IMG/VR virus record: IMGVR_UViG_3300045141_000205
Location: 1 to 61,639 of that record
DNA length: 61,639 nt
DNA from: a virus
Strand: one strand, 5' to 3'
Shown here: positions 1 through 61,639 of the stretch, in pieces
Numbering within the stretch: the first letter of the stretch is position 1
Layout: the number at the start of each line of letters is the position of its first letter
The notes under the pieces: generated by a model
Seen by the model: only the letters and a program-made list of their open reading frames with translations
What the model was told of the DNA's origin: nothing
Databases searched by the model: none
Made by a program: the position numbers and the translations under genes

Positions 1-887
1 CCCTGGTACATGAAGTCCATGACGTCTTTTTGGTCCATCCCACCCCGGAGCCGCGCCGAGTCCGGGGTGAACCCCAGCGCCCGGGTGCTCTTGTAGGCCT
101 GTGACGCCTCATCCCCGCTCCAGTTCAACCCGTAGCCGACGAACGGGAGTTTCGACCACTCCTCACCGATCCGGGCGCCGAAGGCCTCCATGTGGCTGTC
201 GGCACCACCCATGCGCCGGTAGTAGTTGTTCTTGTTGATCTGGGACTGGTACTCGTTGCGGAGCGAGTTGGCGACGCTGAGCACCGGGGACTTGCTCTCT
301 GCCCAGTTGAAGACACGGCTGGACAGCCCGTGGCCGGGAGCGCCGACCAGGCTCATGGACTGGGAGCCACCACCCCTACCGCCGCCGCGACCACGACCCC
401 CACGACCTCCACCACTACCGCCGTCATCATCGCCCCCATCACCACCGTCATCATCACGACCGGGGGTCAGACCTACACCACCATCCCCCGTAGTCCGAAC
501 GCCTCCGGCTGGCGGGGCAGAGGGACCCAAGGCTGATGACAGACCAGAGCGAAGACGGGTCGTCCAGCGAGGGGAGCCCTGGTCGGCATCTCCCTCAGCA
601 TCCGGGGCATTGGAGGAGGTCTGTCCAGCCGTCGGGTCGCCCTGCGCCCTGCGCCCGCCGTCGGTCACCAGCCTGTTGTCGCCGCTGGGGGTCTGGACCG
701 ACGTGGTCTGGCCCACGGTGGCCGAGCGCTTGCCTGCACTCGGCTGCTTCTCGGTGTCCCCGATCAGGGCGGCGTGGATGTTGGTGAGCACGGTCTTCTG
801 CTCGTCGAGGGCCTCGACGATCTTCTCCAGGGGCTTCAACCCGTTGACGATCTTGGTGCCGAGGTCGAGGTTCTCGGGGTCGGCCAT
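1..887 (-). CDS. Probable tape measure protein, N-terminal part (cut by window edge)
   Basis: The frame opens with an ATG whose A is also the last base of the upstream TGA (TGATG overlap) and stays open to the window edge, giving 295 complete codons. The N-terminus is charged and helical (MADPENLDLGTKIVNGLKP). A long Gly/Arg/Asp low-complexity stretch follows at about residues 115-172, then a soluble segment ending near MDFMYQ. I recognise no tape measure domain in the visible part. The call rests on position: in tailed phages the gene after the two frameshifted chaperone frames is normally the tape measure, which sets tail length and is threaded inside the tube. A large chaperone-associated tail protein is the main alternative. 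Confidence 0.7.
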   Translation of the reverse strand, partial: MADPENLDLGTKIVNGLKPLEKIVEALDEQKTVLTNIHAALIGDTEKQPSAGKRSATVGQTTSVQTPSGDNRLVTDGGRRAQGDPTAGQTSSNAPDAEGDADQGSPRWTTRLRSGLSSALGPSAPPAGGVRTTGDGGVGLTPGRDDDGGDGGDDDGGSGGGRGGRGRGGGRGGGSQSMSLVGAPGHGLSSRVFNWAESKSPVLSVANSLRNEYQSQINKNNYYRRMGGADSHMEAFGARIGEEWSKLPFVGYGLNWSGDEASQAYKSTRALGFTPDSARLRGGMDQKDVMDFMYQ

Positions 888-1321
888 CAGTGCCACTCAC
901 CCGGTCCCTGGAGGTCCTTCTCAGGCACGTCCACCCGGTCATCGGCCATGAACCTCTGGAGCAGGCTCAACTCGTCCTCAGACATCTCCGAGGGCGCCTG
1001 CCACTCCACTGCGGAGTAGTCGGCCTCGTCCAGTTCCTCCTCGTCCAGCGCATCCAGCCCCTCGGTGGTATCGACCACCTCTCCCGGAGCCTGGGGGAAG
1101 TAGTCGGCGTAGACCTGCTGCGGGTCGACCCCGGCAGAGATCTGGGCCAGCCGGAACTCCTCCACCAGGTGGTGGCCCTTGTCGAGGTTGTCCTGGCGGT
1201 GGAGCAACTCCACACCGATCGCCTGTACCACCGAGAGCCTCCTCCCTTGCAGCAGTCCTCTCCGCTCGGCAAGCCTCAGTCGGTATTCGAGCCAGTCGTC
1301 GAGCCCGTTAGGGCGGATGCT
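887..1321 (-). CDS. Tail assembly chaperone, downstream (T-like) frame, reached by -1 frameshift
   Basis: This frame has a GTG near position 1231, but it is open further upstream and joins the preceding chaperone frame exactly at a slippery heptamer. The expected product is a fusion: the upstream chaperone to its GGA-AAA codons, then Ser-Ile-Arg-Pro-Asn-Gly and about 140 more residues. The C-terminal half is acidic and helical, as in lambda gpGT-type extensions, which bring the tube protein to the tape measure during tail assembly. It ends with TGATG, overlapping the probable tape measure start. Independent initiation at the GTG is possible but has no convincing ribosome binding site. Confidence 0.82.
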   Translation of the reverse strand, partial: SIRPNGLDDWLEYRLRLAERRGLLQGRRLSVVQAIGVELLHRQDNLDKGHHLVEEFRLAQISAGVDPQQVYADYFPQAPGEVVDTTEGLDALDEEELDEADYSAVEWQAPSEMSEDELSLLQRFMADDRVDVPEKDLQGPGEWH

Positions 1322-1911
1322 TTTCCCATCGCATCCACGACCTTGGCGGTCTTCTCCTCCAGTGCCAGGTACTCGTTGTAGGCCTGGTCGATGGTGAACT
1401 GGAACCAGTTGTTCTTCACGTAGTTGAACCGCATCTCCGACCAGGAGAAGTCGTCCTTGTCGATCCCGTACGGCAGCGGCAGCCGCTCCCCGTCCACGGT
1501 CTCAGTGGCCATCGCCACGATCGCGGTCCGGTAGGCCAGGCCCTGGCCCAGGGAGTCGTCGTAGGCCCTGGTGAGCCGGGTGACCGCCAGCAGTTCGTCC
1601 ACGTTGAGGGTGCGGACGATGAAGGTGTGCCCCAGCCAGGAGAAGGTCTTGGACAGGGCGCCCACGAACGCCAGCCCGATGAAGTCGTCGCGGTACTTCT
1701 CGTCGAACCCCGGCAGCGGGTTGCCCTCGTCGTCGTGCAGCGTCGTCGGGGACGTCGACTCCCGGGTGATGGCGGTGGGGTCGTAGGCGCCATAGCCCTC
1801 GATGGGCTCCGGTGACGGCTCCGGAGTCGGCGGCGGGTCGAACGCGAACAGCGGTGGCTCGGGCTCGTTGTACTCGTCCTCCAGACCCTCGGGCAGATCG
1901 GTGTCGGACAT
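1276..1911 (-). CDS. Tail assembly chaperone, upstream (G-like) protein
   Basis: A 211-aa protein starts at an ATG preceded by GAGGAG. The first 60 residues are acidic and Pro-rich. Residues from about 75 onward form a helical domain (DDFIGLAFVGALSKTF region). The frame stops shortly after the slippery site, so most ribosomes should make this short form and a minority the fusion. It lies between the tube gene and the probable tape measure gene, the usual place for these chaperones, which bind the tape measure and recruit tube subunits and are absent from the mature virion. The family is inferred from context and frameshift architecture, not from a strong motif. Confidence 0.85.
   Translation of the reverse strand: MSDTDLPEGLEDEYNEPEPPLFAFDPPPTPEPSPEPIEGYGAYDPTAITRESTSPTTLHDDEGNPLPGFDEKYRDDFIGLAFVGALSKTFSWLGHTFIVRTLNVDELLAVTRLTRAYDDSLGQGLAYRTAIVAMATETVDGERLPLPYGIDKDDFSWSEMRFNYVKNNWFQFTIDQAYNEYLALEEKTAKVVDAMGKASALTGSTTGSNTD
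1321..1327 (-). promoter_or_regulatory. Programmed -1 ribosomal frameshift slippery site
   Basis: On the coding strand the heptamer GGGAAAA is phased G-GGA-AAA in the upstream chaperone frame (codons ATG GGA AAA GCA). This fits the canonical X-XXY-YYZ rule. Slipping back one base gives GGG AAA then AGC ATC CGC, which enters the downstream open frame without a stop. The zero frame ends about 45 bases later at 1276. The arrangement matches the G/GT chaperone frameshift known from many long-tailed phages. Confidence 0.9.
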
Positions 1912-1934
1912 GGCTCTCCTCGACGGCGTACGAC

Positions 1935-2447
1935 TCAGCGGCTCGTGTTCAACGGCTTGGTGTGGGTGTAGGCGACAGTGATGCCCTTGGTGACGGCCAG
2001 GGCTCCCACCGTCACCGTGTCGCCGTCGTTGATGTCGACGACGGTGCAGTTGATGTACCGCTTGCCTCGCCACTGGTTGGGCTTGTTCTCGGTGCCGGGC
2101 GGTCTGATGATCGAGGTGCAGGTGACGTACGACGGACGGTCGGCCAGCCGGTCGAAGATCTCGACGAGGTTGTAGGTGCCCTTGAGCCCGACCAACTGCT
2201 CCCACACGGCGGTGTTCCACAGTTCCCGGATGGTCAGCATCAGGGTGCCGCCCTGGAGCACGCGGCTGGTGGCGATCTCGATCGGGTGCCGGTGCCCGAG
2301 CGGGTGGATGAACTGGTAGGGCTGGCCGAGGTCGGAGAAGGCTCGCTGGCCCGAGTCCTCGATGCCCTCGCAGAACGCGATCGGCTTGTGCTCGTACTCG
2401 AACGTGGTGTATCCGGAGCCAACTACCCGGACCTTGGTTTGCGGCAT
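1935..2447 (-). CDS. Tail tube protein
   Basis: A 170-aa protein lies directly after the sheath gene, the standard sheath-tube order of contractile-tailed phages. The size suits a myovirus tube monomer. The sequence is beta-rich with a central stretch around LTIRELWNTAVWEQLVGLKG and an ending in beta strands and turns. AGGAGG lies 8 bases before the ATG. Tube subunits stack as hexameric rings inside the sheath to form the DNA channel. I cannot see a diagnostic motif, so the assignment is from length, beta-rich look and neighbours. Confidence 0.85.
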   Translation of the reverse strand: MPQTKVRVVGSGYTTFEYEHKPIAFCEGIEDSGQRAFSDLGQPYQFIHPLGHRHPIEIATSRVLQGGTLMLTIRELWNTAVWEQLVGLKGTYNLVEIFDRLADRPSYVTCTSIIRPPGTENKPNQWRGKRYINCTVVDINDGDTVTVGALAVTKGITVAYTHTKPLNTSR

Positions 2448-2460
2448 TGCTCAGTCCTCC

Positions 2461-4005
2461 TCAGACCAGGACTTGCTCTTCGGCGGGCGTGACCGCTCCG
2501 GTGGAGAGGTCCATGGTGAAGCCGATGGTGATGTAGTTCAGCGGCAGCATCGGACGGTAGGTGAACAGGCACTCGATCACCGTCGGATCACCGCCCGGCG
2601 CAGCCTGTTGGCGGGCCAGCACGTCCAGGTACTCGATGATCAGGCCGTCGGCGACCACCGACTCCAGGACGGAGACGACCACCGACTTGACCCGGGTGGT
2701 CATGAGTTCGTCGATCGGGTCGCCGATGAGTTGGGCGGCGATCATGGCCTCGGACATCATCTGGTGCAGCAGGTCGTTGACGCGGGTCAGGCTGACCTCA
2801 CGGGTGGACAGGTCGGTCATGTCGGTGGTCACCCCGTGGCGGCAGACCAGGGCGCTGGTGCGGCCCAGTTCGGAGACCGCGACCCCCGAGGCGGACAGGG
2901 AGTTCTTGGTCGCCATGTCCATCTCGGACCGAAGCGCCTCGGGGATGCCGAGGAACCCGTAGACCGTCTGCTGGGTGAGCCCCCGGTTGACGTCGTTGGC
3001 GGCCAGCACCCCGGCGTACGCCGCCGCCAGGTAGGTACCGCCGATCTCGGTGGACTGGCCGAGGGAGGCGTTGAAGAAGTTCAGCCGGGGCGGGTAGGCC
3101 AGGATCACCCGGCTGGACTTGGTGCCCTGGGCCAGGCTCTGGTGGGTCACGAGGTCCACGCCCGGCTGGTCCATCACCGTGTCCCCGCCGACCAGCGCGA
3201 TCCGCCCGTAGCCGAGGGCGGACTGGGACTCGCAGTGCGCCCGGACGTCGGAGATCATGCTCAGCAGGGAGGTCCGGTAGGTCACGTCGTCGACCCCCAT
3301 GCTCTTCTGGTCGAAGACCGGCACGATCATCGTGTGGGAGTAGGACAGCGACAGGTTCTGGTAGGCCTCGACGAACCTCTGCTGGTAGGTCTCACCCGTG
3401 GTGATCGGCTCCAGGGCCTGGCAGATCACGGTGCCCGCCCCGTTCGCAAAGGCGATCCGGGTAGCCAGCGACAGCGGGCTGTTCACCTGGCTGCTGGCAC
3501 TGCTGTTCCCGGCGACCGAGGCGGTGGGCAGCACATCGACCATCGCCGGGCCGTAGGTCTGCTCGACCACGGTGTAGTCGTCGAACGCCTTCGGTGCGAA
3601 GTAGAACTCGTCGGTGTAGGCATAGGAGACCGTGACGATCTCGCCCTCCATCACCTTCGGGGTGCCCGGCCTCCACGCGATGGTGGTGGTGCCCTGCGGG
3701 GCACTCGGGGTGGTGCCCCGGACCAGGAGGTAGTCCGCGTTCTGGATCAAGGTCTCCCCGTGGAACGTGGTCACCGTGAGGTTCGGGATGTCGTCAGCAG
3801 TCCCGTCCGGAAGGATGCCGCTCTTGACCAGTGCCACCGGGATGGTGTTCAGGGCCACGGCCTGTGTGTAGGTCTGGTACCCGCGTGCGAAGCCCACGAT
3901 CGAGACCGTGGCCGTGGGGATGCCCAGGGTGCCGAAGAGCCCCTGTACGTCCGATGCCTCTACATAGACCCCGGGCGGGGTGTACTGCGAAAAGTCGATC
4001 GCCAC
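2461..4005 (-). CDS. Contractile tail sheath protein
   Basis: This 514-aa protein starts with GTG (TGGAGG nine bases upstream) and opens with MAIDFSQYTPPGVYVEASD. The 'PPGVYVxE' opening is typical of phage tail sheath proteins. The C-terminal third has the conserved sheath pattern: the LLHQMMSEAMIAAQLIGDPI helix with nearby Arg residues, then a strand ending LPLNYITIGFTMDLSTG. The sheath forms helical rings around the tube and contracts to drive it through the host envelope, so this gene defines the phage as a myovirus. It heads a module that starts with a copy of the 36-bp repeated element and continues into tube, chaperones and probable tape measure. Confidence 0.96.
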   Translation of the reverse strand: MAIDFSQYTPPGVYVEASDVQGLFGTLGIPTATVSIVGFARGYQTYTQAVALNTIPVALVKSGILPDGTADDIPNLTVTTFHGETLIQNADYLLVRGTTPSAPQGTTTIAWRPGTPKVMEGEIVTVSYAYTDEFYFAPKAFDDYTVVEQTYGPAMVDVLPTASVAGNSSASSQVNSPLSLATRIAFANGAGTVICQALEPITTGETYQQRFVEAYQNLSLSYSHTMIVPVFDQKSMGVDDVTYRTSLLSMISDVRAHCESQSALGYGRIALVGGDTVMDQPGVDLVTHQSLAQGTKSSRVILAYPPRLNFFNASLGQSTEIGGTYLAAAYAGVLAANDVNRGLTQQTVYGFLGIPEALRSEMDMATKNSLSASGVAVSELGRTSALVCRHGVTTDMTDLSTREVSLTRVNDLLHQMMSEAMIAAQLIGDPIDELMTTRVKSVVVSVLESVVADGLIIEYLDVLARQQAAPGGDPTVIECLFTYRPMLPLNYITIGFTMDLSTGAVTPAEEQVLV

Positions 4006-4040
4006 TGGAAGCCTCCAGGTGTGCTGGTCCCATGACCTGT

Positions 4041-4076
4041 CACTCCTTCGGAGGGGTCAGCGATGATTCGACAGCA
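4041..4076 (-). repeat. 36-bp unit-start element, copy 12 (before sheath)
   Basis: On the coding strand this reads TGCTGTC, 20 bases including CTGA, then GAAGGAGTG. It lies between the stop of the tail terminator gene and the GTG of the sheath gene. Both blocks and the 20-base spacing match the other eleven copies. Confidence 0.85.
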
Positions 4077-4081
4077 GGTGA

Positions 4082-4753
4082 TCAGTGCCAGTCGTTGAAT
4101 CCGTTGCCGATGGCGATCCCCTCGGGAAGGTCCGCCAAGGTCTGATTGGGCATCAGCACCTCCTGGGTGACGATGATGGCCGACAGCGGAACCAGGGCGC
4201 CGGTGATGTTGTCGGAGACGAACTCCCCGATCACCTGCATGTTGATGGTCCGCTCATAGATTATTTCATCTGTACCCCAGGGAGTGCCCGGAGCAGCGGT
4301 GTTGCCCTGCGGCTCGATCTCGTCGAAGTCGAAGTTGGCGGCGATGAACTCGTTGGACTCGATGGTCTTCCGGAACCTGGACCGCTCGTGGTTCTCCTTG
4401 CCGAAGGCGAAGGTGGTCACCAGTTCGTCGTAGAGCCGGTCCCGCTCCCAGGAGGTGAGAGCGGTGACGGTGAAGGAGGCGTAGCCGGTGTACTTCCACC
4501 GGGTGTACGGCTGGAAGCCGGACGGGTACCCCGGCACCGCCCCCGGCGTCTCGTGGTACTCCTTGTGGTCCACCCCGGCCACCATCAACTTGTCGGAGTC
4601 GGTGTAGTCGACCCATACCCCCGGATATGCCATCTTCTCCACGGGGTACTCCATGCTGACGTGGACGTTGCGGAAGTCCTCCTCGGGGTAGGAGTCGTCG
4701 AAGGTGCGCTTGACGGCCTCCACCAGCAGGGTCTTCAAGGGAGCCAGATACAT
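4082..4753 (-). CDS. Probable tail terminator (tail completion) protein
   Basis: A 223-aa protein starts at ATG nine bases after the stop of the gp10-like gene; a GAAGGGTGAG ribosome binding site overlaps that stop. The N-terminus (MYLAPLKTLLVEAVKRTF) is a helix followed by a strand-rich domain containing VWVDYTD and a central YTGYASFTVTALTSWERDRL segment. That fold order is common in phage tail terminators, which cap the tube and sheath and join them to the neck. It lies between the gp10-like neck protein and the sheath, where this protein is normally encoded. The function is inferred from position and general fold pattern. Confidence 0.72.
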   Translation of the reverse strand: MYLAPLKTLLVEAVKRTFDDSYPEEDFRNVHVSMEYPVEKMAYPGVWVDYTDSDKLMVAGVDHKEYHETPGAVPGYPSGFQPYTRWKYTGYASFTVTALTSWERDRLYDELVTTFAFGKENHERSRFRKTIESNEFIAANFDFDEIEPQGNTAAPGTPWGTDEIIYERTINMQVIGEFVSDNITGALVPLSAIIVTQEVLMPNQTLADLPEGIAIGNGFNDWH

Positions 4754-4762
4754 GTTTTCATC

Positions 4763-5488
4763 TCACCCTTCGTATTGAGCGCCGTGCACCCGCGAGCGCC
4801 AGCCCGAGTCCCCCACGTAGATGCGGACCGGCAGGATGCCGCCGTACTGGCAGGCCAGGGTCATCCCATTGTTCAGGAAGGACCGGGGCGCCAGGCCGGG
4901 GTGGCGCCACTTCACCCCGACGTTGCCCCGCCCGATCCTCCCGGCCACCCTGCCCGGGGTGGTGCTGGGGGCTCCGGACTCCCGGACCCCGATCCGGCCA
5001 GGGGCACCTGGGTAGGAGGCGGGCCGGTCCTCGATCACCTGGGGCTGGCCGGTCTGCTTGTTGCGGCGGTACTTGGTGATCCGCTGGCCCTTGCGGGCCA
5101 CCTTGCGGAAGATCAGCACCTCGACCACACCGGAGACCGTGGTCCGGGTCTTGGCCTTGGGGTTCTTGGCCCGCTCCATGCCGGTCGGGTCCTTGATCCA
5201 CATCGGGATCGTCTTGCCCTCCAGGTTCCACATCGTGAAGGGGTTGATCCCGTGCTCCTGGAACCACACGTAGGAGTCGGCCCAGCGGATGCCGAAGTAG
5301 TCCTTGCCGTACAGCGGCTGGAGCCGCTGGGCCGAGGCGCCGGTGGCCTTGGGCATCTTCCGCCTGGCCTCCCAGACCGCCTTGTTGGCCAGGTCCCTGG
5401 CCCGGTTCGGCTTGAGCCCGGGGATGTACATGATCATCCGGTCCGGGGTCCCGGCGATGTGCATCTCGGGGGTGAGCAGGAGACCCAT
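4763..5488 (-). CDS. HK97 gp10-like neck / minor structural protein
   Basis: This 241-aa basic protein contains an early helix (NRARDLANKAVWEARRKMPK) followed by a short beta segment with DSYVWFQEHGINPF. That layout resembles HK97 gp10-family proteins, which act at the head-tail junction. The middle and C-terminal parts carry many Lys and Arg residues and a Gly/Pro-rich linker, making it longer than typical family members (about 130-150 aa). It follows the ParB-like gene with overlapping stop and start and precedes the tail terminator gene. The family assignment is moderately secure; the extra C-terminal region is unexplained. Confidence 0.7.
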   Translation of the reverse strand: MGLLLTPEMHIAGTPDRMIMYIPGLKPNRARDLANKAVWEARRKMPKATGASAQRLQPLYGKDYFGIRWADSYVWFQEHGINPFTMWNLEGKTIPMWIKDPTGMERAKNPKAKTRTTVSGVVEVLIFRKVARKGQRITKYRRNKQTGQPQVIEDRPASYPGAPGRIGVRESGAPSTTPGRVAGRIGRGNVGVKWRHPGLAPRSFLNNGMTLACQYGGILPVRIYVGDSGWRSRVHGAQYEG

Positions 5489-5850
5489 CAGCCGTCGTCC
5501 TCACCGGGGTGCCACACGTCCACGTCAATCGGCTGGCCAGCCTTGCGGGCTCCGCAGATGCGATGGTGGCCGTCGTCGATGTAGAGATCGCCATTCATGC
5601 TCACCACCGAGGGTCGTCCACCCTGCTCGGCCTGGTCCGGGTCGTAGTGCTTGATCGCCGGATGATCCGGGTCGATGTAGTGCTGGGTGGCGTACACCTC
5701 GTCATCGGGGTGAAGGGTCCACGGCTCAGGGACCTTCACTCGGGCGAACTCGTGCAGGTGGTCGTCAGCGCCCCGGGCGTAGGGAACCCCGTAGTCCTCC
5801 GGGTCGTCACCGGGGATGTGGTTGGTCGCGGTCCTCCAGAGCAGACCCAT
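5488..5850 (-). CDS. Small protein with ParB/Srx-like nuclease motif
   Basis: The start chosen is the ATG sharing its A with the upstream TGA (TGATG), giving 120 aa; a longer in-frame reading would run into the membrane-protein gene. Near the C-terminus the sequence DLYIDDGHHRICGARKAG matches the ParB/sulfiredoxin-like core, with G94-H95-H96-R97 as the likely nucleotide- or DNA-handling residues. The N-terminal 80 residues are Asp/His/Pro-rich and not recognised. ParB-like domains occur in many phage proteins, some with nuclease or CTPase activity. Why one is encoded among neck genes is unclear. The motif is visible; the activity is inference. Confidence 0.72.
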   Translation of the reverse strand: MGLLWRTATNHIPGDDPEDYGVPYARGADDHLHEFARVKVPEPWTLHPDDEVYATQHYIDPDHPAIKHYDPDQAEQGGRPSVVSMNGDLYIDDGHHRICGARKAGQPIDVDVWHPGEDDG

Positions 5851-6074
5851 CAGGACTCCTCCTGACGCTCTTCGACCCGACTGGACTGCCAGGCGCTCAG
5901 GTGCCCAGCGATGTTGGCCCACACGCTGATGGCCACCAGGTAGGGCACCGAGTTGGCCAGGTAGAGCACGCTCACCGGGATCAGCAGGATGAAGAAGGCC
6001 ATCGCCCAGAAGTTGAAGATGCGCATGAACGTCGGGCTGGCGCCGTGGTCGATGAACGTCCTGACCTTCCCCAT
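5850..6074 (-). CDS. Small two-helix membrane protein
   Basis: A 74-aa protein has two predicted membrane segments, at about residues 20-40 (FWAMAFFILLIPVSVLYLA) and 44-61 (PYLVAISVWANIAGHL), and charged ends. It sits inside the neck gene cluster, one base after the preceding stop and overlapping the ParB-like start. Size and topology fit a holin or another small phage membrane protein, but no lysin lies next to it. Function is not assigned. Confidence 0.75.
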   Translation of the reverse strand: MGKVRTFIDHGASPTFMRIFNFWAMAFFILLIPVSVLYLANSVPYLVAISVWANIAGHLSAWQSSRVEERQEES

Positions 6075-6075
6075 G

Positions 6076-6816
6076 TCAGTCGTCGTTTCGAGGGATCAGC
6101 GGGGAGCGGATGATCTCGTACCTGGAGAAGTTCTCGGGGGTCCTGGAGCCCCGGGTCAGGATGTCGCCCAGGGCCTTCGCGGTCGGCGGGATGATGAAGG
6201 CCACCGAGGTCTCGTCCTCCTGGTTGGCCCGGGCGTGGTTGTAGCCGATCGCCATCGTGGATTGGTGCGGCACCTCGAAGCCGGTGCGCAGGGTGATCCG
6301 CTCAGGGACCCGGAGTTGGAACCGGTCCCCGGTGGCCCGGAACACGTAGTCACCCGAGCGGACCCGGAAGTCGATGGTGGACTCCACCGAGAGGTCCTGG
6401 GGGTTGGTGACGCCCCGGGGCTGCTTCTCCTCGTCCTCGTCGGCGTCGGAGAAGATCGCGGGCCGGATGATCTTGGCCTTGAAGCCGCCCTGGAAGGTGG
6501 TGCCGAAGCAGACCGGGCAGCGGTGCTCCTCGGGCTGGTTGTAGGCCTGGGCGATCTTGGACTTCACCGAGTCGCCCTGGGCGTAGCACTTGGTGCACCG
6601 GCCCACCAGGCCCTGCTCGTGGTCCCGGGCGTGCCACATCAGCACGAACATGGCGTACTCGCCCAGGGTCCACAGCGCCTGGTAGTGCCGCATCCGCTCC
6701 TGGTCGATCGCCCAGGGCTGCATGTCGCGGACGTAGTAGGACTGGGCCGTGGGGTGCTGCTGGGTCGGGTAGGTCCCGTACGGCTCCGGTCCGAACTCGG
6801 TCTGCGACATGCCCAT
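6076..6816 (-). CDS. Neck-region protein with a four-cysteine zinc ribbon
   Basis: The start chosen is the ATG in the TGATG overlap with the preceding gene (MGMSQTEFGPEPYG), giving 246 aa; upstream sequence in this frame is a shadow. An N-terminal helical region with LGEYAMFVLMWHARDHEQG is followed by a zinc-ribbon pattern, C-T-K-C and, about 24 residues later, C-P-V-C. A beta-rich C-terminal domain contains the DFRVRSGDYVFRATGDRFQL stretch. It is the first large gene of the neck cluster after the fibre block, so it may be a head-tail connector or stopper component. I do not recognise the family. Confidence 0.72.
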   Translation of the reverse strand: MGMSQTEFGPEPYGTYPTQQHPTAQSYYVRDMQPWAIDQERMRHYQALWTLGEYAMFVLMWHARDHEQGLVGRCTKCYAQGDSVKSKIAQAYNQPEEHRCPVCFGTTFQGGFKAKIIRPAIFSDADEDEEKQPRGVTNPQDLSVESTIDFRVRSGDYVFRATGDRFQLRVPERITLRTGFEVPHQSTMAIGYNHARANQEDETSVAFIIPPTAKALGDILTRGSRTPENFSRYEIIRSPLIPRNDD

Positions 6817-7130
6817 CACACCAGCATGCTCTGGACCTGGGACAGAATCTGGGAATCGGTGATCACGGCAGAGTCTGCGCCCGGGTCGTACGGCGGCGTG
6901 GCTGCGTCGTGGTCGTCCGGGTGGGTGTTCAGGGCGTACTCCCAGGCGTCGTCCCAGCCTGGGGCAGCAGCCCAGGTCCGGCGCCGCTCCAGGGTCCACC
7001 GGTCCGGGTCGTAGGGCCTCCCGGAGACCGTGTCGACGGTGTCCCCGACACCCTCACTGGCCGCACACTGGGCCACTCGGTGCTGCATGGACAGGCTGGA
7101 CGCGATCGCGTCCTGGGTCAGGTAACTCAC
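6816..7130 (-). CDS. Small conserved phage structural-region protein, paralogue A
   Basis: The start chosen is a GTG six bases after GAGGAG, giving 104 aa (MSYLTQDAIASSLSMQHRV). The pattern S-L-x2-R-V ... A-A-x-E-G-V ... W ... A-A-x-P-G-W-D-D-A-W ... I-T-D-x2-I-L is shared with the next gene upstream (7153-7443). Related short proteins with W and ITD blocks are common near structural genes of actinobacteriophages, with no settled function. The end overlaps the next start by TGATG. Confidence 0.75.
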   Translation of the reverse strand: MSYLTQDAIASSLSMQHRVAQCAASEGVGDTVDTVSGRPYDPDRWTLERRRTWAAAPGWDDAWEYALNTHPDDHDAATPPYDPGADSAVITDSQILSQVQSMLV

Positions 7131-7152
7131 GGTGGTCTCCTCGGTGTGGGCT

Positions 7153-7443
7153 CTACGGCTCAAGCGACTGTAGATGTGTGATCCGCTCCTTCACCGCCCG
7201 GGAGATGATCGCATCGGTGATCACGTCGGGGCGCTCGCCGGTGTCGGGGTTGAAGGTGGGGTTGTAGTTGAAGTTGGCGTCGGACCAGCGAGCGTCCCAC
7301 TCGTCGTCGACCGCGAGGTACCAGATCTGGTCGCGTACCCACTGGTCCGGGGCGAGGACCCCCTCCTCTGCCGCACTGGCGGTGATCCGCTTCTGGAGGC
7401 TCTCTGAGGCGACCATCTCGCGGGATGAGTTGTAGTTGGTCAT
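7153..7443 (-). CDS. Small conserved phage structural-region protein, paralogue B
   Basis: A 96-aa protein starts at an ATG after AGAAGGAG. It shares with the neighbouring 104-aa protein the order S-L-Q-x-R-I, A-A-x-E-G-V, a Trp-rich centre with D-x-W-D-A-R-W, and ending V-I-T-D-A-I-I-S. The pair looks like a tandem duplication. Both lie between the last fibre gene and the neck genes, so a role in joining or completing the neck is possible. No catalytic motif is visible. Confidence 0.75.
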   Translation of the reverse strand: MTNYNSSREMVASESLQKRITASAAEEGVLAPDQWVRDQIWYLAVDDEWDARWSDANFNYNPTFNPDTGERPDVITDAIISRAVKERITHLQSLEP

Positions 7444-7468
7444 CGTTGCTCCTTCTGGTGGGTGGTCA

Positions 7469-9589
7469 TCACAGTTCGGCAGAGAAGTCCAAGTAGGCCC
7501 CGGCAACCGCTGCCCGAAGCCAGGCTGAGCCGCCTACCGGAGCACCGATGGCCGCAGCCGTGGTGAAGGCCAACTCGACCACATCCGTGTTCCGCTCCAT
7601 CTGCAAGAGAGAGGTCGGAGCAGCATTACCGCTTCCGCCGTAGACAAAGAAGGTGGTCCCAGCCGAGGACCCGAAGGTCGGCGGGACACGCATCGGCACA
7701 GGAAGCCGGAAGGGTGCGTAGAAGGAGGTAGCGGTCCAGGCAGTACCTATCGCAGCCGCCGTGTAGGTGGTGGTACCGACCCAGCGGTAGAAGTACCGCT
7801 GACACCAGGCGAGTTGCTGCTGGACGGGAATCCGCTCGAAGTTCGTCGCGGTCGGCCCCTCCTCCAACTGGACGTCGGCCAGGTGCACCGTCCAGTTCTG
7901 GATGCCGATGTTGGACGCCCGAGCCGCCTGCGTCGACCCCGCCGAGAGCCAGAAGTTGATGGCCACCCACTCGCTCCCGCTGGTCCCCAGCGTCTTTCCG
8001 GACACCGCAGGGACCGTGAAGGTCGTGCTGTACTTCGACCACCCGGTGGTGACCTGGATGGGAATCACCGCCGCGAACACAGCAGCAGACGGTGAGCCTC
8101 CGGTGCCGAAGTTCTGCTGGACCTCGATTCCGATCTTGTTCGCGACGCTCCCGTAGGCCCAGAACGACAGGGTGACCTGCTTGCCCGCGAGGGTACGCAC
8201 ATCCTCGATCACGCTCTGGAGGACTACGTAGTCACCGGCAGCAGCCGTGTTGGTGACCGCACACTGCGCCTCGTACCTCGCGCCGCCGATGGTGGCTGAG
8301 TCAGTCAGAGAGAGCGTGTTCCGGGTCACGTTGATGAGGTTGAGCGCCGAGACGGCGACTAACCAGCCGTCCAGACCGTAGCCCGTGTTGAACGGTCCGT
8401 TCCCGCGCTGTGCGACCGAGAAGTCCCCGTTGCGCAGCGCGTTGCGGAAGCCGGTCGACCCGATGACTCCGCCGCCACCGCCACTCGACCCGGTGCTGGC
8501 GATGCCGGTGCCCTCGACGGTGAGCAGGATGCCAGCGTGCCCGCCGCCGTAGTTGTTGTAGATGCTCAACTGGCCGTTGACGACGCCGAGGCTCCGCCAC
8601 CCCAGTTTGTACGTCTTGACCGTGCCAGGTGTCAGACCCCGCACGGGCATGGAGACGGTCGTTCTCTCATACCGTGGCCCGGCACCGATGGTGGCGACCG
8701 CGACGGTCGTGGTCCCTTCACGCACCGTCATCTCGTAGACCCCGGTGCCGGTGAACTCCATCAGCCCAGTGGCCGAGAAGATGATCTCCCCGGAGGAGGG
8801 CACCGTGAACGTGATGGCCGCATTCGCGGCATCGACGTCGGTGTCAACCCCGGTGGTCGGTGCGACGTACTGGGTGCCGGTCGTGACCTCCTTGAACCCG
8901 AGGAGAGAACTCGTGGTGTCAGCAAGCGCCTTGATGATGAAGGTGACCGCGAGAGTGGGGTGATGCATGGGGACGGTCGTCTGCGTACCGGCCTCAGCCG
9001 AGCCGTAGGCGTTCGAGGTGAAGATCGTGGTGTCCGTACGGAAGTTGACGTCGTTGCCAGACACGCCCCGAGCGAAACGGTCGTTGACACCACCTATCCC
9101 AGCAGTCCCGGAGGGAGCGCCGTGCGCGTGCTTCGGCAACTGCTGCGCAGTCAGCGTGGTCATCTCGTTGCCCCACTTGGTAGCGAGGCCGAAGTTGAGA
9201 GCGGTGCCCTGAGTCGGAACCACTGCACCGACGCCGATCGGAGAGCGCGCCTGGAAGTCAGGCAGGAAGTACGTCGTCCCTGAGTGGGTGCCGAAGGTGT
9301 CCCCCAGAGCCACCGCCAGGTCCGGGTAGGTCGTGGACAGGAACGTGCCACCGTTGCAGATCAGGTAGCCGCCCGGTGGTGTGGCTCCACCCCACATGCT
9401 GATCGTGCCGACCGGACCGCTGCCGCCGCCGCCACCAGCCCCGGAACCCACGACCGTCTCCACACCCGCCGCATTCAGGGTGTACAACTTCCCGTCACTG
9501 GTCTTGGCGTACAGCCGGACCGCGTCGGAGACCGGGACCGCAGGGGTCGCCGCGACCGAGCGCAGGTCGACGGCTCCATAGGTCCTCAC
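7469..9589 (-). CDS. Tail fibre protein with tail-collar domain and receptor-binding C-terminus
   Basis: The start is a GTG overlapping the upstream TGA (AAGTGAGG), giving 706 aa. Residues about 50-115 form a phage tail collar domain (GTISMWGGATPPGGYLICNG ... YFLPDFQARSPIG). A beta-rich middle and Gly-rich linkers follow. The C-terminal 300 residues resemble a common fibre domain: RNALRNGDFSVAQRGNGPF, an ISFWAYG-like strand, FGTGGSPS, a TLGTSGSEW segment, VQLEEGPTATNFERIPVQQQ, and a Tyr-rich QRYFYRW end. Such fibres recognise the host surface. It is the last of three consecutive fibre genes with stop-start overlaps. Confidence 0.88.
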   Translation of the reverse strand: MRTYGAVDLRSVAATPAVPVSDAVRLYAKTSDGKLYTLNAAGVETVVGSGAGGGGGSGPVGTISMWGGATPPGGYLICNGGTFLSTTYPDLAVALGDTFGTHSGTTYFLPDFQARSPIGVGAVVPTQGTALNFGLATKWGNEMTTLTAQQLPKHAHGAPSGTAGIGGVNDRFARGVSGNDVNFRTDTTIFTSNAYGSAEAGTQTTVPMHHPTLAVTFIIKALADTTSSLLGFKEVTTGTQYVAPTTGVDTDVDAANAAITFTVPSSGEIIFSATGLMEFTGTGVYEMTVREGTTTVAVATIGAGPRYERTTVSMPVRGLTPGTVKTYKLGWRSLGVVNGQLSIYNNYGGGHAGILLTVEGTGIASTGSSGGGGGVIGSTGFRNALRNGDFSVAQRGNGPFNTGYGLDGWLVAVSALNLINVTRNTLSLTDSATIGGARYEAQCAVTNTAAAGDYVVLQSVIEDVRTLAGKQVTLSFWAYGSVANKIGIEVQQNFGTGGSPSAAVFAAVIPIQVTTGWSKYSTTFTVPAVSGKTLGTSGSEWVAINFWLSAGSTQAARASNIGIQNWTVHLADVQLEEGPTATNFERIPVQQQLAWCQRYFYRWVGTTTYTAAAIGTAWTATSFYAPFRLPVPMRVPPTFGSSAGTTFFVYGGSGNAAPTSLLQMERNTDVVELAFTTAAAIGAPVGGSAWLRAAVAGAYLDFSAEL

Positions 9590-11244
9590 TTCTTCACCAC
9601 CGCCGTCAAGAAGTTCGTTGCCACATCGCTGTGCGAGCGCAGCGCGACGGTGTTCAAGTCCACGACCTTCCAGTCCACGTTGACGTTCTCCTTGCTGGCC
9701 GCCTCCTTGACCCACACGCCGACATCCTCGGTGCCCAGCGAATGCGTGATGTTGAGCCACGTCCCAGCGGTCATCGCAGGCACGGGGACCGTGTACGACG
9801 CCGCCCCACTGACCGTCGGGTCGGAAGACTGCACCGCCCGGATGATGAAGTTGATGCCCAGAATCGTGTGGGTGACGTTGGCGGGAGAGCCGCCACCGAT
9901 GTACGTCGTGGGAACGCCAGACGAACCGGCGCTGTTGCTCCACTGCACGATGGTGGTCCCGTTCGCCCAGAACGGGCCACCCGCTTGCGTACCACCGTTG
10001 GTGACATTCTGGATGTGGGCGTGAGAGGGCATCTCAGCGACAGTCTGGGTGTGCCTGCTCTCACCGAACTTCTGACCGAGCGAGAAGGCGTACCCGGAGC
10101 CGTCATCCGGTGAGGGTGTGCCGGTACCGATCGGTGAGCGTCCCCGAAAGTCCGGCAGGTAGTAGTTGGTCCCGGAGTGGGTGCCGTAGGTGTCGCCGAG
10201 CAGCGTCGCCAGATCCGGGTAGGTCACCGAGGAGAACGTGCTGCCGTTGCAGATCAGGTATCCAGCCGGAGGTGTGGTGACAGGCCACATGTCGATCGTG
10301 CCGACCGGAGCCCCTCCGCCACCACTACCGATGGGCTTCCAGGCGCCACCACTCAGGATGTAGGTGGCTCCGGTGTCGGACTCGTAGATGATGTGGCCGT
10401 CGGACAGGCCGAACAGGCCCGGTCGGGTGGTCGAGGTGCAGAGCGTCTTGTTGTCGAGCGGTTGCCACTGCGCGGTGTCCCAGGCCTGCATGACCTTGTT
10501 GGTCTGGTTGTGGAACAGGTGACCTGCACCGGTTGGGTTCGGCGCCTGCAACGACCCGGCCTGATCGACGAAGGTGGCGACACGCCATGCCTGGGCGTCG
10601 GTTCCCAGCGTGGTGACCACCTGCAACTGGGTCATCATGTGGAACCGCCAGGCGTTTCCCTCGGTGATCTTCACCCATGAGCCACGCGCCACGGCTGCTG
10701 CGGTGTTGGCGTCGGAAGCACGCGCCCAAGCCCCGGCAGCCACCACGTAGATGCCGTTGTCGGCTGTGGTGGTCTGGTTGCGCACCAACACCCGATCACC
10801 GGCGACCAGGGCGACACCGTCGACGGTCTGGGTGCCGGACAGGGTGATGTTCGCGGTAGTCGCCGCTCGGACCGTTGCTCGCTGCAACGAGTCACCACCT
10901 CGACTGTCTACATAGTCCTTGGTGGTGTAGTGAGTGGGATCTGTGGGCGGCTGTCCCGAGATCGGGTGGTTAGCCAGGATGCTGTAGCCAGGACCCTGAG
11001 AACTGAGTCGGAGGGTCCCGTAGTCACCTGAGATCTTCGCGCCGTTCCAACTGATCGGGACGTCAGAATCGAAGTACAGGACCCCGGTCATGTAGTCGCC
11101 CGTGGTATTGACATAGAGCGAGTCCGCAGTCGCCTGGCTCAGGCCACCACCTGCCTTGCTGTCGACGTACTGCTTGGTGGCAGCCTCCATCGCTGCTACC
11201 GGATCAGCCGGTAGCACGACGGGGGTCAGGAACTTCTTGCTCAC
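9586..11244 (-). CDS. Tail fibre protein with central tail-collar domain
   Basis: A 552-aa protein starts with a GTG that overlaps the upstream stop. It opens MSKKFLTPVVLPADPVAAME with ATKQYVDS, repeated once downstream as DYVDS; these short trimeric fibre-shaft units are frequent in phage fibres. Residues about 115-210 form a beta domain (GVALVAGDRVLVRNQTT). A tail collar domain lies near residues 315-380 (YYLPDFRGRSPIG). The C-terminal 80 residues are a distinct beta domain ending AVVKK. The collar segment closely resembles that of the next fibre, suggesting duplication. The likely role is adsorption. Confidence 0.88.
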   Translation of the reverse strand: MSKKFLTPVVLPADPVAAMEAATKQYVDSKAGGGLSQATADSLYVNTTGDYMTGVLYFDSDVPISWNGAKISGDYGTLRLSSQGPGYSILANHPISGQPPTDPTHYTTKDYVDSRGGDSLQRATVRAATTANITLSGTQTVDGVALVAGDRVLVRNQTTTADNGIYVVAAGAWARASDANTAAAVARGSWVKITEGNAWRFHMMTQLQVVTTLGTDAQAWRVATFVDQAGSLQAPNPTGAGHLFHNQTNKVMQAWDTAQWQPLDNKTLCTSTTRPGLFGLSDGHIIYESDTGATYILSGGAWKPIGSGGGGAPVGTIDMWPVTTPPAGYLICNGSTFSSVTYPDLATLLGDTYGTHSGTNYYLPDFRGRSPIGTGTPSPDDGSGYAFSLGQKFGESRHTQTVAEMPSHAHIQNVTNGGTQAGGPFWANGTTIVQWSNSAGSSGVPTTYIGGGSPANVTHTILGINFIIRAVQSSDPTVSGAASYTVPVPAMTAGTWLNITHSLGTEDVGVWVKEAASKENVNVDWKVVDLNTVALRSHSDVATNFLTAVVKK

Positions 11245-13007
11245 CCAGTGACCACGATCCTGTGCTCGCCAGCCGCAGTCGCCACGTTGAAGCGGACGGT
11301 CACATTGTTGGCGTCGGTACGCTCCACGTCGCAGTCGACAGTGTCCCAGGGCGTGGTGTTGCGGTAGACGTTGACGATGACGTCACGAGTGTTGAAGGCG
11401 TGGTTGACCACGGTGGACGTGGCAGCCGCTGTGGATGCCGAGATGACCCGGACGCTGGCTGTGTGCGTGTGATCGGACTTCGCTGCGGTGACCGCCGACC
11501 CGGTGCCCGCGTAGTTCACGCTCAGCAGGTCAGCGGCTGCGGTCAGCGATCCATCGGTGACGACGTTGATGGTCTGCCCGACCTGGGTCAGGCCGTTGCC
11601 TGCGTTGACCGAGCCCATGGAGGAGAACTGGGTCCAGGTGATCGCGGTGGTGCCCAGGGTGCCGCCCTGGTCGGCGGTGCAGACCCAGCCGGTCTCGGCC
11701 TGGTTGGAGCCCTGCTCGACAAACACGAACGCACCCGGAAACTCTGCCCAGGTGTCCAGGTCGGTCGCACGAACCCAAGTACCGTTAGAGCCCGATCCGA
11801 CTGTCTGAACCGTGTAGATGCCGTTCTGCGACATGGTCGTTTGGTCTTTGACCAGCACCCGGTCGTTGACGACCAACGCGATGCCGTCGAGGGTCAACGG
11901 AGTACCAGTCGCCAGGTTGGCAATGTTTCCGGTGGTAGCCGCATGCACCGACTGCTTGGCGTCCAGGCCCTGAGCCACACCGTCGACGTACTGCTTGTTC
12001 GCAGCATCGGTGGTGGCGATCGGGGTCAGCACGTTGCGCACCAACTGACCGTTCATGTCGACGCTGTTGATCGCGACGTTGATCATGTCCAGGGTCCAGT
12101 TGCCGGGGATCGCCTGGCCCCCCAGGTTCCCTAGTGTGCGCATCGACGGGGTGGCGTTCGCACCGTCCTTGTTGGCCGCCGCGATGTCACCGTGGACGAT
12201 CGTGCCGTCCAGGATCGCGGCGCTGGTGACCTTCCCTACCCCGATGGTCGGGTTGGGGTAGGTGCCAGTCAGGTCGCCACCGGCTGCACCAGAGGGAGCC
12301 CGTGCGTCGGTGAACCGGCTGTCGGCACCGGACGCGGCCTGGGTGGCTCCGGTGCCGATCGTGCGCAGCGACGGGACCGCGACGGCGCCGTCCTTGTTGG
12401 CGGCGTTCACGTCGGCGTCGGTGATGGTGCCGTCGAGGATGTGGTTGGAGGTGACCTTGCCCGCAGCGATCGTGGGGTTCGGGTAGGTGCCGGTCAGGTC
12501 TCCACCAGCCGCGCCGGAGGGGGGCAGTGTCGTGGGGAGCACCCCGGGTGCCAGGTCGCCAGCCACGATCGTGCCGTCGGCGATGTGGCTGGAGGTGACC
12601 TTCCCGACCCCGAAGTTCGGGTTGGGGTAGGTGCCGATCAGGTCGCCGCCAGCCGGACCACCCGGCAGGGCGGTGATCGAGGTGTGGGCGGCGTTGTCGT
12701 GGAGGGGGTTGCCGTGCTTGTGGTCGTTGCGGGCCACCGTGCCCCCGGCGCCGTCCGAGGCAACACCGCCGAACGTGGTCTCTGAGGAGACCGCCCCGAA
12801 CCCCGGGAACGCCGAGGACCCGCCCGCCGCACTGATCCAGGACGGCGTACCGCCGCCCACCTTGCACCAGTAGAGGGTGCTGTCGGTGGTGTTGAAGTAC
12901 AACTGGCCGACGACCGGGTTGGCCGGTGCACCGGTCAGGTTCTGGACGACGGCGTTCTGGACCTCGTTCTTCCCCATGTCCAGGTGGGTCAGGAACTTCC
13001 GTGCCAT
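11241..13007 (-). CDS. Tail fibre protein with repeated Gly-rich shaft units
   Basis: A 588-aa protein starts at an ATG after GAGGAG. The N-terminus (MARKFLTHLDMGKNEVQNAV) and the VGQLYFNTTDSTLYWC element are typical fibre-attachment sequences. Residues about 115-270 hold three repeats of a GDLTGTYPNPTI-type unit plus a variant (GDLIGTYPNPNF), each followed by VTS and a DGTI segment; these look like trimeric shaft repeats. A GIALVVNDRVLVKDQTTMSQ domain near residue 375 parallels the one in the next fibre gene. The C-terminus is beta-rich. The stop overlaps the next start. Confidence 0.87.
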   Translation of the reverse strand: MARKFLTHLDMGKNEVQNAVVQNLTGAPANPVVGQLYFNTTDSTLYWCKVGGGTPSWISAAGGSSAFPGFGAVSSETTFGGVASDGAGGTVARNDHKHGNPLHDNAAHTSITALPGGPAGGDLIGTYPNPNFGVGKVTSSHIADGTIVAGDLAPGVLPTTLPPSGAAGGDLTGTYPNPTIAAGKVTSNHILDGTITDADVNAANKDGAVAVPSLRTIGTGATQAASGADSRFTDARAPSGAAGGDLTGTYPNPTIGVGKVTSAAILDGTIVHGDIAAANKDGANATPSMRTLGNLGGQAIPGNWTLDMINVAINSVDMNGQLVRNVLTPIATTDAANKQYVDGVAQGLDAKQSVHAATTGNIANLATGTPLTLDGIALVVNDRVLVKDQTTMSQNGIYTVQTVGSGSNGTWVRATDLDTWAEFPGAFVFVEQGSNQAETGWVCTADQGGTLGTTAITWTQFSSMGSVNAGNGLTQVGQTINVVTDGSLTAAADLLSVNYAGTGSAVTAAKSDHTHTASVRVISASTAAATSTVVNHAFNTRDVIVNVYRNTTPWDTVDCDVERTDANNVTVRFNVATAAGEHRIVVTG

Positions 13008-13018
13008 CGTGTGCTCCT

Positions 13019-13309
13019 CTAACTGAGGTAGGCGACGCCGCTGAATGCGCCGGAGAAGTCGAGGTTGAGTGAGTTGGAGTTGGTGTAGACGATCTCGCCC
13101 TCGACGATCGAGCCCGCCGAGTCGATGACGATGATGTTGGGGTTGAACCCGAGGTTGTGGTCGACCACCCAGTGCGCCGAGGCCGGTCCCTGGTGGTGGG
13201 TGTACACGGCACCTGCTGGACCAGGTGGTCCAGGCGGACCCGGCTCACCTGGAGGTCCGGTGGAGATGTACTCCCAGCCACTGGCGGTCTTGACCTTCGC
13301 GGCACCCAT
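13019..13309 (-). CDS. Short collagen-like fibre-tip or linker protein
   Basis: The start chosen is the ATG in a TGATG overlap, giving 96 aa (MGAAKVKTASGWEYISTG). Residues 18-32 are a short collagen run ([15 protein letters not shown]). The C-terminal 60 residues (HWVVDHNLGFNPNIIVIDSA onward) look like a small beta-rich fibre-end domain often found after collagen repeats. The N-terminal KVKTASGWEYI resembles the start of the 328-aa collagen-like protein ([12 protein letters not shown]), so both may attach to the same site. Confidence 0.82.
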   Translation of the reverse strand: MGAAKVKTASGWEYISTGPPGEPGPPGPPGPAGAVYTHHQGPASAHWVVDHNLGFNPNIIVIDSAGSIVEGEIVYTNSNSLNLDFSGAFSGVAYLS

Positions 13310-14850
13310 CAGCCGGTCACCTGCCTGTCGAGCGCGGTCTGGTACTGCTGGACGACGGCGTAGAGGTCGGCGTTCTCCTGATCGCTCAGGCCCGACCCGA
13401 TCGAGGCGAACCCGCACGGCAGGTCGGTCTTGTCCACGAAGGTGTTGATCCCGCCGATCCAGACCGAGGTCGGCGGCAGCCCGATCGACGACGGCGTGGT
13501 CGTCTGGAGGTTGACGCCGTTGCGGTACGCGGTCTGTGAGGCCGGTCCGGTGCGGGTGGCGACGAACAGCCCCGACGACGCGGGCACGTTGACGTTCGAG
13601 GTGCCCTCCTCGGACATCCCGTAGTAGTACATCGTCGGCTGGTACCGGGCGATGACGTGGAACCGCGACGCCGCCGTGCCGGTCCAGTTGTAGCAGCCCA
13701 TCTCGCACCGGGAGACCGGTGGCACGTCGGCGAGCGAGTAGAAGGCGAGGTGGGTGGAGTCCTGGGTGAGCAGGCCGAGCGGGACACAGTGGGTGTCGGC
13801 GTAGTAGCCGCTGGACACGTTGCTCTGGCCCTGCTGGTTGGCTCGGTACCCGAGGGCGGTGGAGTGGTAGCCGCCGTTGAAGGTCAGCCGGTAGGCGGCG
13901 TCGGCGTCTCTGGGGTCCTTGAGGTTCCACTGATGCAGGGCTGCGGTGCCACCGATGAACGGGTAGATGGCGAGCATCTTCGACCACAGGCCTCGGGCCT
14001 TGAGCCCGACGACCAGGCGGTCCAGGGGCTGAGCGTAGGAGGAGTCCAGGCCGGTGGCCGTCAGGTACGCCTGGGTGTCCGGGTCGTAGACGGGGGCCTG
14101 CGGGGTGATCCACTTCGCACGCAGGTAGTCCTCGACGCCCGCACGCTCGGTGGGGCTTAGACAGCGGTCGTAGAAGATCATCTCCCCGATCTGACCGTTC
14201 ATCGCGTAGCCCGCTGGTACGTACCCTCCGATGTGCCACGGAGTCGTGGTGGGGGTGGGCGACCAGGAGGATTCGACCTCGTTCCCGTCCACCCGCAGAC
14301 CCTGGCTGGCGGTGCTGGACTCGCACCACACGGTGATCATCTGCGGAGCACCGGACCAGGCGACACCGCTGTCCAGCACGGGGGTGGAGTAGGTGTGGAT
14401 GGTCCCGTTGGGGTAACCGTACGTCTGCATGTACGGGTACTCCTCCTGGAGTTGGGTGGTGTGGTACGTCGCGTAGGAGTTGCCGAGGGTCTGGATCACC
14501 TGGAAGATCGTGCGGTCCCCGATGCTGGGCATCGCACCGGTCTTCATCGAGGAGAACGCGCCGAACTCCCCGAACCGCAGGGAGGCGCGCCCGTTGATCC
14601 CGTTGGCCCGGTAGGTGACGGTGCCCCGGTTGACGGCGGGGGAGAGGTTGTTGCCGGAAGCGTCAGCCCACACCGGCACCGGGGCGCCATCGGCCTTGCC
14701 GGTCATCTGGGTGGCATCGAGCCAGACCAGCAGCCCAGGGATCGACTTCGGTCCGGATGCCGAGGGTGGCCAGACATCTGTGCCCTGGTGCAGCGCGGTG
14801 ACCGGGATCGTGCCGTAGCGGAGGGCGTGGGTCTTCATGATGGCGGTCAT
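13309..14850 (-). CDS. Tail adhesin with concanavalin/LamG-like domain
   Basis: A 513-aa protein overlaps its neighbours at both ends (ATGA at the start). After a short N-terminus, residues about 35-260 form a LamG-like lectin module starting IPGLLVWLDATQMTG and ending IGEMIFYDRCLSPTERAGVE, then YLRAKWITP. The same module occurs inside the 2243-aa adhesin upstream. The second half has a repeated Ser/Thr/Gly-rich beta pattern with a VWIGGI element. LamG-like modules in phage tails usually bind surface polysaccharide. No hydrolase residues are evident. Confidence 0.82.
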   Translation of the reverse strand: MTAIMKTHALRYGTIPVTALHQGTDVWPPSASGPKSIPGLLVWLDATQMTGKADGAPVPVWADASGNNLSPAVNRGTVTYRANGINGRASLRFGEFGAFSSMKTGAMPSIGDRTIFQVIQTLGNSYATYHTTQLQEEYPYMQTYGYPNGTIHTYSTPVLDSGVAWSGAPQMITVWCESSTASQGLRVDGNEVESSWSPTPTTTPWHIGGYVPAGYAMNGQIGEMIFYDRCLSPTERAGVEDYLRAKWITPQAPVYDPDTQAYLTATGLDSSYAQPLDRLVVGLKARGLWSKMLAIYPFIGGTAALHQWNLKDPRDADAAYRLTFNGGYHSTALGYRANQQGQSNVSSGYYADTHCVPLGLLTQDSTHLAFYSLADVPPVSRCEMGCYNWTGTAASRFHVIARYQPTMYYYGMSEEGTSNVNVPASSGLFVATRTGPASQTAYRNGVNLQTTTPSSIGLPPTSVWIGGINTFVDKTDLPCGFASIGSGLSDQENADLYAVVQQYQTALDRQVTG

Positions 14851-16115
14851 GTCCCACTCACCGTCCAGCCCTTGGCGGTGGCGATGCTCGGGTCGTCCAG
14901 GATTCCGCCACCCACCCCGGAGACAGTGATCGTCTGCCCGGTCACGGTCGGCAGTGCGGTGTAGATCGCATTCAGCCCAGCAGCGTCCATCTGGCCGACC
15001 ACGGTCCAGGTGAACGCCGGACCCTTCCCCGGCAGGAACTTCAACTCACAGAGCCGGTAGCAGATGCCCAGCCAGGTGCCCAGGTTCGCGCTGGTGACGT
15101 TGGAGAAGTCGAGGTTGGTCAGCGACTCCAGCGAGCCACAGCCGCTGAACATGCTGAGCACGTTGACCGTCGCTGCGGTCGAAGTGAACGAGACCTTCCG
15201 CAACGAGTAGCAGTTCTGGCAGAAGCCGGACAGGGTGGTTGCTGCCGCAGTGTCCAGGAGGGGCAGCGTCTCCAGGGCCTGACAGCCGCTGAACGTGCTG
15301 GAGAGGGTCGCTGCCCCGGTCAGGCTGAACCCTGCTGGCAGCCGCTTCAACGAGTAGCAGTTGATGAACGCCGAGGCCCAGTTCACGATCGCCCCGGCTG
15401 GTGCGTTGAGCAGCGGGGCCTCGACCATCAAGGAACAGTTGGAGAAGAACGAGGCGACCGAGATGCCCGAGAGTGCGGTGAAGGTGATCTTCGGGAACTT
15501 GGTGATCTGGTAGCAGGCGGAGAAGAACGAGGCGCCCGAGTTGCCGTTGATGATCACCTCCCCGACCACCTCCCGCAACTGGTAGCAGGCGGAGAACTGG
15601 CTGATCGGGTTGGTCGTGGTGAACGGCTGCTTGAACTCCACCCGACGTACTAGCGGGCAGACCCCTCCCAGAGTCATGGTGGTGGTCTGGGACGACCCGA
15701 TCACGACCTCCAGCACCGGGGACCGCCAGGTCTTGCTGGCGTAGTAGACCCCGGAGAAGTTGACGTTGTTCAGGATCGACGCACCCTGAGGGGTGATCGT
15801 GATCAGTGCCTGCTTGAAGCCCTCGGAGGTGGCCGGGCCGAGGGTGGCCGGGTCGTAGAGGTGGTTGATCTGTATCGTCGTGTTCGAGTTCTGCGGAGCG
15901 GTGCCGTCGCCCCAGTCCACGGTGTAGTTTCCTGCGCAGTTCAGGGTCATCACCCGGTTGGACTCCACCGAGGTGTCGGTCCCCACCTGGATCAACGCCT
16001 GGACCTTGTTCTGCCCGGCGACCACGGTCATCGGCAGCCAGTCGGCAGGTCGGGTCCAGCCCGGGTCGGCACCGAGCGACTTCCACCCGGTCGGGGTCAG
16101 GACGCTGACGCTCAT
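14847..16115 (-). CDS. BspA-like leucine-rich-repeat tail adhesin
   Basis: The start chosen is the ATG overlapping the upstream TGA (GCATGA), giving 422 aa ([15 protein letters not shown]). A YTVDWGDGT element near residue 70 looks like a PKD-type strand. From about residue 140 on there are repeated units of about 23 residues with a Cys-x-x-L core (SACYQLREV, SACYQITKF, INCYSLKRL, SGCQALETL, QNCYSLRKV, SGCGSLESL). This is the BspA-type/DUF285 leucine-rich-repeat pattern of bacterial and protist surface proteins. In this fibre block a receptor-binding role is the natural inference. Confidence 0.82.
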   Translation of the reverse strand: MSVSVLTPTGWKSLGADPGWTRPADWLPMTVVAGQNKVQALIQVGTDTSVESNRVMTLNCAGNYTVDWGDGTAPQNSNTTIQINHLYDPATLGPATSEGFKQALITITPQGASILNNVNFSGVYYASKTWRSPVLEVVIGSSQTTTMTLGGVCPLVRRVEFKQPFTTTNPISQFSACYQLREVVGEVIINGNSGASFFSACYQITKFPKITFTALSGISVASFFSNCSLMVEAPLLNAPAGAIVNWASAFINCYSLKRLPAGFSLTGAATLSSTFSGCQALETLPLLDTAAATTLSGFCQNCYSLRKVSFTSTAATVNVLSMFSGCGSLESLTNLDFSNVTSANLGTWLGICYRLCELKFLPGKGPAFTWTVVGQMDAAGLNAIYTALPTVTGQTITVSGVGGGILDDPSIATAKGWTVSGT

Positions 16116-17098
16116 GCGTTCACCCACAGGTCGTAGGTGGTGGCGTACAGCGGCTGCACACTGCCGATCCAGTAGACCGCTGCGGCCCCGGCAGGCCTGA
16201 CGACGTTGTTGAGCGCACCGTGGTTGACGGTCTGCATCACGTTGGTCGGCGCCGGTGTACCTGGGTCACCCTGAGGACCCTGCGGACCGGGAACAGTGGA
16301 CGCGGCCCCTGGGTCACCCTTCGGTCCCTGAGGGCCGGGAACAGTGGACGCGGCGCCTGGAGGGCCTGGGACGGTCGAGGCAGCGCCCGGGTCACCCTTC
16401 GGGCCTTGCGGCCCCTCAGGGCCAGTGAGCCCGACCGGGGGCGGGGCGTCGGTGATCACGTACAGGGTCTGCGGGTCCTTGACCGGCAGCGCGTCATAGG
16501 CGACCTGGGTCAGCGAGACGACATCGACCTGACCCTCCGGCCCAGGTATGCCCTGTGACCCCGGTGGACCGGGCACGGTGGAGGCGGCGCCCGGTGCTCC
16601 GGTGTCGCCCTTGTCGCCTTTCGGTCCGGGAACAGTGGACGCGGCCCCTGGGTCACCCTTCGGTCCCTGCGGACCCGGCACCGTCGAGGCTGCACCGTCG
16701 TTACCGGGTGCTCCCGGGGCTCCAGGAGGCCCTGGAGGTCCTGGCACGGTCGAGGTTGGTCCCTGCGGCCCTGGAACGGTTGAATCGGCCCCTGGGTCCC
16801 CCTTCGGTCCCGGAGGCCCTGGAACCGTGGATGCAGGCCCTGGGTCTCCCTTCGGCCCTGGAGGCCCCTGCGGACCTACGGAACCAGCCCCACCGGAGGT
16901 CGAGGCGGTCTCATCGTCGGTGTCGAGCCACAGGGTGCCCTCGGGAACACCGATCGGCTCGTCGTCCTGGACGTAGGGGAAGGAGGGTGGGCCGGGCACC
17001 GTGGAGGGTGGACCGGGCTCACCCTGGGGGCCGGGGACGATCAGGTCGACCCAGCCCCCGGAGGTCTTCAACCGGACCTGCTGCTGATTCGGTGCCAT
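16112..17098 (-). CDS. Collagen-like tail fibre protein
   Basis: A 328-aa protein starts at an ATG after GGAGGGAGG. The N-terminus ([20 protein letters not shown]) leads into several Gly-X-Y collagen blocks, many built on a [15 protein letters not shown] unit, spanning much of residues 20-280. They are interrupted by a [18 protein letters not shown] segment and a [15 protein letters not shown] segment. The end is a 45-residue non-collagen domain. Collagen triple helices form rigid trimeric fibre shafts. The gene follows copy 11 of the 36-bp element and starts the long fibre-to-neck transcription unit. Confidence 0.9.
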
Positions 17099-17114
17099 CG
17101 GTGCAACCTCCCTC

Positions 17115-17150
17115 CATCCCTTCGCAGGACTCAGGGGGCCTCTGGCAGCA
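17115..17150 (-). repeat. 36-bp unit-start element, copy 11 (before collagen-like fibre)
   Basis: The coding strand reads TGCTGCC (one mismatch to TGCTGTC), 20 bases including CTGAG, then GAAGGGATG. The downstream GGAGGGAGG ribosome binding site follows within a few bases. Confidence 0.85.
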
Positions 17151-17158
17151 CTAGGCCG

Positions 17159-20100
17159 CTAGACCAGTGTTTTCCACACCGTGCCGTCCCAGACCATCAT
17201 CGGCTGCTCCACCCAGGCTGAGCCGTTCCAGACCTTCACCGGCTTCTTCGTCCACTCATCACCGACCCAGATCTTCGGCTGACCACCGCGTGTGGCTACG
17301 GCCTTCACCGTCAGCGTCGAGTACCCGTACAGGGAGACCCTGGCCTGCTGGACCAGCCTGGCGGCAACGGTGGTCACCGACCTGGAGGCCAGGGTCACCG
17401 TCCCCACCCGCTCCCTGCCTCCCGCCACGAACAGGAACGAGGTCGTCACCAGGGGGACGGCAGAGATCCGGGTCACCATCGGTCCGACCACACTCAGCGT
17501 CGAGGAGGCGGTGAGCGCGAGGTCGGCAGAAAGGACGGCGAACCTGACAGCGGTCACCACGAGCGTGCTCTGGGTGGTCAGGGCGACACCACCCACGGCC
17601 TTCCTGTCCGTGGCGAGTGTCAACGTCGAGGTGCTGGCGAGCGTGACGGCACCAGGGGCGACCCGTACCCCTCCCACCGTCAGCGTCGAGGTGGCCGTCA
17701 TGGACACGGCGCCGGGGGTGGTGCGGACACCACCGGTGCTGATCAGCGTCGAGGTGCTGGTCAGGGCTACCGAGGCGAACCTCGTGACCGTGACAGCGGC
17801 ACCGCTGATCCGGCGCGAGGTGGAGGCGTTCGGGACACCGTCCCACACGCATCCGGGGGTGTCGCCGTCGAAGTAGGGCTCGACGGTCGGGCCGCTGGTG
17901 ACGATCAGCCCGTCGAACCAGGCCTGCTCGCCACCCACGACGCTGCCACCGGCGACGTACGCCCAGCCGATGATGTAGACGTAGTCGGTGCCCGGTGAGA
18001 CCACGAAGGTCTGCGAGATGGTCTGCCAGGAGTTGGCGGGCAGCCCGGTGTACAGATACCCCGACTGGGTGTCGACGGCGCCACCGGCAGCGGTCCTGGA
18101 GACCAGGTTCACCCGGCCCCGCCAGAGCGGCTGGTCGGCCATGATCTGGCAGGAGACGGTGATCGTCTCGCCCGGCGTGGCCCGGATGCGGTATGGGCTG
18201 GTTGATCCTGCTTGGGTCAGCGCCGGGCTACCGATGACGTTCCCCGGCGAACTGTCCCGCAGCGACTTGAACGACCGGGAGCCCGCGAACTTCGTGGTGT
18301 AGTCCCAGGACCCGGTGTAGGCACCGGAGGTGGTGGGGAAGCCGACCGCATCGTTCTCGAACGACGGGTCGAAGGTCCGGTTGGTCGCCAGCGTGGTGAC
18401 GACCCCGACCGACAGGGTGGAGGTGGCCGAGAGGGCCACTGCCGCCTGCTGCGCTGGTCTCTGGACCCCGGTGAGCAAGAGGGTGGAGGTGGCGGTCAGC
18501 GAGACCACGGCCCGCTGGGTGGGGGTCAGCCACTTGACCCGCAGGTAGTTCTCCACCTGCTGCCGGTCGTTGTCGATCAGCCGACGGTTGTAGACCAGGA
18601 CCTCGGCGACCTCGATGTCCATCGTCTCTGCGGAGGTGTTCTCGTAGCCGGAGATGCCCCAGCCGTTGAGCAGACCCTGTCCCGGACCGGGGGTGGTTTG
18701 CCCCATGAGCGCACCGTCGATGTAGAACCTGGTCCCACTCCCCATCGAGTCCGAGTCGGCCTCGTACATCCGCCACGGTCCAGGCGGTGTCCACATCCCC
18801 CAGGACTTCTCCGGACCGTCCACCCAGGCACCGTTGATGTAGGCCGTGTCCTTGCCGCTGGTGTGCATCCCGATCAGCAGGTTCGACGGTGGATACCGAG
18901 CAGTGAATGCTCGACCCACTCCCGGACCGATCCAGCGCACCAGATAGAGCAAGGTCCAGTCGTCCACCGGGTAGGGCCAGGTCGACTTGATCGAGCCCTC
19001 ACTGGTCCTGAACCGGACCAGGTTGAGGGAGTTGAGGGTGTTGACCGAGATCGTCGGAGGTGGGCTGTTGTCGTAGGTGAGCACCGGCCCCGAGCCCTTG
19101 TTCGGCCAGTCGTTGACACTCCCGCCGCCCGGCAGTGTCGAGGCATCCAGCCAGGTCACCAGGCCAGGCAGGATGTCCGGGGCGAAGGCCTGCTCCAGCC
19201 GAGCCGCGTTCACCATCAGCGTCACGGTCGCAACCAGTGGCACCAAGGCCTGCGCCGTCTGGGACCCCGCCAGCGCCAACGTGGACACAGCACCCAGCGA
19301 CACGACGGCGTTCTGGGTCCTGACCGCATCCACAGCCAGCGCGGAGGCAGCCGCCATCGAGACCGAGACCAGACGCAGGCGCTCCCCCGCGAGGCTCAGG
19401 GTCGAGGTCGAGGTCAGGCCGAGGGCCGAGGGCACGATGTTCGCCCCGGCCACTCCGGTGAGGCTCAGGGACGAGGTGACCACCATGGCCACCGACGCCT
19501 GCGGCGCCCGGACCGCACCCGGCGTCAGGATCGAGACGCCGGTCAGCGCCACGGTCACGTCCTGCTGGCGAGTGGCGACCACGGTCAGGGTGGAGACGGC
19601 TGTCAGCGCGGCTGAGCCGCCCTGGGCTCCCCGGACCCCGGCCACCGACAGGATCGAGAGCCCAACGAGCGGGACGGTTGCCTGTGCGGCACGGAGAGGA
19701 GCCGAGACAGCCAGGGTCGAGGTGGCTGTCAGCGCGACGACGGCGGTCTGGGTGACGCCCACCGGCGACACGTTCAGGTTGTCGATGGTCATCGTCGTGG
19801 TCGGCGTGGTGCTCGACCAGAACCCCGCCGACACCTTGACGACCACCGTGTCCGGGTCGAACGCCACCGGCAGGCTGCTGGTAGCCCGTGCGTACAGCAC
19901 CGTCCAGGTCGCTGGCTGCCCGGAGGGGCTGTACTCCCAGTAGGTGGTCCCGGCTGTCTCCCTGAGTTGCAGGAACCGGTGGGTGGAGTTGACGTACGGG
20001 ACGGTGCCGAACGACCCGAGGCCGGTGATGTTGGCGCTGATCTGACCCCCGCTGATGTACCACTGAATCTTGGAGGAGGCGCTGATGTTGTCCAGGATGA

Positions 20101-23100
20101 GCGGGAACGCCTCCCACGAGGTCAGCGCCTGGTTCCCGGCGTCGACGCACTCGATGAAGACCGACGAGTTCCGCAGCATGTACCGGTCGCCGTTGTCCAT
20201 GCCGACGTAGACCGTGGAGTTGACCGCTGGGGTGAACTGCACCCGTCCGCCCGTGAACGTCACCCCGGAGGCCCACGGATACCAGGGCGGCTGCCGCATC
20301 GTGGTGAACGGGTCGGACAGCGTGCTGATCGGGGCCTTGATGACGGCACCAGCGGCAGAGAAGGTCGAAGTGGCGGTCAGGGCCACAGCGGCCTGCTGCC
20401 CCCGGACCACAGCGGAGGTCAGGGTGGAGGTCGCGACCATGGGGATGGCACCGAAGACCGCCCGGTCACCGGTGAGGGCCAGGGTGCTGGTGGCCACCAG
20501 GGAAATCACCGGTAGGGGCTTGAGGAACCCCTCCCACATCGCCGCGTAGGCCGTTCCCCCCGAGGACACCCCGCTGTAGGTGACCGAGCCGGTGCTCGCC
20601 GGGATGTCGGTGTCGGCGATGATGCCGACGATGTTGGCGGGGGTGGCCACGCCCTGGTCGAACGAGGCCCGTGAGGTCAGCGGTGCGGAGACCGAGTAGG
20701 AGGCCGGGGACGCCACCTGCCGGAACACCGAGATGAACACCCCCAGCGCCAGCGGGTCGGTGTTGGTGGTGACGGGAGCCGAGTGGGTGCTGGTGGCACT
20801 GTTGCCCGTCTCGATCTGCCCCGTCTCGGCCACGAACGGCTTGTTCGGGTCCACACCCCGGTAGGCCAGCACGTAGGTCGACCACTGGGAGGCACTGGTC
20901 TGGACGGCGGTGGGCGCGGTCTCCGACGCCGAGGCTGCGACCTTGCCGTAGATCACCAACTCGACGCCTGCCGGGTCGACCTCGATGTCGGTCTGGTCCT
21001 CGATCAGGGTCCAGCCCTGACCGCTCGGCTGGGAGGTCAGCGGGTTGGTCGACGCCTGCCCGCCGTTGTTCTTGAACAGCACCGCCAGCAGGTAGTCGTT
21101 CTTCGCGTAGCCGACAGGCATGCTGAACGTGATGCCAGCCACGTTGCCGGTGGCCCGGCTGGACACGGCCACGAATGACGACGGCAACTGCGCACCACCG
21201 GCGATGGACCCCTTGACCGTCAGGGTGGAGGTCGCCGTCAGTGTCACGGACGCCTGCTGGACCCCCTTGTTGAGGTACTCGATCGCGGCAGACCCGGAGG
21301 CGTTGGGCGTCCCCTGGAACGAGAACTGGTTGCCAGCAGTGCCGACATAGGCGGGAGCCGTGGTGGAGGCGATCGTCTCCCAGGCGCTGCCGACGGCACT
21401 GCGCTCGAAGTAGACGGTCCCGGCAGCCTCACGGAGCGCCAGGTACGGCTTCGCCGGGTCCCATGCGACCGAGAAGTTCAGGGACGGGGTGCCGCCGACG
21501 ATCTGCTGGCAGGTGATGGTGCTGGCGGTGACGTTGAAGGAGAGGTAGTTGTTGGCATCGACCTGGAACCCGCAGAGCAGGCTCCCGGAGGTGAAGGTCT
21601 GGGCGACCCTCCAGAAGACACGGGCTCCGGTCAGCGAGTAGCGGGTGGCGGTGATCCCGGAGGATGCCGAGATGCCGCCGCCCAGGGTGAGCCGGTCGGG
21701 GGTGGCAGTGGCGGGTCCGGCCATCGCCCACTCGTAGGCGGTGAAGTCCTGGGGGATCACGGTGACGCTGGGCACGATCGAGGTGCTCAGGGACTCGATC
21801 CGGGTGAAGCCCTGCGGGGCGCCCAACCCACTCTGGGTGTCGAACTGGAGGTAGTTCGCGACCACCGAGGGGGACCCACTGCCGGAGGTCCAGAACGTCT
21901 CCCAGGCACCAGGCTGACCGCTGACGGACCGCTCGAAGTAGACGACGCCCCCGGACTCCCGGAACGACAGGAACTGCTTGGCCGGGTCCCAGGGGACGGA
22001 GCCAGATGCTGTCCGGTTGGACCCCTTCCAGTAAGCGGCCACCAACCTGGACGGGTTGCCCGTGAGCACCCACTGCACCTGGTCGCTGGTCCCGATCAAG
22101 GACGCCGTGAAGAGGGTGTCCTGGGTCTGGCCAGGGACCGAGGTGACCTGCCAGTACAGCCGGGCGCCGGTCAGGTCGTACTGGCTGAGGGTCAGGTCAT
22201 GCGGGTCGTTCCAGGTGGCGTCCTGCTCGATGAAGGTGGTGCTGTACCTGGAGCCGCTACCGACAGAAGGATGTGACCAGTCCAGGTTGGTGAAGTCCTT
22301 GGGGATCAAGGTGACGCTGGCCATGACCGGGGTGTTCAGGGACTCGATCCGGGTGAACCCCTGCGGGGCGCCGGAGTTGCCCTGGGTCTCGAACCACAGA
22401 ACGCCCGTGTTCACCACAGGGATCGCACTGGTGGAGGTGAAGGACGTGACCCAGGTGCCGGGCTGACCGGTGGCGGAGCGCTCGAAGTAGACGATGCCTC
22501 CGCTCTCCCGGATCGACAGGTAGGGCATGGTCGGGTCCCAGGGCACCGAGGGGCCGTAGGTCCAGACGTTGGCCTTCGCGTAGGAGGGGGTCAACGCGGA
22601 CGGGCCGCCCTGGATCGTCCATTCCAGCCGGTTCGTGTTCAGGGTCTGGGGCGTGCCGAACTGGAAGGAGACGGTGGTGTCCTGGGTCTGGTCGGGGACC
22701 GAGGTGACCTTCCAGAACACCCGGGCACCGGTCAGGTCGTAGGTGCTCTTGGTGTAGTCGTCCGGGATGTCCCAGGTGGCGTCCTGCTCGATGAAGGTGG
22801 TGCTGTACCTGGTCAGGCCCTGGACGGCGTAGTCGTGCGCCCAGTCGCCAGCGGTGAAGTCCTGGGGGATCTCGGTGACGCTGGCTGACTTGACGATCCT
22901 GATCTGCGGCGACGACGGATAGGTCATCCCTGTCGTCGCGCCGTTGCGGAGCACCCGGAACCACAGCAGGGTGTCAGGGGTCAGGTCGGCGGCCTTGAGG
23001 GTCAGCGAGTACAGCAGTTCGGTGCATCCGGACGCCGCCCAGCCGACGTCATCGGCGAGTCCGTCCTTGGAGACCTTGCCCGGGCCGAAGGTGCCGGTGC

Positions 23101-23890
23101 CACCCGTCAGACGACGGGTGGTCGGGGCGGCATCGGTCAGGCTCGGGGAGGCGTAGGGGACGGCGTTGCTCCCACCGGTGGTGTAGACCTCGAAAAGCGA
23201 GTCCTGCGAGGCGTTGGCGTGCCAGGCATAGTCGTAGTAGATGAGGTTTCCGGGGTGGGTGGGCGCCGTGTTGTCGATCCCGAACGAGATCGTGTTGCTG
23301 CCCGGCGTGTTGTTGTTGGTCAGAGCGAGGCAGTAGGGAGTTCCCGAGACCAGCATGTAGGGGTCGAAGTCGAAGTACACCCACCCACGGGTGGTGGGGA
23401 GATTGACGGCCTGCATCAACTGCTTCGACTGCGCCACCTGGTTCTGTGGGGTGCCGGTCGACCCGAACACGTTCTTGTGGGTGTAAAGGACGGCCTGGAG
23501 GTTGCCGACCGGGGTGCCTGTCTTGCTCAGCCAGAACCCGGCCCGGGACAGCGGGGTACCGGTCCCTATGAACGTCTGTCCGTAGTTCGGCAGGTTGGAG
23601 TCCAGGAAGACCGACGCGCTGTAGTTGCTGCTCGGGTAGGTGTCCACCAGCACGGAGGCAGACGAGGGCATGACGTTGATGTACGGGTTCTGGCCCTTTG
23701 CCACCTGCAACTGCCAGTCGTCGGTGGCAGGAACTGCAACCCCAGCCGTCTCCTGGAGCCGGATTCTGAGCCCGAGGCTCACGTCCCCGTTGGTGAGGTC
23801 GACATTCAACACAGCGGACTGGGGACCGAGGGCAGCAGCCCCCGCCTCGGTGCCGTCGGCGTAGAACCCGTATGCCGCCTGAGTAACCAT
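17159..23890 (-). CDS. Giant 2243-aa modular tail adhesin
   Basis: This is the largest gene in the window. An N-terminal beta-rich domain (about 1-330) is followed by three tandem lectin-like modules (about 340-527, 527-710, 710-880), each starting near IPQDFT/IPKDFT and containing VYFERS. A separate beta domain covers about 895-1130, a fourth lectin-like module about 1187-1374, a LamG-like module about 1555-1790 that is also found in the 513-aa adhesin, and a carbohydrate-binding-like domain about 1840-2030. Between modules lie roughly 20-residue repeats of the type LTATSTLTV. The C-terminus repeats VWNGSAWVE-like units. The architecture suits a long receptor-binding fibre or baseplate spike. 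No catalytic site is recognised. Confidence 0.88.
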   Translation of the reverse strand: MVTQAAYGFYADGTEAGAAALGPQSAVLNVDLTNGDVSLGLRIRLQETAGVAVPATDDWQLQVAKGQNPYINVMPSSASVLVDTYPSSNYSASVFLDSNLPNYGQTFIGTGTPLSRAGFWLSKTGTPVGNLQAVLYTHKNVFGSTGTPQNQVAQSKQLMQAVNLPTTRGWVYFDFDPYMLVSGTPYCLALTNNNTPGSNTISFGIDNTAPTHPGNLIYYDYAWHANASQDSLFEVYTTGGSNAVPYASPSLTDAAPTTRRLTGGTGTFGPGKVSKDGLADDVGWAASGCTELLYSLTLKAADLTPDTLLWFRVLRNGATTGMTYPSSPQIRIVKSASVTEIPQDFTAGDWAHDYAVQGLTRYSTTFIEQDATWDIPDDYTKSTYDLTGARVFWKVTSVPDQTQDTTVSFQFGTPQTLNTNRLEWTIQGGPSALTPSYAKANVWTYGPSVPWDPTMPYLSIRESGGIVYFERSATGQPGTWVTSFTSTSAIPVVNTGVLWFETQGNSGAPQGFTRIESLNTPVMASVTLIPKDFTNLDWSHPSVGSGSRYSTTFIEQDATWNDPHDLTLSQYDLTGARLYWQVTSVPGQTQDTLFTASLIGTSDQVQWVLTGNPSRLVAAYWKGSNRTASGSVPWDPAKQFLSFRESGGVVYFERSVSGQPGAWETFWTSGSGSPSVVANYLQFDTQSGLGAPQGFTRIESLSTSIVPSVTVIPQDFTAYEWAMAGPATATPDRLTLGGGISASSGITATRYSLTGARVFWRVAQTFTSGSLLCGFQVDANNYLSFNVTASTITCQQIVGGTPSLNFSVAWDPAKPYLALREAAGTVYFERSAVGSAWETIASTTAPAYVGTAGNQFSFQGTPNASGSAAIEYLNKGVQQASVTLTATSTLTVKGSIAGGAQLPSSFVAVSSRATGNVAGITFSMPVGYAKNDYLLAVLFKNNGGQASTNPLTSQPSGQGWTLIEDQTDIEVDPAGVELVIYGKVAASASETAPTAVQTSASQWSTYVLAYRGVDPNKPFVAETGQIETGNSATSTHSAPVTTNTDPLALGVFISVFRQVASPASYSVSAPLTSRASFDQGVATPANIVGIIADTDIPASTGSVTYSGVSSGGTAYAAMWEGFLKPLPVISLVATSTLALTGDRAVFGAIPMVATSTLTSAVVRGQQAAVALTATSTFSAAGAVIKAPISTLSDPFTTMRQPPWYPWASGVTFTGGRVQFTPAVNSTVYVGMDNGDRYMLRNSSVFIECVDAGNQALTSWEAFPLILDNISASSKIQWYISGGQISANITGLGSFGTVPYVNSTHRFLQLRETAGTTYWEYSPSGQPATWTVLYARATSSLPVAFDPDTVVVKVSAGFWSSTTPTTTMTIDNLNVSPVGVTQTAVVALTATSTLAVSAPLRAAQATVPLVGLSILSVAGVRGAQGGSAALTAVSTLTVVATRQQDVTVALTGVSILTPGAVRAPQASVAMVVTSSLSLTGVAGANIVPSALGLTSTSTLSLAGERLRLVSVSMAAASALAVDAVRTQNAVVSLGAVSTLALAGSQTAQALVPLVATVTLMVNAARLEQAFAPDILPGLVTWLDASTLPGGGSVNDWPNKGSGPVLTYDNSPPPTISVNTLNSLNLVRFRTSEGSIKSTWPYPVDDWTLLYLVRWIGPGVGRAFTARYPPSNLLIGMHTSGKDTAYINGAWVDGPEKSWGMWTPPGPWRMYEADSDSMGSGTRFYIDGALMGQTTPGPGQGLLNGWGISGYENTSAETMDIEVAEVLVYNRRLIDNDRQQVENYLRVKWLTPTQRAVVSLTATSTLLLTGVQRPAQQAAVALSATSTLSVGVVTTLATNRTFDPSFENDAVGFPTTSGAYTGSWDYTTKFAGSRSFKSLRDSSPGNVIGSPALTQAGSTSPYRIRATPGETITVSCQIMADQPLWRGRVNLVSRTAAGGAVDTQSGYLYTGLPANSWQTISQTFVVSPGTDYVYIIGWAYVAGGSVVGGEQAWFDGLIVTSGPTVEPYFDGDTPGCVWDGVPNASTSRRISGAAVTVTRFASVALTSTSTLISTGGVRTTPGAVSMTATSTLTVGGVRVAPGAVTLASTSTLTLATDRKAVGGVALTTQSTLVVTAVRFAVLSADLALTASSTLSVVGPMVTRISAVPLVTTSFLFVAGGRERVGTVTLASRSVTTVAARLVQQARVSLYGYSTLTVKAVATRGGQPKIWVGDEWTKKPVKVWNGSAWVEQPMMVWDGTVWKTLV

Positions 23891-23916
23891 CAGTCACCCC
23901 TCTCTCGGGGTGGCGG

Positions 23917-24318
23917 TCAGGCCAGTGCGGAGGTGATCGCTCCGGAGGCGAAGGACAGGGTGTCACCGGCAGCCATGCTCTTGGAGGCCGCCAGGCTGCC
24001 GTACTCCATGCGCCGGAAGGAGCCACCGCCCTCCCAGATGTCCACCGAGGTCACCGTCTCCGCACGCGGGTAGTTGGTCACCTGGGCGACGGCGTTGGTG
24101 GCCTGGGACCCGGCAGCCGCAGCACCCCAGGACAGGGTGATCCGACCACCCGTGCCAGCGACGTAGCCGCCACCGGTGCCCACCTCGGTACCGGCTGCGG
24201 TGGCATTGCCGACGGCAGTGTTGATCGACATCTTGCTGCCACCGGTCAGCACGGCAGGAGCGGCCCCACCGTGCATCCAGGTGAGCAACTCGTTGGCCCT
24301 GGTCTGGTCGAGCGCCAT
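23917..24318 (-). CDS. Small Gly/Ala-rich tail protein
   Basis: A 133-aa protein starts at an ATG after AAGGAGAA. The composition is rich in Gly, Ala and Thr with beta-like alternation, containing TWMHGGAAPAVLTGGS near the start and a VDIWEGGGSFRRMEYG stretch near residue 95. The length and look resemble small minor tail proteins that sit next to large adhesins in actinobacteriophages. The function is unknown; a role in attaching the 2243-aa adhesin is inferred from adjacency. Confidence 0.78.
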   Translation of the reverse strand: MALDQTRANELLTWMHGGAAPAVLTGGSKMSINTAVGNATAAGTEVGTGGGYVAGTGGRITLSWGAAAAGSQATNAVAQVTNYPRAETVTSVDIWEGGGSFRRMEYGSLAASKSMAAGDTLSFASGAITSALA

Positions 24319-24319
24319 C

Positions 24320-24646
24320 TCACTTCTCCTTCGTCAGGTGGGCCAGGAGGTCATCGCCCCGCAGGGTCTTGGCGCCCTTGGTCACTTGGTCGCAGGTGCC
24401 GTCCGGGCACCCGGCCTCTCGGCAGCAGTCCATGTGCCGCATGATCGTGCTGCTGTCCTGGATGTGGGTGACCACGGCTTCGATCGTGGCCGCGTCCCCG
24501 GTCCTCTTAGCGCCCTCGATCATCTTGACGGCGATCTCGGAGTCGGTCGACCCATCGCCCACCGCATATGCGAAGACGTGTCGCGGGTCGGTGTCGACCT
24601 TTCCGCACACGTCGCACCCGCGCATCGGGCGTGCCTCGTCTGCCAT
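24320..24646 (-). CDS. Small Cys-rich protein in the baseplate gene cluster
   Basis: The ATG after GAGGAGA gives 108 aa; the longer frame upstream is a shadow. Two cysteine groups are visible: CDVCGKVDTDPRHV near residue 11, and CCREAGCPDGTC near residue 77. Together they could bind one or two metal ions. The middle is helical. The ending LAHLTKEK is basic. It lies one base from the next gene's start. I do not recognise the family. Confidence 0.78.
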   Translation of the reverse strand: MADEARPMRGCDVCGKVDTDPRHVFAYAVGDGSTDSEIAVKMIEGAKRTGDAATIEAVVTHIQDSSTIMRHMDCCREAGCPDGTCDQVTKGAKTLRGDDLLAHLTKEK

Positions 24647-24659
24647 GGCTGTGCTCTCC

Positions 24660-25253
24660 TCAGGTGGTGTCGACCCAGATGTCGTTGGTGTCCGGGTTCG
24701 GGGGTGCTGCGATGCTGACCGTAAACCTGCTGGAGCCCTGGATCGCAGGAACGGTGGAGTAGACCCAGATGTCGTCGGGCATGGGGCCGGAGGGCGCGGC
24801 TGGGCCGACGGTGATCTTGCTGGTGCTCCCGGCCATGGACACCCCGGTGCCAGGCTCCCCGGTGACCACGATCTGGTCGGTGTCGATCCAGATGGCGCCC
24901 TCGTCGGCCACGGTCGGCTCGTACGGCTGCTCGTAGACCTCGACCGCACCCTCCGGTCCTTCCGGCCCCTCGGGTCCTGGTGGACCTCGCAGCCCGCTGT
25001 CGCTCAAGACTAAAAAATCTGCTCCGCCGAGGGAGTCGGTGACCTGGGTGGCCATCTCCTCGTCGAAGATCAAAACATCTGCCTCTTCCTCGACCAGGGT
25101 CAGCAGCAGGTCCCCGTCGAAGACCAGCACCGAGATCACCTGGCGCTCGGTCAGGTACGGCGCCACCGGCTCGTCGATCACCAGCAGGTCTCCGGGCACC
25201 GACCGACTGCCCACCGCCGTGGGGTCGAAGTCGTCGATGATCAGGGTGCTCAT
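24660..25253 (-). CDS. Minor tail protein with short collagen-like linker
   Basis: A 197-aa protein overlaps the upstream stop by ATGA. The first 85 residues are strikingly acidic and hydrophobic with repeated short strands (LLVIDE, VLVFDGDLLL, VLIFDEE, FLVLSD). A short collagen run follows ([17 protein letters not shown], about 88-104). The C-terminal part has two similar segments, GAIWIDTDQIV and NDIWVDTT, which look like repeated beta hairpins of fibre tips. It probably belongs to the baseplate or fibre assembly. Confidence 0.78.
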   Translation of the reverse strand: MSTLIIDDFDPTAVGSRSVPGDLLVIDEPVAPYLTERQVISVLVFDGDLLLTLVEEEADVLIFDEEMATQVTDSLGGADFLVLSDSGLRGPPGPEGPEGPEGAVEVYEQPYEPTVADEGAIWIDTDQIVVTGEPGTGVSMAGSTSKITVGPAAPSGPMPDDIWVYSTVPAIQGSSRFTVSIAAPPNPDTNDIWVDTT

Positions 25254-25702
25254 GGCCCCACCGACGCATCGTCGCGGGTGACGGCGGGCGAGATGTTGGC
25301 GTTGCCCTCCAGCAGCCGGTGCTCGATCTCACCGGGGTCGTAGACCTTGAGGTCGTAGACGCCGTAGGTGATGTCCAGCAGGTCGGTGTCAGCGGCTGAG
25401 AGCAGGATGTCGACCCGCCCGTTGGTGGTGTCGGGGTCAGCGCCCGGGTTGTCGGGGTCGAGCCCGAAGACGATCAGGCCGTTCTCGGTGGTGGCGGTGA
25501 TGATCGCATCGGACTCCACCGACTCCCTGATCTGCATCCGGCCCCTCCAGCCGGTCAGGTCGTAGGGGAGGCCGGGCACCGGCTTGCCGTTGGAGTCCCG
25601 GACGATGTTCCCGCCGATGTCCTTCTGGGGGTGGTACCAGAAGAAGCCACGGCTGAACGTGGCGCCCTGCTCGATGTAGAGATCACGCTTGGCTGCTGTC
25701 AT
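25250..25702 (-). CDS. Baseplate/tail protein with Ig-like beta fold pattern
   Basis: A 150-aa protein starts at an ATG after GGAGGTGA. The pattern YIEQGATFSRGFFWY, then DLTGWRGRMQIRES, then an ILLSAADTDLL segment and YGVYDLKVYD resembles small tail or baseplate-attached beta-sandwich proteins common in actinobacterial and other phages. It sits between two unassigned tail genes. Structure and function are inferred from the strand pattern only. Confidence 0.8.
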   Translation of the reverse strand: MTAAKRDLYIEQGATFSRGFFWYHPQKDIGGNIVRDSNGKPVPGLPYDLTGWRGRMQIRESVESDAIITATTENGLIVFGLDPDNPGADPDTTNGRVDILLSAADTDLLDITYGVYDLKVYDPGEIEHRLLEGNANISPAVTRDDASVGP

Positions 25703-25727
25703 CGGTACTCACCTCCACCCAGCATCC

Positions 25728-26693
25728 TTAGTACCAACGAGACCAATACCGGGGCCTAGCGGCCACGCTGCCTGCTATGCGCGTCGGCCCGTACCGGCCA
25801 TAGACCCCACCGGAGACCAGCACCGCAGGCCGCCCCAGTCCCATGTTGGCGATCTTGAACGTCTCCAACTGCTTGGCGAGCATTCCCTCCTCGCCGCCGT
25901 TCGGGCCGCCGTAGAGGACCTCCTGCCAGCGCTGCATGTAGTCGCGCCGGTCCAGCCTGGACACAGCCCCGGAGCCCATGAAGTTCGGCTGCTCGACGTA
26001 GGAGCGGACCAGGTGCTTGAGCGACTCCACCCAGGTGGCGGTCTCCAGCAGCGGTCCCCACGACTCGACCGGGAAGGTGCCGCCGCCCTGGCCGTCGTTG
26101 ATGGTGTAGGTCGAGAACGGCTGGGCGGCGGTGTTCAACCGGCCCACCGCGATCTGCATCAACTGGGCCACCCGGCCCCGCCCGAAGTGGGTCTGGAAGT
26201 AGGTCTGGAGGTGCGGGCCTCCGGTGGGGTGGTCGAACAGGTCGGCCACCCTGACCCACACCGAGTCCACGATGTCCTTCATCGCCGGAGCCAGCGAGTC
26301 GTACTCGGGGGCGGACTGCCCGATCATGGCGTAGGTCTGGTACCGCTGGTCCTCGCCGTCGATCTGGTAGGTCCACAGCAGGGTGTAGAGGCCCACCACG
26401 GCGCTCTCAGAGGCGTCCAGGGCCGTCTCGTAGGTGCCGACGGCCACATGGTCCACCTCCCGCGTGAAGACGGTCCTGGGGGCCGTCTTGGAGGCGTCAG
26501 CAGGGTTGGGTGCGTCCTCCTGGACCAGGGAGAGGAAGACTCCCGAGCCGAATACTCCTGGGGTCGTCGGGTCCTCGACCCCCAGGTCCGCGTCCCCGGG
26601 CACCCCGTCCTTGTGGATGACAAGGCCCAGCACATCAGTCGCATATTGCGAGATGTACTGACGCTCGCGGTAGTCGGCGGGGAGCGAGAGCAT
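25728..26693 (-). CDS. Baseplate-region structural protein of unknown family
   Basis: The start chosen is the ATG in the TGATG overlap with the preceding gene, giving 321 aa (MLSLPADYRERQYISQYATD). The N-terminal half alternates short strands and a stretch (TYETALDASESAVVGLYTLL) typical of a beta domain. The middle is helical, and the C-terminus is rich in Arg and Tyr (RPRYWSRWY). A 'RQYISQYATD' opening suggests attachment to another tail component. No enzymatic motif is visible. Baseplate is inferred from the surrounding tail genes. Confidence 0.77.
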   Translation of the reverse strand: MLSLPADYRERQYISQYATDVLGLVIHKDGVPGDADLGVEDPTTPGVFGSGVFLSLVQEDAPNPADASKTAPRTVFTREVDHVAVGTYETALDASESAVVGLYTLLWTYQIDGEDQRYQTYAMIGQSAPEYDSLAPAMKDIVDSVWVRVADLFDHPTGGPHLQTYFQTHFGRGRVAQLMQIAVGRLNTAAQPFSTYTINDGQGGGTFPVESWGPLLETATWVESLKHLVRSYVEQPNFMGSGAVSRLDRRDYMQRWQEVLYGGPNGGEEGMLAKQLETFKIANMGLGRPAVLVSGGVYGRYGPTRIAGSVAARPRYWSRWY

Positions 26694-27349
26694 CAGGCGT
26701 CCGTGAAGATCACTTGGCACTTGATCCCGGTGAACATGATCGCGTCGTTGGTCCTGGCACCGGTGGACACCCTGACCTGGATGGTGACGGGCGAGCCCTT
26801 GGCCAGGCCACCCCGGTATCCGAAGAACGGGCACATCAGGGCCACCATGCCGGAGGCCCCGTTACCCGCGTCGCCGAAGCGCACCGTGCTCGTGTCATCG
26901 GCAGTCAGATCGGCGTCGAGGCCGTTGATGAAGGGCTTGTACAGCACATCCTGGGCGAGCCCCGTCTGCTGCGACAGCCGGGCCGTCCCCATGATGACGA
27001 TGCCTCCGGCCCGGGGCATGGTGAGCGTCCACGGGCTTGCCGGGTAGTACTTCGAGACGTTCTTGGGTACCGAGTCGTACCCCGTGTAGGAGAAGTAAGT
27101 GGTGAAGGCGTACTGGCGCAGCGGCACCCAGGATGTGCCCTCGCTGGCCACCAGGCTCCGGTCGGCGACCTGGTAGAGCAGCATGCCGCCCCTGGTGGCG
27201 TCGGTCAGTGGCCTGCCGGTGGCGCCGGGCACGATCTGGACCCCGGGGAAGTTGTCCAGGATTCCCCAGTTGGTCTCGAAGTCCGTGCGCTTGAAGGCCT
27301 CGTAGCCATAGGGCTTGAGCAACTTGAGTCGGGTGGTGGTATCCGGCAT
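26693..27349 (-). CDS. Tail fibre or baseplate protein, first gene of the baseplate unit
   Basis: A 218-aa protein starts at an ATG after GAGAGGA. It opens MPDTTTRLKLLKPYGYEAFK with DFETNWGILDNFP. This 'T-x-L-x-L-x-K-P ... N-W' opening is common at the start of phage fibre proteins that dock on a baseplate. The rest is beta-rich with VTIQVRVSTGARTN near the end. It follows copy 10 of the 36-bp element. Confidence 0.8.
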   Translation of the reverse strand: MPDTTTRLKLLKPYGYEAFKRTDFETNWGILDNFPGVQIVPGATGRPLTDATRGGMLLYQVADRSLVASEGTSWVPLRQYAFTTYFSYTGYDSVPKNVSKYYPASPWTLTMPRAGGIVIMGTARLSQQTGLAQDVLYKPFINGLDADLTADDTSTVRFGDAGNGASGMVALMCPFFGYRGGLAKGSPVTIQVRVSTGARTNDAIMFTGIKCQVIFTDA

Positions 27350-27372
27350 AGCGATCCTCTCGGGCGGGTCCT

Positions 27373-27408
27373 CATCCCTTCGTGGCCCTCAGGCAGCCCT
27401 CGACAGCA
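27373..27408 (-). repeat. 36-bp unit-start element, copy 10 (overlaps end of WhiB-like gene)
   Basis: The coding strand reads TGCTGTC, 20 bases, GAAGGGATG. TGCTGTC lies inside the last codons of the WhiB-like gene (Leu-Leu-Ser), and the TGA of the internal CTGAG block is that gene's stop codon. The element therefore overlaps coding sequence and still keeps its spacing. Confidence 0.85.
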
Positions 27409-27706
27409 GAGCCTCTCTGGCCTCGATCTCCTTCTTGTGCCGCCTGCGCATCTTGGCCTGTTGGCTGGGCGTCATGCCAGCCCGCATCCCGTACCTGTCC
27501 GGGTGCACCATGGCATCCCAGAAGCACTCCTCCTGGACCGGGCAGCCCCGGCAGACCTGCCGCACCCGTTCCTGGCGGAACTGGGTGTTCCTGCGCAGCA
27601 GAGCCGCTCTCTCCTTGCTCCGGTCCGAGTCGGTGCTCCAGCCCTCGGTGAAGAACAGGTCCGGGTCGTACTTACGGCAGGCGCTCTGGTCCATCCACTC
27701 CTTCAT
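27389..27706 (-). CDS. WhiB-family iron-sulfur transcription regulator
   Basis: The ATG after GGAGGTGA gives 105 aa; an upstream in-frame start is not supported by spacing. Four cysteines fit the WhiB pattern: C10, then C52-x2-C55-x5-C61 within QVCRGCPVQEECFWDAM. They should hold a [4Fe-4S] cluster. The usual G-[IV]-W-G-G turn is replaced by YGMRAG, as seen in some divergent phage members. The C-terminus is strongly basic (MRRRHKKEIEAREA), as in WhiB DNA contacts. Phage WhiB-like proteins can down-regulate host whiB genes or bind the host sigma factor. The gene has its own element and an upstream hairpin, so it may be transcribed separately. Confidence 0.9.
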   Translation of the reverse strand: MKEWMDQSACRKYDPDLFFTEGWSTDSDRSKERAALLRRNTQFRQERVRQVCRGCPVQEECFWDAMVHPDRYGMRAGMTPSQQAKMRRRHKKEIEAREALLSRAA

Positions 27707-27717
27707 GACGTCACCTC

Positions 27718-27753
27718 CACCCTTTCGGAGCGGAGAGACTGCCCCCGACAGCA
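27718..27753 (-). repeat. 36-bp unit-start element, copy 9 (before WhiB-like gene)
   Basis: The coding strand reads TGCTGTC, 20 bases, GAAAGGGTG, followed by GGAGGTGA and the ATG. The central CTGAG block is not conserved here. The first four bases, TGCT, are also the end of the preceding hairpin stem. Confidence 0.8.
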
Positions 27754-27793
27754 CGAGGCCCCCACCGCAGTCGAGAGATGGGGGCCTCGTGCT
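27750..27793 (-). terminator. Perfect 15-bp hairpin after the Fn3-like gene
   Basis: The arms at 27750-27764 and 27779-27793 are perfectly complementary and GC-rich (core GAGGCCCCC), with a 14-base loop. It lies just after the stop at 27806. No T-run follows, so termination is inferred from stem strength and position; it could also protect the 3' end of the RNA. Confidence 0.7.
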
Positions 27794-27805
27794 CCTTGGG
27801 AAGGA

Positions 27806-29053
27806 TCAGATGGGCGTAGCCGCCGTCGAGGTCCTGGACGCACCAGGTCCCCGGTTGCTCAACGGGGTCACGGTGGCCGTGGTCGAAACCTTGGCCTGGC
27901 CGGTGAAGGTGGTGGTGAGCACCGTGCCCAGGGTCACCTTGGCGCCGTTGGACAGGGTGACCTTGTAGCCGGTGACCGGGACCGGTGGGGTCTTGGCCGC
28001 AGGTGCGGTCCAGTCGACCTTGAGTTCGCCCCCGACCGCCGTGGCCGCAGCAGCGATGGTGGCCACCTGGTTCGGACCGTCCGTCGTGCCGTCCGGGTTG
28101 TACTGCGGGTTCGGGTCCACGACGGCGGTGCTCGCAGGCCTCGTGGCATGCGTGCCGTCCAACTCGTAGCGGTCGTTGACCGTGTCGAACGGCTTGGGCA
28201 CGACCTCTGCCGACCACGGCGAGTAGGCGCTGGAGCCGTTGTCGTTGAGCGCCGAGACCCGGAAAACGTAGGTCTCGCTGGGGGTCAGCGTCCCCATCAC
28301 CACCGAGGTGGTCGCCGGTGCCGCAGCGGTGGCTCTCGGTGCCCACTCGGTCCCGACGGAGTAGACCTTGGCACCCGCACCAGGGGTCTTCGTGGTCGCG
28401 ACCCGAGCGCACTCCACCCGGTAGCCGGTGATCTTGGCGTTCACCGGGTCCGTCACCTGGGCGAAGGTCACCGTCACCGTCAACGGCGCCGTGACCGCCA
28501 CGGTCGGCGCTGCCGGAGCCACCGTCGGTGCGTTGTTGGAGGTGGTCCTGAGCACGACCTGCTGGTTCACCGTGTCCAAGGTGCCGGACATCTTCTGGTT
28601 GAGGTCGGGCCGTGGCAGGCCGTCGGAGATCGGACGATCGGTCCAGGTGGTGTCGAGGTTGGTGCCCGAAGGCCCCAGGCTGGAGACCCGGTAGGACGGG
28701 TTGGCCTGCACGATCGGACCACCGGAGAGAGTGGTGTCGGTGGTGCCGGTCATCATCAGCGCCGGGTCAGTCTCGCTCATGGGTGCCCGGTAGGCCCTAC
28801 CGGCGCCACCGACCCCCTCGGTGTCGAACGGGGTGCTCGGAGCCGATGGCGGGTTGTAGTTGCCCGGGCCGGTGCTGACCGGAGAGCCCCCGGCCAGCCT
28901 CTGCCCGGTCCCCTCGGTCTCCCTCTCGCCGTCGTAGAGGAAGGCTCCGCTCTTGTCCTTGGTTCGTACCTGATCCTGGGTGTAGGCCGCCGCGCCGAGG
29001 CCGCCCACCACCCCGGTGGTGTCGGTGGTGCCGGTGATGTCAGTCGCAGCCAT
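27806..29053 (-). CDS. Structural-region protein with two fibronectin-type-III-like domains
   Basis: A 415-aa protein starts at an ATG after AGGAGTG. The first 170 residues are Gly/Thr/Pro-rich and probably flexible. Two Fn3-like domains follow: about 180-285 (VTFAQVTDPVNAKITGYRVE ... ETYVFRVSALNDNGSSAYS) and about 335-410 (KVDWTAPAA ... VTGYKVTLSNG ... TVTPLSNRGPGA). Fn3 domains are common on phage capsids and tails, where they are thought to bind carbohydrate weakly. It follows the acidic 278-aa protein and is closed by a strong hairpin. It may be a head fibre or outer capsid protein. Confidence 0.82.
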   Translation of the reverse strand: MAATDITGTTDTTGVVGGLGAAAYTQDQVRTKDKSGAFLYDGERETEGTGQRLAGGSPVSTGPGNYNPPSAPSTPFDTEGVGGAGRAYRAPMSETDPALMMTGTTDTTLSGGPIVQANPSYRVSSLGPSGTNLDTTWTDRPISDGLPRPDLNQKMSGTLDTVNQQVVLRTTSNNAPTVAPAAPTVAVTAPLTVTVTFAQVTDPVNAKITGYRVECARVATTKTPGAGAKVYSVGTEWAPRATAAAPATTSVVMGTLTPSETYVFRVSALNDNGSSAYSPWSAEVVPKPFDTVNDRYELDGTHATRPASTAVVDPNPQYNPDGTTDGPNQVATIAAAATAVGGELKVDWTAPAAKTPPVPVTGYKVTLSNGAKVTLGTVLTTTFTGQAKVSTTATVTPLSNRGPGASRTSTAATPI

Positions 29054-29065
29054 GTGCCTGCACTC

Positions 29066-29902
29066 CTAGCCGTTGAAGGATTCGAGCCACGAGACCAGTG
29101 TGCTCCTGTTCCTGCCTGCCTCCTCGGCAGCAAGAACCGTCTCGACAGAGTCGGGGAAGGCCTCGACGTGAGACTTGACCTCATCCACCGTGTAGTCCCC
29201 GGGGTCGTACGGAGAGTCCGCAGAGGCCTCGTCATCAGGAGTCTCGTCGGTGGTGATCGTGCCGGTGACTTCACCGGTGACCTGGCCGGTGAAGGTCTCC
29301 TCGGCAGGAGCACCCTCGGGGTCGGTCCCCTCAGCGGGAGCACCCTCGGGGTCGATCTCCTCACCAGGAGCATCCTCGGCCACGATCGGCTGCCGCATGG
29401 CCTCGTCGCCCTCGACGCCCGCGTCGACTTCCTCGTCGTCGAGGGGCTCGGAGACCGCAGGGATGCCGGGCTCCGTCGGTGGCGGCTGGTTGATGATGTT
29501 CTCGGCGGCATAGACCGCGTGAGCCTCGGTGTCCTCCTCGTACGGAGTGACCTCGGCAGGGTTGGGGTCCGGCTCGGCGTCCTCGCTGTCGGAGGCCAGT
29601 TCCTCCTTGTGCGCATCCACCCGGTCCTGGATCTCCAGCGGGTCGCCGTAGGCCGGGTTCAGGCTGCCGTCGTCCTTGTACACCCCGAACGTGGCATCCG
29701 GGACGTCCTCCGCCCGCTCCTCGTCGGTCTCGTACTCGCTCTCGTACTCGGTCGACTCCTCGGACGTGGCCTCCGGGACATCCTGCGCCCGCTCCTCGTC
29801 GGTCTCGTACTCGGTCGACTCCCCGAGGGTGGGCGCATCCGGGGTGGGCTCGTCGGTGTTGTCCGGGGTGGGCTCGTCGGTGTTGTCCGGGTTCTTGACC
29901 AT
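29066..29902 (-). CDS. Highly acidic repeat protein with helical C-terminus
   Basis: A 278-aa protein. The first 230 residues are dominated by Glu, Asp, Pro and Thr, with internal repeats (NTDEPTPD twice; STEYETDEERAQDVP and a variant; DPEGAPAE twice; VTGEVTGTI). The last 45 residues are a compact helical segment (YTVDEVKSHVEAFPDSVETV ... TLVSWLESF), the only folded-looking part. Its location between capsid and tail genes suggests a virion protein whose acidic stretch acts as a spacer or DNA mimic. Neither role is shown by sequence. Confidence 0.78.
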   Translation of the reverse strand: MVKNPDNTDEPTPDNTDEPTPDAPTLGESTEYETDEERAQDVPEATSEESTEYESEYETDEERAEDVPDATFGVYKDDGSLNPAYGDPLEIQDRVDAHKEELASDSEDAEPDPNPAEVTPYEEDTEAHAVYAAENIINQPPPTEPGIPAVSEPLDDEEVDAGVEGDEAMRQPIVAEDAPGEEIDPEGAPAEGTDPEGAPAEETFTGQVTGEVTGTITTDETPDDEASADSPYDPGDYTVDEVKSHVEAFPDSVETVLAAEEAGRNRSTLVSWLESFNG

Positions 29903-29929
29903 GGTGAGGCTCTCTTTCGTGGTGGCGGG

Positions 29930-30475
29930 CTACTGGTTCTGACGCTCGGGACTGCCCATGGTGACTCTGGTCCACTTCTTGACGTTCACGGTGCCCTGCT
30001 GCTCCTCCGACGGGATGTACTGCGGGGCCAGGGATGCGTGGGTGGGGCACAGTGGCGGCTTGTCGTTCTTGGTCTTCTCCCGGACCATCACGTCGGCCCC
30101 GCACTGACCCTGGCCACGGCCATCAGGGCCGATGCAGGGCAGCACCACCATGTCGTTGCCCTGGGGCTTCTCGATCGTTGCGGCGATGGCCTGGCCGTCG
30201 CTGTTGACGCGGGCTCGGAAGGCAGCGTTCTGACGCTCGATGGCGGCGTTGAGGTCGGGGTTGTCGTCAGGGTTCTCGATGACGATCACGCCCCGGTTGA
30301 TCAACTTGATGAAGGCGACCGACGCTGCGACCGACTCCGGCACGATCTGGACATCGTTGCCGGTCGAGTCGTTGGCACCAGCCCACTCCACGTACTCAGA
30401 CCCCTTCGGGTCCGAGGACAGCACAACCACACGGGGCTCCGTGTTTCGTGCTACCACCTGCGTCGTCAACTGCAT
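29930..30475 (-). CDS. Structural-region protein with three cysteines and basic tail
   Basis: A 181-aa protein starts at an ATG after GAGGAGG. The first 70 residues look like a beta/alpha domain (VVARNTEPRVVVLSSDP ... FIKLINRGVIVIENPDDNP). A helical middle is followed by a cysteine region, C-I-G-P-D-G-R-G-Q-G-Q-C then P-L-C-P-T-H, which could bind zinc with the histidine. It heads a unit preceded by copy 8 of the 36-bp element. I do not recognise it. Confidence 0.77.
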   Translation of the reverse strand: MQLTTQVVARNTEPRVVVLSSDPKGSEYVEWAGANDSTGNDVQIVPESVAASVAFIKLINRGVIVIENPDDNPDLNAAIERQNAAFRARVNSDGQAIAATIEKPQGNDMVVLPCIGPDGRGQGQCGADVMVREKTKNDKPPLCPTHASLAPQYIPSEEQQGTVNVKKWTRVTMGSPERQNQ

Positions 30476-30504
30476 GGGAGCCTCCTCAAGGCTGATTGTC
30501 GTTC

Positions 30505-30540
30505 CACCCCTTCCCAGGGCTCAGCCAGCCTCAGACAGCA
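30505..30540 (-). repeat. 36-bp unit-start element, copy 8
   Basis: The coding strand reads TGCTGTC, 20 bases including CTGAG, GAAGGGGTG. It starts one base after the stop of the collagen-like exported protein and lies 29 bases before the ATG of the 181-aa protein. Confidence 0.85.
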
Positions 30541-31155
30541 TCACTGCCCGTCCTGCACACACACCTCGATGAACAAGTCCCGGTCGATCGGGGCTCGCTG
30601 GTGGACGGCCACCACCTGGAAGGTGAAGCCCGGTGAGCAGGCACCCGGGGGTGTGCTGGGACCCGCTGGACCTGGTGGGCCTGGTGAACCGGGGGGTCCC
30701 TGCTGGCCGGGTTGACCCGGTTGTCCATCCTTACCGGCATGCCCTGGAACCCCACGCGGTCCGCGTCTGCCGTCCTGGCCCGGCTTTCCCGGTGGACCCT
30801 GTTCTCCGCGCTGGCCTTGCTGGCCATTGCTGCCTGGCTGGCCTGGGCCACCTTGCGGCCCCTGGACTCCTGGGACACCCTGCTGTCCTGGCTGGCCATT
30901 GGCGCCGTTGCCACCATCGGCTCCATCGCGACCTGGCTTACCTGGCTGGCCTGGGACACCCTGCGGGCCAGGCGGGCCAGGCGGTCCGGAGGGTCCTGAG
31001 GGTCCGGGAACCGGTGATGGTGACGTGGAGGGTGGGGATACCGACGAGTCCGCGTGTGCCACCAGGACCGGGATCATCAGCGCCCCGGCGAACGAGACAG
31101 CGGTCAGCACACCGGCCACGGTGTAGCCGACGACGGGGTTCGACGTGATTCTCAT
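30541..31155 (-). CDS. Exported or membrane-anchored collagen-like protein
   Basis: A 204-aa protein starts by an ATGA overlap with the upstream gene. An N-terminal hydrophobic segment (about 9-34, [20 protein letters not shown] then VLVAHA) resembles a signal peptide, with a likely cleavage after AHA; a membrane anchor is the alternative. A Ser/Pro linker leads to about 110 residues of Gly-X-Y collagen repeats, then a 30-residue C-terminal domain with two cysteines ([11 protein letters not shown] ... [10 protein letters not shown]). A secretion signal is unusual for a virion fibre, so it may act at the host envelope. Confidence 0.85.
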
Positions 31156-31469
31156 GGGTGCGTGGGTGGTGGAGGAGGAGGCTCCTCCTCAGAGTTCTTC
31201 CTGGACGTCATCTCGGTACGCCCGGCCAGGAACCCGGCGATCACACCGATCATCGTGTTGATGATCCCGGTGATCCGGGAGACCCACAACGACAGGTCCT
31301 TGTTCGGGTGCACGAACGCGATGATCGCCACGACCAGCCCGGAGGCGATCAACGAGAAGCAGACGGTGAGCGTCAGCGACAGGATCAAGATGTCGCCGGT
31401 AGGCCGGGCGAACATGACCTCCCAGAGCCTTGGACGACGTGAGGACCTCCGAGGGGTCCTCCGAGTCAT
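31152..31469 (-). CDS. Two-helix membrane protein, candidate holin
   Basis: The start chosen is the ATG overlapping the stop of the 30-aa gene (CCATGACTC), giving 105 aa. The N-terminus is very basic ([14 protein letters not shown]). Two membrane segments follow, about 25-52 ([20 protein letters not shown]) and 61-80 ([19 protein letters not shown]). The tail is charged then Pro-rich. Basic N-terminus, two membrane helices and a charged tail fit a class II-type holin, but no endolysin is adjacent. A membrane-bound virion or assembly factor is equally possible. Confidence 0.75.
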
Positions 31470-31558
31470 GGGCGTCGGTGAGCGTACGGGAAGATCAGCA
31501 GCAGCAGGATCACGATCTGGAGCACCAGGATGATCCAGGTCAGGGTCTTCACGTCCAT
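31466..31558 (-). CDS. 30-aa single-pass membrane microprotein
   Basis: An ATG six bases after AAGGAGG opens a 30-codon frame: MDVKTLTWIILVLQ, then a strongly hydrophobic stretch (IVILLLLIFPYA) and a basic HRRP end. Its stop overlaps the next ATG by ATGA. The strong ribosome binding site, coupled stop-start and transmembrane composition argue that it is real. It is the first gene after copy 7 of the 36-bp element. It may pair with the following two-helix protein, as holin and antiholin or membrane partners do. Confidence 0.7.
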   Translation of the reverse strand: MDVKTLTWIILVLQIVILLLLIFPYAHRRP

Positions 31559-31574
31559 GGGGTCCTCCTTCCCT

Positions 31575-31610
31575 CACTCCTTCACGGGCCTCCGCCCCCC
31601 ACAGACAGCA
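31575..31610 (-). repeat. 36-bp unit-start element, copy 7 (after capsid gene)
   Basis: The coding strand reads TGCTGTC, 20 bases, GAAGGAGTG. Its first two bases lie in the stem of the hairpin that follows the capsid gene, so terminator and element are fused. Confidence 0.82.
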
Positions 31611-31639
31611 AGAGGCCCCCTGTAGTCGGGGGCCTCTTG
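31609..31639 (-). terminator. Perfect 12-bp hairpin after the major capsid gene
   Basis: The arms at 31609-31620 and 31628-31639 (core GAGGCCCCC) pair perfectly around a 7-base loop, 11 bases after the capsid stop. Strong termination after the capsid gene is common in phages. No T-run follows the stem on the coding strand. Confidence 0.72.
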
Positions 31640-31650
31640 ACTGATCTGGG

Positions 31651-32637
31651 TCAGGACTTGGTGATCGTCGCGATCCCCCGGGGGTTCAGGATGGCCATGG
31701 TCACCATCTCGTCGAACACCCAGCCCTTCCAGAAGGCCTCGACCATGTGGTTCTCCTCGACATCGAGGGAGTAGAGCACCGGGAAGACGCCGAGGAAGTT
31801 CGGCTCGGGGGTGAGGAAGACCTTGCCCTGCGGGACGATGATGCTCCGCTGGATCTGGAACTCACCGAACGAGGTGATGGTCTCGCCCGCGACCACACGG
31901 TCCTTGAAGGCCCAGCCGGTCTGGTTGATGTCCCAGCGGTACAGGTCGCGGAAGTCGAACGGGTTGATCAGGATGCGGGCCGACTGGAGTTCGTGCAGGT
32001 CGGTCATCGCCACGGCGCTGTAGAGGGCGCCCGGCGTGAGGTAGCCCGAGGCCTCCAGGATGTCGTGGTTGGGAGTGACGACGTGGTCTGGCCGGGTGGA
32101 GTAGTCGGTGGCCGCCGCCTGGAGGATCACCAGGAGCCGCGAGTCCTCCTGCTTGAGGATCGCCTGCTTGGTCTCGTCCTGAGCCTGCTCGACCGCGTTG
32201 ATCCGGAGGTAGAACAGGTCCTCCTTGCGGATCGCCGGACGCGAGGCGATGCGGAAGAACCGCACCGGGACGCGCTTGCCCTCGAACGGGGTCACGCGGA
32301 CCTCGCCCTCGGTGCCGGACATGATGTAGGCCTGGCCGAGGTCGTCCCACACGTCGTACTCGACCGGGGTGCCCGGGGTCACCGGGTCCTCGACGAGCAC
32401 GTTGCGCGTGATGCCCTGGTAGCGCAGTTTGAGTTGGATCGGGCCGACCATGCCGACGCCGAGCCGCTTGATGCCGTTCACCTCGTCCTGGAGGACGAGC
32501 GCCATCTTGCGGACCTTGGCCTCGTGGGTCAGGGTCGACCCCTTCTCGCGGCGCTCGATGATCGAGGCCACGTAGTCATCGGACTTCTTGGCGATCCGGC
32601 CACGGAGAGCCCCGCCCGCCAGTGTCATCTGCGACAT
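31651..32637 (-). CDS. Major capsid protein
   Basis: The start chosen is the ATG after AGGAG (MSQMTLAGGALRGRIAKKSD), giving 328 aa; the longer frame upstream is a shadow of the decoration gene. A helical N-terminus, an extended stretch with GPIQLKLRYQGITRNVLVED, and a C-terminal domain (ILINPFDFRDLYRWDINQTG ... VFLTPEPNFLGVFPVLYSLD) fit the HK97-fold order of N-arm, E-loop, P-domain and A-domain, though I cannot place each by homology. It lies directly after the decoration gene and downstream of the candidate scaffold and protease, and is followed by a strong hairpin. The sequence pattern and context make this the best capsid candidate. Confidence 0.9.
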   Translation of the reverse strand: MSQMTLAGGALRGRIAKKSDDYVASIIERREKGSTLTHEAKVRKMALVLQDEVNGIKRLGVGMVGPIQLKLRYQGITRNVLVEDPVTPGTPVEYDVWDDLGQAYIMSGTEGEVRVTPFEGKRVPVRFFRIASRPAIRKEDLFYLRINAVEQAQDETKQAILKQEDSRLLVILQAAATDYSTRPDHVVTPNHDILEASGYLTPGALYSAVAMTDLHELQSARILINPFDFRDLYRWDINQTGWAFKDRVVAGETITSFGEFQIQRSIIVPQGKVFLTPEPNFLGVFPVLYSLDVEENHMVEAFWKGWVFDEMVTMAILNPRGIATITKS

Positions 32638-32662
32638 CGCTGTGCTCCTGTTCTCTCCTGGC

Positions 32663-33187
32663 TTACGCCAGGCCGCCGATGGTGATCTTGGTAGCCGAGT
32701 TGACCTTGAGCAGCCGCCCGACCGTGGCGCCGGTGATCGCGGCTGCGGGGACCAGCAGGCCCTCCTTGCCAGCCGTCGCACCGGCGTTCACGTACTGCGC
32801 GGTGGTGCCGGTCGGCTGGGTCCAGGTGGCCGAGGTGTCGAACGCCGGGGCGAGGACCTCGGCCTCGGCGTCGGCGGCCATCACCCACACGGCGAAGGCG
32901 TTGATGCCCACGTCGAGGGGCTCGTCGATGCCGTCACCACCGACGTACAGCGCCGAGAAGCCGTACGGGACGGTCGGCGCGGTGATCGAGGGGGGTCCGG
33001 CACTGGCCTTGCCAAACAGCGAGACCAGTTCGGGGCCGGTGAGTGACATCACCATGCCGGGGAAGATGTTGACCGAGCGGTCCCAGCCGGGGTCCAGGAA
33101 GACGCTCTTGGGCGTCATCTGGGTCCAGCCGTACAGAGGCCGGAACGTCCTCTTGATGTAGGACTTCGCGAGTCGAGTACGAAGCAT
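32663..33187 (-). CDS. Candidate capsid decoration protein
   Basis: A 174-aa protein starts at an ATG after GGAGGG. It opens with a basic stretch (MLRTRLAKSYIKRTFRPLYG) and continues as a beta-rich, Ala/Gly/Thr-rich domain ending ATKITIGGLA. A small beta-rich protein immediately before the major capsid gene is the usual place for decoration or cement proteins that cover the capsid surface. There is no diagnostic motif. Copy 6 of the 36-bp element precedes it. Confidence 0.7.
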   Translation of the reverse strand: MLRTRLAKSYIKRTFRPLYGWTQMTPKSVFLDPGWDRSVNIFPGMVMSLTGPELVSLFGKASAGPPSITAPTVPYGFSALYVGGDGIDEPLDVGINAFAVWVMAADAEAEVLAPAFDTSATWTQPTGTTAQYVNAGATAGKEGLLVPAAAITGATVGRLLKVNSATKITIGGLA

Positions 33188-33248
33188 TGCGTTTCCCTCC
33201 GGGTTCAGAGATGGCCCCCGGTGATCCGGCTGCCGTGACCTGCCCTTC

Positions 33249-33284
33249 CAGCCCTTCGGAGGGCTCAGGGCGTCTCAGACAGCA
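33249..33284 (-). repeat. 36-bp unit-start element, copy 6 (before decoration/capsid genes)
   Basis: The coding strand reads TGCTGTC, 20 bases including CTGAG, GAAGGGCTG. It lies between the hairpin after the candidate scaffold gene and the ATG of the decoration gene, about 60 bases further on. Confidence 0.85.
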
Positions 33285-33306
33285 ACCCAGGCCTGAGAAC
33301 ATGACG

Positions 33307-33345
33307 AAACCCCCTCCGGAGTGGGGGAGAAACCGGAGGGGGTTT
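33307..33345 (-). terminator. Hairpin terminator after the candidate scaffold gene
   Basis: The arms at 33307-33319 and 33333-33345 form a perfect 13-bp stem with a 13-base loop. On the minus strand the stem ends GGGGGTTT, so a short T-run closes it. It lies 60 bases past the stop at 33405. The 217-base gap 33188-33404 otherwise holds only the 36-bp element. Confidence 0.78.
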
Positions 33346-33404
33346 GCGCCAACAGACCCGGATGGAGAAGAGGGAGAGCCACCTGCCCCGCCCCACCCGG
33401 AGAC

Positions 33405-34241
33405 CTACGACAGGAACAGGTCGGCGTCCCTGGTGTCATCATCCACGGCACTGACCCCGGCCTCAGTCGTGAGCCCCTCGCCACTGACCAGGGACGGGGT
33501 GGTGCGCTGTACGGAGGCCGAGCGGGGCACCGCCGCAGTCGGGCGCTGAGTGCGCCTGGAGGCGGCCTTCATCACACCGGACAGGGTGGTGATCTCCTGC
33601 TCGATTGCCCCGGTGGAGAGGCCCTGGTCGCCCTCGATGGTGGCTGCCACCGAGAGTTCCTCACCTGAGGCGGTGCCCGCCTGGAGCCGCAGTTTGGCCA
33701 GCCGGATGGAGGCCATCGTGCGGTTGGACGCCTGGGCCTGTGATCCCTGGGCGTCCGGCCCCAGGGTCCACGGGTAAGCGCGCTGGGGGTTCATCGGGTC
33801 ACCGACACGCACGTCGACCTCGGTGCGGGTCTGGTCGTTCGGGACGTGGGTCTGGGTGCCCTCGATCGGGGCCTGCACGTCCACCAGGTCGGTGTAGGGA
33901 GCCGTCGGCAGGGTGGCGCCGGGGTCCATCGGGGTGCCGGTGGCCTCGGCTGGCAGTTCCTGCACGGAGCCGGGGGTCTGGCCGGGGTTGAGCGGGCTGT
34001 CGTACGCCTCGGGAGTGGCAGCCTCCTCGGTGGTCTCCGAGGGGGCGGTGCCGCCCGGATCGGGCACCGGCTGGCCCGGGTTCTCGATGTCGGCGGCCTT
34101 GCGGAGCGCGGTGACCTGCGGGGTGATCCCGGCCACCCGTGCGATGTAGTCGATCACCAGGCCCTGAGTGGCCACAGTTCGTCGAAGTCTCTCGATGACC
34201 TGCTGCTGCTCAGCGAGTGCCTGGGGGAGTGGACGTCCCAT
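33405..34241 (-). CDS. Candidate capsid scaffolding protein
   Basis: A 278-aa protein starts at an ATG after AGAAGGAG. The first 35 residues are a likely coiled coil (ALAEQQQVIERLRRTVATQG). The middle is Pro/Thr/Glu-rich and flexible, and residues about 165-225 are helical (ASIRLAKLRLQAGTASGEEL ... ITTLSGVMKAASRR). A soluble, helical, partly disordered protein between protease and capsid genes fits a scaffold. It contains LRKAADIE and MKAASRR stretches that might be cleaved by the maturation protease. The role is inferred from position. Confidence 0.62.
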   Translation of the reverse strand: MGRPLPQALAEQQQVIERLRRTVATQGLVIDYIARVAGITPQVTALRKAADIENPGQPVPDPGGTAPSETTEEAATPEAYDSPLNPGQTPGSVQELPAEATGTPMDPGATLPTAPYTDLVDVQAPIEGTQTHVPNDQTRTEVDVRVGDPMNPQRAYPWTLGPDAQGSQAQASNRTMASIRLAKLRLQAGTASGEELSVAATIEGDQGLSTGAIEQEITTLSGVMKAASRRTQRPTAAVPRSASVQRTTPSLVSGEGLTTEAGVSAVDDDTRDADLFLS

Positions 34242-34286
34242 ACTGGATACTCCTTCTGGGTGGGCCTCGCCTCACGCAAGGCCTGT

Positions 34287-34322
34287 CATCCCTTCCCAGG
34301 TCTCAGCGACCGCGAGACAGCA
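34287..34322 (-). repeat. 36-bp unit-start element, copy 5 (before candidate scaffold)
   Basis: The coding strand reads TGCTGTC, 20 bases including CTGAG, GAAGGGATG. It lies 46 bases before the ATG of the scaffold candidate. Divergent plus-strand genes begin just beyond it. Confidence 0.85.
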
Positions 34323-34353
34323 TCATGGGCAGTGGCTGGGGTACGAATGGGGC

Positions 34354-34431
34354 ATGAGTCCTCTGATCTGGGTCATCGTCATCGTGCTTGTCGTCGTACT
34401 GGTCCTCGCGCTCGCACGCGGTCGCCTCTGA
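34354..34431 (+). CDS. 25-aa plus-strand hydrophobic peptide
   Basis: The ATG at 34354 opens 25 codons: MSPLIWVIVIVLVVVLVLAL then a basic ARGRL end. This is nearly all membrane segment. No strong ribosome binding site is seen, but the composition is not expected by chance in GC-rich DNA. It opens a small plus-strand island divergent from the scaffold gene. It could be a membrane microprotein or a non-functional open frame. Confidence 0.45.
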   Translation: MSPLIWVIVIVLVVVLVLALARGRL

Positions 34432-34440
34432 CGACACCGC

Positions 34441-34469
34441 TTGACTCGGCTCCCCCTCACCCCTACCTT
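34441..34469 (+). promoter_or_regulatory. Sigma-A-type promoter for the plus-strand island
   Basis: TTGACT (34441-34446) and TACCTT (34464-34469) are spaced by exactly 17 bases, a good match to the consensus -35 and -10 of housekeeping sigma factors (-10 as TAnnnT). It points at the 69-aa plus-strand gene starting about 110 bases downstream. It is the only recognisable sigma-70-type promoter I found, which fits host-polymerase control of this small gene and a different control of the late genes. Confidence 0.6.
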
Positions 34470-34537
34470 GTTCACCAAGGCTTCTTGGGAGCCGCACACA
34501 CATAAATAGATCAGGTCTTCTTCGGCAGGAGTGCGCC

Positions 34538-34615
34538 ATGAACGTGCTCAACACCGAGCACTCAACCGAAGGAGAGCCGCATGAGCAAAGCAGTACACCA
34601 CTCCGCTTCATCTGA
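34538..34615 (+). CDS. Possible 25-codon leader frame overlapping the next gene
   Basis: An ATG after GGAG opens MNVLNTEHSTEGEP and continues for 25 codons, ending inside the 69-aa gene in another frame. Its translation would cross the ribosome binding site of that gene (AAGGAGAG). It might be a translational leader. The protein itself looks unremarkable. Confidence 0.25.
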   Translation: MNVLNTEHSTEGEPHEQSSTPLRFI

Positions 34616-34790
34616 CCCTGTAGGCACGGTCGGCGAGGCCCGCGACTGGCTGAACGACGAGGTGCTGCCCGACAAGGCATCACTCTCGGCCAGTCCCACC
34701 GGGATCGACCACGACCAGGTTCAGTTCGGGGCAGAGTGGACCACGATGGAGTTCGCCGATGGCGAGCCCGGCCAGGTCATGGGCGGGTAA
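34581..34790 (+). CDS. 69-aa plus-strand protein of unknown function
   Basis: The ATG follows AAGGAGAG with good spacing and lies downstream of a clear promoter. The product (MSKAVHHSASSDPVGTVGEA ... QFGAEWTTMEFADGEPGQV) is acidic and has no recognised domain. It is encoded opposite to all neighbours and ends before a bidirectional hairpin. An independently controlled small gene within a late operon is typical of an acquired accessory ('moron'-like) gene. Confidence 0.7.
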   Translation: MSKAVHHSASSDPVGTVGEARDWLNDEVLPDKASLSASPTGIDHDQVQFGAEWTTMEFADGEPGQVMGG

Positions 34791-34804
34791 CTCCCAGCAC
34801 AAGA

Positions 34805-34840
34805 CACGAAGCCCGGGTCCGGGGGGTCCCGGGCTTCGTG
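34805..34840. terminator. Bidirectional hairpin between convergent genes
   Basis: The arms at 34805-34817 and 34828-34840 pair over 13 bp (core GAAGCCCGGG), lying 15 bases after the plus-strand stop and 6 bases past the minus-strand stop at 34846. It can terminate both strands. On the plus strand it is followed by CTGTCTC. Confidence 0.78.
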
Positions 34841-34845
34841 CTGTC

Positions 34846-37443
34846 TCAACGAGCCATCGCTCCTGGCTGCATCTGCTCGGCCTGCTCGATCTCCCCCGGC
34901 GTCATCAGCGTCGCCTTCTGGCAGTTGGGGCAGATGTCGCCCTCCAGCATCCCGTCCCCGGCGTCGGCAGGAGCAGCGGCGTTGCCCGGCGTCGAGGTCG
35001 GGCTGGCCGCACCGGCCTCGAACCCACAGGCCGGGCAGAACAGGTCGGCCACGGAGTCACCGGGAGTACCGGGCAGGCCACCGCCCTCCTCGTCCTCGGT
35101 CTCCTCCTCCAGGCCGTCGACCTGCTCACCGGGCTCCGCAGGCGACTCGGGCTCGGGGGCGTTGGGTCCCTTGGTGAACGGCTCCCCGCCCTGGTTGATG
35201 TGCTGGGTGGCCGCCTCCGGGTCCTCGGGGCCGCCGACCACATCGCCGTCCTCGTCGACCTCGTCCTCGTCGACCGGCTCGCCGACATCTCCGAGGCCCC
35301 GGACCTCGCCCTCCACGACGCCATCCTCGCCCTCCTCGTCGGTGGGCTCATCGGCCTCCTCGCCCTCGGCACCGGGCGCCACGTCACCGTCCTCGTCCAC
35401 CTCGGACTCATCGACCGGGGGCAGGTTGGCGCCGACGTTGGGGTTCTGGTCGTTGGGATCGCCGGAGGCCGGGTCGGCCCGCAGGTCCAGCAACTTGGCG
35501 GCGTCCAGGTCCGGGTCCCGGAACATCTTGGGCGGGGTGACGAACCCGCACACCTGGCACTGGTCGCCGTCGAAGGCGTCGTTCTCCCCGCACACCGGGC
35601 AGGCGTCCTCGCGCAGCGTGTCCACGTTCACCGGGGCCTTCACCTCTCCGTAGGCCAGCACCTGGAGCCCGGCGATGTAGCGACGGGTCAGGGTCTCCAG
35701 GCTGGCCAGGCCACCGTGCCGGGTGATCCGGGCGTTGCGGACCAGTCCCTCGCCGCCGCAGTTCTTGCAGGGCTCCCGGTGCTCCCAGGGGTTCACGCCC
35801 GGGGGCACCGGCCCTGTGGCACGCACATCGCCTCTGCCCTTGCAGGACGGGCAGGGCACGTTCGTCGCGGGCTTGGTGGTGCGATCCAGCCAGTCGTCGA
35901 ACGACTCGCCCTCGCCGGGCATGTCGTGGTGGCTGAACCCCATCCCCGCGCTGTCGCCCCAGGAGTCTGCCCCAGCCGGACGCCGGTTCTCCTGCTCCAA
36001 CTGGCGGCTGATCTCCTCGTGGGTGGACTGCTGCTCGTGCATCGGGGTCGGCGGCTCGTACGGGTGCTGCTGACCGAAGGGCTCGCCTCGGAAGTACAGG
36101 CCGTTGGCCCCGCTGTAATCGGTCCCGGTGTCGTAGTAGTTCCGGCTCGGACGGGAGCGCGGAACGCCCTGGGGGTGCTCGGGGTTGAAGCCACGGGCCT
36201 GCGGGGGAGCAGCCGTGGTGCCGCTGTGCTCGACGGCGTTGTCGTGGACCTCGCCGGAGTGGTGGTTGATCGTGAAGCCGTCCTCATAGGGGTGCAGCAC
36301 GGTGTCGGTGTGCAGCCCGTACTTGCCTCGGGTGGGCTCGGTCTCCCGACTCCACCCCTCCTGGCCCCAGTGGTGCTCGGGGTAGATCGAGCCACCCGAA
36401 GGGTTGTGGGCGATCACCCGCTCCGGGGCGCCCGCAGCCTTGGACGGGTTCCGCATCAACTTCATGTTGGACGGCAGGAAGGCGTTGATCCGGGACCGGG
36501 TGGTCGAGGAGTCCCAGCCGCCCGTGTCCACCGTGATGTCGCCGTTGTCGCGGAACCCCATGATGTTGGTGTCGTGGTGCCGGACGAAGGTCTGGCCCTG
36601 GTCGTCCTTGTGCATCCAGGTGTTGTTGGCGATCGGCACATGGCCCGAGCGGCCCTTGTAGGTGCGGTACTTCCTCTGTGCCGCATCGGGGTCGATGGGT
36701 CGAGCCGACGCCTTCCAGATGTGGTCCAGCACGTCCAGCATCGCGGTGCGCTGCATGAGCCCTCCTCGCTTCTGCTGCACCAACTTCTGGCGCTGCCTGT
36801 GCCTGGTCTTGCGGCCACCCCCGGCCTGCTCGCATGCAGGGCAGACCCCAGTCTCCCCTGGGCCGAGCCGGGCGCCGCAGTTGCTGCACGATCCCGCCTG
36901 GTTGAGCGACAGGTCCAGCGGCGGCAGGTCGGTGAGCCGACGCATCTCCGCATCGCTGATGGCCCTGCGCCTCATGGAGGCCTCCTTGCGGCCAAGTTGC
37001 AGGTCGTGGCCGCAGTCGTCGCAGGAGTCCTCGGGCATCAGTTTGCCGGTGGTCAGCGGGTAGTAGGGCTCCATCTGGTGCCCAGCCGAACGCCGGTCCT
37101 CCGCGCACGAGGGACACAGGGTGGTGTCCTTGCCCGGCCCGAAGTTGTCCTTGGTCCAGCCGACCACCTCGGGGTGGTCCTTGTAGTGCTCGTACTCGGT
37201 GGGCTCCTCGACCCCGGAGACCGCCGTGTTGAACTCGTGCTCGGGGTGCTCGCAGTTGTCATCGGACCTTGCCCAGTGCCGGGCCGCCTGCTGGGGGTCC
37301 TTGCCCATCTGGTGGGCGCAGGCGTCACAGAAGACCCGGCTCCCGGTGATGAACCCGCTCCTGCCGGACTCGTTGTACTGCCGGAGCCGGTGCCCGTCCT
37401 GGTACTCGTCGCCGGGCTTGGTGCCCTGGGTGCGCTCGCTCAT
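34846..37443 (-). CDS. 865-aa multi-zinc-ribbon head-region protein
   Basis: The start chosen is the ATG sharing its A with the protease stop (TGATG), giving 865 aa (MSERTQGTKPGDEYQDGHRL). Zinc-binding pairs are spread along it: CDAC near 40, CPSC near 110, CDDC near 142, CSNCGARLGPGETGVCPAC near 185-205, CPVC/CQVC near 620, CPAC/CPNC near the end. A DnaJ-like pair, CPSCKGRG then CKNCGGEG, lies near 530-562. A beta-rich segment near 275-330 (QGQTFVRHHDTNIMGFRDNG ... ITVDTGGWDSSTTRSRINAF) resembles a module seen in other phage proteins. Residues about 660-790 are very acidic. I do not recognise the whole protein. It is translationally coupled to the protease. Confidence 0.8.
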   Translation of the reverse strand: MSERTQGTKPGDEYQDGHRLRQYNESGRSGFITGSRVFCDACAHQMGKDPQQAARHWARSDDNCEHPEHEFNTAVSGVEEPTEYEHYKDHPEVVGWTKDNFGPGKDTTLCPSCAEDRRSAGHQMEPYYPLTTGKLMPEDSCDDCGHDLQLGRKEASMRRRAISDAEMRRLTDLPPLDLSLNQAGSCSNCGARLGPGETGVCPACEQAGGGRKTRHRQRQKLVQQKRGGLMQRTAMLDVLDHIWKASARPIDPDAAQRKYRTYKGRSGHVPIANNTWMHKDDQGQTFVRHHDTNIMGFRDNGDITVDTGGWDSSTTRSRINAFLPSNMKLMRNPSKAAGAPERVIAHNPSGGSIYPEHHWGQEGWSRETEPTRGKYGLHTDTVLHPYEDGFTINHHSGEVHDNAVEHSGTTAAPPQARGFNPEHPQGVPRSRPSRNYYDTGTDYSGANGLYFRGEPFGQQHPYEPPTPMHEQQSTHEEISRQLEQENRRPAGADSWGDSAGMGFSHHDMPGEGESFDDWLDRTTKPATNVPCPSCKGRGDVRATGPVPPGVNPWEHREPCKNCGGEGLVRNARITRHGGLASLETLTRRYIAGLQVLAYGEVKAPVNVDTLREDACPVCGENDAFDGDQCQVCGFVTPPKMFRDPDLDAAKLLDLRADPASGDPNDQNPNVGANLPPVDESEVDEDGDVAPGAEGEEADEPTDEEGEDGVVEGEVRGLGDVGEPVDEDEVDEDGDVVGGPEDPEAATQHINQGGEPFTKGPNAPEPESPAEPGEQVDGLEEETEDEEGGGLPGTPGDSVADLFCPACGFEAGAASPTSTPGNAAAPADAGDGMLEGDICPNCQKATLMTPGEIEQAEQMQPGAMAR

Positions 37444-40400
37444 CAGTCCTCCTCGGCGAAGTACCGGACCAGGGTCGAGGTGAACCCGTGCCGCTCGCCG
37501 TACGACGGCTTGTCCAGGGGATGGTTGAAGTCGTCGTAGGCATCGCCGTTGTCCCGCACCCAGCGGTGGAACTGCTGCTCGAACCGGCGCTGGGACCAGC
37601 CGTGGGGGATGCCCGGGGAGGCGTCGCTCATGGTGCCCTTGCTCTGGTCGAAGCCGGAGATGCCGGGAGAGTCCACCGGGGCGTCGCCCTGGTAGATGTG
37701 GATGCGGGAGCCCCCGGTCCACTCGGCCCGGTAACCGGACGGGTGCTCGGCGTAGAACCGCTTGGGGCCAGCAGCCAGCCGCACACCCTCGCGCCGGATG
37801 TAGCCCTTGCCGTCGCACTTCGCGCAGGAGGTGTGCCCGGGCTCGCCGTCGCAATCAGGGCAGACATCCTCATCGGCGCTCTTCAAGAGGTGCCGCATCA
37901 TCTTGTGCGCCTTCTGCTCGGAGGCCATGTCCGAGGGCACCCGGGCCAGGTCGTCGCGGATGTCCTGCTGCTCGGCCATCTGGCCGTACAGGTCGGCATG
38001 GTTCTCGGCGTGCTTGTCGACCGCAGCCTGGGCGTTGTAGACCTGGCTCATCACATGGTCGGGGATGGAGCGGGCGGGCGCTCCCCAGGCGTTGGGGACG
38101 AACCGGTTGTTCTTGGCCTCGTAGTCCCAACCGCCACGGGGACGGCCTCCGGGGTTGCCCGGGTGCGGCGGGCTCATCTGGTCAGCGTGGTAGAGCGTCA
38201 CCGACTGGCTGGGCTTGGCTCCGTACTGCTCGCGGAGGCTGCGATCCGGCATGTTGTCGTGGATGTGCACCTCCCACCGCTTCGTCTTCGGGGCTCGCCA
38301 GAACAGGCTCGGCTCGTCCATCGAGTCACCGATCCAGGTGCCTTCCTTCCGGACGGCGGTGGTCTCGCCACGGCGCCAGACGTGCACCTGCTCACCCACG
38401 TCGTGGTGGCGGATGCCGGGGGCCTTGGAGCCCCGCTGCCGCCAGGCCAGGGTCACCTGGTCGCCCCGGGTCATGGTCTTGTGCACCCGGGTCTTGCCGG
38501 AGATGTCCAGGAAGTCTCCCTCCCCGACCTCCTCGGCAGGGACGGTGTGCCGGACCAGGCCCTTGCCGGAGTTGTCGCCGACTGCGGAGTACTTGGTGGG
38601 CTGGTCGTTGGGGAAGGCGCCGTGCCACTTGTTCACCTCGTCGCCGTCGTAGTCATGACCCCAGCGGGCGTGGGTGAACCCCTGGTTGTGCAGGTCGATC
38701 AGAGCCCGCACCCGGGGCTCGTAGACCTGAGCCATGCCCGCAGGGCTGTAGATGCTCTTGGGATCGGTGTCGCCGTTGCCTTCTGCGGCCCGGGCCGCGT
38801 AGTCGCCGATCGCCTTCTCGATGGGCTGCACGCCGGTCGAGGGGTGCACCGGCTGGAAGCGACCCTTGCCGTCCCAGTAGGTGTCCCGCGACTGGACATG
38901 GGTGTGCCCCTGATCGCGGAGAGCCTGCAACTCCGTACGGGCCTGCTCCCGGTCAGCCTCCGAGTGACCGACCATCTTCTTCGCCCCGTCGTCCCAGTGC
39001 TGGAGCATCAGGGCGATCGGCTCGGTGTTGCTCGCCGTCGCCTGGAGGCTGGAGTACTTGGTCGGCCCCTGGTGCTTCTGGTCCAGCAGCCACCCGGCCT
39101 CGGGCTCGGTCTCGTGGAAGTGCCTGCCGATCTCCCGGCCCAGGTCCTTCTCCTCGGTGGGCTGGAGGTCGTGTTTCATCCAGCCCGGCATCCCGACGCC
39201 CTGCTCGTACATGTGCTGGGGGTGCTCGGTGCAGTCGTAGTTGTTGCAGTCCCAGGCGCCGTGCCCGTCGTAGGGCTGCTTCTTCGGCTTGCCCCAGGCG
39301 TCCAGGCCCAGGGACTCGTTCTTGTCGAAGTGCTCGCGCCAGGTGTGCGGCTCCGGGTACCGGTGGCAGTTGTCGCACGGATCGTCTAGCCAGGAGTCGT
39401 CCTCCTCGGCTGCGGTCTTCCGGACGTTGAGGCTCTGGATCGGGGAGGGGTGGAACGGCCCGGTCTGCTCGGGCATCCCCCCGGCCCGCTCGGGGGCGAA
39501 GTTGGGGTTGAAGCCGTGCAGGTGCTCGATCAGGGCCGTCATCCCCGGCCCGGACTCCGACCAGTCATTCGTGGTCAGCGGGTCGGTCGGCGGATGGTTG
39601 TGCCCGTGCAGCCCAGCCGGGTTGGCGTGGTCACCGTCGTGGAGGTGCAGGTGTAGGTGCCGCACGCTGTCCTGAATCTCGCCGATGTTGGTGGGCTTCT
39701 CGATGCCGAGGTCCCGGCAGTGCCTGGCCACGTCCTTGGTGTCGATCCCGTGGTCGACCCGCATGTGGTCCACTAGGTCCCAGCCCATCTGCTTGCGGGT
39801 GTTGTCGCGCTTCTTCTGCTTCCAGATCTCCTGCCAGTGCTGGGGCGTGCCCCCGTCGTTGGGACCGCCGACCGCCGTCTTCCGGACAGCGGTGTGGAAG
39901 TGGGACTCGTCCAGGAACTGCCCCGGCATCCCCTCGTCGGAGTCGCGGTGGTCGTGCAGGTGCAGGTCCCGTATCTCCTTGTGGGTCAGCGGACGGTCCT
40001 CGTCGGTCGCCGGTCCCAGGGCCGGGTGGTCCTCGTCGTGGGAGTTGCGCCAGAGGTCGCCGTCGTCGAGGTAGTGGGACTCGATCAGGTGCTGCTTGAG
40101 GTCCACCGGGTCCGAGAGGTTCACCACCCGCTTCTCGGCGTGCTGCTGCATCTCTGAGGCCCTCTGAGCGGCATCCCCGATGGCCCGGTAGACATCCATC
40201 GAGCGCTGGTCGAGATGGATGTGGTCGTTGGGCTTCCCGCACTCCGGGCACGGCTCGTCCTCGAAGGCAGCCATCTTCTTGAGGTGGGAGTCCCAGGTCT
40301 TCGCGAAGCCGGGATGCAGGTCGAGGCCCTTCATCTCCTCCGGCGTGTACCACTGGGTACCGCCCTCACCGGTCTCATGAGCGGCGTCCTCGCCACCCGA

Positions 40401-43400
40401 GGAGCCCCACCGGGACGGGGAGTCCATGACCACGGTATGGAACGCCCAGCCGCCATGCTCGTCGGAGTGGGTGTGGACGTGGGTCATCCCGTGCGGGACC
40501 CCACCGAGTTCCTCGTGGGACTCCCGGATGGCACCGTCCTCGGGGGACTCGTCGTGGTGCAGCGCACCCCCGGGGATGCCCCAGGTGTCGCCCTGGTCCA
40601 CCCAGGGCGCCCGGTGCTGGAGCAGGTACCGCCTGGTGCCGTCGTCCCCGGTGTGCCGGATCAGCAGCCCGGCAGCCCCAGCCGAGCCCCAGTGCCGGTG
40701 CCCCTGGTCGCAGGTGGTCCACTCATCAGCGCTGGAGTGCCTCGGGTCGTCGTCGGCTCGGTGGCTCCCGGAGTTGAGGGACTGCTTGAGCGGGGTGACC
40801 GGACCGAACTCGCGGTTGAAGAACTCCTTGCCGCGCTGCTCGTAGAACCCCTTGGTGGGCTGGCCGATCTCGCTGGGCCGGGTGGTGGCGTGCAGGGCGA
40901 TCTCGTTGCCGCAGGTCTTGCACTTGGACTGCTCGCCCTCGTCGGGGAAGGACCGGGCCTCGTGGTTGTTCGGGTAGGTGTGCGGGCAGGCGTCGAGCCG
41001 GTCCAGGTCCCCGCCACCGGCGTACCGCTCCAGTTCGTCCCGCGTCCGCTTCTCGTGGGCGTGCTCGTCGTGGTCCCAGTCCAGGTCGTCCTCACGGAGA
41101 TCGGTGAGCCGGTTGGGGTGGGCATCGGTCCGGTCCGGGTGGAGGTAGTCCCTGGCGAAGGACTGCTCGTGGTTCCTGGGGGCGAACTGGAGCGTGCGCG
41201 GGTGGGAGAACTCCCCGGTGTCGTAGGGGCGGTGGAGCAGCATCGGTGACTTCCCCGTGCTGTAGCCGTGCGGGTCGCCCTCGTAGTCCCACCAGGAGGG
41301 GTCGCGGACCTCCACCCGGAGCGGGTCGTCGGGGTGGGAGTGGTCGTGCGGAGGCGGCAGGGCGTCACCGCGATGATGACCAGCCGGGCTCCTCAGGTCA
41401 CCACCGTGCTCATGCTCGTGAATCCGGTGCACCAGGTTGACCCGCTCGAAGGCACTACTGAGGTCCTTGGCCCTGCCGAGCAGGGAGTCACCCTCCGCAG
41501 CGTTGGCGCCGGGCTGCTTCTGGAGCCGGTCGATGGTGTCTTCGAGTTCGTCGTGGGAGTAGCCGTGGTGCTCGGTCAGGTGCCGACGCAGCATCCGGGT
41601 CCGCTCCCAGTTGTCGTCGGTCTGCTCGGGCACCGAGTAGTTCAGGTCGTCCATCCCAGCGAAGAACTGCATCAGGCGGGAGTACCTGGTCGGCCCCTGC
41701 GACTGCTGGCCCAGGAGCCAGTCGGCGTCCTCGCCCACCAGGCCCTTCATCTGCTCGGCCAGGTCGCCGGGGATCGGGTCGCTGCCGTACAGGGACTTGG
41801 GCGCCCGGTAGTGGGGCTTGCCCCCCTGGTTGCGCTGGAGGATCTCGTACCGCCCGGGGTCGTGAATCTCGTGGTAGGGGTCCCGACGGGTGTAGTCGCC
41901 ACAGGTCGGGCAGTTCTTGATCAGGCCATTGGTGGTCTGGAACAGGTGCGGGTGGTCGCAGGCCTCCCAGCCACAGCGCTCGCACTCGTCGGGGTCGTCG
42001 CCCACATGCGGGTGGTTCATGGGGTGCTCGGCACGATCGTCGCCCGACCACCTGTCCACGGAGTTCTTCTCGACGGCGAAGTGCTGGAGCAGGGAGTACT
42101 TGGTCGGACCGTTCTCGCCGTTCTCACGGTGGTTCTGGTCGAGCAGGAAGCCCAGGGGATGATCGGCCAGGGCATCCCTGACGGCCTTCTCGGCGTCCTG
42201 GTACTCGTCGCTGTACGGGTTCAGGTGAGCAGGGGGCGCCATCTCGTGCTCACCCTTGGTGTGCCAGCCATCCTCGAACCCGGTCTCCTGGCAGTGCGGG
42301 TGGTCGCACTCCTGGTCGGCCTCGTGCTGGGCCACGCACTCCGGGCAGGTCGCCTGGCTCGGGTCGGTGTGCACGCGGTACTGGGGACCTCTGCGGTTGC
42401 AGTACGTCGGGGTCTCGGGGTGCCCGGGGTGCGTCGGCAGATGCACCAGGCTGGGGTCGTCCCGGGGGTCGGCCTCATCGTCGAGCGTCGACTCCACCAC
42501 CCGCATCCGCACCCGCCGACGGTCATCGGCGATGTGGTCCTCGTGGCGCTCCTCGGCGGACTTCCCCTGAGCCCTGGCCTCGTCGTCGCGGCGCAGGATG
42601 TCCTGGGCCGAGCGCAGGTGATCGAAGGCGCCCCGGTGCTCCTCGCACAGGGGGTGCCCACCGCCACCGAGGTGCGTCGCCGGAGTCGCCTTGGGGTTCG
42701 GCGCCAGAATCCACTCCTCGGAAGACCGGTGGGACGGGTACTGGCAGTAATCCGGGCTCCCCTTGTCCATGAGGCCGCGAATGGTGGAGGGGTCCAGGGA
42801 GCCGTAGCCGCGAGCCTCGGAGTCCCACCGGGCCTTCTGCCGGGCCTCGTCCTCCTGGCGCTTCGGGCTGTGCCAGTAGGCCACCCGGTCGGGGTTGTGG
42901 TGGTTGAGGTTGGACCCCCAGCCACACTGGGCGCACGGTCCGTCCGGGTCACCCTCGTGGAGATGCGGCTCGGTGCCGGTCTTCTTCTCCACCGGCCTCG
43001 GCGTGAAGGGGATGACCTCGCCAGCGAAGTGCTGGAGCAGGGAGTACCTGCTCGGGCCGGTCGGGTTGGACCGCAGGAACCTCATCGCCTGCTGGTCCGG
43101 GTCGGCGTCCTCGTAGACCTGGTTCACCTGGTGGATCGTGGAGCCCGGCAGCGGGCTGTGGCAGTACCGGCACAGGCCCAGGGTCTCGGCGCTCTGCCAG
43201 GCCTCCGGGTCGGTCCCGTAGCCGCCCCGGTAGTCGTCCTGGTGCTCGCCGTAGCAGAAGTCCGAGTGGTACTCGTCGCGGCGCGGAGGGTGCGGGAACG
43301 GCGCCGTGGCTGCGGTCTTGACCGCTGCCTTGCCGAGCCCGGAGTGGTCATCCACACCTGTGAAGAAGGCTGTGGGATCAGCGGGCTCCTCGACCAGCAG

Positions 43401-44006
43401 GGAGTTCTCGAAGAACTTCAACCCGAAGCAGGTCTCCCGGATCAGGTGCTCCTCCTGGGCGCCGGTGGAGGCGTTCCGCTTGAGCACCTTCTTGCCCTTG
43501 AGCCTCGGGATGTGGTTGCAGTACTCGGCGGGGGTGGTGGCCTTGTTGCCACACATCGAGCACAGGCTGTAGGCCACGTCGCAGCCCATCGAGGTCCGGT
43601 CCACCCGGCCCGTCCGGATCGCCTCGGCCAACTTCGGGAACCGCAGCGCGTCGACCTCCATCAGCACCTCGCACCAGGTGTCCTTGGCGCCGTCGGCCAG
43701 CCGGTCCCGGTGCAGGGCGGCGTCGATCACCACCCCACGGGCTCGCTTGTGGTTGTCGTTGTTGTGGTTGACGAAGACCGGCTTGCCGATGAAGGTCCGG
43801 TAGGCCTGCTCGATCTCCTCGGCGGGGAACTCGTCGTAGTTGTCGTTGGTCCTGCTGGAGATCGCCCGGGACCGGACGTAGAGGTAGCCCTGCCGAGGGG
43901 TGAAGTCGAAGTGGTGCTTGTGGGCCAGGGCCTGGAGTTGGGCCGGGCTGGCGTCGGTCGGGACGAGCACGCTGGACGTGACCTTGACCGTCGCGAACTT
44001 GAGCAT
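37443..44006 (-). CDS. 2187-aa polyprotein-like prohead protease with embedded Nudix domain
   Basis: The ATG eight bases after GGAGG opens a 2187-aa frame. Residues 1-165 match the phage prohead protease pattern: PVFVNHNNDN with likely catalytic His81, and VDRTSMGCDV with likely Ser139, followed by a C-x2-C ... C-x2-H zinc element. At about 1110-1235 there is a Nudix domain with a complete Nudix box, G-x5-E-x7-R-E-x2-E-E-x-G, at about 1146-1168. Other parts hold many Cys/His pairs, a DnaJ-like zinc pair near 2047-2066, and five GPTKYS-type repeats. Typical prohead proteases are 200-500 aa, so this is exceptionally long. It is probably processed. Confidence 0.87.
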   Translation of the reverse strand: MLKFATVKVTSSVLVPTDASPAQLQALAHKHHFDFTPRQGYLYVRSRAISSRTNDNYDEFPAEEIEQAYRTFIGKPVFVNHNNDNHKRARGVVIDAALHRDRLADGAKDTWCEVLMEVDALRFPKLAEAIRTGRVDRTSMGCDVAYSLCSMCGNKATTPAEYCNHIPRLKGKKVLKRNASTGAQEEHLIRETCFGLKFFENSLLVEEPADPTAFFTGVDDHSGLGKAAVKTAATAPFPHPPRRDEYHSDFCYGEHQDDYRGGYGTDPEAWQSAETLGLCRYCHSPLPGSTIHQVNQVYEDADPDQQAMRFLRSNPTGPSRYSLLQHFAGEVIPFTPRPVEKKTGTEPHLHEGDPDGPCAQCGWGSNLNHHNPDRVAYWHSPKRQEDEARQKARWDSEARGYGSLDPSTIRGLMDKGSPDYCQYPSHRSSEEWILAPNPKATPATHLGGGGHPLCEEHRGAFDHLRSAQDILRRDDEARAQGKSAEERHEDHIADDRRRVRMRVVESTLDDEADPRDDPSLVHLPTHPGHPETPTYCNRRGPQYRVHTDPSQATCPECVAQHEADQECDHPHCQETGFEDGWHTKGEHEMAPPAHLNPYSDEYQDAEKAVRDALADHPLGFLLDQNHRENGENGPTKYSLLQHFAVEKNSVDRWSGDDRAEHPMNHPHVGDDPDECERCGWEACDHPHLFQTTNGLIKNCPTCGDYTRRDPYHEIHDPGRYEILQRNQGGKPHYRAPKSLYGSDPIPGDLAEQMKGLVGEDADWLLGQQSQGPTRYSRLMQFFAGMDDLNYSVPEQTDDNWERTRMLRRHLTEHHGYSHDELEDTIDRLQKQPGANAAEGDSLLGRAKDLSSAFERVNLVHRIHEHEHGGDLRSPAGHHRGDALPPPHDHSHPDDPLRVEVRDPSWWDYEGDPHGYSTGKSPMLLHRPYDTGEFSHPRTLQFAPRNHEQSFARDYLHPDRTDAHPNRLTDLREDDLDWDHDEHAHEKRTRDELERYAGGGDLDRLDACPHTYPNNHEARSFPDEGEQSKCKTCGNEIALHATTRPSEIGQPTKGFYEQRGKEFFNREFGPVTPLKQSLNSGSHRADDDPRHSSADEWTTCDQGHRHWGSAGAAGLLIRHTGDDGTRRYLLQHRAPWVDQGDTWGIPGGALHHDESPEDGAIRESHEELGGVPHGMTHVHTHSDEHGGWAFHTVVMDSPSRWGSSGGEDAAHETGEGGTQWYTPEEMKGLDLHPGFAKTWDSHLKKMAAFEDEPCPECGKPNDHIHLDQRSMDVYRAIGDAAQRASEMQQHAEKRVVNLSDPVDLKQHLIESHYLDDGDLWRNSHDEDHPALGPATDEDRPLTHKEIRDLHLHDHRDSDEGMPGQFLDESHFHTAVRKTAVGGPNDGGTPQHWQEIWKQKKRDNTRKQMGWDLVDHMRVDHGIDTKDVARHCRDLGIEKPTNIGEIQDSVRHLHLHLHDGDHANPAGLHGHNHPPTDPLTTNDWSESGPGMTALIEHLHGFNPNFAPERAGGMPEQTGPFHPSPIQSLNVRKTAAEEDDSWLDDPCDNCHRYPEPHTWREHFDKNESLGLDAWGKPKKQPYDGHGAWDCNNYDCTEHPQHMYEQGVGMPGWMKHDLQPTEEKDLGREIGRHFHETEPEAGWLLDQKHQGPTKYSSLQATASNTEPIALMLQHWDDGAKKMVGHSEADREQARTELQALRDQGHTHVQSRDTYWDGKGRFQPVHPSTGVQPIEKAIGDYAARAAEGNGDTDPKSIYSPAGMAQVYEPRVRALIDLHNQGFTHARWGHDYDGDEVNKWHGAFPNDQPTKYSAVGDNSGKGLVRHTVPAEEVGEGDFLDISGKTRVHKTMTRGDQVTLAWRQRGSKAPGIRHHDVGEQVHVWRRGETTAVRKEGTWIGDSMDEPSLFWRAPKTKRWEVHIHDNMPDRSLREQYGAKPSQSVTLYHADQMSPPHPGNPGGRPRGGWDYEAKNNRFVPNAWGAPARSIPDHVMSQVYNAQAAVDKHAENHADLYGQMAEQQDIRDDLARVPSDMASEQKAHKMMRHLLKSADEDVCPDCDGEPGHTSCAKCDGKGYIRREGVRLAAGPKRFYAEHPSGYRAEWTGGSRIHIYQGDAPVDSPGISGFDQSKGTMSDASPGIPHGWSQRRFEQQFHRWVRDNGDAYDDFNHPLDKPSYGERHGFTSTLVRYFAEED

Positions 44007-44017
44007 GCCGGTACCTC

Positions 44018-44053
44018 CACCCCTTCGGAGGCGTCAGCCTCCCAGGGACAGCA
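44018..44053 (-). repeat. 36-bp unit-start element, copy 4 (before protease gene)
   Basis: The coding strand reads TGCTGTC, 20 bases including CTGA, GAAGGGGTG. The following GGAGG is the ribosome binding site of the protease gene. A divergent plus-strand gene begins about 70 bases beyond. Confidence 0.85.
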
Positions 44054-44121
44054 CAGGGGGCACCAGATCATCACCCCAAGACGGTGGTCGTGGGGAGAGG
44101 CCAGCCACTACGGTGTGTCCC

Positions 44122-44574
44122 GTGCAGAGTGCCGAGAAGTACATCCGCGTCCTGCTCTCCAACGCCACCAACCATCAACTGCTGGTGGCCATCCTCGAAC
44201 GACTCGACTCACTGGAGGCATCTGTGTCCGAACTCTCCCAGTCCGTAACCGACCTGCAAGGCGCTGTGGACGGGGTGGCCCAGCGGCTGCTCCCACACAT
44301 CGCCGACCTGGAGGCTGCCCTGGCTGCGGCCCAGGCCGACGACGCCACCGCCGCTCAGGCTCAGGCCGACGCCCAGGCCGCTGTGGCTGCGATCCGGGCA
44401 GAGGTGGACGCCCTGAACGCCCTCGGTACTGACCCGAGCACGCCGGTGGACACCGACGCTCCTCCGGTCGAGCCGCCCCCGGTCGAGGTGCCCGCTGACC
44501 CGGACGCCCCGCACGCGGACCAGACGTTGCCGGGCGACCTACCCACAGACCCCGAGGCCGGTGCACAGGCCTGA
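44122..44574 (+). CDS. Plus-strand coiled-coil protein with Pro-rich tail
   Basis: The GTG start after GGGGAGAGG gives 150 aa; the longer frame upstream is a shadow of the protease gene. A helical core (LLVAILERLDSLEASVSELS ... ITDL-like coiled coil ... AALAAAQADDATAAQAQADA) forms most of residues 15-100, followed by a Pro/Asp-rich disordered tail. It resembles small trimeric coiled-coil phage proteins. It is transcribed opposite to its neighbours and terminates at a hairpin, so it is probably an independent unit. Function unknown. Confidence 0.7.
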   Translation: MQSAEKYIRVLLSNATNHQLLVAILERLDSLEASVSELSQSVTDLQGAVDGVAQRLLPHIADLEAALAAAQADDATAAQAQADAQAAVAAIRAEVDALNALGTDPSTPVDTDAPPVEPPPVEVPADPDAPHADQTLPGDLPTDPEAGAQA

Positions 44575-44584
44575 GAGCAACGCA

Positions 44585-44616
44585 GAAGGCCCCCTGGAGC
44601 GATCCAGGGGGCCTTC
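44585..44616. terminator. 14-bp hairpin after the plus-strand coiled-coil gene
   Basis: The arms at 44585-44598 and 44603-44616 pair perfectly around a GCGA (GNRA-type) tetraloop. It lies 11 bases past the plus-strand stop and is likely to terminate it; as a palindrome it could also act on the minus strand. Confidence 0.8.
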
Positions 44617-44629
44617 GCCGTGAAAGGTT

Positions 44630-44664
44630 GAGGCCCCGGCTCCAGGGAACTGAGCCGGGGCCTC
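44630..44664. terminator. 12-bp hairpin facing the minus-strand gene end
   Basis: The arms at 44630-44641 and 44653-44664 (core GAGGCCCCGG) pair perfectly with an 11-base loop. It lies 54 bases past the stop of the 69-aa minus-strand gene at 44718. With the neighbouring hairpin it separates two convergent transcription units in the 143-base gap. Confidence 0.72.
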
Positions 44665-44717
44665 GTTGCGATGACACTTGCCAGAGAGCACCGCAAGTCT
44701 GTGTGTTCAGGTTCTAG

Positions 44718-44927
44718 TCAGGCAGAGGCTTCCCGCCAGTGGCGCCGGGGACCTTGCTTGGTCCGGTAGCCGTCCGGAGCCTCGTGGACCACTCGGTCCC
44801 CTGGCTCCATCTTCTTCCTCACCTCGTGTGCTGCGTCCTCGACGGTGGGGAAGGTGTCCACCGTCCTCCGGTCCTTGACCAGCGTCACCCGCCCGTCGTC
44901 TGCCTCATGGATGATCCACCTCGCCAC
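44718..44927 (-). CDS. 69-aa small protein with DUF2188-like pattern
   Basis: The start chosen is a GTG after a GAGGGGGG stretch (MARWIIHEADDGRVTLVKDR); the longer frame is a shadow of the upstream gene. The order of a strand (WIIHEADDGRVTLV), then a helix (TFPTVEDAAHEVRKKM), then GDRVVHEAPDGYRTK resembles small DUF2188-like proteins, but the match is loose. It sits between the DUF6011-like gene and two terminators. Function unknown. Confidence 0.55.
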   Translation of the reverse strand: MARWIIHEADDGRVTLVKDRRTVDTFPTVEDAAHEVRKKMEPGDRVVHEAPDGYRTKQGPRRHWREASA

Positions 44928-44977
44928 CAGAGACCCCCCTCGCTCGACCCGGTAGGGGACCAGCCTAAGGGCTGCGA

Positions 44978-45658
44978 TCACAGGCCCTTCTTGACGCACT
45001 CGGGGCCGAGTCCCTGGTGGACGCTGGCCGGGACCGTCAGGTCGCGGTGGCAGCGGTAGCACTGGACCACCGGGAGCGCGGCCTGCGGGTCGGCCATGAA
45101 CGTGGTGGCGTCGGCCACCAGGAGCGCGTTGTCCTGGTGCCGCTTCCAGACGTAGAGCCGACCACCCTTGACGTGCCCGAACCCCGAGTAGTCGCGGTCG
45201 TTGGCCGGGCCGGTGAGGTGCTCGATGATCTGCACACCGGGCATGAAGTCGTCGTCGAGGCCCTGGGTGCGCAGGCGGAAGGTGCGGTGCCCGTCGGCCT
45301 TCTCCAGGGTGTACACGCCGTCGTAGAGGGTCTCGCCGTTGACGACGTTGACCTGGTGCTCGGGCTGGGCCGGTGCCGCCGTGGGGAGCGAGACGTCGAC
45401 CTCGGGGCACGGCGGGATGTGGGAGACCTCCCACTTGCTGCCGACCTTCTCCAGGCGACCCTGCTCGGCCTCGACCCAGCCGGTGCAGTTGACGCACTTG
45501 GCGCCGTACTTGTTCGTGCGGATGGTGGGCTGGTTCGAGGCGGGCCGGTCGCCGGGGGCCTCGACCGGGAGGTCGGCGTGGCGGCGGAAGTTGGGGATCA
45601 CGGGCTTGCTGCTGGTCGGCTGGGCCGATCCGATGGTGCCGCGACGGAAGTCGTTCAT
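44978..45658 (-). CDS. 226-aa protein with C-terminal DUF6011-like zinc motif
   Basis: A 226-aa protein starts at an ATG after AAGGAG. A zinc element near residue 55 (GAKCVNCTGWVEAE) is followed by a beta-rich domain (LYDGVYTLEKADGHRTFRLR ... GFGHVKGGRLYVWKRH). The end is CYRCHRDLTVPASVHQGLGP then ECVKK, matching the C-x2-C ... GLGPEC pattern of DUF6011-type elements that occur in phage and actinobacterial proteins. It is likely a single-copy regulatory or DNA-related protein; no enzyme activity is evident. It lies after a 108-base AT-richer intergenic region, without the 36-bp element. Confidence 0.78.
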   Translation of the reverse strand: MNDFRRGTIGSAQPTSSKPVIPNFRRHADLPVEAPGDRPASNQPTIRTNKYGAKCVNCTGWVEAEQGRLEKVGSKWEVSHIPPCPEVDVSLPTAAPAQPEHQVNVVNGETLYDGVYTLEKADGHRTFRLRTQGLDDDFMPGVQIIEHLTGPANDRDYSGFGHVKGGRLYVWKRHQDNALLVADATTFMADPQAALPVVQCYRCHRDLTVPASVHQGLGPECVKKGL

Positions 45659-45766
45659 GGTGGCTCTCCTTGATGACGATGATGCTCTCTGGTGTGCACC
45701 AATCTACACCAAGAAAGCCAGGGGGAGAACCCCTTCCTGAAAAAACCTTTCGAGATGAAAGAATCT
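45659..45766 (-). promoter_or_regulatory. AT-richer intergenic region with operator-like repeat
   Basis: This 108-base gap precedes the DUF6011-like gene. It is less GC-rich than its surroundings, with a run of six T on the coding strand. Two copies of CACCAA on the plus strand (45697-45702 and 45707-45712) are 10 bases apart, one helical turn, and an imperfect palindrome TGGTG-CA-CACCA overlaps. A promoter and a repressor site are plausible; I could not identify a convincing -35. Confidence 0.35.
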
Positions 45767-46222
45767 CTAGGGGTCTGGGGTGACGCCCTTGCTCACGAAG
45801 GACCTCAGCACCATCGACAGGTCCTTGGTGGTCAGGGTGTCCCCGGCAGCCAGGCTGTCCAGAGCATCTTGCAGCGCTGAGTCATCGGTGGGCGGGGTGA
45901 CCACGACCTCCGTGGGTGGCGTGGTCGCTGGCATGCTCGGGTCCCTCGGCTCGGTGTCGTCCACGATCGCCTGGATCGCCTCGACCTCCGCCTCGGTGAA
46001 CTCGTCGGCGACATGGACGAACAACTCCATCGGGTTGTCCACGCTGGCCGGTGCGCTCGGGTCCGGCAGGACCCCATCCAGCAGCACGTCGCGCCCCAGG
46101 GCCTCCTCGATGTCTGTCTGCAACTGCCAGAACAGCAGCGGCTTGGTGAGGGTGAACGACTCGGTGGCGCCGTCGGTCAGGTCGGAGAAGGGCTCCGGGG
46201 GCTCAGGGTTCTGCTGGGTCAT
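45767..46222 (-). CDS. Acidic protein of unknown function after the SWIM protein
   Basis: The start chosen is the ATG overlapping the upstream TGA (GCATGACC), where AAGAAGG has better spacing than for an earlier ATG; this gives 151 aa. It opens MTQQNPEPPEPFSDLTDGAT and contains a helical segment (FWQLQTDIEEALGRDVLLDG), a disordered Pro/Thr stretch near 95-110 and a helical end. No motif is recognised. It is the last gene of the unit that starts at copy 3 of the element. Confidence 0.75.
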   Translation of the reverse strand: MTQQNPEPPEPFSDLTDGATESFTLTKPLLFWQLQTDIEEALGRDVLLDGVLPDPSAPASVDNPMELFVHVADEFTEAEVEAIQAIVDDTEPRDPSMPATTPPTEVVVTPPTDDSALQDALDSLAAGDTLTTKDLSMVLRSFVSKGVTPDP

Positions 46223-49200
46223 GCCATCCATCCTTCTTGGTCATCGTCGTCATCGCCTTGAAGCGCCTCAAGCGCCTCGTAGTGCGTCCCGGTGATCTCC
46301 AGCCGGTCCAGGTTGGCGGCCCGGACATCCTTGCCCTCGTTGATCAGTTCGGCCTGCTGAGCCGGGGTGAAGGTGGCCATCGCCGCCTTCTGGAGGAACT
46401 GCTGGGCCGCAGCAGCGATGTCGGCACTGTCGCCCTTGCCCGGCCCGTTGTCCAGGGCAGCCGCCCCAGCCGTGCGCTGGAACTCGGCCACGATGTCGGC
46501 CACCGACCCCGTGGACACGAACGACGGGTCCTCCGGCTCCAGGTCGTGCGGGTCGGTCTTCCAGTTGGAGTTGGGGGCCGCCGAGCCACCGGACTGGCCG
46601 GGGTCGGAGGGGACGGCGTACTCGACCCCAGTGGAGATCGCGGCCTCCTTGACGTCCGGCTCCGGGTCACCGGCGTACCCCGAGTAGGTGGTGTCGTCCT
46701 CGTCGTCGGCGCCGTAGGTCTCCGGCAGCGCGGGCTCCGGCTGGTCCTGGAGCACCGCCCCCGTCATCATCCCCGACTGCTGAGCCCGCACCGCGTCGCC
46801 CTCGGCCTTGTCCCGGTCGGTCCAGGCCTTCAACTTCTGGGCGAAGTTCTCGGCGGCGGTCGGCTCCTTCCCGACCACCTCGCCGGTGTTCTTGTTCACG
46901 ATGTCCCGGCGAGGGTCGGGATGACCGACCAAGGAGGGCGCCAGCGTCGGAGCGACCTGCTGGACCACCTGGGGGACGACCTGCTTGACCACGTTGGGGG
47001 TGACCCGCTTGACCACGTTGGGGACGACCTTGTGCAGCAGACCTGCGCCCGCGACGCCGACCTCGGCAGCGGCAGCGACCTCGGGGGCCGCCACCTCAGC
47101 GGCAGTCTCGGCGACAGCGGGGAGCGCCTTCTCGTCCAGCGCGGCCTCATGCTCCATCACCGGCTCGAACAGGGAGTCGTCGAGGGCACCCTCGTGCCTC
47201 AACTCCGGGCGCATCTCGAACAGGTCGGCCATGTCCTGGGGTGGCCCCTGGTACTCCCCGGGATGCTCGTCACGGATGTGCTCGGCCCGGTCCGGCATCG
47301 TGAAGAAGCCCTCGTGGTCGCAGTGCGGGCAGCCCAGGCCGGGGATCTCCCGGGCCGCCATCCGGTCGCCCAGGTCCTGGGGGTTCTGCTGGCCCCAGGA
47401 GTCGGGGTCGGCGGCGGTCAGGAAGCCAGCCTGGGCCGGGTTCTCCTGGCGCCGCTTCTCGGTCGGGCCAGCCGGGGAGATGCCGGGCACCGGGGCCGGG
47501 CCGGGCTCGCCGAACGGGGAGTTGACCGCACCCACCACGCTGAGCAGCCGGGCCACGTTCTCCGGGGTCTCACCGGCCTCCACCGCCAGCAGGGCGAAGG
47601 TCTGGAGGAAGGACCCCCGGTGCGGCATCCGGTCGCCGGTGTGCGACTCCTCGGCGGCCACCACGTCCTCCACGTCGTCCTGGGGCTCGACCAGGGCCGC
47701 GACCCGGTCCACACCGGTCGGCACGTCCAGCCGGGTGCCGTGGCCGAAGCCCCGCTCCATCGAGGTGGTCGGCGACTCGCCGGTGTTCAGCCAGCGCGGC
47801 ACCCCCTGGTGGGGCTTGACCTCGCGCCCGAACATCCCCTGGGACTGGGCCTCGAAGGTCAGCGCCAGCGCGTGGGAGCACATCCGACCGGCGAACCTGG
47901 AGAAGTCGTCGGGGGCGCCCCAGTGGTACTGCGCCCACTTGCAGCCGCAGTCCCACTGGGCGACCTTCTGGCTGCCCGGCGCCCGCATCAGCACCGACTC
48001 GTAGGTGCCGTGGTCGCCCTTGACGGTGGCGATGTAGTAGCCGTTCTGGGCGGTGGTGATGTGCACCCCGCCCTCGCTCCTGATCCGCTTGGCCTTGTTT
48101 CGCACGTCGTGCCAGGTGGCGGTGAGGTGGAAGGCCAGGGACGGGTCCAGGCTGGCCGCCTTGAGCATCGCCCAGCCGTACTCCAGGGCCGAGTACCTGG
48201 TCGGCCCGGTCGGGTTGGACTTGAGGAAGGCATGCTCAGCCGGGGTCCCGATGTTGTCGAGTTCCCGCAGCGGGCTGTGCGGCAGCGGCGACCGGCAGTA
48301 GCGGCACAGGCCTGCGGTGTCGGGGTCCCTGACCTCGTAGCGGGAGTCGCGCTCGGCGGGCTCGTCGTAGGGACCGGTCGTCTGGTTGAGCAGGGTGCCG
48401 TGCTCACCGTGCTCGGGCTCACCGACCTGGAAGGTGTGATGGCCGCCGACCCCGTGCACGATGTCGGCAGCGTGCCCGGACTGGCAGTGCTCACCGCAGT
48501 ACTTGTCCGGGTCGAGGGTGTCGAACACCTCGTCCTCGGTCTTGGGCTTGTTGGGGCAGGGTCCGTCGTTGCCCGCGTGGTAGCCGGTCTCGGCGCCCTT
48601 CCACTGCCCGCAGTTCTGGCAGTGCACCTGCCGCTCGGGCTCCTCGAACTGGTCCTCCCAGTCCTGGTTGTCGTCCTCGTCGTGCCAGTCCTCGACGTCC
48701 TCGTCGAGACCGGCGTTCTTGGCGCTCAGACGATGGGCCAGGTCGTCCATCCTCAGGCCCCGGTTGTGCATCTCGGCCAGCACTGCGGCCTGGCTGCCGG
48801 AGTCCTCGGTGTCCCGGAGCCGCTGCACCTCATCACCGAGTTCGTCGGTGCTCAGGTGCTCATAGCCGGTGCCCACCTGGTCCCGGGCGGCGTTCTTGAC
48901 GTTCTCCACGTCCTGGGGCTTGTGGTCACCCGGGTTGGTCACGATCGCGTTGGAGTCCTCCGGGGTGTTCCGGCAGGAGGCGCACTGGCCACCCCAGGTC
49001 AGGTGCCCGTTCTCGCAGAGCCCCGGGGCACCGCCAACCTCGGCCTCAACTGGATGGAGGGAGGCGGTGAGTCCCAGGGAGCCCTGCCGGTCGAACGGGT
49101 CGAGGCTGGTCTTCTTCCAGATGGGGTGGAAGCCCCCCTGGCCGGGCGGGCGCCGAGCAAGGTGGTTGATGGAGTCGACATCAGCCTCGTCCTGGTCGTG

Positions 49201-50004
49201 GGCGCTCTCCATGTGGTGGCCGGTGTCGATGCAGTCCAGGCACAGGCTCTCGGGCTTGGACTCATACCCACCCGACCGGTAGCGGTAGATGTCGGTCCGA
49301 GGGTTCTCGCAGGCGTCGCACTTGCCGACCGTCTCCTGGCAGGAGAACATCCCGTGGGCCGCGCACTGGATGCAGGGGCGTCCGGAGTCCATCGGGCCGA
49401 CCACGGCCTCGTGGCGGGGGCGGTAGTGCAGCACCGCGAAGGGGTCACCCTGGCTGTAATCGGGACTGAAAGCGTCCTCACCCGAGTGGTACGAATCACC
49501 CCACGGGTGGTCGTGAGGACCAGGGCAGTGGGGGTCGGACTCGGGGAAGTCGGTCTGACCGTTCGCGGCGTACCCGATGCCTGCCGGGGACCGAGCCCCA
49601 CACCCCTTGCAGATGTAGGCCATGCCACCCTCGGCGGCCTCGACCTGGAGGCTGGCGACCATGCCCATGGTGGAGTCCGGGTACTTCCCCGGGTCCGGGC
49701 GGTCACGGAGGATGTCAGCCAGTTCGGGGTAGTCCTTGGAGGCGGTGTTCTCGGTGGCGGTGTGGTCAGTCGCGGCCTTCAACTGTCCCGAGGTGTACAG
49801 GCCACCACCGAGCCCGTTGTGGAGCAGGACCTCGTACTCCTCGCTGCCCGCGAACGCACCGTCGTTGACACCGATCACCTTGCCCAGGAAGCCGTCGACC
49901 GTCATCACGGTCTGGCCCGGCTTGAAGTCCCAGTACTCCTCGGGGTTGACCCCAGCCGTCCGCACCGTCTCGTGACGGCGGGAGGTCCTGTTGCCCAGAC
50001 CCAT
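46219..50004 (-). CDS. 1261-aa head-region protein with SWIM-type and other zinc fingers
   Basis: The ATG after AGGAGGATCACC opens a 1261-aa frame directly after the portal gene. An N-terminal SH3-like segment (about 28-75, GQTVMTVDGFLGKVIGVNDG) precedes a Cys/His-rich region with CKGC, CIQC, CDAC, CLDC and CASC pairs (up to about 350). A GPTRYS repeat lies near 598. At about 683-708 there is C-x-C-x20-C-x-H, the SWIM zinc-finger pattern. A C2-H2-like element (CPHCDHEGF ... HIRDEH) lies near 895. A Val/Pro/Lys-rich repeat lies near 988-1025. The protein has no recognised whole-length family; a virion-internal role is inferred from position. Confidence 0.8.
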   Translation of the reverse strand: MGLGNRTSRRHETVRTAGVNPEEYWDFKPGQTVMTVDGFLGKVIGVNDGAFAGSEEYEVLLHNGLGGGLYTSGQLKAATDHTATENTASKDYPELADILRDRPDPGKYPDSTMGMVASLQVEAAEGGMAYICKGCGARSPAGIGYAANGQTDFPESDPHCPGPHDHPWGDSYHSGEDAFSPDYSQGDPFAVLHYRPRHEAVVGPMDSGRPCIQCAAHGMFSCQETVGKCDACENPRTDIYRYRSGGYESKPESLCLDCIDTGHHMESAHDQDEADVDSINHLARRPPGQGGFHPIWKKTSLDPFDRQGSLGLTASLHPVEAEVGGAPGLCENGHLTWGGQCASCRNTPEDSNAIVTNPGDHKPQDVENVKNAARDQVGTGYEHLSTDELGDEVQRLRDTEDSGSQAAVLAEMHNRGLRMDDLAHRLSAKNAGLDEDVEDWHDEDDNQDWEDQFEEPERQVHCQNCGQWKGAETGYHAGNDGPCPNKPKTEDEVFDTLDPDKYCGEHCQSGHAADIVHGVGGHHTFQVGEPEHGEHGTLLNQTTGPYDEPAERDSRYEVRDPDTAGLCRYCRSPLPHSPLRELDNIGTPAEHAFLKSNPTGPTRYSALEYGWAMLKAASLDPSLAFHLTATWHDVRNKAKRIRSEGGVHITTAQNGYYIATVKGDHGTYESVLMRAPGSQKVAQWDCGCKWAQYHWGAPDDFSRFAGRMCSHALALTFEAQSQGMFGREVKPHQGVPRWLNTGESPTTSMERGFGHGTRLDVPTGVDRVAALVEPQDDVEDVVAAEESHTGDRMPHRGSFLQTFALLAVEAGETPENVARLLSVVGAVNSPFGEPGPAPVPGISPAGPTEKRRQENPAQAGFLTAADPDSWGQQNPQDLGDRMAAREIPGLGCPHCDHEGFFTMPDRAEHIRDEHPGEYQGPPQDMADLFEMRPELRHEGALDDSLFEPVMEHEAALDEKALPAVAETAAEVAAPEVAAAAEVGVAGAGLLHKVVPNVVKRVTPNVVKQVVPQVVQQVAPTLAPSLVGHPDPRRDIVNKNTGEVVGKEPTAAENFAQKLKAWTDRDKAEGDAVRAQQSGMMTGAVLQDQPEPALPETYGADDEDDTTYSGYAGDPEPDVKEAAISTGVEYAVPSDPGQSGGSAAPNSNWKTDPHDLEPEDPSFVSTGSVADIVAEFQRTAGAAALDNGPGKGDSADIAAAAQQFLQKAAMATFTPAQQAELINEGKDVRAANLDRLEITGTHYEALEALQGDDDDDQEGWMA

Positions 50005-50026
50005 GGTGATCCTCCTAGCGGGCTTC

Positions 50027-50062
50027 CACCCCTTCGCGGCGCTCAGGTGCCCGGCGACAGCA
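50027..50062 (-). repeat. 36-bp unit-start element, copy 3 (overlaps end of portal gene)
   Basis: The coding strand reads TGCTGTC, 20 bases, GAAGGGGTG. TGCTGTC lies in the last codons of the portal gene and the TGA of CTGAG is the portal stop. An AGGAGGATC ribosome binding site follows downstream. Confidence 0.85.
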
Positions 50063-52232
50063 CCTGGTCCTGCTGCTGGTCCGGCTGCTCCTCTTCCAGG
50101 GTGTCCAGGAGCACCGGCTCACCTCCCTGCCGGAAGGCGTGCCTGCGCATCCCGACGTGCCTGGGGCTGTCGAAGCCGGGCACGGTGGGACCGTCGTAGG
50201 TCCCGACATTCTCGTCCTGGGCGGTCCGGGTCATCGGCTCCGGGGCCGGGTTGTGCTCGTCGGTGATCTCCCGCATCCGGGTGGCCCGGCGCCACAGGCT
50301 GACCGCATCCAGGGCGGCGGCCTTGGGCATGTCCTTGCGCATCTCGTCGGACTCCTCGGGCCGGTCGGACTGGACCTGGGTCTCGGCGCCCTGGCCGTTG
50401 GGGTCGAACGGCTGCACCGGGATGGTGGGCACCCCGGGAGTCACCACACCGCCAGCCGTGGGGGCCGCGAAGTCGCCCTGGGTGGGCGCCAGGGTCGGGG
50501 TGGTGATGATCGGGTCGGCACCCATCAGCGGCACCCGGAGCCCCTGGGACTCCTGGGTCGGAATGTTGGCGGCCTTGGCCTCGAAGTCGGCCCGCAGATC
50601 ATCGGGGATCGGCAGACCCTTCTCCTTGAGCGCCTGGAAGATCTCCTTGCGGGTCTCCTGCTCCTTGACCGCCAGTTCCACCTGCTCGCCCTGGGACTGC
50701 TCCACCTCGTCCGCGAACTCCAGCGGCAGGTTGACCAGCCGGGTCTTCATCGAGACCGGGATACCCGCTGCCCGCAGCGACTCCAGGAACTGCCGCTCGG
50801 ACTCCTCGTCCTTGATGTTCATCGTCTTCATCTTGAGGTCCGGGATCAGCAGTTTCGGCTGCTCGACGACACGCTCCTCACCGGTCTCCTCGTCGATCTC
50901 CAGGATCTCCTCCATCTTCACGTAGCGCTTGCCGTTGCGCTCGTCGTAGTCGTAGTGCTCCTGGGCCTCGGCCACCACCAGGGCACGCTGCCGGTAGTGC
51001 CGCTTGACCAGGTTCTGGTAGGTGGTCAGCAACTGGCTGATCAGGTCGCGGTTCAGGGCGTCGGCGGCGTACGTCTGGCCCGAGGAGGCGCCGGTCAGCA
51101 TGGTCTTGGAGAGCCCGAAGGTCTGGAGGATGCGGTCCTCGATCCGCTCGAAGTCCGGGGTCATGTCGGGCATGTTCTCCCGCCCGAACACGGACTCCAT
51201 CTGGACACCGAAGTGGTGCACCATCACCCGGAAGTCGGCGCTCAGCGCCTCGTCCAGCGCCTCCTCGAAGTCGGCAAGATCGTCCTGGGTCGGAATCCAC
51301 GGGACGGTGGTGCCCAGGTCGGTCGCCGACGCTCCCAGTCGCGCCAGGATGAGCGGGGTGTAGAGCCGGTCTGCCACTGCGTCCATCGCCGCATTCAGCA
51401 TCTCCTCCTGCATCACCGGACGCAGCGAGCGCATCAGCAGGGGGACGCCTCGCTTGTTGAAGGTGTCGGCCTTGAACCGGTAGTGCCGCAGCAGGATGTT
51501 GGACACCGGCATCAGGGCGTCCTCGGTCGTGTAGTGGCTCAGTTCCGGGTAGGCCTGCATCAACTTCTCGTACTCCCAGGCCGGGGAGCGCTTGGTGATG
51601 ATCTCCCGCAGGGTCTCCGGCAACTTGATGAAGTACCGGGGCTCCTTGAGGAACGGGGACCTGACCACCTCCAGGTCGTCGGGGTTGAGCAGTTCGTCGT
51701 CGTCCCAGACGCCCAGGGACTCGTTGAACGACCCGAACGGCACCGCCTCGCCCACGGTCCAGTACTCGCGCCCGAAGTCGATCAGGAAGTCGCCGTACCC
51801 CAGGCCGTCGTCGTCGTCGAGGAAGTGGTCGGTGTAGAACTCCGTCAACTTTTCATCTTTGCAGGACATCTCCATGCCCAGCAGCGGGTACTTGGTGTAG
51901 ATGTCCACACATGACCCGATCAGCGGGTGCGACTGGTACAGCAGACGGCAGTAGGCCCGGACCTTCTTGAGTTCGTCGTGCTCGTACAGGTCGTAGGGGA
52001 GGTTGTTCTGCTTCCAGTAAAACAGCGGGTCCCGGGGCCGCCCGGTGGCGAAGGTGAGGTTGCCACCCCGACTGCCACCACCGGCAGCGTTGGTGTTGGC
52101 GGTCTTGCGGTTCACGGCGCGGTTGCGCCGCATCTCCTCGACCTCCGGGTTGTCCTCGGCCTTGGCCCTCTTCCGGAACGACCCGAGGCGCTTGATGACG
52201 GCCTCCTCGTAGCCGTCAGGCTGGTCAGCCAT
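50043..52232 (-). CDS. Portal protein
   Basis: A 729-aa protein starts by overlap with the preceding gene. The N-terminus is basic. The region 75-300 (PRDPLFYWKQNNLPYDLYEH ... HELKKVRAYC ... PLIGSCVDIYTKYPLLGMEM) and the central part (DALMPVSNILLRHYRFKADT ... KRGVPLLMRSLRPVMQEEML) match the pattern of large phage portal proteins: membership in a dodecameric ring at one capsid vertex through which DNA passes. LTGASSGQTYAADALNRDLI near 400 fits the portal stem/wing region. The C-terminal 180 residues are Pro/Gly-rich and disordered and may be cleaved or bind other head proteins. Confidence 0.93.
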   Translation of the reverse strand: MADQPDGYEEAVIKRLGSFRKRAKAEDNPEVEEMRRNRAVNRKTANTNAAGGGSRGGNLTFATGRPRDPLFYWKQNNLPYDLYEHDELKKVRAYCRLLYQSHPLIGSCVDIYTKYPLLGMEMSCKDEKLTEFYTDHFLDDDDGLGYGDFLIDFGREYWTVGEAVPFGSFNESLGVWDDDELLNPDDLEVVRSPFLKEPRYFIKLPETLREIITKRSPAWEYEKLMQAYPELSHYTTEDALMPVSNILLRHYRFKADTFNKRGVPLLMRSLRPVMQEEMLNAAMDAVADRLYTPLILARLGASATDLGTTVPWIPTQDDLADFEEALDEALSADFRVMVHHFGVQMESVFGRENMPDMTPDFERIEDRILQTFGLSKTMLTGASSGQTYAADALNRDLISQLLTTYQNLVKRHYRQRALVVAEAQEHYDYDERNGKRYVKMEEILEIDEETGEERVVEQPKLLIPDLKMKTMNIKDEESERQFLESLRAAGIPVSMKTRLVNLPLEFADEVEQSQGEQVELAVKEQETRKEIFQALKEKGLPIPDDLRADFEAKAANIPTQESQGLRVPLMGADPIITTPTLAPTQGDFAAPTAGGVVTPGVPTIPVQPFDPNGQGAETQVQSDRPEESDEMRKDMPKAAALDAVSLWRRATRMREITDEHNPAPEPMTRTAQDENVGTYDGPTVPGFDSPRHVGMRRHAFRQGGEPVLLDTLEEEQPDQQQDQVLSPGT

Positions 52233-52557
52233 GCTGGACCTCCTTCCGGTAGGTCCAGACCTTCATCCCCAGGTCCCGGATGCGGTTCCCGAACTCCCGG
52301 CGCACCTCCCACTCCAGGTCGCCCTCGGTGGCCACCATCAGTCGCACGAAGATGCGCAGGTTGGCCGCGCACACCCCGCACAGCCAGACCACGTCGCTCA
52401 GCGCCTCGGTGTTGTCCACCAGGTCCCGCAGGTCGACCTTGGTGCACACGAGCGGGGTCGGGGAGTGGAACTTGGAGCCCTCACAGGGCACGCCGAGGAC
52501 ACCACCTGCTCGGTCGGTGACACCGTGCTCCTCGATGGCCTCCAGGATCAGGCTCAT
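52225..52557 (-). CDS. Small Cys-containing protein upstream of the portal
   Basis: A 110-aa protein. It contains CEGSKFHSPTPLVCTKVDL, with one Cys pair, and WLCGVCAANLRIF, with a C-x2-C pair; together these could bind one zinc. The C-terminal half is helical and charged. Start and stop overlap both neighbours. It may be a small head protein; the family is not recognised. Confidence 0.75.
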   Translation of the reverse strand: MSLILEAIEEHGVTDRAGGVLGVPCEGSKFHSPTPLVCTKVDLRDLVDNTEALSDVVWLCGVCAANLRIFVRLMVATEGDLEWEVRREFGNRIRDLGMKVWTYRKEVQHG

Positions 52558-52922
52558 GTCGACTCGGGCTCATCATTCTTCTTGGCAGTGGTCTTCTTGG
52601 CGGCGGTCTTCTTGGTGGTGGCCTTCTCGGGCTCGGCCTTCTCGTCCGTGTCCTTCTCGGCCTTCTCGTCTGTGGCCTTGGCAGCGGTCTTCTTGGGCTC
52701 GGCCTTCTTCTCGGCCTCGGCCTTCTTGGCCTCATCCTCCTCGAAGTGCTTCTTGGCCTCATCCACGTCCAGGGTCAGGAAGGCCCGGTACACCATGGAG
52801 TTGACCTCACGGCGTTGCCGGTCGCTGTCGTAGGCCACCGTGATCACGTCGCCCCGGTGCCGCTGCTCGCCCCCGGCGTCGATGAAGTCCGCCAGCACGG
52901 CTACCTCTCTGGTCGTGCTCAT
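52554..52922 (-). CDS. Small protein with histone H1-like Lys/Ala-rich tail
   Basis: A 122-aa protein overlaps its neighbours by ATGA. The first 55 residues are a small beta-rich domain (VAVLADFIDAGGEQRHRGDV). The remaining 65 residues are Lys, Ala, Thr and Glu-rich with KKTAAK repeats (AEPKKTAAKATDEK and TTKKTAAKKTTAKK). The basic tail resembles bacterial histone H1-like proteins and could bind DNA or anionic capsid interior. It also repeats the KTA motif seen in neighbours. Confidence 0.78.
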   Translation of the reverse strand: MSTTREVAVLADFIDAGGEQRHRGDVITVAYDSDRQRREVNSMVYRAFLTLDVDEAKKHFEEDEAKKAEAEKKAEPKKTAAKATDEKAEKDTDEKAEPEKATTKKTAAKKTTAKKNDEPEST

Positions 52923-53581
52923 GACCTGCTCGCCTTCACTCGGGTGAGCACCCTCGGGCGCTCACGGGGAGATGCCGCCATCAGCGCGATGTGACGCACG
53001 TACTCGTCCTCGCTCAGGAAGTCCCCGCGCACCGTCCGGTAGGAGTTCTTGGCCCACGGCGGCGCGTTGTCGTCCTCGTCCTCCTGCTCCTCGGCAGAGT
53101 CGTCGTCGCCGTTCTCCGGCTCCTCGTCCCCGCCACCGAACTGTGGCGGTACGTCTCCGTTCTCGTCCACCTGGCCTGGGTCCACCGGGGCACCGGCTGC
53201 GGCGTTCGGGTCCATGCCCGCCCCCGAGGGGTCGACGCCGACCTGGCCTGGCATCCCGGGCACCTGCACCGGCTGGCCGTCGATGGTCTGCGGGAACGAG
53301 GGGAACTGGGGCTGCACCTGGACGGTGAAGTTGACGTGGCAGAACTCGCACTCGATGGTCCGGTCGGACCGGGCGATCACCTGCCCGGACCCGCAGAAGG
53401 GGCAGTGGTAGACAGTCTCGCCGTCACCGGAGTCGTGAGCCTGCTTCCTCATGGCTGTCGTATCCACGGTCTCTCCTCGCTCACGCACACAGGAGGCGCA
53501 GAGCAGGTCGCCGCCGACTCGCTGCCTGGGGGTGCCGGGATCGACCTTGTACCCGCATCTCTCGCACAGCCTCAACGCCAT
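52919..53581 (-). CDS. 220-aa protein with two zinc ribbons and acidic tail
   Basis: The start chosen is the ATG five bases after GGTGGAGG, giving 220 aa (MALRLCERCGYKVDPGTPRQ); an upstream GTG overlaps that site. The first zinc ribbon is CERC ... CASC (residues about 6-31), the second CPFCGSG ... CEFC (about 60-80). The middle is Pro/Gly-rich, followed by a very acidic stretch (EEPENGDDDSAEEQEDEDD). The end is helical and basic. It heads the portal unit after copy 2 of the element. Function unknown; an adaptor or DNA/RNA-binding head protein is plausible. Confidence 0.77.
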   Translation of the reverse strand: MALRLCERCGYKVDPGTPRQRVGGDLLCASCVRERGETVDTTAMRKQAHDSGDGETVYHCPFCGSGQVIARSDRTIECEFCHVNFTVQVQPQFPSFPQTIDGQPVQVPGMPGQVGVDPSGAGMDPNAAAGAPVDPGQVDENGDVPPQFGGGDEEPENGDDDSAEEQEDEDDNAPPWAKNSYRTVRGDFLSEDEYVRHIALMAASPRERPRVLTRVKASRS

Positions 53582-53590
53582 CGCTTCCTC

Positions 53591-53626
53591 CACCCCTTCG
53601 GCGGGGTCCGGCGCCCTGGGACAGCA
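53591..53626 (-). repeat. 36-bp unit-start element, copy 2 (before portal unit)
   Basis: The coding strand reads TGCTGTC, 20 bases, GAAGGGGTG. It is followed at once by GGAGG and the ATG at 53581, so element and ribosome binding site are continuous. Confidence 0.85.
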
Positions 53627-53632
53627 CGCTCA

Positions 53633-54100
53633 TCACTCCTCCACGCTCCCGAACGCATCGCGCACCAGGCACACCGAGGCGAGCCGGACCACCGCCTCTG
53701 CCTCGTCGTAGTCGAGTTGACCGGTCACCGCCCGGAAGGACGGGTCCATCCTGATCTGGGACGACACCAGGGCCAGGGCCTCCTCCGCGATCCGGGGGAA
53801 CGCGGTCAGGTGCCCCAGGCTCGACATCGCGTTCAGCACCCCGGCCTCACCCTGGCTGTCGTAGACCTGACGGGCCGCGAAGGTCTGGAGGCCACCGACC
53901 TCCAGGGAGTCCTCGACCAGCGAGGAGGAGGTGGACAGGTCCAGCAGGTCCACCAGGTCGGTGTCCCCGGCCCGGCTCCCGGTGGTCCACAGCACATGGG
54001 CCGAGGCCCTCCCCGAGAAGGCCAGCAACTGGGCACAGTCGCCGGAGACCAGACCCTGCTGCTCGGGTCCTGTCCAGGCGACCTCCTGTCCCTCGTACAC
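53633..54100 (-). CDS. 155-aa protein with SH3-like N-terminus
   Basis: The GTG start overlaps the upstream stop. The first 55 residues (GQEVAWTGPEQQGLVSGDCA ... VLWTTGSRAGD) have the strand-turn look of an SH3/KOW-like barrel; related small domains occur in actinobacteriophage proteins. The rest is helical (EEALALVSSQIRMDPSFRAV ... AEAVVRLASVC). It is the last gene of the first head unit. Function unknown. Confidence 0.76.
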   Translation of the reverse strand: MYEGQEVAWTGPEQQGLVSGDCAQLLAFSGRASAHVLWTTGSRAGDTDLVDLLDLSTSSSLVEDSLEVGGLQTFAARQVYDSQGEAGVLNAMSSLGHLTAFPRIAEEALALVSSQIRMDPSFRAVTGQLDYDEAEAVVRLASVCLVRDAFGSVEE

Positions 54101-55345
54101 TCAGCGGCCCCTCTGCTGGAACAGAGTGTTCTTGTCCTCGACCGGGGCGTTGGCCAGTTCGTGCTGCGGGTCCCCGGACCGCTGGTACCACTCCGGCTTG
54201 GGGGCCTTCGGGCTGTACACCGGGGGCTGGGCGGCCTCTGGGGTCCGATCTGCGGGCCGGGCGGGCCGGACCGGCGCCAGGGGCTCACCGGTGCCCTCCG
54301 GACGCACTGGGGGCACCACAGCGAGGTACCTGGAGGCCTTGCGGGCCAGCCTGGCCACCACCGAGCGCGACAGGCTCGGGTTGGCCCTGCGGATCAGGGC
54401 GGTGGCCTGGGCCAGGTTGTTGCCACCCGTGGGGACGGCACCACCAGCAGGAGCACCGGCACCGCCCATGCCGCCCATGCCGCTGGTGTCCGGGTAGCCA
54501 GCGGTCGGGTCGCCTCCGGTGGCACCCTCGTTGGCGCCGAAGCCGGTGCTGTCGGGCAGGTTGGCGCCGTTGATGTCGGGCGGGAAGTCCATCGGCGCCC
54601 CGGGAGCCCCGCCCATCGGGGCACCGGCGCCCGGCATCTGCCGGGGCTTGGTGGTCACCTGGTTGGGGTTCAGGCCCATCGGCCCCTGCTGGATCGGAGC
54701 CGACAGCGGGGTGCCCGCTGCGGGGTCGTTCATCTGCGGTGCCGGGGTGTCACCGGGTCCCGCGCCGGGCAGGTTCGGGGTGTTCATGTCGGGGGGCGTC
54801 TCACCCGGTGTGCCCTGTCCTCCGGGGAGCATGGGAGTGCCCTGGGCGGTCCGGCGCCTGCCCAGCAGTTGGCGGTAGTCGGAGTCGTGCCGACCCACCG
54901 GCTCCCCGCCTTGCAGGTCCCGCTCCGCGTGCAGTTGCCTGGCCCAGTCGTCGGTGTCGATGTCGTCGGCTGACCAGCGGTGGTCCCGCAACTCCTGGTG
55001 CAGCGGGTGGTCCGACGGCAGGGACCGGATGTACGACCCGAGCAGGTGCGAGGTCTCGGTGGGGTGCCGGGAGTTGTTCACGATCGCGTGGATGTCGTGG
55101 TAGGAGCCGCTGTCGTTCTCCAGGTGCATCTGGGCGGCCTCGGTGGCGTACTCGGTGGCGTGCTCCCGGCCCTCGGCCTCGCACGGCCTGTGCGGGGCTC
55201 CACCCACGGTGTAGGGCCTGCCCTCGTTCATGCCAATGGTGGCGTCGCTGCCGCAGTCGTTGCAGTAGGCCATCCAGTGGTCGGGATGGTCGTCAGGGTG
55301 GTGCTGCTCCCAGGGTCCGAGGTCGTGGCCGTTCTCCCGGGCCAT
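54101..55345 (-). CDS. 414-aa protein with Cys/His-rich head and Pro/Gly-rich linker
   Basis: The ATG at 55345 is the first available start; AGAAGGA lies 13 bases upstream, further than usual. The N-terminal 60 residues are His/Cys-rich (GPWEQHHPDDHPDHWMAYCN with DCGSD). A helical region and a GRRRTAQGT motif near 165 follow. Residues about 175-310 are Pro/Gly/Asn-rich, and residues 310-345 form a helix (LAQATALIRRANPSLSRSVV). It belongs to the Cys-rich head set and overlaps the next gene by a single base pair of stop and start. Confidence 0.77.
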   Translation of the reverse strand: MARENGHDLGPWEQHHPDDHPDHWMAYCNDCGSDATIGMNEGRPYTVGGAPHRPCEAEGREHATEYATEAAQMHLENDSGSYHDIHAIVNNSRHPTETSHLLGSYIRSLPSDHPLHQELRDHRWSADDIDTDDWARQLHAERDLQGGEPVGRHDSDYRQLLGRRRTAQGTPMLPGGQGTPGETPPDMNTPNLPGAGPGDTPAPQMNDPAAGTPLSAPIQQGPMGLNPNQVTTKPRQMPGAGAPMGGAPGAPMDFPPDINGANLPDSTGFGANEGATGGDPTAGYPDTSGMGGMGGAGAPAGGAVPTGGNNLAQATALIRRANPSLSRSVVARLARKASRYLAVVPPVRPEGTGEPLAPVRPARPADRTPEAAQPPVYSPKAPKPEWYQRSGDPQHELANAPVEDKNTLFQQRGR

Positions 55346-55375
55346 TCGTTCGGCCTCGTCCTTCTGCCGCTGTGC

Positions 55376-55392
55376 GCCCGCCTGTCGCGGGC
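55376..55392 (-). terminator. Small 6-bp hairpin after the 541-aa gene
   Basis: GCCCGC and GCGGGC pair around a 5-base loop immediately after the stop at 55393. It is short for a terminator and lacks a T-run; it may only affect mRNA stability. Confidence 0.35.
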
Positions 55393-57018
55393 TCAGCCGA
55401 AAGGGCGACTCCCCTCCCTCACCTGTGGGGACGTGGTGTGACCACCCGGGTTCTCCGGCTGCGCCGAGCCGCCGCCCTGCTGCATCGCCGCATCCATGGC
55501 CGAGTTGTTCGGGTCCATGAACTGCTCGGTGGTCTCGTGGTGGCTGGGCGTCGGTGGAGCCGAGGTGTCGTAGAGCAGGGCCAACGGGTCCTGGCCGTCC
55601 TCCAGCGCCTGCCGGATCAGGGCCAGCCTCTGGTCGAAGGACGCCAGCAGCAGCAGCGGCGCCAGTTCGGCCAGCCCCGCAGCGGCCCCCTCACCTGCGG
55701 CAGCAGCACCGGCAGCCTCGCCAGCACCGGCAGCAGCGCCACCCCCGCCCATGCCCGGGATCTTCGGCATGCCCGGGAGGCTCGGCAGGTGCATGCTGCC
55801 ACCACCACCGGGCTTCGCGCCTCCCTGGTTCTGGGACTGCTGCGGCGAGTCGCTGGTGCCGTCACCGGTCATGTCGTCGACCGGCACGGCGGTCTTCCGG
55901 GCCGACTCCTTGCGGGTGCCAGAGCCTCCGCAGTGGACGCAGTTCAGGTTCCGGTGGTTGAGGTTCTTGCCGGTGCCGTCGCAGTGGTGGCAGGCGTCCG
56001 ACTCGGACTTGCTGGCCTCGTGGTCCAGGTCCCCGAAGCCGCGCTGGATGTCGCGGCAGCCCGGGATGTAGTCGCCCGGCTCGGGCTTGTCCATGCCGCA
56101 GTGCTTGCAGTAGCCCAGCGGGCTGGTGAACTCGTGGCCCTTCTGGTCCCGGGCCTCGGTGGGGATGTCCTGGGAGCACTCCTGGCACCGGCCATACCCG
56201 TCGTCCTCGTGCTGGTGGTTCTCGGGGTACTCGTGCGGGTCCCTGGCCGACTCCTTGCCGCCTGCGTCCTTGTTGCCGTGCCGGTAGCCGTGGCCGTACA
56301 GGATGGCCTTGTCCCGGCCCCCGTAGCCCTTGTAGTCGGTGCCGGAGCGCCCGTGGTCGTAGCCCTCGTTGTAGTAGTAGATCGGGTTGCTGCTGGTGCC
56401 GTTCAGTTGCAGGTCGTCCACCGAGTCCGGGTCGTAGGAGGGTCCCCGCTTCCCGGCCTCCTTGGCCGAGGTCTTGCCCTTGTAGGTCGTGTAGACCTCC
56501 TCGGCCTTCTCCCCGCAGTTGGGGCAGTCCATGTGCTCGCTGGTGCTGGTGGAGGTCTTGCCGCAGTTGACGCAGTCGTGCTCCCACTCGTCGCGTCCGG
56601 CTACCTTCCGAGAGGTGATCTTGGAGGCCGACCGGCGCACGTCGGGCTGGTAGGACTCGCACCCGCACGGGCACAGCCCGCCCTTGCGGTGGGAGGGGTT
56701 GGCATGGCCACAGTTCTTGCAGGAGAGCGCCCCGGCAGCCTCATGCTCCGAGGCTGACTCTTTTGGGTGGAGGGCCTCGAACGCGGTCCTGAACTGCGCG
56801 GTGACATCCTCAAACGACACACCGTGCCGGGCCGCGATCGAGGCCAACCGGTCCTCGCTCAGCGCCAGCCGGTGCCCGAACTCGGCATCGGACTGGGCCA
56901 GGGCCAGGAACGCCCAGCAGTCCTGGGCCTCCACCTGGGCCGAGGTCACTGCCCGCAGCGTGGCCTCTGCCTCGGCATCGTCCCCGGCCCCGTCGAAGAG
57001 GCTCGCGAAGGTCTCCAT
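55393..57018 (-). CDS. 541-aa multi-zinc-ribbon protein with DnaJ-like pair
   Basis: The ATG follows GGAGAG with a long spacer. An N-terminal helical domain (about 1-90, CWAFLALAQSDAEFGHRLAL) precedes four zinc pairs: CKNC/CPCGC (about 100-120), CVNC/CPNC (about 148-170), CQEC/CKHC (about 278-315) and a DnaJ-type pair, CHHCDGTG then CVHCGGSG (about 343-370). A RKTA motif follows near 378. The C-terminal part is Gly/Ala-rich with a short hydrophobic helix (LAELAPLLLLASFDQRLALI). The DnaJ-like element occurs here without a J domain. Function unknown. Confidence 0.78.
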   Translation of the reverse strand: METFASLFDGAGDDAEAEATLRAVTSAQVEAQDCWAFLALAQSDAEFGHRLALSEDRLASIAARHGVSFEDVTAQFRTAFEALHPKESASEHEAAGALSCKNCGHANPSHRKGGLCPCGCESYQPDVRRSASKITSRKVAGRDEWEHDCVNCGKTSTSTSEHMDCPNCGEKAEEVYTTYKGKTSAKEAGKRGPSYDPDSVDDLQLNGTSSNPIYYYNEGYDHGRSGTDYKGYGGRDKAILYGHGYRHGNKDAGGKESARDPHEYPENHQHEDDGYGRCQECSQDIPTEARDQKGHEFTSPLGYCKHCGMDKPEPGDYIPGCRDIQRGFGDLDHEASKSESDACHHCDGTGKNLNHRNLNCVHCGGSGTRKESARKTAVPVDDMTGDGTSDSPQQSQNQGGAKPGGGGSMHLPSLPGMPKIPGMGGGGAAAGAGEAAGAAAAGEGAAAGLAELAPLLLLASFDQRLALIRQALEDGQDPLALLYDTSAPPTPSHHETTEQFMDPNNSAMDAAMQQGGGSAQPENPGGHTTSPQVREGSRPFG

Positions 57019-57027
57019 GACTGGTTC

Positions 57028-59295
57028 TCACTCTCCCTGGTGGGACTGGAGCAGGTTGGCCTGCACCGTGCGGCGGAAGGCCCGGGTCTGCGGGCTCAGG
57101 TGCTGGTAGGCCGCCGCGTCCACCGGCGCCCCCGGCTGGGTGTCGATGGCGGTGGGCTGGCCGTGGGTGACCGAGAGGTTCGGCACCACCGGAGCCCCGT
57201 ACGGCTCGGCCCCGTTGTAGGGGCTCGGGCCACCAGCGGCTGCCGGGTCGGCACCACCTGCCAGCGGACCCGGACGACCCGGGCCGTTGATCGGCGTGGA
57301 GCCGGTCGGGCTGGGGCTGGTCGACGGTGAGATCGAGTCCAGGTCGGTCATGGTGGCGGCGGTGGCCTGGAGGCCCTGCTCGGGACGCAGGTAGCAGCCC
57401 TCGACCTGGAAGCCCTGGAGGTCCTTGGCGGCCCGCTTGGTGAACTCGCGGTGCATCCGCAGCCGCTTGATGTAGTGCCGGTCCTGGTACTTGGTGGCGG
57501 CGGCCTCGTGGGCCTTCACCCAGTCGGCCTGGTGGTCGGGATTGTCGGACATCCCGGCGTACAGCCCGGCCTCGAACGGCACCGAGCCCTTCTTCACCAG
57601 CGGCTTCTTCGGAGTCCACTTGGCGGCGTACCGGTAGCCCTTGGCGAACTGCGGGTCCGAGGTCTCCATCGGGGAGGTGAAGGACGCCGAGACCTGGATC
57701 GACTGGACGCTGGCCGTGGCCTGGAGCGACCCGGCGTGGGTCTGGTAGGAGCCGATCCCACCCGCGCCCGGGGGCAGCATCCCAGGCTGGGCGCCACCGG
57801 TCGGGTCGGCCTGAGCGGCGTCCCCGTAGCCCTGCGCGTGACCCCGCACGAAGTCGGGTGCGCTGCTGGAGGCGTCGTTGTAGGTGGGCGCCTCGTCCGG
57901 CCAGTCGGAGGCCCCCTCGGCCACCCCCTCCTGGTAGGTGCCGGTCGGCGGCTCGGGGGTGGTGTACGGGCTGTTGGCGACCTCGGGCTGCGGCATCTCG
58001 TGCGGCTGCGACCACTGGTCGGCCCGCTTCTGGAGGGTGGCGGTGAACGCCCGGACCTCCTTGCGCTCGATGTCGGTCAGGTCCTCGTACGGCCTGTCCA
58101 TCAGACCCGCGACGTAGGCGGCCCGACGCTGGAACGCAGCCAGGGATGCCGAGTGGCCACCCCCGGACTCCTGCTTCTTCTGGTCCTCGGACTCCTGGCC
58201 CCCGTCGAGCAGCCACGGGTAGGCCACCTCGGTGGGCAGCGGCTCGGGCCTGGGGTTCTCCTGGGAGTCGACGACCTGCTGCACCTGGTCGAGCCCGGAG
58301 GCGGCCTCCTTGTCGAGAGGCTCGCCCAGTTTGTGACCACAGCGAGCACACTTCTCACCAGCCGGAGGCGGTCCACCGCAGTTGGGGCACTTCCCGGCCT
58401 CCTTGACCAATGCCTCCTTGTCGAACTGCGCGATGAAGTCGTCGAGGTTGCCGACGTGGCTGATCGCCAGGCTGGGCTCGAAGAGAGCAGCGGTCTTGCC
58501 GTGGCTGCATGTGCACGAGCCGCCCGAGCAGTCGGCGCAGGAGCCGTCAGCGCAGGGCACGCAGGAGCCGCCGCCACTGGACTCACCCTGGGTCGAGCCG
58601 GGGCTGGCCTCGACCGGAGCCGGTCCTGCGAACTCCTGGGACTCGTCGTGGTGACTCGGGTCCGGGGGCGCCACCTGCTGGCCGGAGTTGCCCTCGATCT
58701 CCTGGATCAGCGGCGCCCGCTCGGAGGTCTCGGTGCCAGAGACGCCCTGGTTGATCGGGTGCACCTCCGGCTGGAAGGTGTCGAAGACATCCTGCGGCAG
58801 CGGGGTGGTCTTGGGGTTCTCGAAGGAGTCCACCTGCTGCTGCACCTGGTCCAGGCCCGAGGCGGCCTGGGTGCGCAGGAAGCCCACGTAGTCCATGAAC
58901 TGCCGCTCGGCGGCCTCGGACTGCTCGCCGTACCGGCCTGCGGTGTGCCGGGCCATCCCCCTAGCCTGCTCGGTGAACTCCTCGGGGTCGGACTTCACCT
59001 CGTCGCTGGTCCGCCCGAACCACATCGCCGCCTCGGCGCTGATCTCGTTGGCGTAGTCGTCGTAGGAGGCCTGCACCTCCCCCAGCCAGTCGGTCTCGGC
59101 GGTGGAGCGCTCGTGCACCGCCACCGGGCTCAGCGTCTCCCGGATGATGGTGTCGGTGAGGTCGATCGAGTCGGCCTGCGCCTGCATGGCAATCCGGTCC
59201 CGGTCGTAGGCGTCGAGTTGACTGACCAGCGCCGCCTGCTCGGCAAGCGTGGCTGCCTTCTGGATGCTCTGGACGATCTCGTCTCGCTGGCTCAC
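57028..59295 (-). CDS. 755-aa Cys-rich head-region protein with duplicated module
   Basis: The GTG start overlaps the upstream stop. An N-terminal helical region (about 1-145) is followed by AASGLDQVQQQVDSFENP near 148 and a second copy, AASGLDQVQQVVDSQENP, near 335. Between them lie a short cluster CVPCADGSCADCSGGSC and a zinc ribbon CPNCGGPPP ... CARC (about 305-325). The middle (about 530-680) contains a basic helical segment (KYQDRHYIKRLRMHREFTKR). The C-terminus is Pro/Gly-rich. Duplicated segments around metal-binding clusters suggest an internal repeat structure. No family is recognised. Confidence 0.77.
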   Translation of the reverse strand: MSQRDEIVQSIQKAATLAEQAALVSQLDAYDRDRIAMQAQADSIDLTDTIIRETLSPVAVHERSTAETDWLGEVQASYDDYANEISAEAAMWFGRTSDEVKSDPEEFTEQARGMARHTAGRYGEQSEAAERQFMDYVGFLRTQAASGLDQVQQQVDSFENPKTTPLPQDVFDTFQPEVHPINQGVSGTETSERAPLIQEIEGNSGQQVAPPDPSHHDESQEFAGPAPVEASPGSTQGESSGGGSCVPCADGSCADCSGGSCTCSHGKTAALFEPSLAISHVGNLDDFIAQFDKEALVKEAGKCPNCGGPPPAGEKCARCGHKLGEPLDKEAASGLDQVQQVVDSQENPRPEPLPTEVAYPWLLDGGQESEDQKKQESGGGHSASLAAFQRRAAYVAGLMDRPYEDLTDIERKEVRAFTATLQKRADQWSQPHEMPQPEVANSPYTTPEPPTGTYQEGVAEGASDWPDEAPTYNDASSSAPDFVRGHAQGYGDAAQADPTGGAQPGMLPPGAGGIGSYQTHAGSLQATASVQSIQVSASFTSPMETSDPQFAKGYRYAAKWTPKKPLVKKGSVPFEAGLYAGMSDNPDHQADWVKAHEAAATKYQDRHYIKRLRMHREFTKRAAKDLQGFQVEGCYLRPEQGLQATAATMTDLDSISPSTSPSPTGSTPINGPGRPGPLAGGADPAAAGGPSPYNGAEPYGAPVVPNLSVTHGQPTAIDTQPGAPVDAAAYQHLSPQTRAFRRTVQANLLQSHQGE

Positions 59296-60947
59296 AGCGG
59301 TGTCTCCTCTTCGTTTCCAGCCACCATGGCTGCATGCCGGGCAATCACGCCCCGGGGGTTGTTGACGCTGGACTGTCTCGGAAGGTTGAGTTGCCGGGGA
59401 GAGTCAGAGAACGCCCGACCTCCCGCGCCCCCGAAGGCCTCGGTGTAGCCGCACTTGAGACACCGGTACTTGTCGCCCTGCCGGGCCAGTGTCCCGGTGT
59501 TCCCGCAGGACGGACAGGAGTTGCTGGGGGCCTGGTTGGACCCGGCGTCACCGGGGTGCAGCGGCATCTGGGCCATGTTGCCGCCCGGGGTGCCCAGGTC
59601 CGGGATGGCCTGCTGCTGGGAGTTCTGCGGCATCACCGTGAACTTGGTGTCGTACGGGACCACCGTGGTGCCCGCGTCGGTGTCGACGTAGTAGTGCTGC
59701 GGGCTGTACTCGTGGCGCCGGATGTTGTTGACGGTGACGGTCTGCCCGGTCGGGGTGTTGATCTGGTCGCCCTTGTTGATCAGGATGCGCCCGTCCGCCG
59801 AGGCCACGGGTGTCTCGACCCGGGTGGCCTCGTGCAGGCTGCTGGTCCGGGTGTAGTCGGTCCTGACGGTCGGCCCCGGGTGCTGGTGCGGAGCCTTGAG
59901 CAGGCTGTAGGAGCCGCAGGCCGAGCAGGCCGGGCCGGTGTTGGCCAGGACCGGTGAGCCGACACTCCCGCAGGCCTGGCACTCCCGGTCCCCGGCGTGC
60001 TCCACACCCGGCGACTGCGCGGTCTTGGCGCCCTCGACCTTGTGCTTGATGGAGCCGCAGTAGGCCTCCGGGTCGTCCTTGTCGGAGTTGGCCTTCACAC
60101 ACGAGTCGAAGTCGGTGTAGCCCGCGAACGGGGCGCCCTTGTGCATCGCTTCCATGGCAGTCCTCGTGAACGGGTTGAGTGCACGGATACGGGCGTCGAA
60201 GGCGTCGGCCCGGGCGTCCCGCTCGGCCTTGGTGCTGGCGTCCCGGGCCACGACCTTGCCCTCGGGCGTCCAGGTGTAGACCTTGCAGTGGCCGGGGGTC
60301 TCGACGTGACCGAAGGTGGTGGCGCCCATGCCGCCCTCGTCCCGTCCAGGTGACCCGCACTCGGGGCACGGGGGAGGAGAGATCGCCGAGGCCAGCCGGT
60401 GCAGGGAGGCGATCCGGCCCGACTCCCGCTCACCGGGCTTGGCGATGTACTCATCCGGGCAGCACGACCAGCAGTTGCTGTAGTCGGCCCGGTGGTCCCG
60501 TGCGTGCGCTACCCCTCGCCGGGCATCGGGGTGGTGGGCCTCGTTGTGGCACTGCTGCACGAAGTTGATGTAGACCTCCTGGGACTTCCGGTCCCCGGTG
60601 GTCTTGCCGCCGTGCTCGCACCGTTGCACCAGGTACGGGTCGAAGTCGGCGTCGTCGGTGACATCCCGGGGCTGGAACTCGGTCCTCGGTCGGTCGATGG
60701 TCTTCACGCGCACCCGCTGCCGCTCGGGCTCGGGCTGCCGCTGGGGCTCGGGGTCCCAGGGGCTGGCGGCGGTCTTGCGCTGCTGCTGAGCCATCTGGCG
60801 CCGGACTTTCTTCTGATCCGCACTGGGCTGACGGCGCTGGATCGGCTTGGTGGCCTGGCGCATGGGCTGCTGGCTGGGCGCGTCGTCGGAGCGCTCGGCG
60901 CTCCACTTCACACCCTGCTTCACACCCTCGGCGCTCAGGTCGTCCAT
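59292..60947 (-). CDS. 551-aa Cys/His-rich protein, first gene of the head unit
   Basis: The start chosen is the ATG after AAGGAG seven bases upstream, giving 551 aa (MDDLSAEGVKQGVKWSAERS); a longer GTG start lies inside the element. A basic N-terminus with RKTAASPWDP near 59 leads to a His/Cys-rich domain (CWSCCPDEY near 153; CPEC near 185). Near 283-305 a FAGYTDFDSCVKANSDKDDP then EAYCGS segment matches a short motif common in actinobacteriophage capsid-region proteins. Zinc ribbons CQAC/CSAC (about 325-345) and CPSC/CLKC (about 485-505) follow. Function unknown. Confidence 0.78.
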   Translation of the reverse strand: MDDLSAEGVKQGVKWSAERSDDAPSQQPMRQATKPIQRRQPSADQKKVRRQMAQQQRKTAASPWDPEPQRQPEPERQRVRVKTIDRPRTEFQPRDVTDDADFDPYLVQRCEHGGKTTGDRKSQEVYINFVQQCHNEAHHPDARRGVAHARDHRADYSNCWSCCPDEYIAKPGERESGRIASLHRLASAISPPPCPECGSPGRDEGGMGATTFGHVETPGHCKVYTWTPEGKVVARDASTKAERDARADAFDARIRALNPFTRTAMEAMHKGAPFAGYTDFDSCVKANSDKDDPEAYCGSIKHKVEGAKTAQSPGVEHAGDRECQACGSVGSPVLANTGPACSACGSYSLLKAPHQHPGPTVRTDYTRTSSLHEATRVETPVASADGRILINKGDQINTPTGQTVTVNNIRRHEYSPQHYYVDTDAGTTVVPYDTKFTVMPQNSQQQAIPDLGTPGGNMAQMPLHPGDAGSNQAPSNSCPSCGNTGTLARQGDKYRCLKCGYTEAFGGAGGRAFSDSPRQLNLPRQSSVNNPRGVIARHAAMVAGNEEETPL

Positions 60948-60962
60948 CAGCACTCCTTGCCT

Positions 60963-60998
60963 CACCCCTTCGTGGGGGAGACGCAGGGCGGGACATCA
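60963..60998 (-). repeat. 36-bp unit-start element, copy 1 (before the head unit)
   Basis: The coding strand reads TGATGTC (one mismatch), 20 bases, GAAGGGGTG. It is the most upstream copy in the window and lies 53 bases past the hairpin that follows the winged-helix gene. The 60999-61050 stretch between them shows no clear promoter. Confidence 0.8.
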
Positions 60999-61050
60999 CA
61001 TAGCCGCAGAAGAAGTTTCGGGAGGTAGCCTGTGGATACCCCCTAGGTGA

Positions 61051-61096
61051 AGCCCTCGGACCCAGTCGTTGTCACAGCCACAGGGGTCCGAGGGCT
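61051..61096 (-). terminator. Hairpin after the winged-helix gene
   Basis: The arms at 61051-61063 and 61084-61096 pair perfectly over 13 bp (core GCCCTCGGACCC) around a 20-base loop, 19 bases past the stop at 61115. No T-run follows. It separates the winged-helix gene from the head unit. Confidence 0.65.
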
Positions 61097-61114
61097 CTCT
61101 TTGGCCCTAGCGGC

Positions 61115-61639
61115 TTACACCTCTGGCTCGCGGACCTTGGTCTTCCCGCCGAAGGCCTCGGTCTCCCGGCCATCGACGTACTGAGGCAGCACGTAGACCT
61201 TGCAACGCTTGCGGACCTGAGACAGCCTGGCGATCCTCCCGGCCTTGTGCAGGTTGGACAGGGCTCCGGAGGCCTGTCCGTGATGCCAGTCCGTGACGTA
61301 GGCGAGTTCTGGCCAGACCATGCCCTCCGTGCCCATCTCACCCAGCAGGGAGAGCACCATGCGCTGTCGGGTGGAGGTGACCCCGGACTCATCATCACTG
61401 ACGGCTCGGTCACGGCTGGTGCTGGAACCGGAATGACCGGAGGTGAAGGACTGACCACCTGGCTCGGGATAAGGCAGCACCGGAGGGCCGGTGGTCTTCG
61501 GTCTGGGGATGTCTGCTGCCATCGCGTCGACCTCCTTCTTCCGGCTCTCCTTATCCGGGATCGGCGGGGCGGGCCAGTCCTGGTTGGCCGTGTCGTTCCA
61601 GTGGTAGACGTAGCACGGACGAGGCTTGTCGCACAGCAC
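61115..61639 (-). CDS. Winged-helix DNA-binding protein (N-terminus beyond window)
   Basis: The frame is open to the window edge and its codon third positions are almost all G or C, so coding continues upstream; 174 aa are visible. Residues 95-165 of the visible part form a winged-helix pattern: RQRMVLSLLGEMGTEGMVWP, then a recognition helix GQASGALSNLHKAGRI and a wing ending VRKRCKVYVLPQYV. This MarR-like domain usually binds DNA as a regulator. The N-terminal part is Pro-rich with a CDKPRPC pair. An internal ATG at 61522 with AGAAGGAGGT upstream would give a shorter 135-aa form. It may control late transcription, but no target is visible. Confidence 0.75.
   Translation of the reverse strand: MLCDKPRPCYVYHWNDTANQDWPAPPIPDKESRKKEVDAMAADIPRPKTTGPPVLPYPEPGGQSFTSGHSGSSTSRDRAVSDDESGVTSTRQRMVLSLLGEMGTEGMVWPELAYVTDWHHGQASGALSNLHKAGRIARLSQVRKRCKVYVLPQYVDGRETEAFGGKTKVREPEV

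Follow-up and report, generated by a model that had tools for sequence, protein, structure and literature searches.

A two-box element of 36 bases that stands upstream of virion genes in relatives of the large Myrna/Bxz1-like actinophages probably serves, judging from its sequence and distribution, as their late promoter, where "late" is taken from gene functions. The element was found in a 61,639-nucleotide stretch of viral DNA (hereafter the window), a fragment akin to these phages. Published transcript data for the lineage were absent among the open-access matches listed, and the open-access titles and abstract beginnings listed contained no description of such an element.

Twelve copies of the element in the window

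With at most one mismatch allowed, TGCTGTC-N20-GAAGGG occurred 12 times in the window, compared with 0.13 expected from dinucleotide shuffles; the largest count in 100 such shuffles was 2. A search permitting three mismatches gave 26 matches against 26.9 expected and is uninformative. An earlier note on this DNA had listed twelve copies with an invariant 20-base spacing on the coding strand, and the pattern search recovered exactly these 12 places, all on the minus strand, which is the local coding strand. The two copies said to carry one mismatch in the upstream box (copies 1 and 11) read TGATGTC and TGCTGCC, and the reported variants of the downstream box were located as GAAGGA at 4044 and 31578 and GAAAGG at 27721. 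The elements and the main genes that they accompany are as follows.

60963..60998, minus strand: putative late element 1, TGATGTC-N20-GAAGGGGTG (match 60966-60998), 5' of gene 59292-60947
53591..53626, minus strand: putative late element 2, 5' of gene 52919-53581
50043..52232, minus strand: portal protein gene (phrog_2833, E 8e-156), within a block
50027..50062, minus strand: putative late element 3, 5' of the 1261-aa gene 46219-50004, overlapping the portal gene stop codon
44018..44053, minus strand: putative late element 4, 5' of the protease-domain gene 37443-44006
37443..44006, minus strand: gene for a 2187-aa protein with a head-maturation-protease-like N-terminal domain
34287..34322, minus strand: putative late element 5, 5' of gene 33405-34241
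33249..33284, minus strand: putative late element 6, 5' of the scaffold-like gene 32663-33187, with the major head protein gene next in order
31651..32637, minus strand: major head protein gene (phrog_2522, E 1e-102), within a block and without an element
31575..31610, minus strand: putative late element 7, with GAAGGA, 5' of the small ORF 31466-31558
30505..30540, minus strand: putative late element 8, 5' of gene 29930-30475
27718..27753, minus strand: putative late element 9, with GAAAGG, 5' of the WhiB-like gene 27389-27706
27373..27408, minus strand: putative late element 10, 5' of gene 26693-27349
17115..17150, minus strand: putative late element 11, with TGCTGCC (match 17118-17150), 5' of the tail-fibre-like ORF 16112-17098, the start of which was overlooked by the gene caller
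4041..4076, minus strand: putative late element 12, with GAAGGA, 5' of the tail sheath gene
2461..4005, minus strand: tail sheath gene (phrog_2839, E 7e-63)

The consensus across copies is TSCTGTC for the upstream box and GAAGRGGTG followed by four purines for the downstream box, and comparison of relatives added a weak motif, Y-N-A-S-N-C-C, just 5' of the downstream box. The CTGA(G) noted earlier within the gap does lie at a constant offset in most window copies, but as a recognition sequence it is weakly supported: in elements 3 and 10 (matches 50030-50062 and 27376-27408) it contains the stop codon of the preceding gene, and across relatives only the weak Y-N-A-S-N-C-C is seen at this position. 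An inverted repeat adjoins element 9 on its upstream side.

Recurrence in related genomes

The comparison set comprised the window and six relatives (G001-G006) obtained via MCP. The window's own genome being represented by this fragment, recurrence was looked for in the relatives, where the element does occur again. With a matrix refined on forward hits, the seven genomes gave 94 hits in the forward direction and 3 in reverse, and removal of one forward hit lying within a predicted gene (G004, oriented position 11245) left the 93 copies counted below. A gap of 20 was found in 60 strict matches, compared with at most two for each alternative gap between 8 and 35. For 92 of the 93 copies, a same-strand gene start lies no more than 330 nt away, and 91 distinct genes are involved. 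The information content of 30-46 bits per genome is an inflated figure because it assumes a uniform background and matrix-selected sites.

The positions of the elements are conserved along with their genes. Counting the window, the protease gene and gene 26693-27349 are each preceded by an element in 6/6 genomes and the tail sheath gene in 6/7, and a 141-aa gene absent from the window has an upstream element in 6/6. Among MCP-derived IMG/VR loci, some of which come from the matrix-building genomes, scores above the same cut-off were obtained upstream of gene 26693-27349 (11/12), gene 29930-30475 (23/30), the protease gene (16/42) and the scaffold-like gene (23/76), with many remote relatives below the cut-off for the last two. 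The controls were empty: no element precedes MCP at any of 78 such loci or gene 25728-26693 at any of 20. The earlier proposal that each copy heads a functional block and that genes inside blocks lack it agrees with these counts, with the qualification that some element-headed "blocks" consist of one gene. G004 (oriented 64632) and G005 (47939) each have one element near replication genes, 5' of genome-unique genes. A broad pattern scan of viral contigs returned 34 stretches, three of them on the G004 and G005 contigs.

A position at gene-block borders, where modules could recombine, would also suit a site for recombination, packaging or replication of the DNA, and a sigma-region-4-like gene described below has the terminase nearby. 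However, the single orientation relative to genes (94 vs 3) and the tie to gene starts make such a role extremely improbable.

Complementary distribution of sigma-A-like sites

Spacer segments were divided into late and other segments in G001-G003 and the window, leaving G004-G006 aside, and were searched for the sigma-A-like pattern TTGM-N16..19-TANNNT. Such sites occurred in 48 of 218 non-late segments of G001-G003 (shuffle mean 3.1; opposite strand 2) and in 4 of 86 late segments of these genomes and the window (shuffle mean 0.7). The element showed the reverse distribution, being present in 55/86 late and 3/218 other segments, and the three exceptions stand 5' of genes related to 46219-50004, which belongs to a virion block in the window. 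Within G003 alone the split was weak (sigma-A-like sites in 8/81 of the rest and 1/20 late). Homologues of structural and replication genes were located on the expected sides of the split. The late borders were placed by eye with the elements known, and the enrichment of elements in late segments is therefore partly circular, whereas the scarcity of sigma-A-like sites there is free of this circularity. In its many copies at virion genes and its rarity elsewhere, the element matches phage late promoters as a functional class.

Promoter, translation and RNA features of the copies

The elements themselves do not resemble sigma-70 promoters, as had been stated from the window: TANNNT was found in 0/93 elements (columns -5..44) and TTGAC in 0/93 (columns -40..29). 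The distance from -35 to -10 in a sigma-70/sigma-A promoter is about 17 bp, compared with the gap of 20 here.

One alternative is a translation signal in the mRNA, that is, an extended Shine-Dalgarno or ribosome-loading site comparable to the start-associated sequences of cluster K phages. A predicted protein gene follows 92/93 copies, and in a near class of 22/93 the predicted start lies 15-23 nt past GAAG, the 3' end of the element resembles a Shine-Dalgarno sequence and G occupies column 38 in 22/22 copies; this class is undercounted because some starts were misplaced by the gene caller. Element 2 is an example, with the start codon of gene 52919-53581 located 18 nt past the G of GAAG and a GGAGG of its own that, by its sequence, can serve as a Shine-Dalgarno. 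However, GAAGRGGTG and TSCTGTC are conserved about equally in the remaining 71 copies, the starts of which are mostly farther away, and conservation of both boxes is nearly independent of start-codon distance. A translation signal would also leave unexplained the upstream box 20 nt away and the complementary pattern with sigma-A-like sites, and we consider it very unlikely. The cluster K analogy drawn in the earlier note is loose. Both kinds of sequence are multi-copy, mostly in one orientation and 5' of actinophage gene starts, but the cluster K sequence is the different 13-bp GGGATAGGAGCCC, which, in the passages of PMC3203893 that describe it, precedes non-structural genes and typically lies 3-7 bp before the start codon, whereas here at least 18 nt lie between the GAAG box and the predicted start. 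GGGATAGGAGCCC was not enriched in the seven genomes (0-3 forward vs 1-4 reverse per genome with up to two mismatches).

A site for RNA processing, stability or antitermination within a long late message would suit the position between blocks, where cleavage or antitermination could act. The 44 nt upstream of the element fold below -18 kcal/mol in 32/93 copies, compared with 5-10% of genome step windows, and the element cores fold slightly more stably (-12.38) than column-shuffled cores (-11.52 +- 0.22). On the other hand, the 93 distinct copies showed no RNA covariation; among thousands of column pairs, even the top one exceeded independence by no more than z 3.1, the RNAalifold consensus structure was empty, and Rfam gave no match to the window at gathering scores. 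A constant 20-nt gap of unconserved sequence is atypical for RNA, and the late spacers would remain nearly devoid of recognisable promoters, so that an RNA site appears unlikely. Among the readings offered earlier, the late promoter is thus favored over the RNA and translation alternatives by the complementarity with sigma-A-like sites, the near-exact spacing without covariation, box conservation at any start distance, the 32/93 upstream folds and the conserved sigma-region-4 protein described next.

Candidate sigma-region-4 factor

No sigma-4-like gene is known in the window, which is a late fragment, and the candidate gene comes from its relatives. One ORF matched Sigma70_r4_2 (PF08281) in each of 8/8 relatives, five of them above the curated cut-off; the profile is unspecific and also matched 13/14 control genomes, archaea among them. 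In 6/6 genomes examined the gene has the replication genes on one side and the terminase on the other, and the next element follows after 5-6 kb. The conserved part of the protein comprises about 115 aa. A profile of six of these proteins also found ET08 gp205 and Finch gp84 and had no match in RedWattleHog or Myrna. Finch gp84 is annotated as a sigma factor. The AlphaFold model was poor (pLDDT 55), and Foldseek searches with it reached region-4 domains at E 0.09-0.3, with none at E 0.001, along with LuxR-type (GerE) and small-terminase DNA-binding domains. Sigma region 2 (PF04542) was matched in 0/8 genomes and in 10/14 controls; a strongly diverged region 2 would escape this search, and a complete phage sigma factor is therefore not demonstrated. 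A T7-like single-subunit polymerase (PF00940) was matched in 0/8 records, and the control genomes gave none either. On its sequence, the sigma-4-like protein is a candidate late factor; because its gene is near the terminase, a role in packaging is possible. WhiB was rejected as a general factor, its gene group comprising the window and G005 only among called genes.

The gene order would also be compatible with an activator whose operator is the element, in which case the polymerase would rely on some nearby promoter that is hard to recognise; this reading overlaps with that of a late promoter. Small proteins encoded between early and late genes are known in the RinA/Ltr systems of Gram-positive phages, as far as PMC13123087 describes them, and the sigma-4-like gene, with its conserved part of about 115 aa, likewise follows the replication genes in 6/6 genomes. 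By description, however, those systems have one late promoter, which in phage Phi13 retains a putative sigma-A TATA box (PMC13123087), whereas here there are many self-contained elements, 0/93 of which contain the TANNNT of such a box. Elements of the near class abut the start codon and leave no space for a downstream promoter, nothing is strongly conserved upstream to column -60, and the sigma-4-like gene does not stand immediately 5' of an element, the next one being 5-6 kb away. We regard the operator as a rather unlikely explanation.

Elements in named phages and remote genomes

In Myrna and ET08, the protease gene and the sheath gene are each preceded by a diverged element that keeps the 20-nt gap, with scores below the cut-off for the sheath copies (2.5 in Myrna and 1.1 in ET08) and for the Myrna protease copy (8.8). 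None of the four named phages scored above the cut-off at the scaffold-like gene, and Finch and RedWattleHog stayed below it throughout. Across the whole Myrna genome, CTGT[GC]-N20-GAAG occurred five times forward (three at gene starts) and twice in reverse; with so few matches, the claim for the named phages depends on position, not numbers. Dyad counts over entire named-phage sequences were discarded, codon periodicity having drowned the signal. In the remote genomes, a strict seed search found none in G010 and one in G012, and a relaxed search found 11 forward and 6 reverse, mostly degenerate, in G010. In G012 the relaxed search gave 9 matches forward and 3 in reverse, and eight of the forward matches were judged by eye to lie 5' of plausible starts.

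Discussion

In the large lytic phages T4 and SPO1, host RNA polymerase works together with phage-encoded factors at the late promoters of T4 and the middle and late promoters of SPO1; the T4 late promoter is an AT-rich octamer, TATAAATA, at -10. The present element resembles both in its many copies at virion operons, its near-absence from other genes, its departure from the host -35/-10 consensus and the sigma-like phage partner proposed here. It differs in consisting of two GC-rich boxes 20 bp apart instead of the AT-rich octamer of T4, and in that only a region-4-like protein, and not region 2, was found. With at most one mismatch allowed, neither strand of any of the seven genomes had more than one copy of TATAAATA. 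The Streptomyces phage phiC31 has multiple conserved non-canonical early promoters, thought to require a phage product. It is likewise an actinophage with several such promoters, a likeness drawn from description, not sequence; its promoters serve early genes and the phage is unrelated. For T4 late promoters, the phage factors described are gp55/gp33/gp45.

We propose that the element acts as double-stranded DNA, a bipartite GC-rich site with a rigid 20 bp between the upstream and downstream boxes and the weaker Y-N-A-S-N-C-C flanking the latter. Each block of virion genes would be fired separately by its own element, and some elements lie directly 3' of a hairpin that may terminate the previous block; host sigma-A-like promoters apparently serve many early and replication genes. 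The likeliest reader would be host RNA polymerase redirected by the small phage sigma-region-4 (-35-binding) protein, which may bind the TSCTGTC box, and transcription would begin at the final purines of the downstream box or slightly 5' of them. Ordinary sigma-type melting does not fit easily with a downstream box that is GC-rich and lacks TANNNT. It is conceivable, though doubtful, that the lineage as a whole uses a two-box GC-rich late promoter read by host core RNA polymerase and a stand-alone region-4 protein without region 2. Equally tentative is the corollary that the rigid 20-bp geometry replaces an AT-rich -10 and defines a new bacterial-type initiation complex.

If the late-promoter reading is correct, it would chart the timing of promoter use across many actinobacterial myoviruses, a large group with kinship to the Bxz1-like mycobacteriophages, and name a candidate switch protein for them. 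It makes testable the question of whether actinobacterial RNA polymerase can open a promoter that lacks TANNNT and has GC-rich boxes and spacer, and with which partner, and the element would be a potential orthogonal, phage-dependent promoter for high-GC hosts.

The window and its lineage

Most genes in the window (61,639 bases, an IMG/VR virus record) lie on the minus strand, and the following features were assigned by PHROGs matches.

2461-4005, minus strand: tail sheath
7469-17098: tail-fibre-like and other virion proteins
27389-27706, minus strand: WhiB-like regulator
31651-32637, minus strand: major head protein (MCP)
37443-44006, minus strand: 2187-aa protein with a head-maturation-protease-like N-terminus
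50043-52232, minus strand: portal

Among the matches listed, the window head protein shares 55-62% identity with its counterparts in Myrna and Bxz1-like phages of Mycobacterium (Ceeclamvirinae) and in related phages of Gordonia and Rhodococcus, and 82-96% identity with those of viral-contig loci (80 kept of 269), ten of which are carried by contigs of 150-167 kb. Because of the virion matches and these head-protein relatives, the window is most likely the part of a large contractile-tailed actinophage genome that carries the virion genes.

The protease-like gene is a single ORF that also encodes a NUDIX-like stretch near residues 1118-1241, and members of its group in relatives were called at 575-1505 aa. 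The WhiB-like gene lies within the late region and is flanked on both sides by the late element; its group, in the genes called across seven genomes (the window and six related viral contigs, G001-G006), comprises only the window and G005.

A two-box element with fixed spacing

The earlier note had described twelve copies of a 36-bp element, TGCTGTC-N20-GAAGGG. Allowing at most one mismatch, we recovered this pattern exactly 12 times at the same places (0.13 expected), and all 12 copies are on the coding strand, as had been proposed. G001-G004 and G006 were fetched whole, together with 80,000 of the 81,351 bases of G005, and a position weight matrix was built from the window copies and then refined on forward hits. 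In the seven genomes, the matrix detected 94 coding-strand sites versus 3 on the other strand; one hit within a predicted gene was dropped, and 93 sites were used. The consensus reads T-S-C-T-G-T-C, then Y-N-A-S-N-C-C after ten free bases and, three free bases further on, GAAGRGGTG followed by four purines. When gaps between [CA]TGTC and GAAG[AG]GGTG were counted without the matrix, a gap of 20 gave 60 matches, gaps of 21, 22, 28 and 11 gave 2, 1, 1 and 1, respectively, and the reverse strand gave one in total. The information content of the element is 30-46 bits in each genome (calculated against a uniform background, and inflated by high G+C content and site selection) versus about 13-15 bits required for locating so many sites. 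In G004, a CCTGTGAAGGGGTGAG block at columns 22-37 of the aligned element is almost invariant, and in this block the CCTGT of the upstream box recurs 21 bp on, about two helical turns.

Position relative to genes

Except for the dropped hit, the sites are intergenic or overlap the final bases of the upstream predicted gene. A same-strand predicted gene start lies within 330 nt of 92 of the 93 sites (91 distinct genes), and the remaining site (17118-17150) stands before ORF 16112-17098, the start of which was missed by the simple gene caller. Counting the window, the element is upstream of the protease gene and of the orthologues of gene 26693-27349 in 6/6 genomes each and of the tail sheath gene in 6/7; a 141-aa gene that is not in the window is preceded by it in 6/6. 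G004 (oriented position 64632) and G005 (47939) each carry one element near replication genes, before genes unique to that genome.

Genes inside blocks had been said to lack the element, and this held for the MCP (0/78 loci) and gene 25728-26693 (0/20 loci). With one cut-off throughout, the element was detected in MCP-derived IMG/VR loci upstream of the protease (16/42), scaffold-like gene (23/76), gene 26693 (11/12), gene 29930 (23/30) and sheath (1/2), counting loci with sufficient upstream sequence, some of which come from genomes behind the matrix. In loci under the cut-off, the element is diverged or absent.

In both of the named mycobacteriophages Myrna and ET08, CCTGTG-N20-GAAG precedes the protease-like and tail sheath genes. 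The protease copies scored 14.9 (ET08) and 8.8 (Myrna), neither phage having been used in building the matrix, and the sheath copies scored 1.1 and 2.5, respectively, both below the cut-off of 12, as did every site in Finch and RedWattleHog. Genome-wide, Myrna has 5 forward and 2 reverse matches, which alone are not significant.

Promoter or RNA signal

Spacer segments of G001-G003 (late and remaining regions) and the late spacers of the window were searched for a sigma-A-like pattern, TTGM-N16..19-TANNNT. Homologues of the portal, MCP, sheath and baseplate wedge lie on the late side, and the helicase, primase and DNA polymerase lie outside. Non-late spacers of G001-G003 held sigma-A-like sites in 48/218 segments (versus 3.1 on average after shuffling and 2 on the opposite strand) and elements in 3/218, each upstream of a relative of window gene 46219-50004; late spacers, including those of the window, held the sigma-A-like pattern in 4/86 (0.7 on average after shuffling) and elements in 55/86, the late borders having been drawn with knowledge of element positions. 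Sigma-A-like segments in the remaining and late regions numbered 19/65 and 0/20 in G001, 21/72 and 3/25 in G002, and 8/81 and 1/20 in G003, and 0/21 in the window late spacers. None of the 93 elements holds TANNNT, and the element was thus rejected as a sigma-A promoter.

A second multi-copy promoter-like element, roughly TTGAC-N-CTCCAACAATCCTTG-N-AGTANNNT, occurs upstream of early genes outside the late regions of G001 and G002 (pieces L140-L155; an example is G001 57154-90453, oriented). It is often followed by a TGAC-N4-GTCA palindrome, which could be an operator. A loose pattern matched 14 forward sites in G001 and 16 in G002, with 0 on the reverse strand of either, and 0-1 forward sites in the other five genomes.

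A translation signal or RNA element was also considered. The predicted start codon is 15-23 nt from 22 copies and at other distances from 71; both boxes are about equally conserved in the two classes, and columns 37-39 turn Shine-Dalgarno-like in the near class, which suggests that the transcript 5' end would lie at or before about column 36. The 93 distinct copies revealed neither covariation nor a consensus RNA structure, and Rfam gave no match within the window; predicted folds of the element cores are somewhat more stable than those of column-shuffled cores. In 32/93 copies, the 44 nt upstream have a folding energy below -18 kcal/mol, versus 5-10% of genome windows (coding included), which would fit a terminator at the end of some blocks and a restart at the element. 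Given the distribution of sigma-A-like sites and the element, the lack of TANNNT, boxes independent of start distance, the lack of covariation and the upstream folding, a late promoter is the most likely interpretation of the element, as judged from sequence comparison.

Six loci (L057, L063, L064, L067, L070 and L081) have an inverted repeat, for example ATCGGACAT...ATGTCCGAT, in the leader of their orthologue of window gene 32663-33187, between the late element and the Shine-Dalgarno sequence. It is possibly a 5' UTR hairpin ahead of capsid genes, with modest folding z-scores in these six (-1.6 to -3.3); at a seventh locus, L066, the folding covered a different position.

A candidate reader protein

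The eight genomes searched gave no match to a sigma region 2 domain, and no T7-like polymerase was matched in a search that had no working positive control. One ORF in each of the eight matched sigma-70 region 4, five exceeding the curated cut-off; because the model also gave matches in 13 of 14 control genomes, a match by itself lacks specificity. The conserved part spans about 115 aa in open frames of 125-329 aa, and five other aligned proteins share 50-57% identity with that of G004. In 6/6 genomes, the ORF has replication/recombination genes on one side and terminase on the other, with the next element 5-6 kb on. In G001, G002, G003 and G006, the frame stays open far past the conserved domain, overlapping the next gene in a different frame.

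A six-sequence profile matched ET08 gp205 (E 3e-9) and a Finch protein annotated 'RNA polymease sigma factor', gp84 (E 5e-6), both with similar neighbours, and gave no match in Myrna or RedWattleHog. Myrna gp201 was matched by tblastn (E 7.5e-4), and phrog_2931 contains both Myrna gp201 and ET08 gp205. At 265 and 297 aa, respectively, the homologues in ET08 and Myrna are longer proteins and match over a second stretch as well. The AlphaFold model was poor (pLDDT 55); its first Foldseek matches were largely sigma factors and their region-4 domains (SigR, SigD and the RslA-bound -35-binding domain; E about 0.01-0.2, none below 0.001), and domains of the GerE and phage small-terminase types ranked lower. 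The best PDB chain by sequence was FliA region 4 (E 0.93). The sigma-4-like protein may be the reader of the element.

Relation to known systems

The phiC31 early promoters are a precedent. The open-access literature, subscription papers being outside the scope, gave no description of the element among the matches listed. A T4-type late promoter was rejected on a sequence test. Nor is the element a start-associated sequence of cluster K (PMC3203893), which the earlier note had taken as the nearest analogy. The RinA/Ltr systems (PMC13123087) have a putative sigma-A box, unlike the element. As a probable late promoter, the element would function as such promoters do in large lytic phages.

Follow-up and report, generated by a model that had tools for sequence, protein, structure and literature searches.

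The closest described systems are the polyvalent proteins, multi-domain products of virion genes in phages with portal and terminase, in which ART, GNAT and ParB-like modules are shuffled (PMC5512222). The criterion for such a protein is at least two disparate domains in one polypeptide; the assemblin-like peptidase, where present, is reported always to lie at the C terminus, and a zincin-like metallopeptidase hub domain is found in about 36% of the proteins (PMC5512222), so that the zincin domain is not a required feature. Among NAD-ADPr enzymes packaged in heads, a Nudix domain fused to a capsid-processing serine peptidase has already been described as likely head cargo (PMC9503650). In addition, SPN3US/phiKZ and T4 contain many internal head proteins, some of them protease-processed, that are predicted or known to be ejected, and the SPN3US prohead protease acts on head proteins including ejection proteins (PMC10052503). 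In the literature, we found nothing direct on zinc ribbons in internal virion proteins or on the virion proteomics of E3/Bxz1 phages.

We analysed an IMG/VR virus contig of 61.6 kb (61,639 nucleotides; this whole stretch is called the window), with a GC content of 64-72% per 2-kb segment, on which no tRNA was found. Its head module lies on the minus strand, to which all window coordinates refer, and runs from right to left. Proteins of 557, 755, 541, 414, 155, 224, 122 and 110 aa precede the portal (729 aa), which is followed by proteins of 1261, 154, 226, 2187, 865, 278 and 174 aa and then by the capsid protein. The portal (50043-52232; PHROG_2833, E 8e-156) anchors the module and is 52-62% identical to those of IMG/VR relatives, while the major capsid protein (MCP; 31651-32640) reaches 71-91%. 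Upstream of the capsid gene lie a 174-aa homologue of the minor capsid protein (32663-33187), homologous to Finch gp18, and a 278-aa protein without Cys (33405-34241) that is scaffold-like by position. In Myrna, the gene at the matching place before the capsid gene encodes gp98, the minor capsid protein (PMC7150772). Collagen-like Gly-X-Y proteins are encoded downstream of the window's capsid gene (16112-17098 and 30541-31155). A 2243-aa protein (17159-23890), in which short GGVRVAPGAVTLASTSTLTL-type repeats are numerous, is a putative tail-fibre or adhesion protein.

At about 40% identity, the best named relatives of the portal belong to the Rhodococcus phages Finch and E3, the Gordonia phage Stormageddon and mycobacteriophages of the Bxz1/Myrna type (cluster C). 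These phages share homologous portal, protease domain, minor capsid protein and MCP in the same order, and the head module is syntenic with that of the Bxz1/Myrna/E3 type. The three named phages examined have the same gene order with large proteins in matching places, but far fewer Cys pairs and none of the window's accessory modules. E3 has the same head-module layout, and its GenBank record notes the large pre-portal protein gp70 as structural. Myrna gp97 (L003), recorded as a tape measure protein, holds a head protease domain, and its gene immediately precedes those of the minor and major capsid proteins.

A preliminary description had reported eight proteins of the head module as a family of large Cys/His-rich proteins. 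All eight open reading frames are present on the minus strand, with the products given as 551 and 220 aa, their lengths from the ATG, measuring 557 and 224 aa in full. Compared with composition-preserving shuffles of each protein, C-x2-C pairs were far above chance in seven of the eight (p<=0.001 each): 6 versus 0.54 in the 557-aa protein, 4 versus 0.14 in the 755-aa, 7 versus 0.63 in the 541-aa, 4 versus 0.26 in the 224-aa, 8 versus 0.48 in the 1261-aa, 11 versus 0.68 in the 2187-aa and 11 versus 0.64 in the 865-aa protein. The exception is the 414-aa protein (54101-55345), which is His-rich (18 His) and has only 3 Cys with a single C-x2-C (versus 0.01, p 0.015). C-x2-C is absent from the portal, the capsid protein, the scaffold-like protein and the minor capsid protein, and the 16 downstream genes, with 7618 aa together, contain just 1. 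The ribbon spacing CxxC-x4..40-CxxC, a putative metal-binding arrangement, occurred 21 times in the whole set (versus <0.1 expected). Among zinc-type Pfam models, DUF6011 alone exceeded its cut-off in the window set, at the C terminus of the 226-aa protein (44978-45658; PF19474, E 2.9e-10). This protein and a further small one (52225-52557) also belong to the set, beyond the eight.

The head modules of 14 relatives were compared with that of the window: 11 from IMG/VR, two from Streptomyces assemblies (the 156,949-bp contig of sp. MH60 and the 152,548-bp contig of sp. A0642) and one complete circular 'plasmid' (pRLB1-9.1 of Streptomyces sp. RLB1-9, 154,158 bp). Since pRLB1-9.1 encodes an MCP, a baseplate, ParA, a helicase and a DNA polymerase, it looks like a phage-plasmid; we found no direct literature on it as a phage. 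The three Streptomyces relatives (L070, L071 and L074; 153-157-kb contigs or circular plasmid) apparently form a phage-plasmid group, and the presence of phage relatives in Streptomyces assemblies suggests Streptomyces or near relatives as hosts.

Counting residues as shared when common to at least three of the 14 relatives, we found 100% shared in the MCP, 99% in both the scaffold-like and minor capsid proteins, 95% in the portal and within 95-100% in the 155-aa protein, versus 11% in the 2187-aa, 12% in the 865-aa, 13% in the 541-aa, 30% in the 557-aa and 40% in the 1261-aa protein and 0% in the 414-aa protein, for which no relative was detected in these head modules. The proteins fall into different orthologous slots that retain short anchor segments, and unrelated modules replace the stretches between the anchors. 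Among the 55 C-x2-C pairs of the whole module, 18 lie within segments common to at least three relatives, and the remainder, roughly two thirds, fall outside such segments. The 18 are an upper bound on conserved sites because 4 of them belong to slot B, which is free of Cys in several relatives. In well-covered genomes, Cys density in the slots ranges from 7 per 1000 aa (Streptomyces elements) to 21 (the window, the highest), and matching slots of Streptomyces relatives can have just 0-1 Cys. Most of the zinc-like modules are lineage-specific inserts, and 'one modular cargo system' is a more fitting description of the set than 'family of zinc proteins'.

The modules themselves are partly readable. 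Pfam matches in the relatives' slots comprise ART-PolyVal (E 4.5e-8) and Arr-ms (1.6e-5), both above cut-off, as well as GNAT, NUDIX (2.6e-15) and DUF7178 (1e-28 to 1e-35), and a phrog_2579 segment, annotated in PHROGs as 'ParB C-terminal domain', was present in two relatives. The same modules recur in different places: one type of ADP-ribosyltransferase-like module was found in slots I, F and A, and a GNAT-like module in slot I and also in the protease protein. The polyprotein of relative G011 unites protease, NUDIX, GNAT, DUF7178, the phrog_2579 segment and ribbons. In the window, the readable modules are NUDIX, DUF6011, weaker zinc-ribbon and DnaJ-type segments and a new His repeat. As separate observations, relative G001 has five tandem genes downstream of slot I (L037:414-986, L036:17576-19692) whose products start M[SA]NLWYKV/MSNLWYKT and comprise 190-241 aa with 10-18 His each, and several relatives have long fibre-like genes starting MPKHLT between portal and slot I (L039:5191-10917 on the minus strand, L045:1418-4702, L051:2230-6777), absent in the window.

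Anchors and inserts are distributed differently in each slot. The 557-aa slot A protein (59292-60965, 6 CxxC) shares aa 273-311 and 374-502, and its aa 272-314 are 84% identical to a segment inside the protease polyprotein of relative G008. Slot B (57028-59295, 755 aa, 4 CxxC) is alignable over its length and contains a duplicated 'ASGLDQVQQ' segment; its Streptomyces relatives lack Cys. In slot C (55393-57018, 541 aa, 7 CxxC), aa 21-92 alone are common to at least three relatives, and a DnaJ-type zinc segment (aa 343-374) scored below the Pfam cut-off. The zinc ribbon HCPFCGSGQ..ECEFCH of slot F (52919-53593, 224 aa, 4 CxxC) is present in all relatives of the lineage with slot F recovered. 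Slot I (46219-50004, 1261 aa, 8 CxxC) is anchored at aa 1-124, 611-884 and 1151-1260, and all 8 CxxC lie in its unshared segments. Its conserved core (47353-48174), homologous in Myrna and Finch, carries a SWIM-like CxC-x(n)-CxH that is invariant in these two phages as well. The 865-aa protein (34846-37443, 11 CxxC) has a conserved VDTLR..CPVC..CQVC..DPDL element (aa 593-641, 35521-35667), of which the Myrna, Finch and E3 versions are without the cysteines, and a C-terminal zinc-ribbon segment (aa 796-853, 34885-35058).

The 2187-aa polyprotein (37443-44006, 11 CxxC) consists of head protease, zinc segments, NUDIX, His repeats and linkers. The protease had been thought to lie next to the Cys/His-rich proteins; instead, it is the N-terminal domain of this one (aa 1-225, 43332-44006; phrog_2774, E 1.7e-61; phrog_18299, E 1.3e-21). 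H81 and S139 were invariant in our alignments, and so was a CxxC..CxH site (C149, C152, C163, H165), kept also in Myrna, Finch and E3. The phage-record matches listed covered 5-10% of the polyprotein, in the protease part only. NUDIX (aa 1123-1227, 40326-40640; PF00293, E 1.5e-10, above cut-off) carries the Nudix box GALHHDESPEDGAIRESHEELGG. Most relatives encode the protease together with segments that match the 865-aa protein in a single open reading frame, which in the window is split at a one-base TGATG overlap. The C-terminal segments of the 865-aa protein lie inside the protease protein in G003, G005, G007, G008, G011, G013 and the three Streptomyces elements, and in G008 protease, 865-aa and 278-aa scaffold-like segments are one open reading frame. 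RefSeq names the 1158-aa protein of pRLB1-9.1 (L074:29589-33065, NZ_CP041653.1) 'ParB/RepB/Spo0J family partition protein'. Since its N terminus is a phage head protease (phrog_18299, E 2.6e-23), the name is likely a misannotation; the ParB-like part is apparently one module.

Two copies of the His repeat follow NUDIX in the polyprotein (aa 1297-1374, 39885-40118, and aa 1403-1478, 39573-39800). The repeat, HL-x3-H ... H-x3-H ... H-x-H over about 50-78 aa, has four His invariant in 27 aligned copies. One relative protein carries as many as 14 copies in tandem, and the repeat is also found in stand-alone proteins of 57-96 aa. Pfam gave no match in the relative proteins richest in the repeat, and a 1508-aa carrier matched none of 50,697 phage records by tblastn. 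AlphaFold2 modelled the repeat, including the copy at aa 1403-1478, as helical (three helices, pLDDT 74, moderate confidence), and the model matched no PDB fold. The model of the protease domain (8 sequences) was too poor to confirm the fold (pLDDT 50, no meaningful fold match), and neither the His-repeat profile nor that of the protease matched PDB sequences.

Besides Cys pairs, an unbiased count of gapped triplets made K-T-A, R-K-x-A, R-K-T and T-A-S stand out, and the resulting logo reads [AS][SA]R[KR]TA[AS]-L. Using 351 other proteins of the same phages as controls, we observed [RK][RK]TA 47 times versus 3.8 expected in slot proteins (12x) and 8 versus 6.6 in controls (1.2x); the corresponding numbers for [RK]TA[AS] were 71 versus 7.6 and 16 versus 10.5. 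[RK]TA is also enriched in Finch, where gp12 contains nine (0.4 expected). Just after the protease domain, [RK]TA is present in only 5 of 15 proteins, versus 7.7% of random windows. The sequence GP[TS][KR]YS, in some places continued by LLQHFA, is a second motif; it was found five times in window proteins and elsewhere in only two relatives. It appears as GPSRYS in the 2187-aa protein (43041-43058, with others at 42093-42110, 41679-41696 and 39051-39068) and as the variant QPTKYS at 38586-38603. The motifs did not significantly avoid annotated domains (5/35 inside versus 20% expected). Judged from sequence, [KR][KR]TA[AS] and GP[TS][KR]YS are candidate protease sites or targeting signals. Most MCP N termini carry a tail of about 12-17 residues ending [RV][TIVF]AK.SDDY-like (RTAK in two relatives). 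This tail resembles the cargo motif and is possibly a candidate for cutting too.

How does this locus compare with the described systems? As with polyvalent proteins (PMC5512222), the genes of the set lie among virion genes, on both sides of the portal gene: immediately before it and between it and the MCP gene. The 2187-aa protein unites protease, NUDIX, zinc segments and His repeats in one polypeptide. Of the polyvalent signature modules, the window has NUDIX only, while the same slots in relatives carry ART-PolyVal, Arr-ms, GNAT and NUDIX. Unlike polyvalent proteins, the locus has several adjacent slots, the window is dominated by zinc-ribbon and His-repeat modules, and the head protease is N-terminal; the phrase 'zinc ribbon' is absent from the main text of PMC5512222. 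The zincin motif HEXXH was not enriched over all relatives (18 versus 15.6 expected), with one plausible site, in G010_47. The Nudix-peptidase fusion is shared with the head-packaged NAD-ADPr enzymes, and the passages of PMC9503650 consulted describe neither the linker motifs nor the His repeats nor the zinc modules. To the internal head proteins of SPN3US/phiKZ and T4 there is a likeness in kind, with no homology shown to window proteins; SPN3US gp245 has its own, different cleavage motif, and its substrates are encoded by separate genes rather than being protease-fused multi-module proteins. The features that set this locus apart are the number of slots, the zinc/His dominance, the N-terminal protease, the linker motifs and how fast modules are exchanged.

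We propose, with a probability of roughly two in three, that the eight proteins are polyvalent head cargo: they would be packaged, probably cleaved by the protease linked to them, and delivered by injection. The conserved anchors of each slot would hold the protein in the prohead, and the modules in the stretches between them could be exchanged: in the window these are zinc ribbons, His repeats and NUDIX, in relatives ADP-ribosyltransferase, GNAT, ParB-like and DUF7178 modules. Slot proteins would be assembled inside the prohead together with the protease, the N-terminal domain of the largest one, and cut at [KR][KR]TA[AS] and probably GP[TS][KR]YS; the pieces would be ejected with the DNA and affect the host at an early stage of infection. 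The sequences show the domain content, the conserved slots with their changing modules, the enrichment of the motifs and the fusion to the protease; from these we infer packaging, the site of cleavage, injection, the binding of metal and the targets. The earlier idea of internal virion proteins that are packaged along with the DNA or leave the head with it agrees well with the synteny, the polyvalent-type modules and the protease fusion, and is still a conjecture. Several points count against the cargo reading. NUDIX is the only clear enzyme besides the protease in the window's own set, the model of the protease was poor, few proteins have [RK]TA just after the protease domain, and the motifs do not significantly avoid annotated domains and may be targeting signals rather than cleavage sites. 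Some metal-like sites are universal, which favours structure or assembly over cargo.

Alternatively, the proteins might build a metal-stabilised core inside the prohead, with the variable inserts as tolerated filler. This core would determine head size or keep the portal in place, and most of it would be lost or digested during maturation. The fusion to the protease, the position of the 865-aa element beside the scaffold-like gene, the joint open reading frame in G008 and the universal zinc-like sites in protease, slot I core and slot F all agree with such a role. Yet the inserts include recognisable enzymes (ART, GNAT and a NUDIX with intact Nudix box) and change far faster than the capsid, and we consider this explanation unlikely. 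The few conserved sites, in protease, slot I, slot F and the 865-aa protein, are candidates for an assembly or structural role, while the others behave like cargo. The preliminary description's metal-dependent assembly factors may be right for the minority of zinc-like sites that are conserved, namely the protease CxxC..CxH, the SWIM-like CxC..CxH and the 224-aa ribbon.

Zinc ribbon and SWIM-like motifs often bind nucleic acid, and many ribbons together with a SWIM-like site could point to DNA- or RNA-binding proteins that travel in the head to shield or compact the genome as it enters (anti-restriction or anti-nuclease), without enzymatic cargo. This is improbable: acidic or Pro/Gly-rich linkers and the presence of NUDIX and ART modules speak against it, and most zinc ribbons are not conserved among relatives. 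Spurious long reading frames in GC-rich DNA, a thought prompted by long frames on both strands, are refuted by the anchors conserved in 14 relatives, and coding scores and the strong non-randomness of Cys pairs on the minus strand likewise speak against them.

Returning to the cargo reading, a further-reaching form of it is conceivable, and we hold it only tentatively: the motifs may amount to a cargo code, in which any module placed between them in a head slot would be packaged, freed by the protease and injected. Each virion might then deliver dozens of small metal-binding or enzymatic effectors, and the His repeat could be a new metal-binding domain.

If the cargo reading is right, a phage lineage with ~155-kb plasmids or contigs in cultured Streptomyces would offer a tractable system for injected proteins and their addressing. 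With the linker motifs as a testable rule, the limits of cargo could be predicted in 'hypothetical' head proteins that cannot otherwise be read, among them those of some 200 Bxz1-like actinophages with known sequences. Module turnover would then suggest an arms race fought as the genome enters the host.
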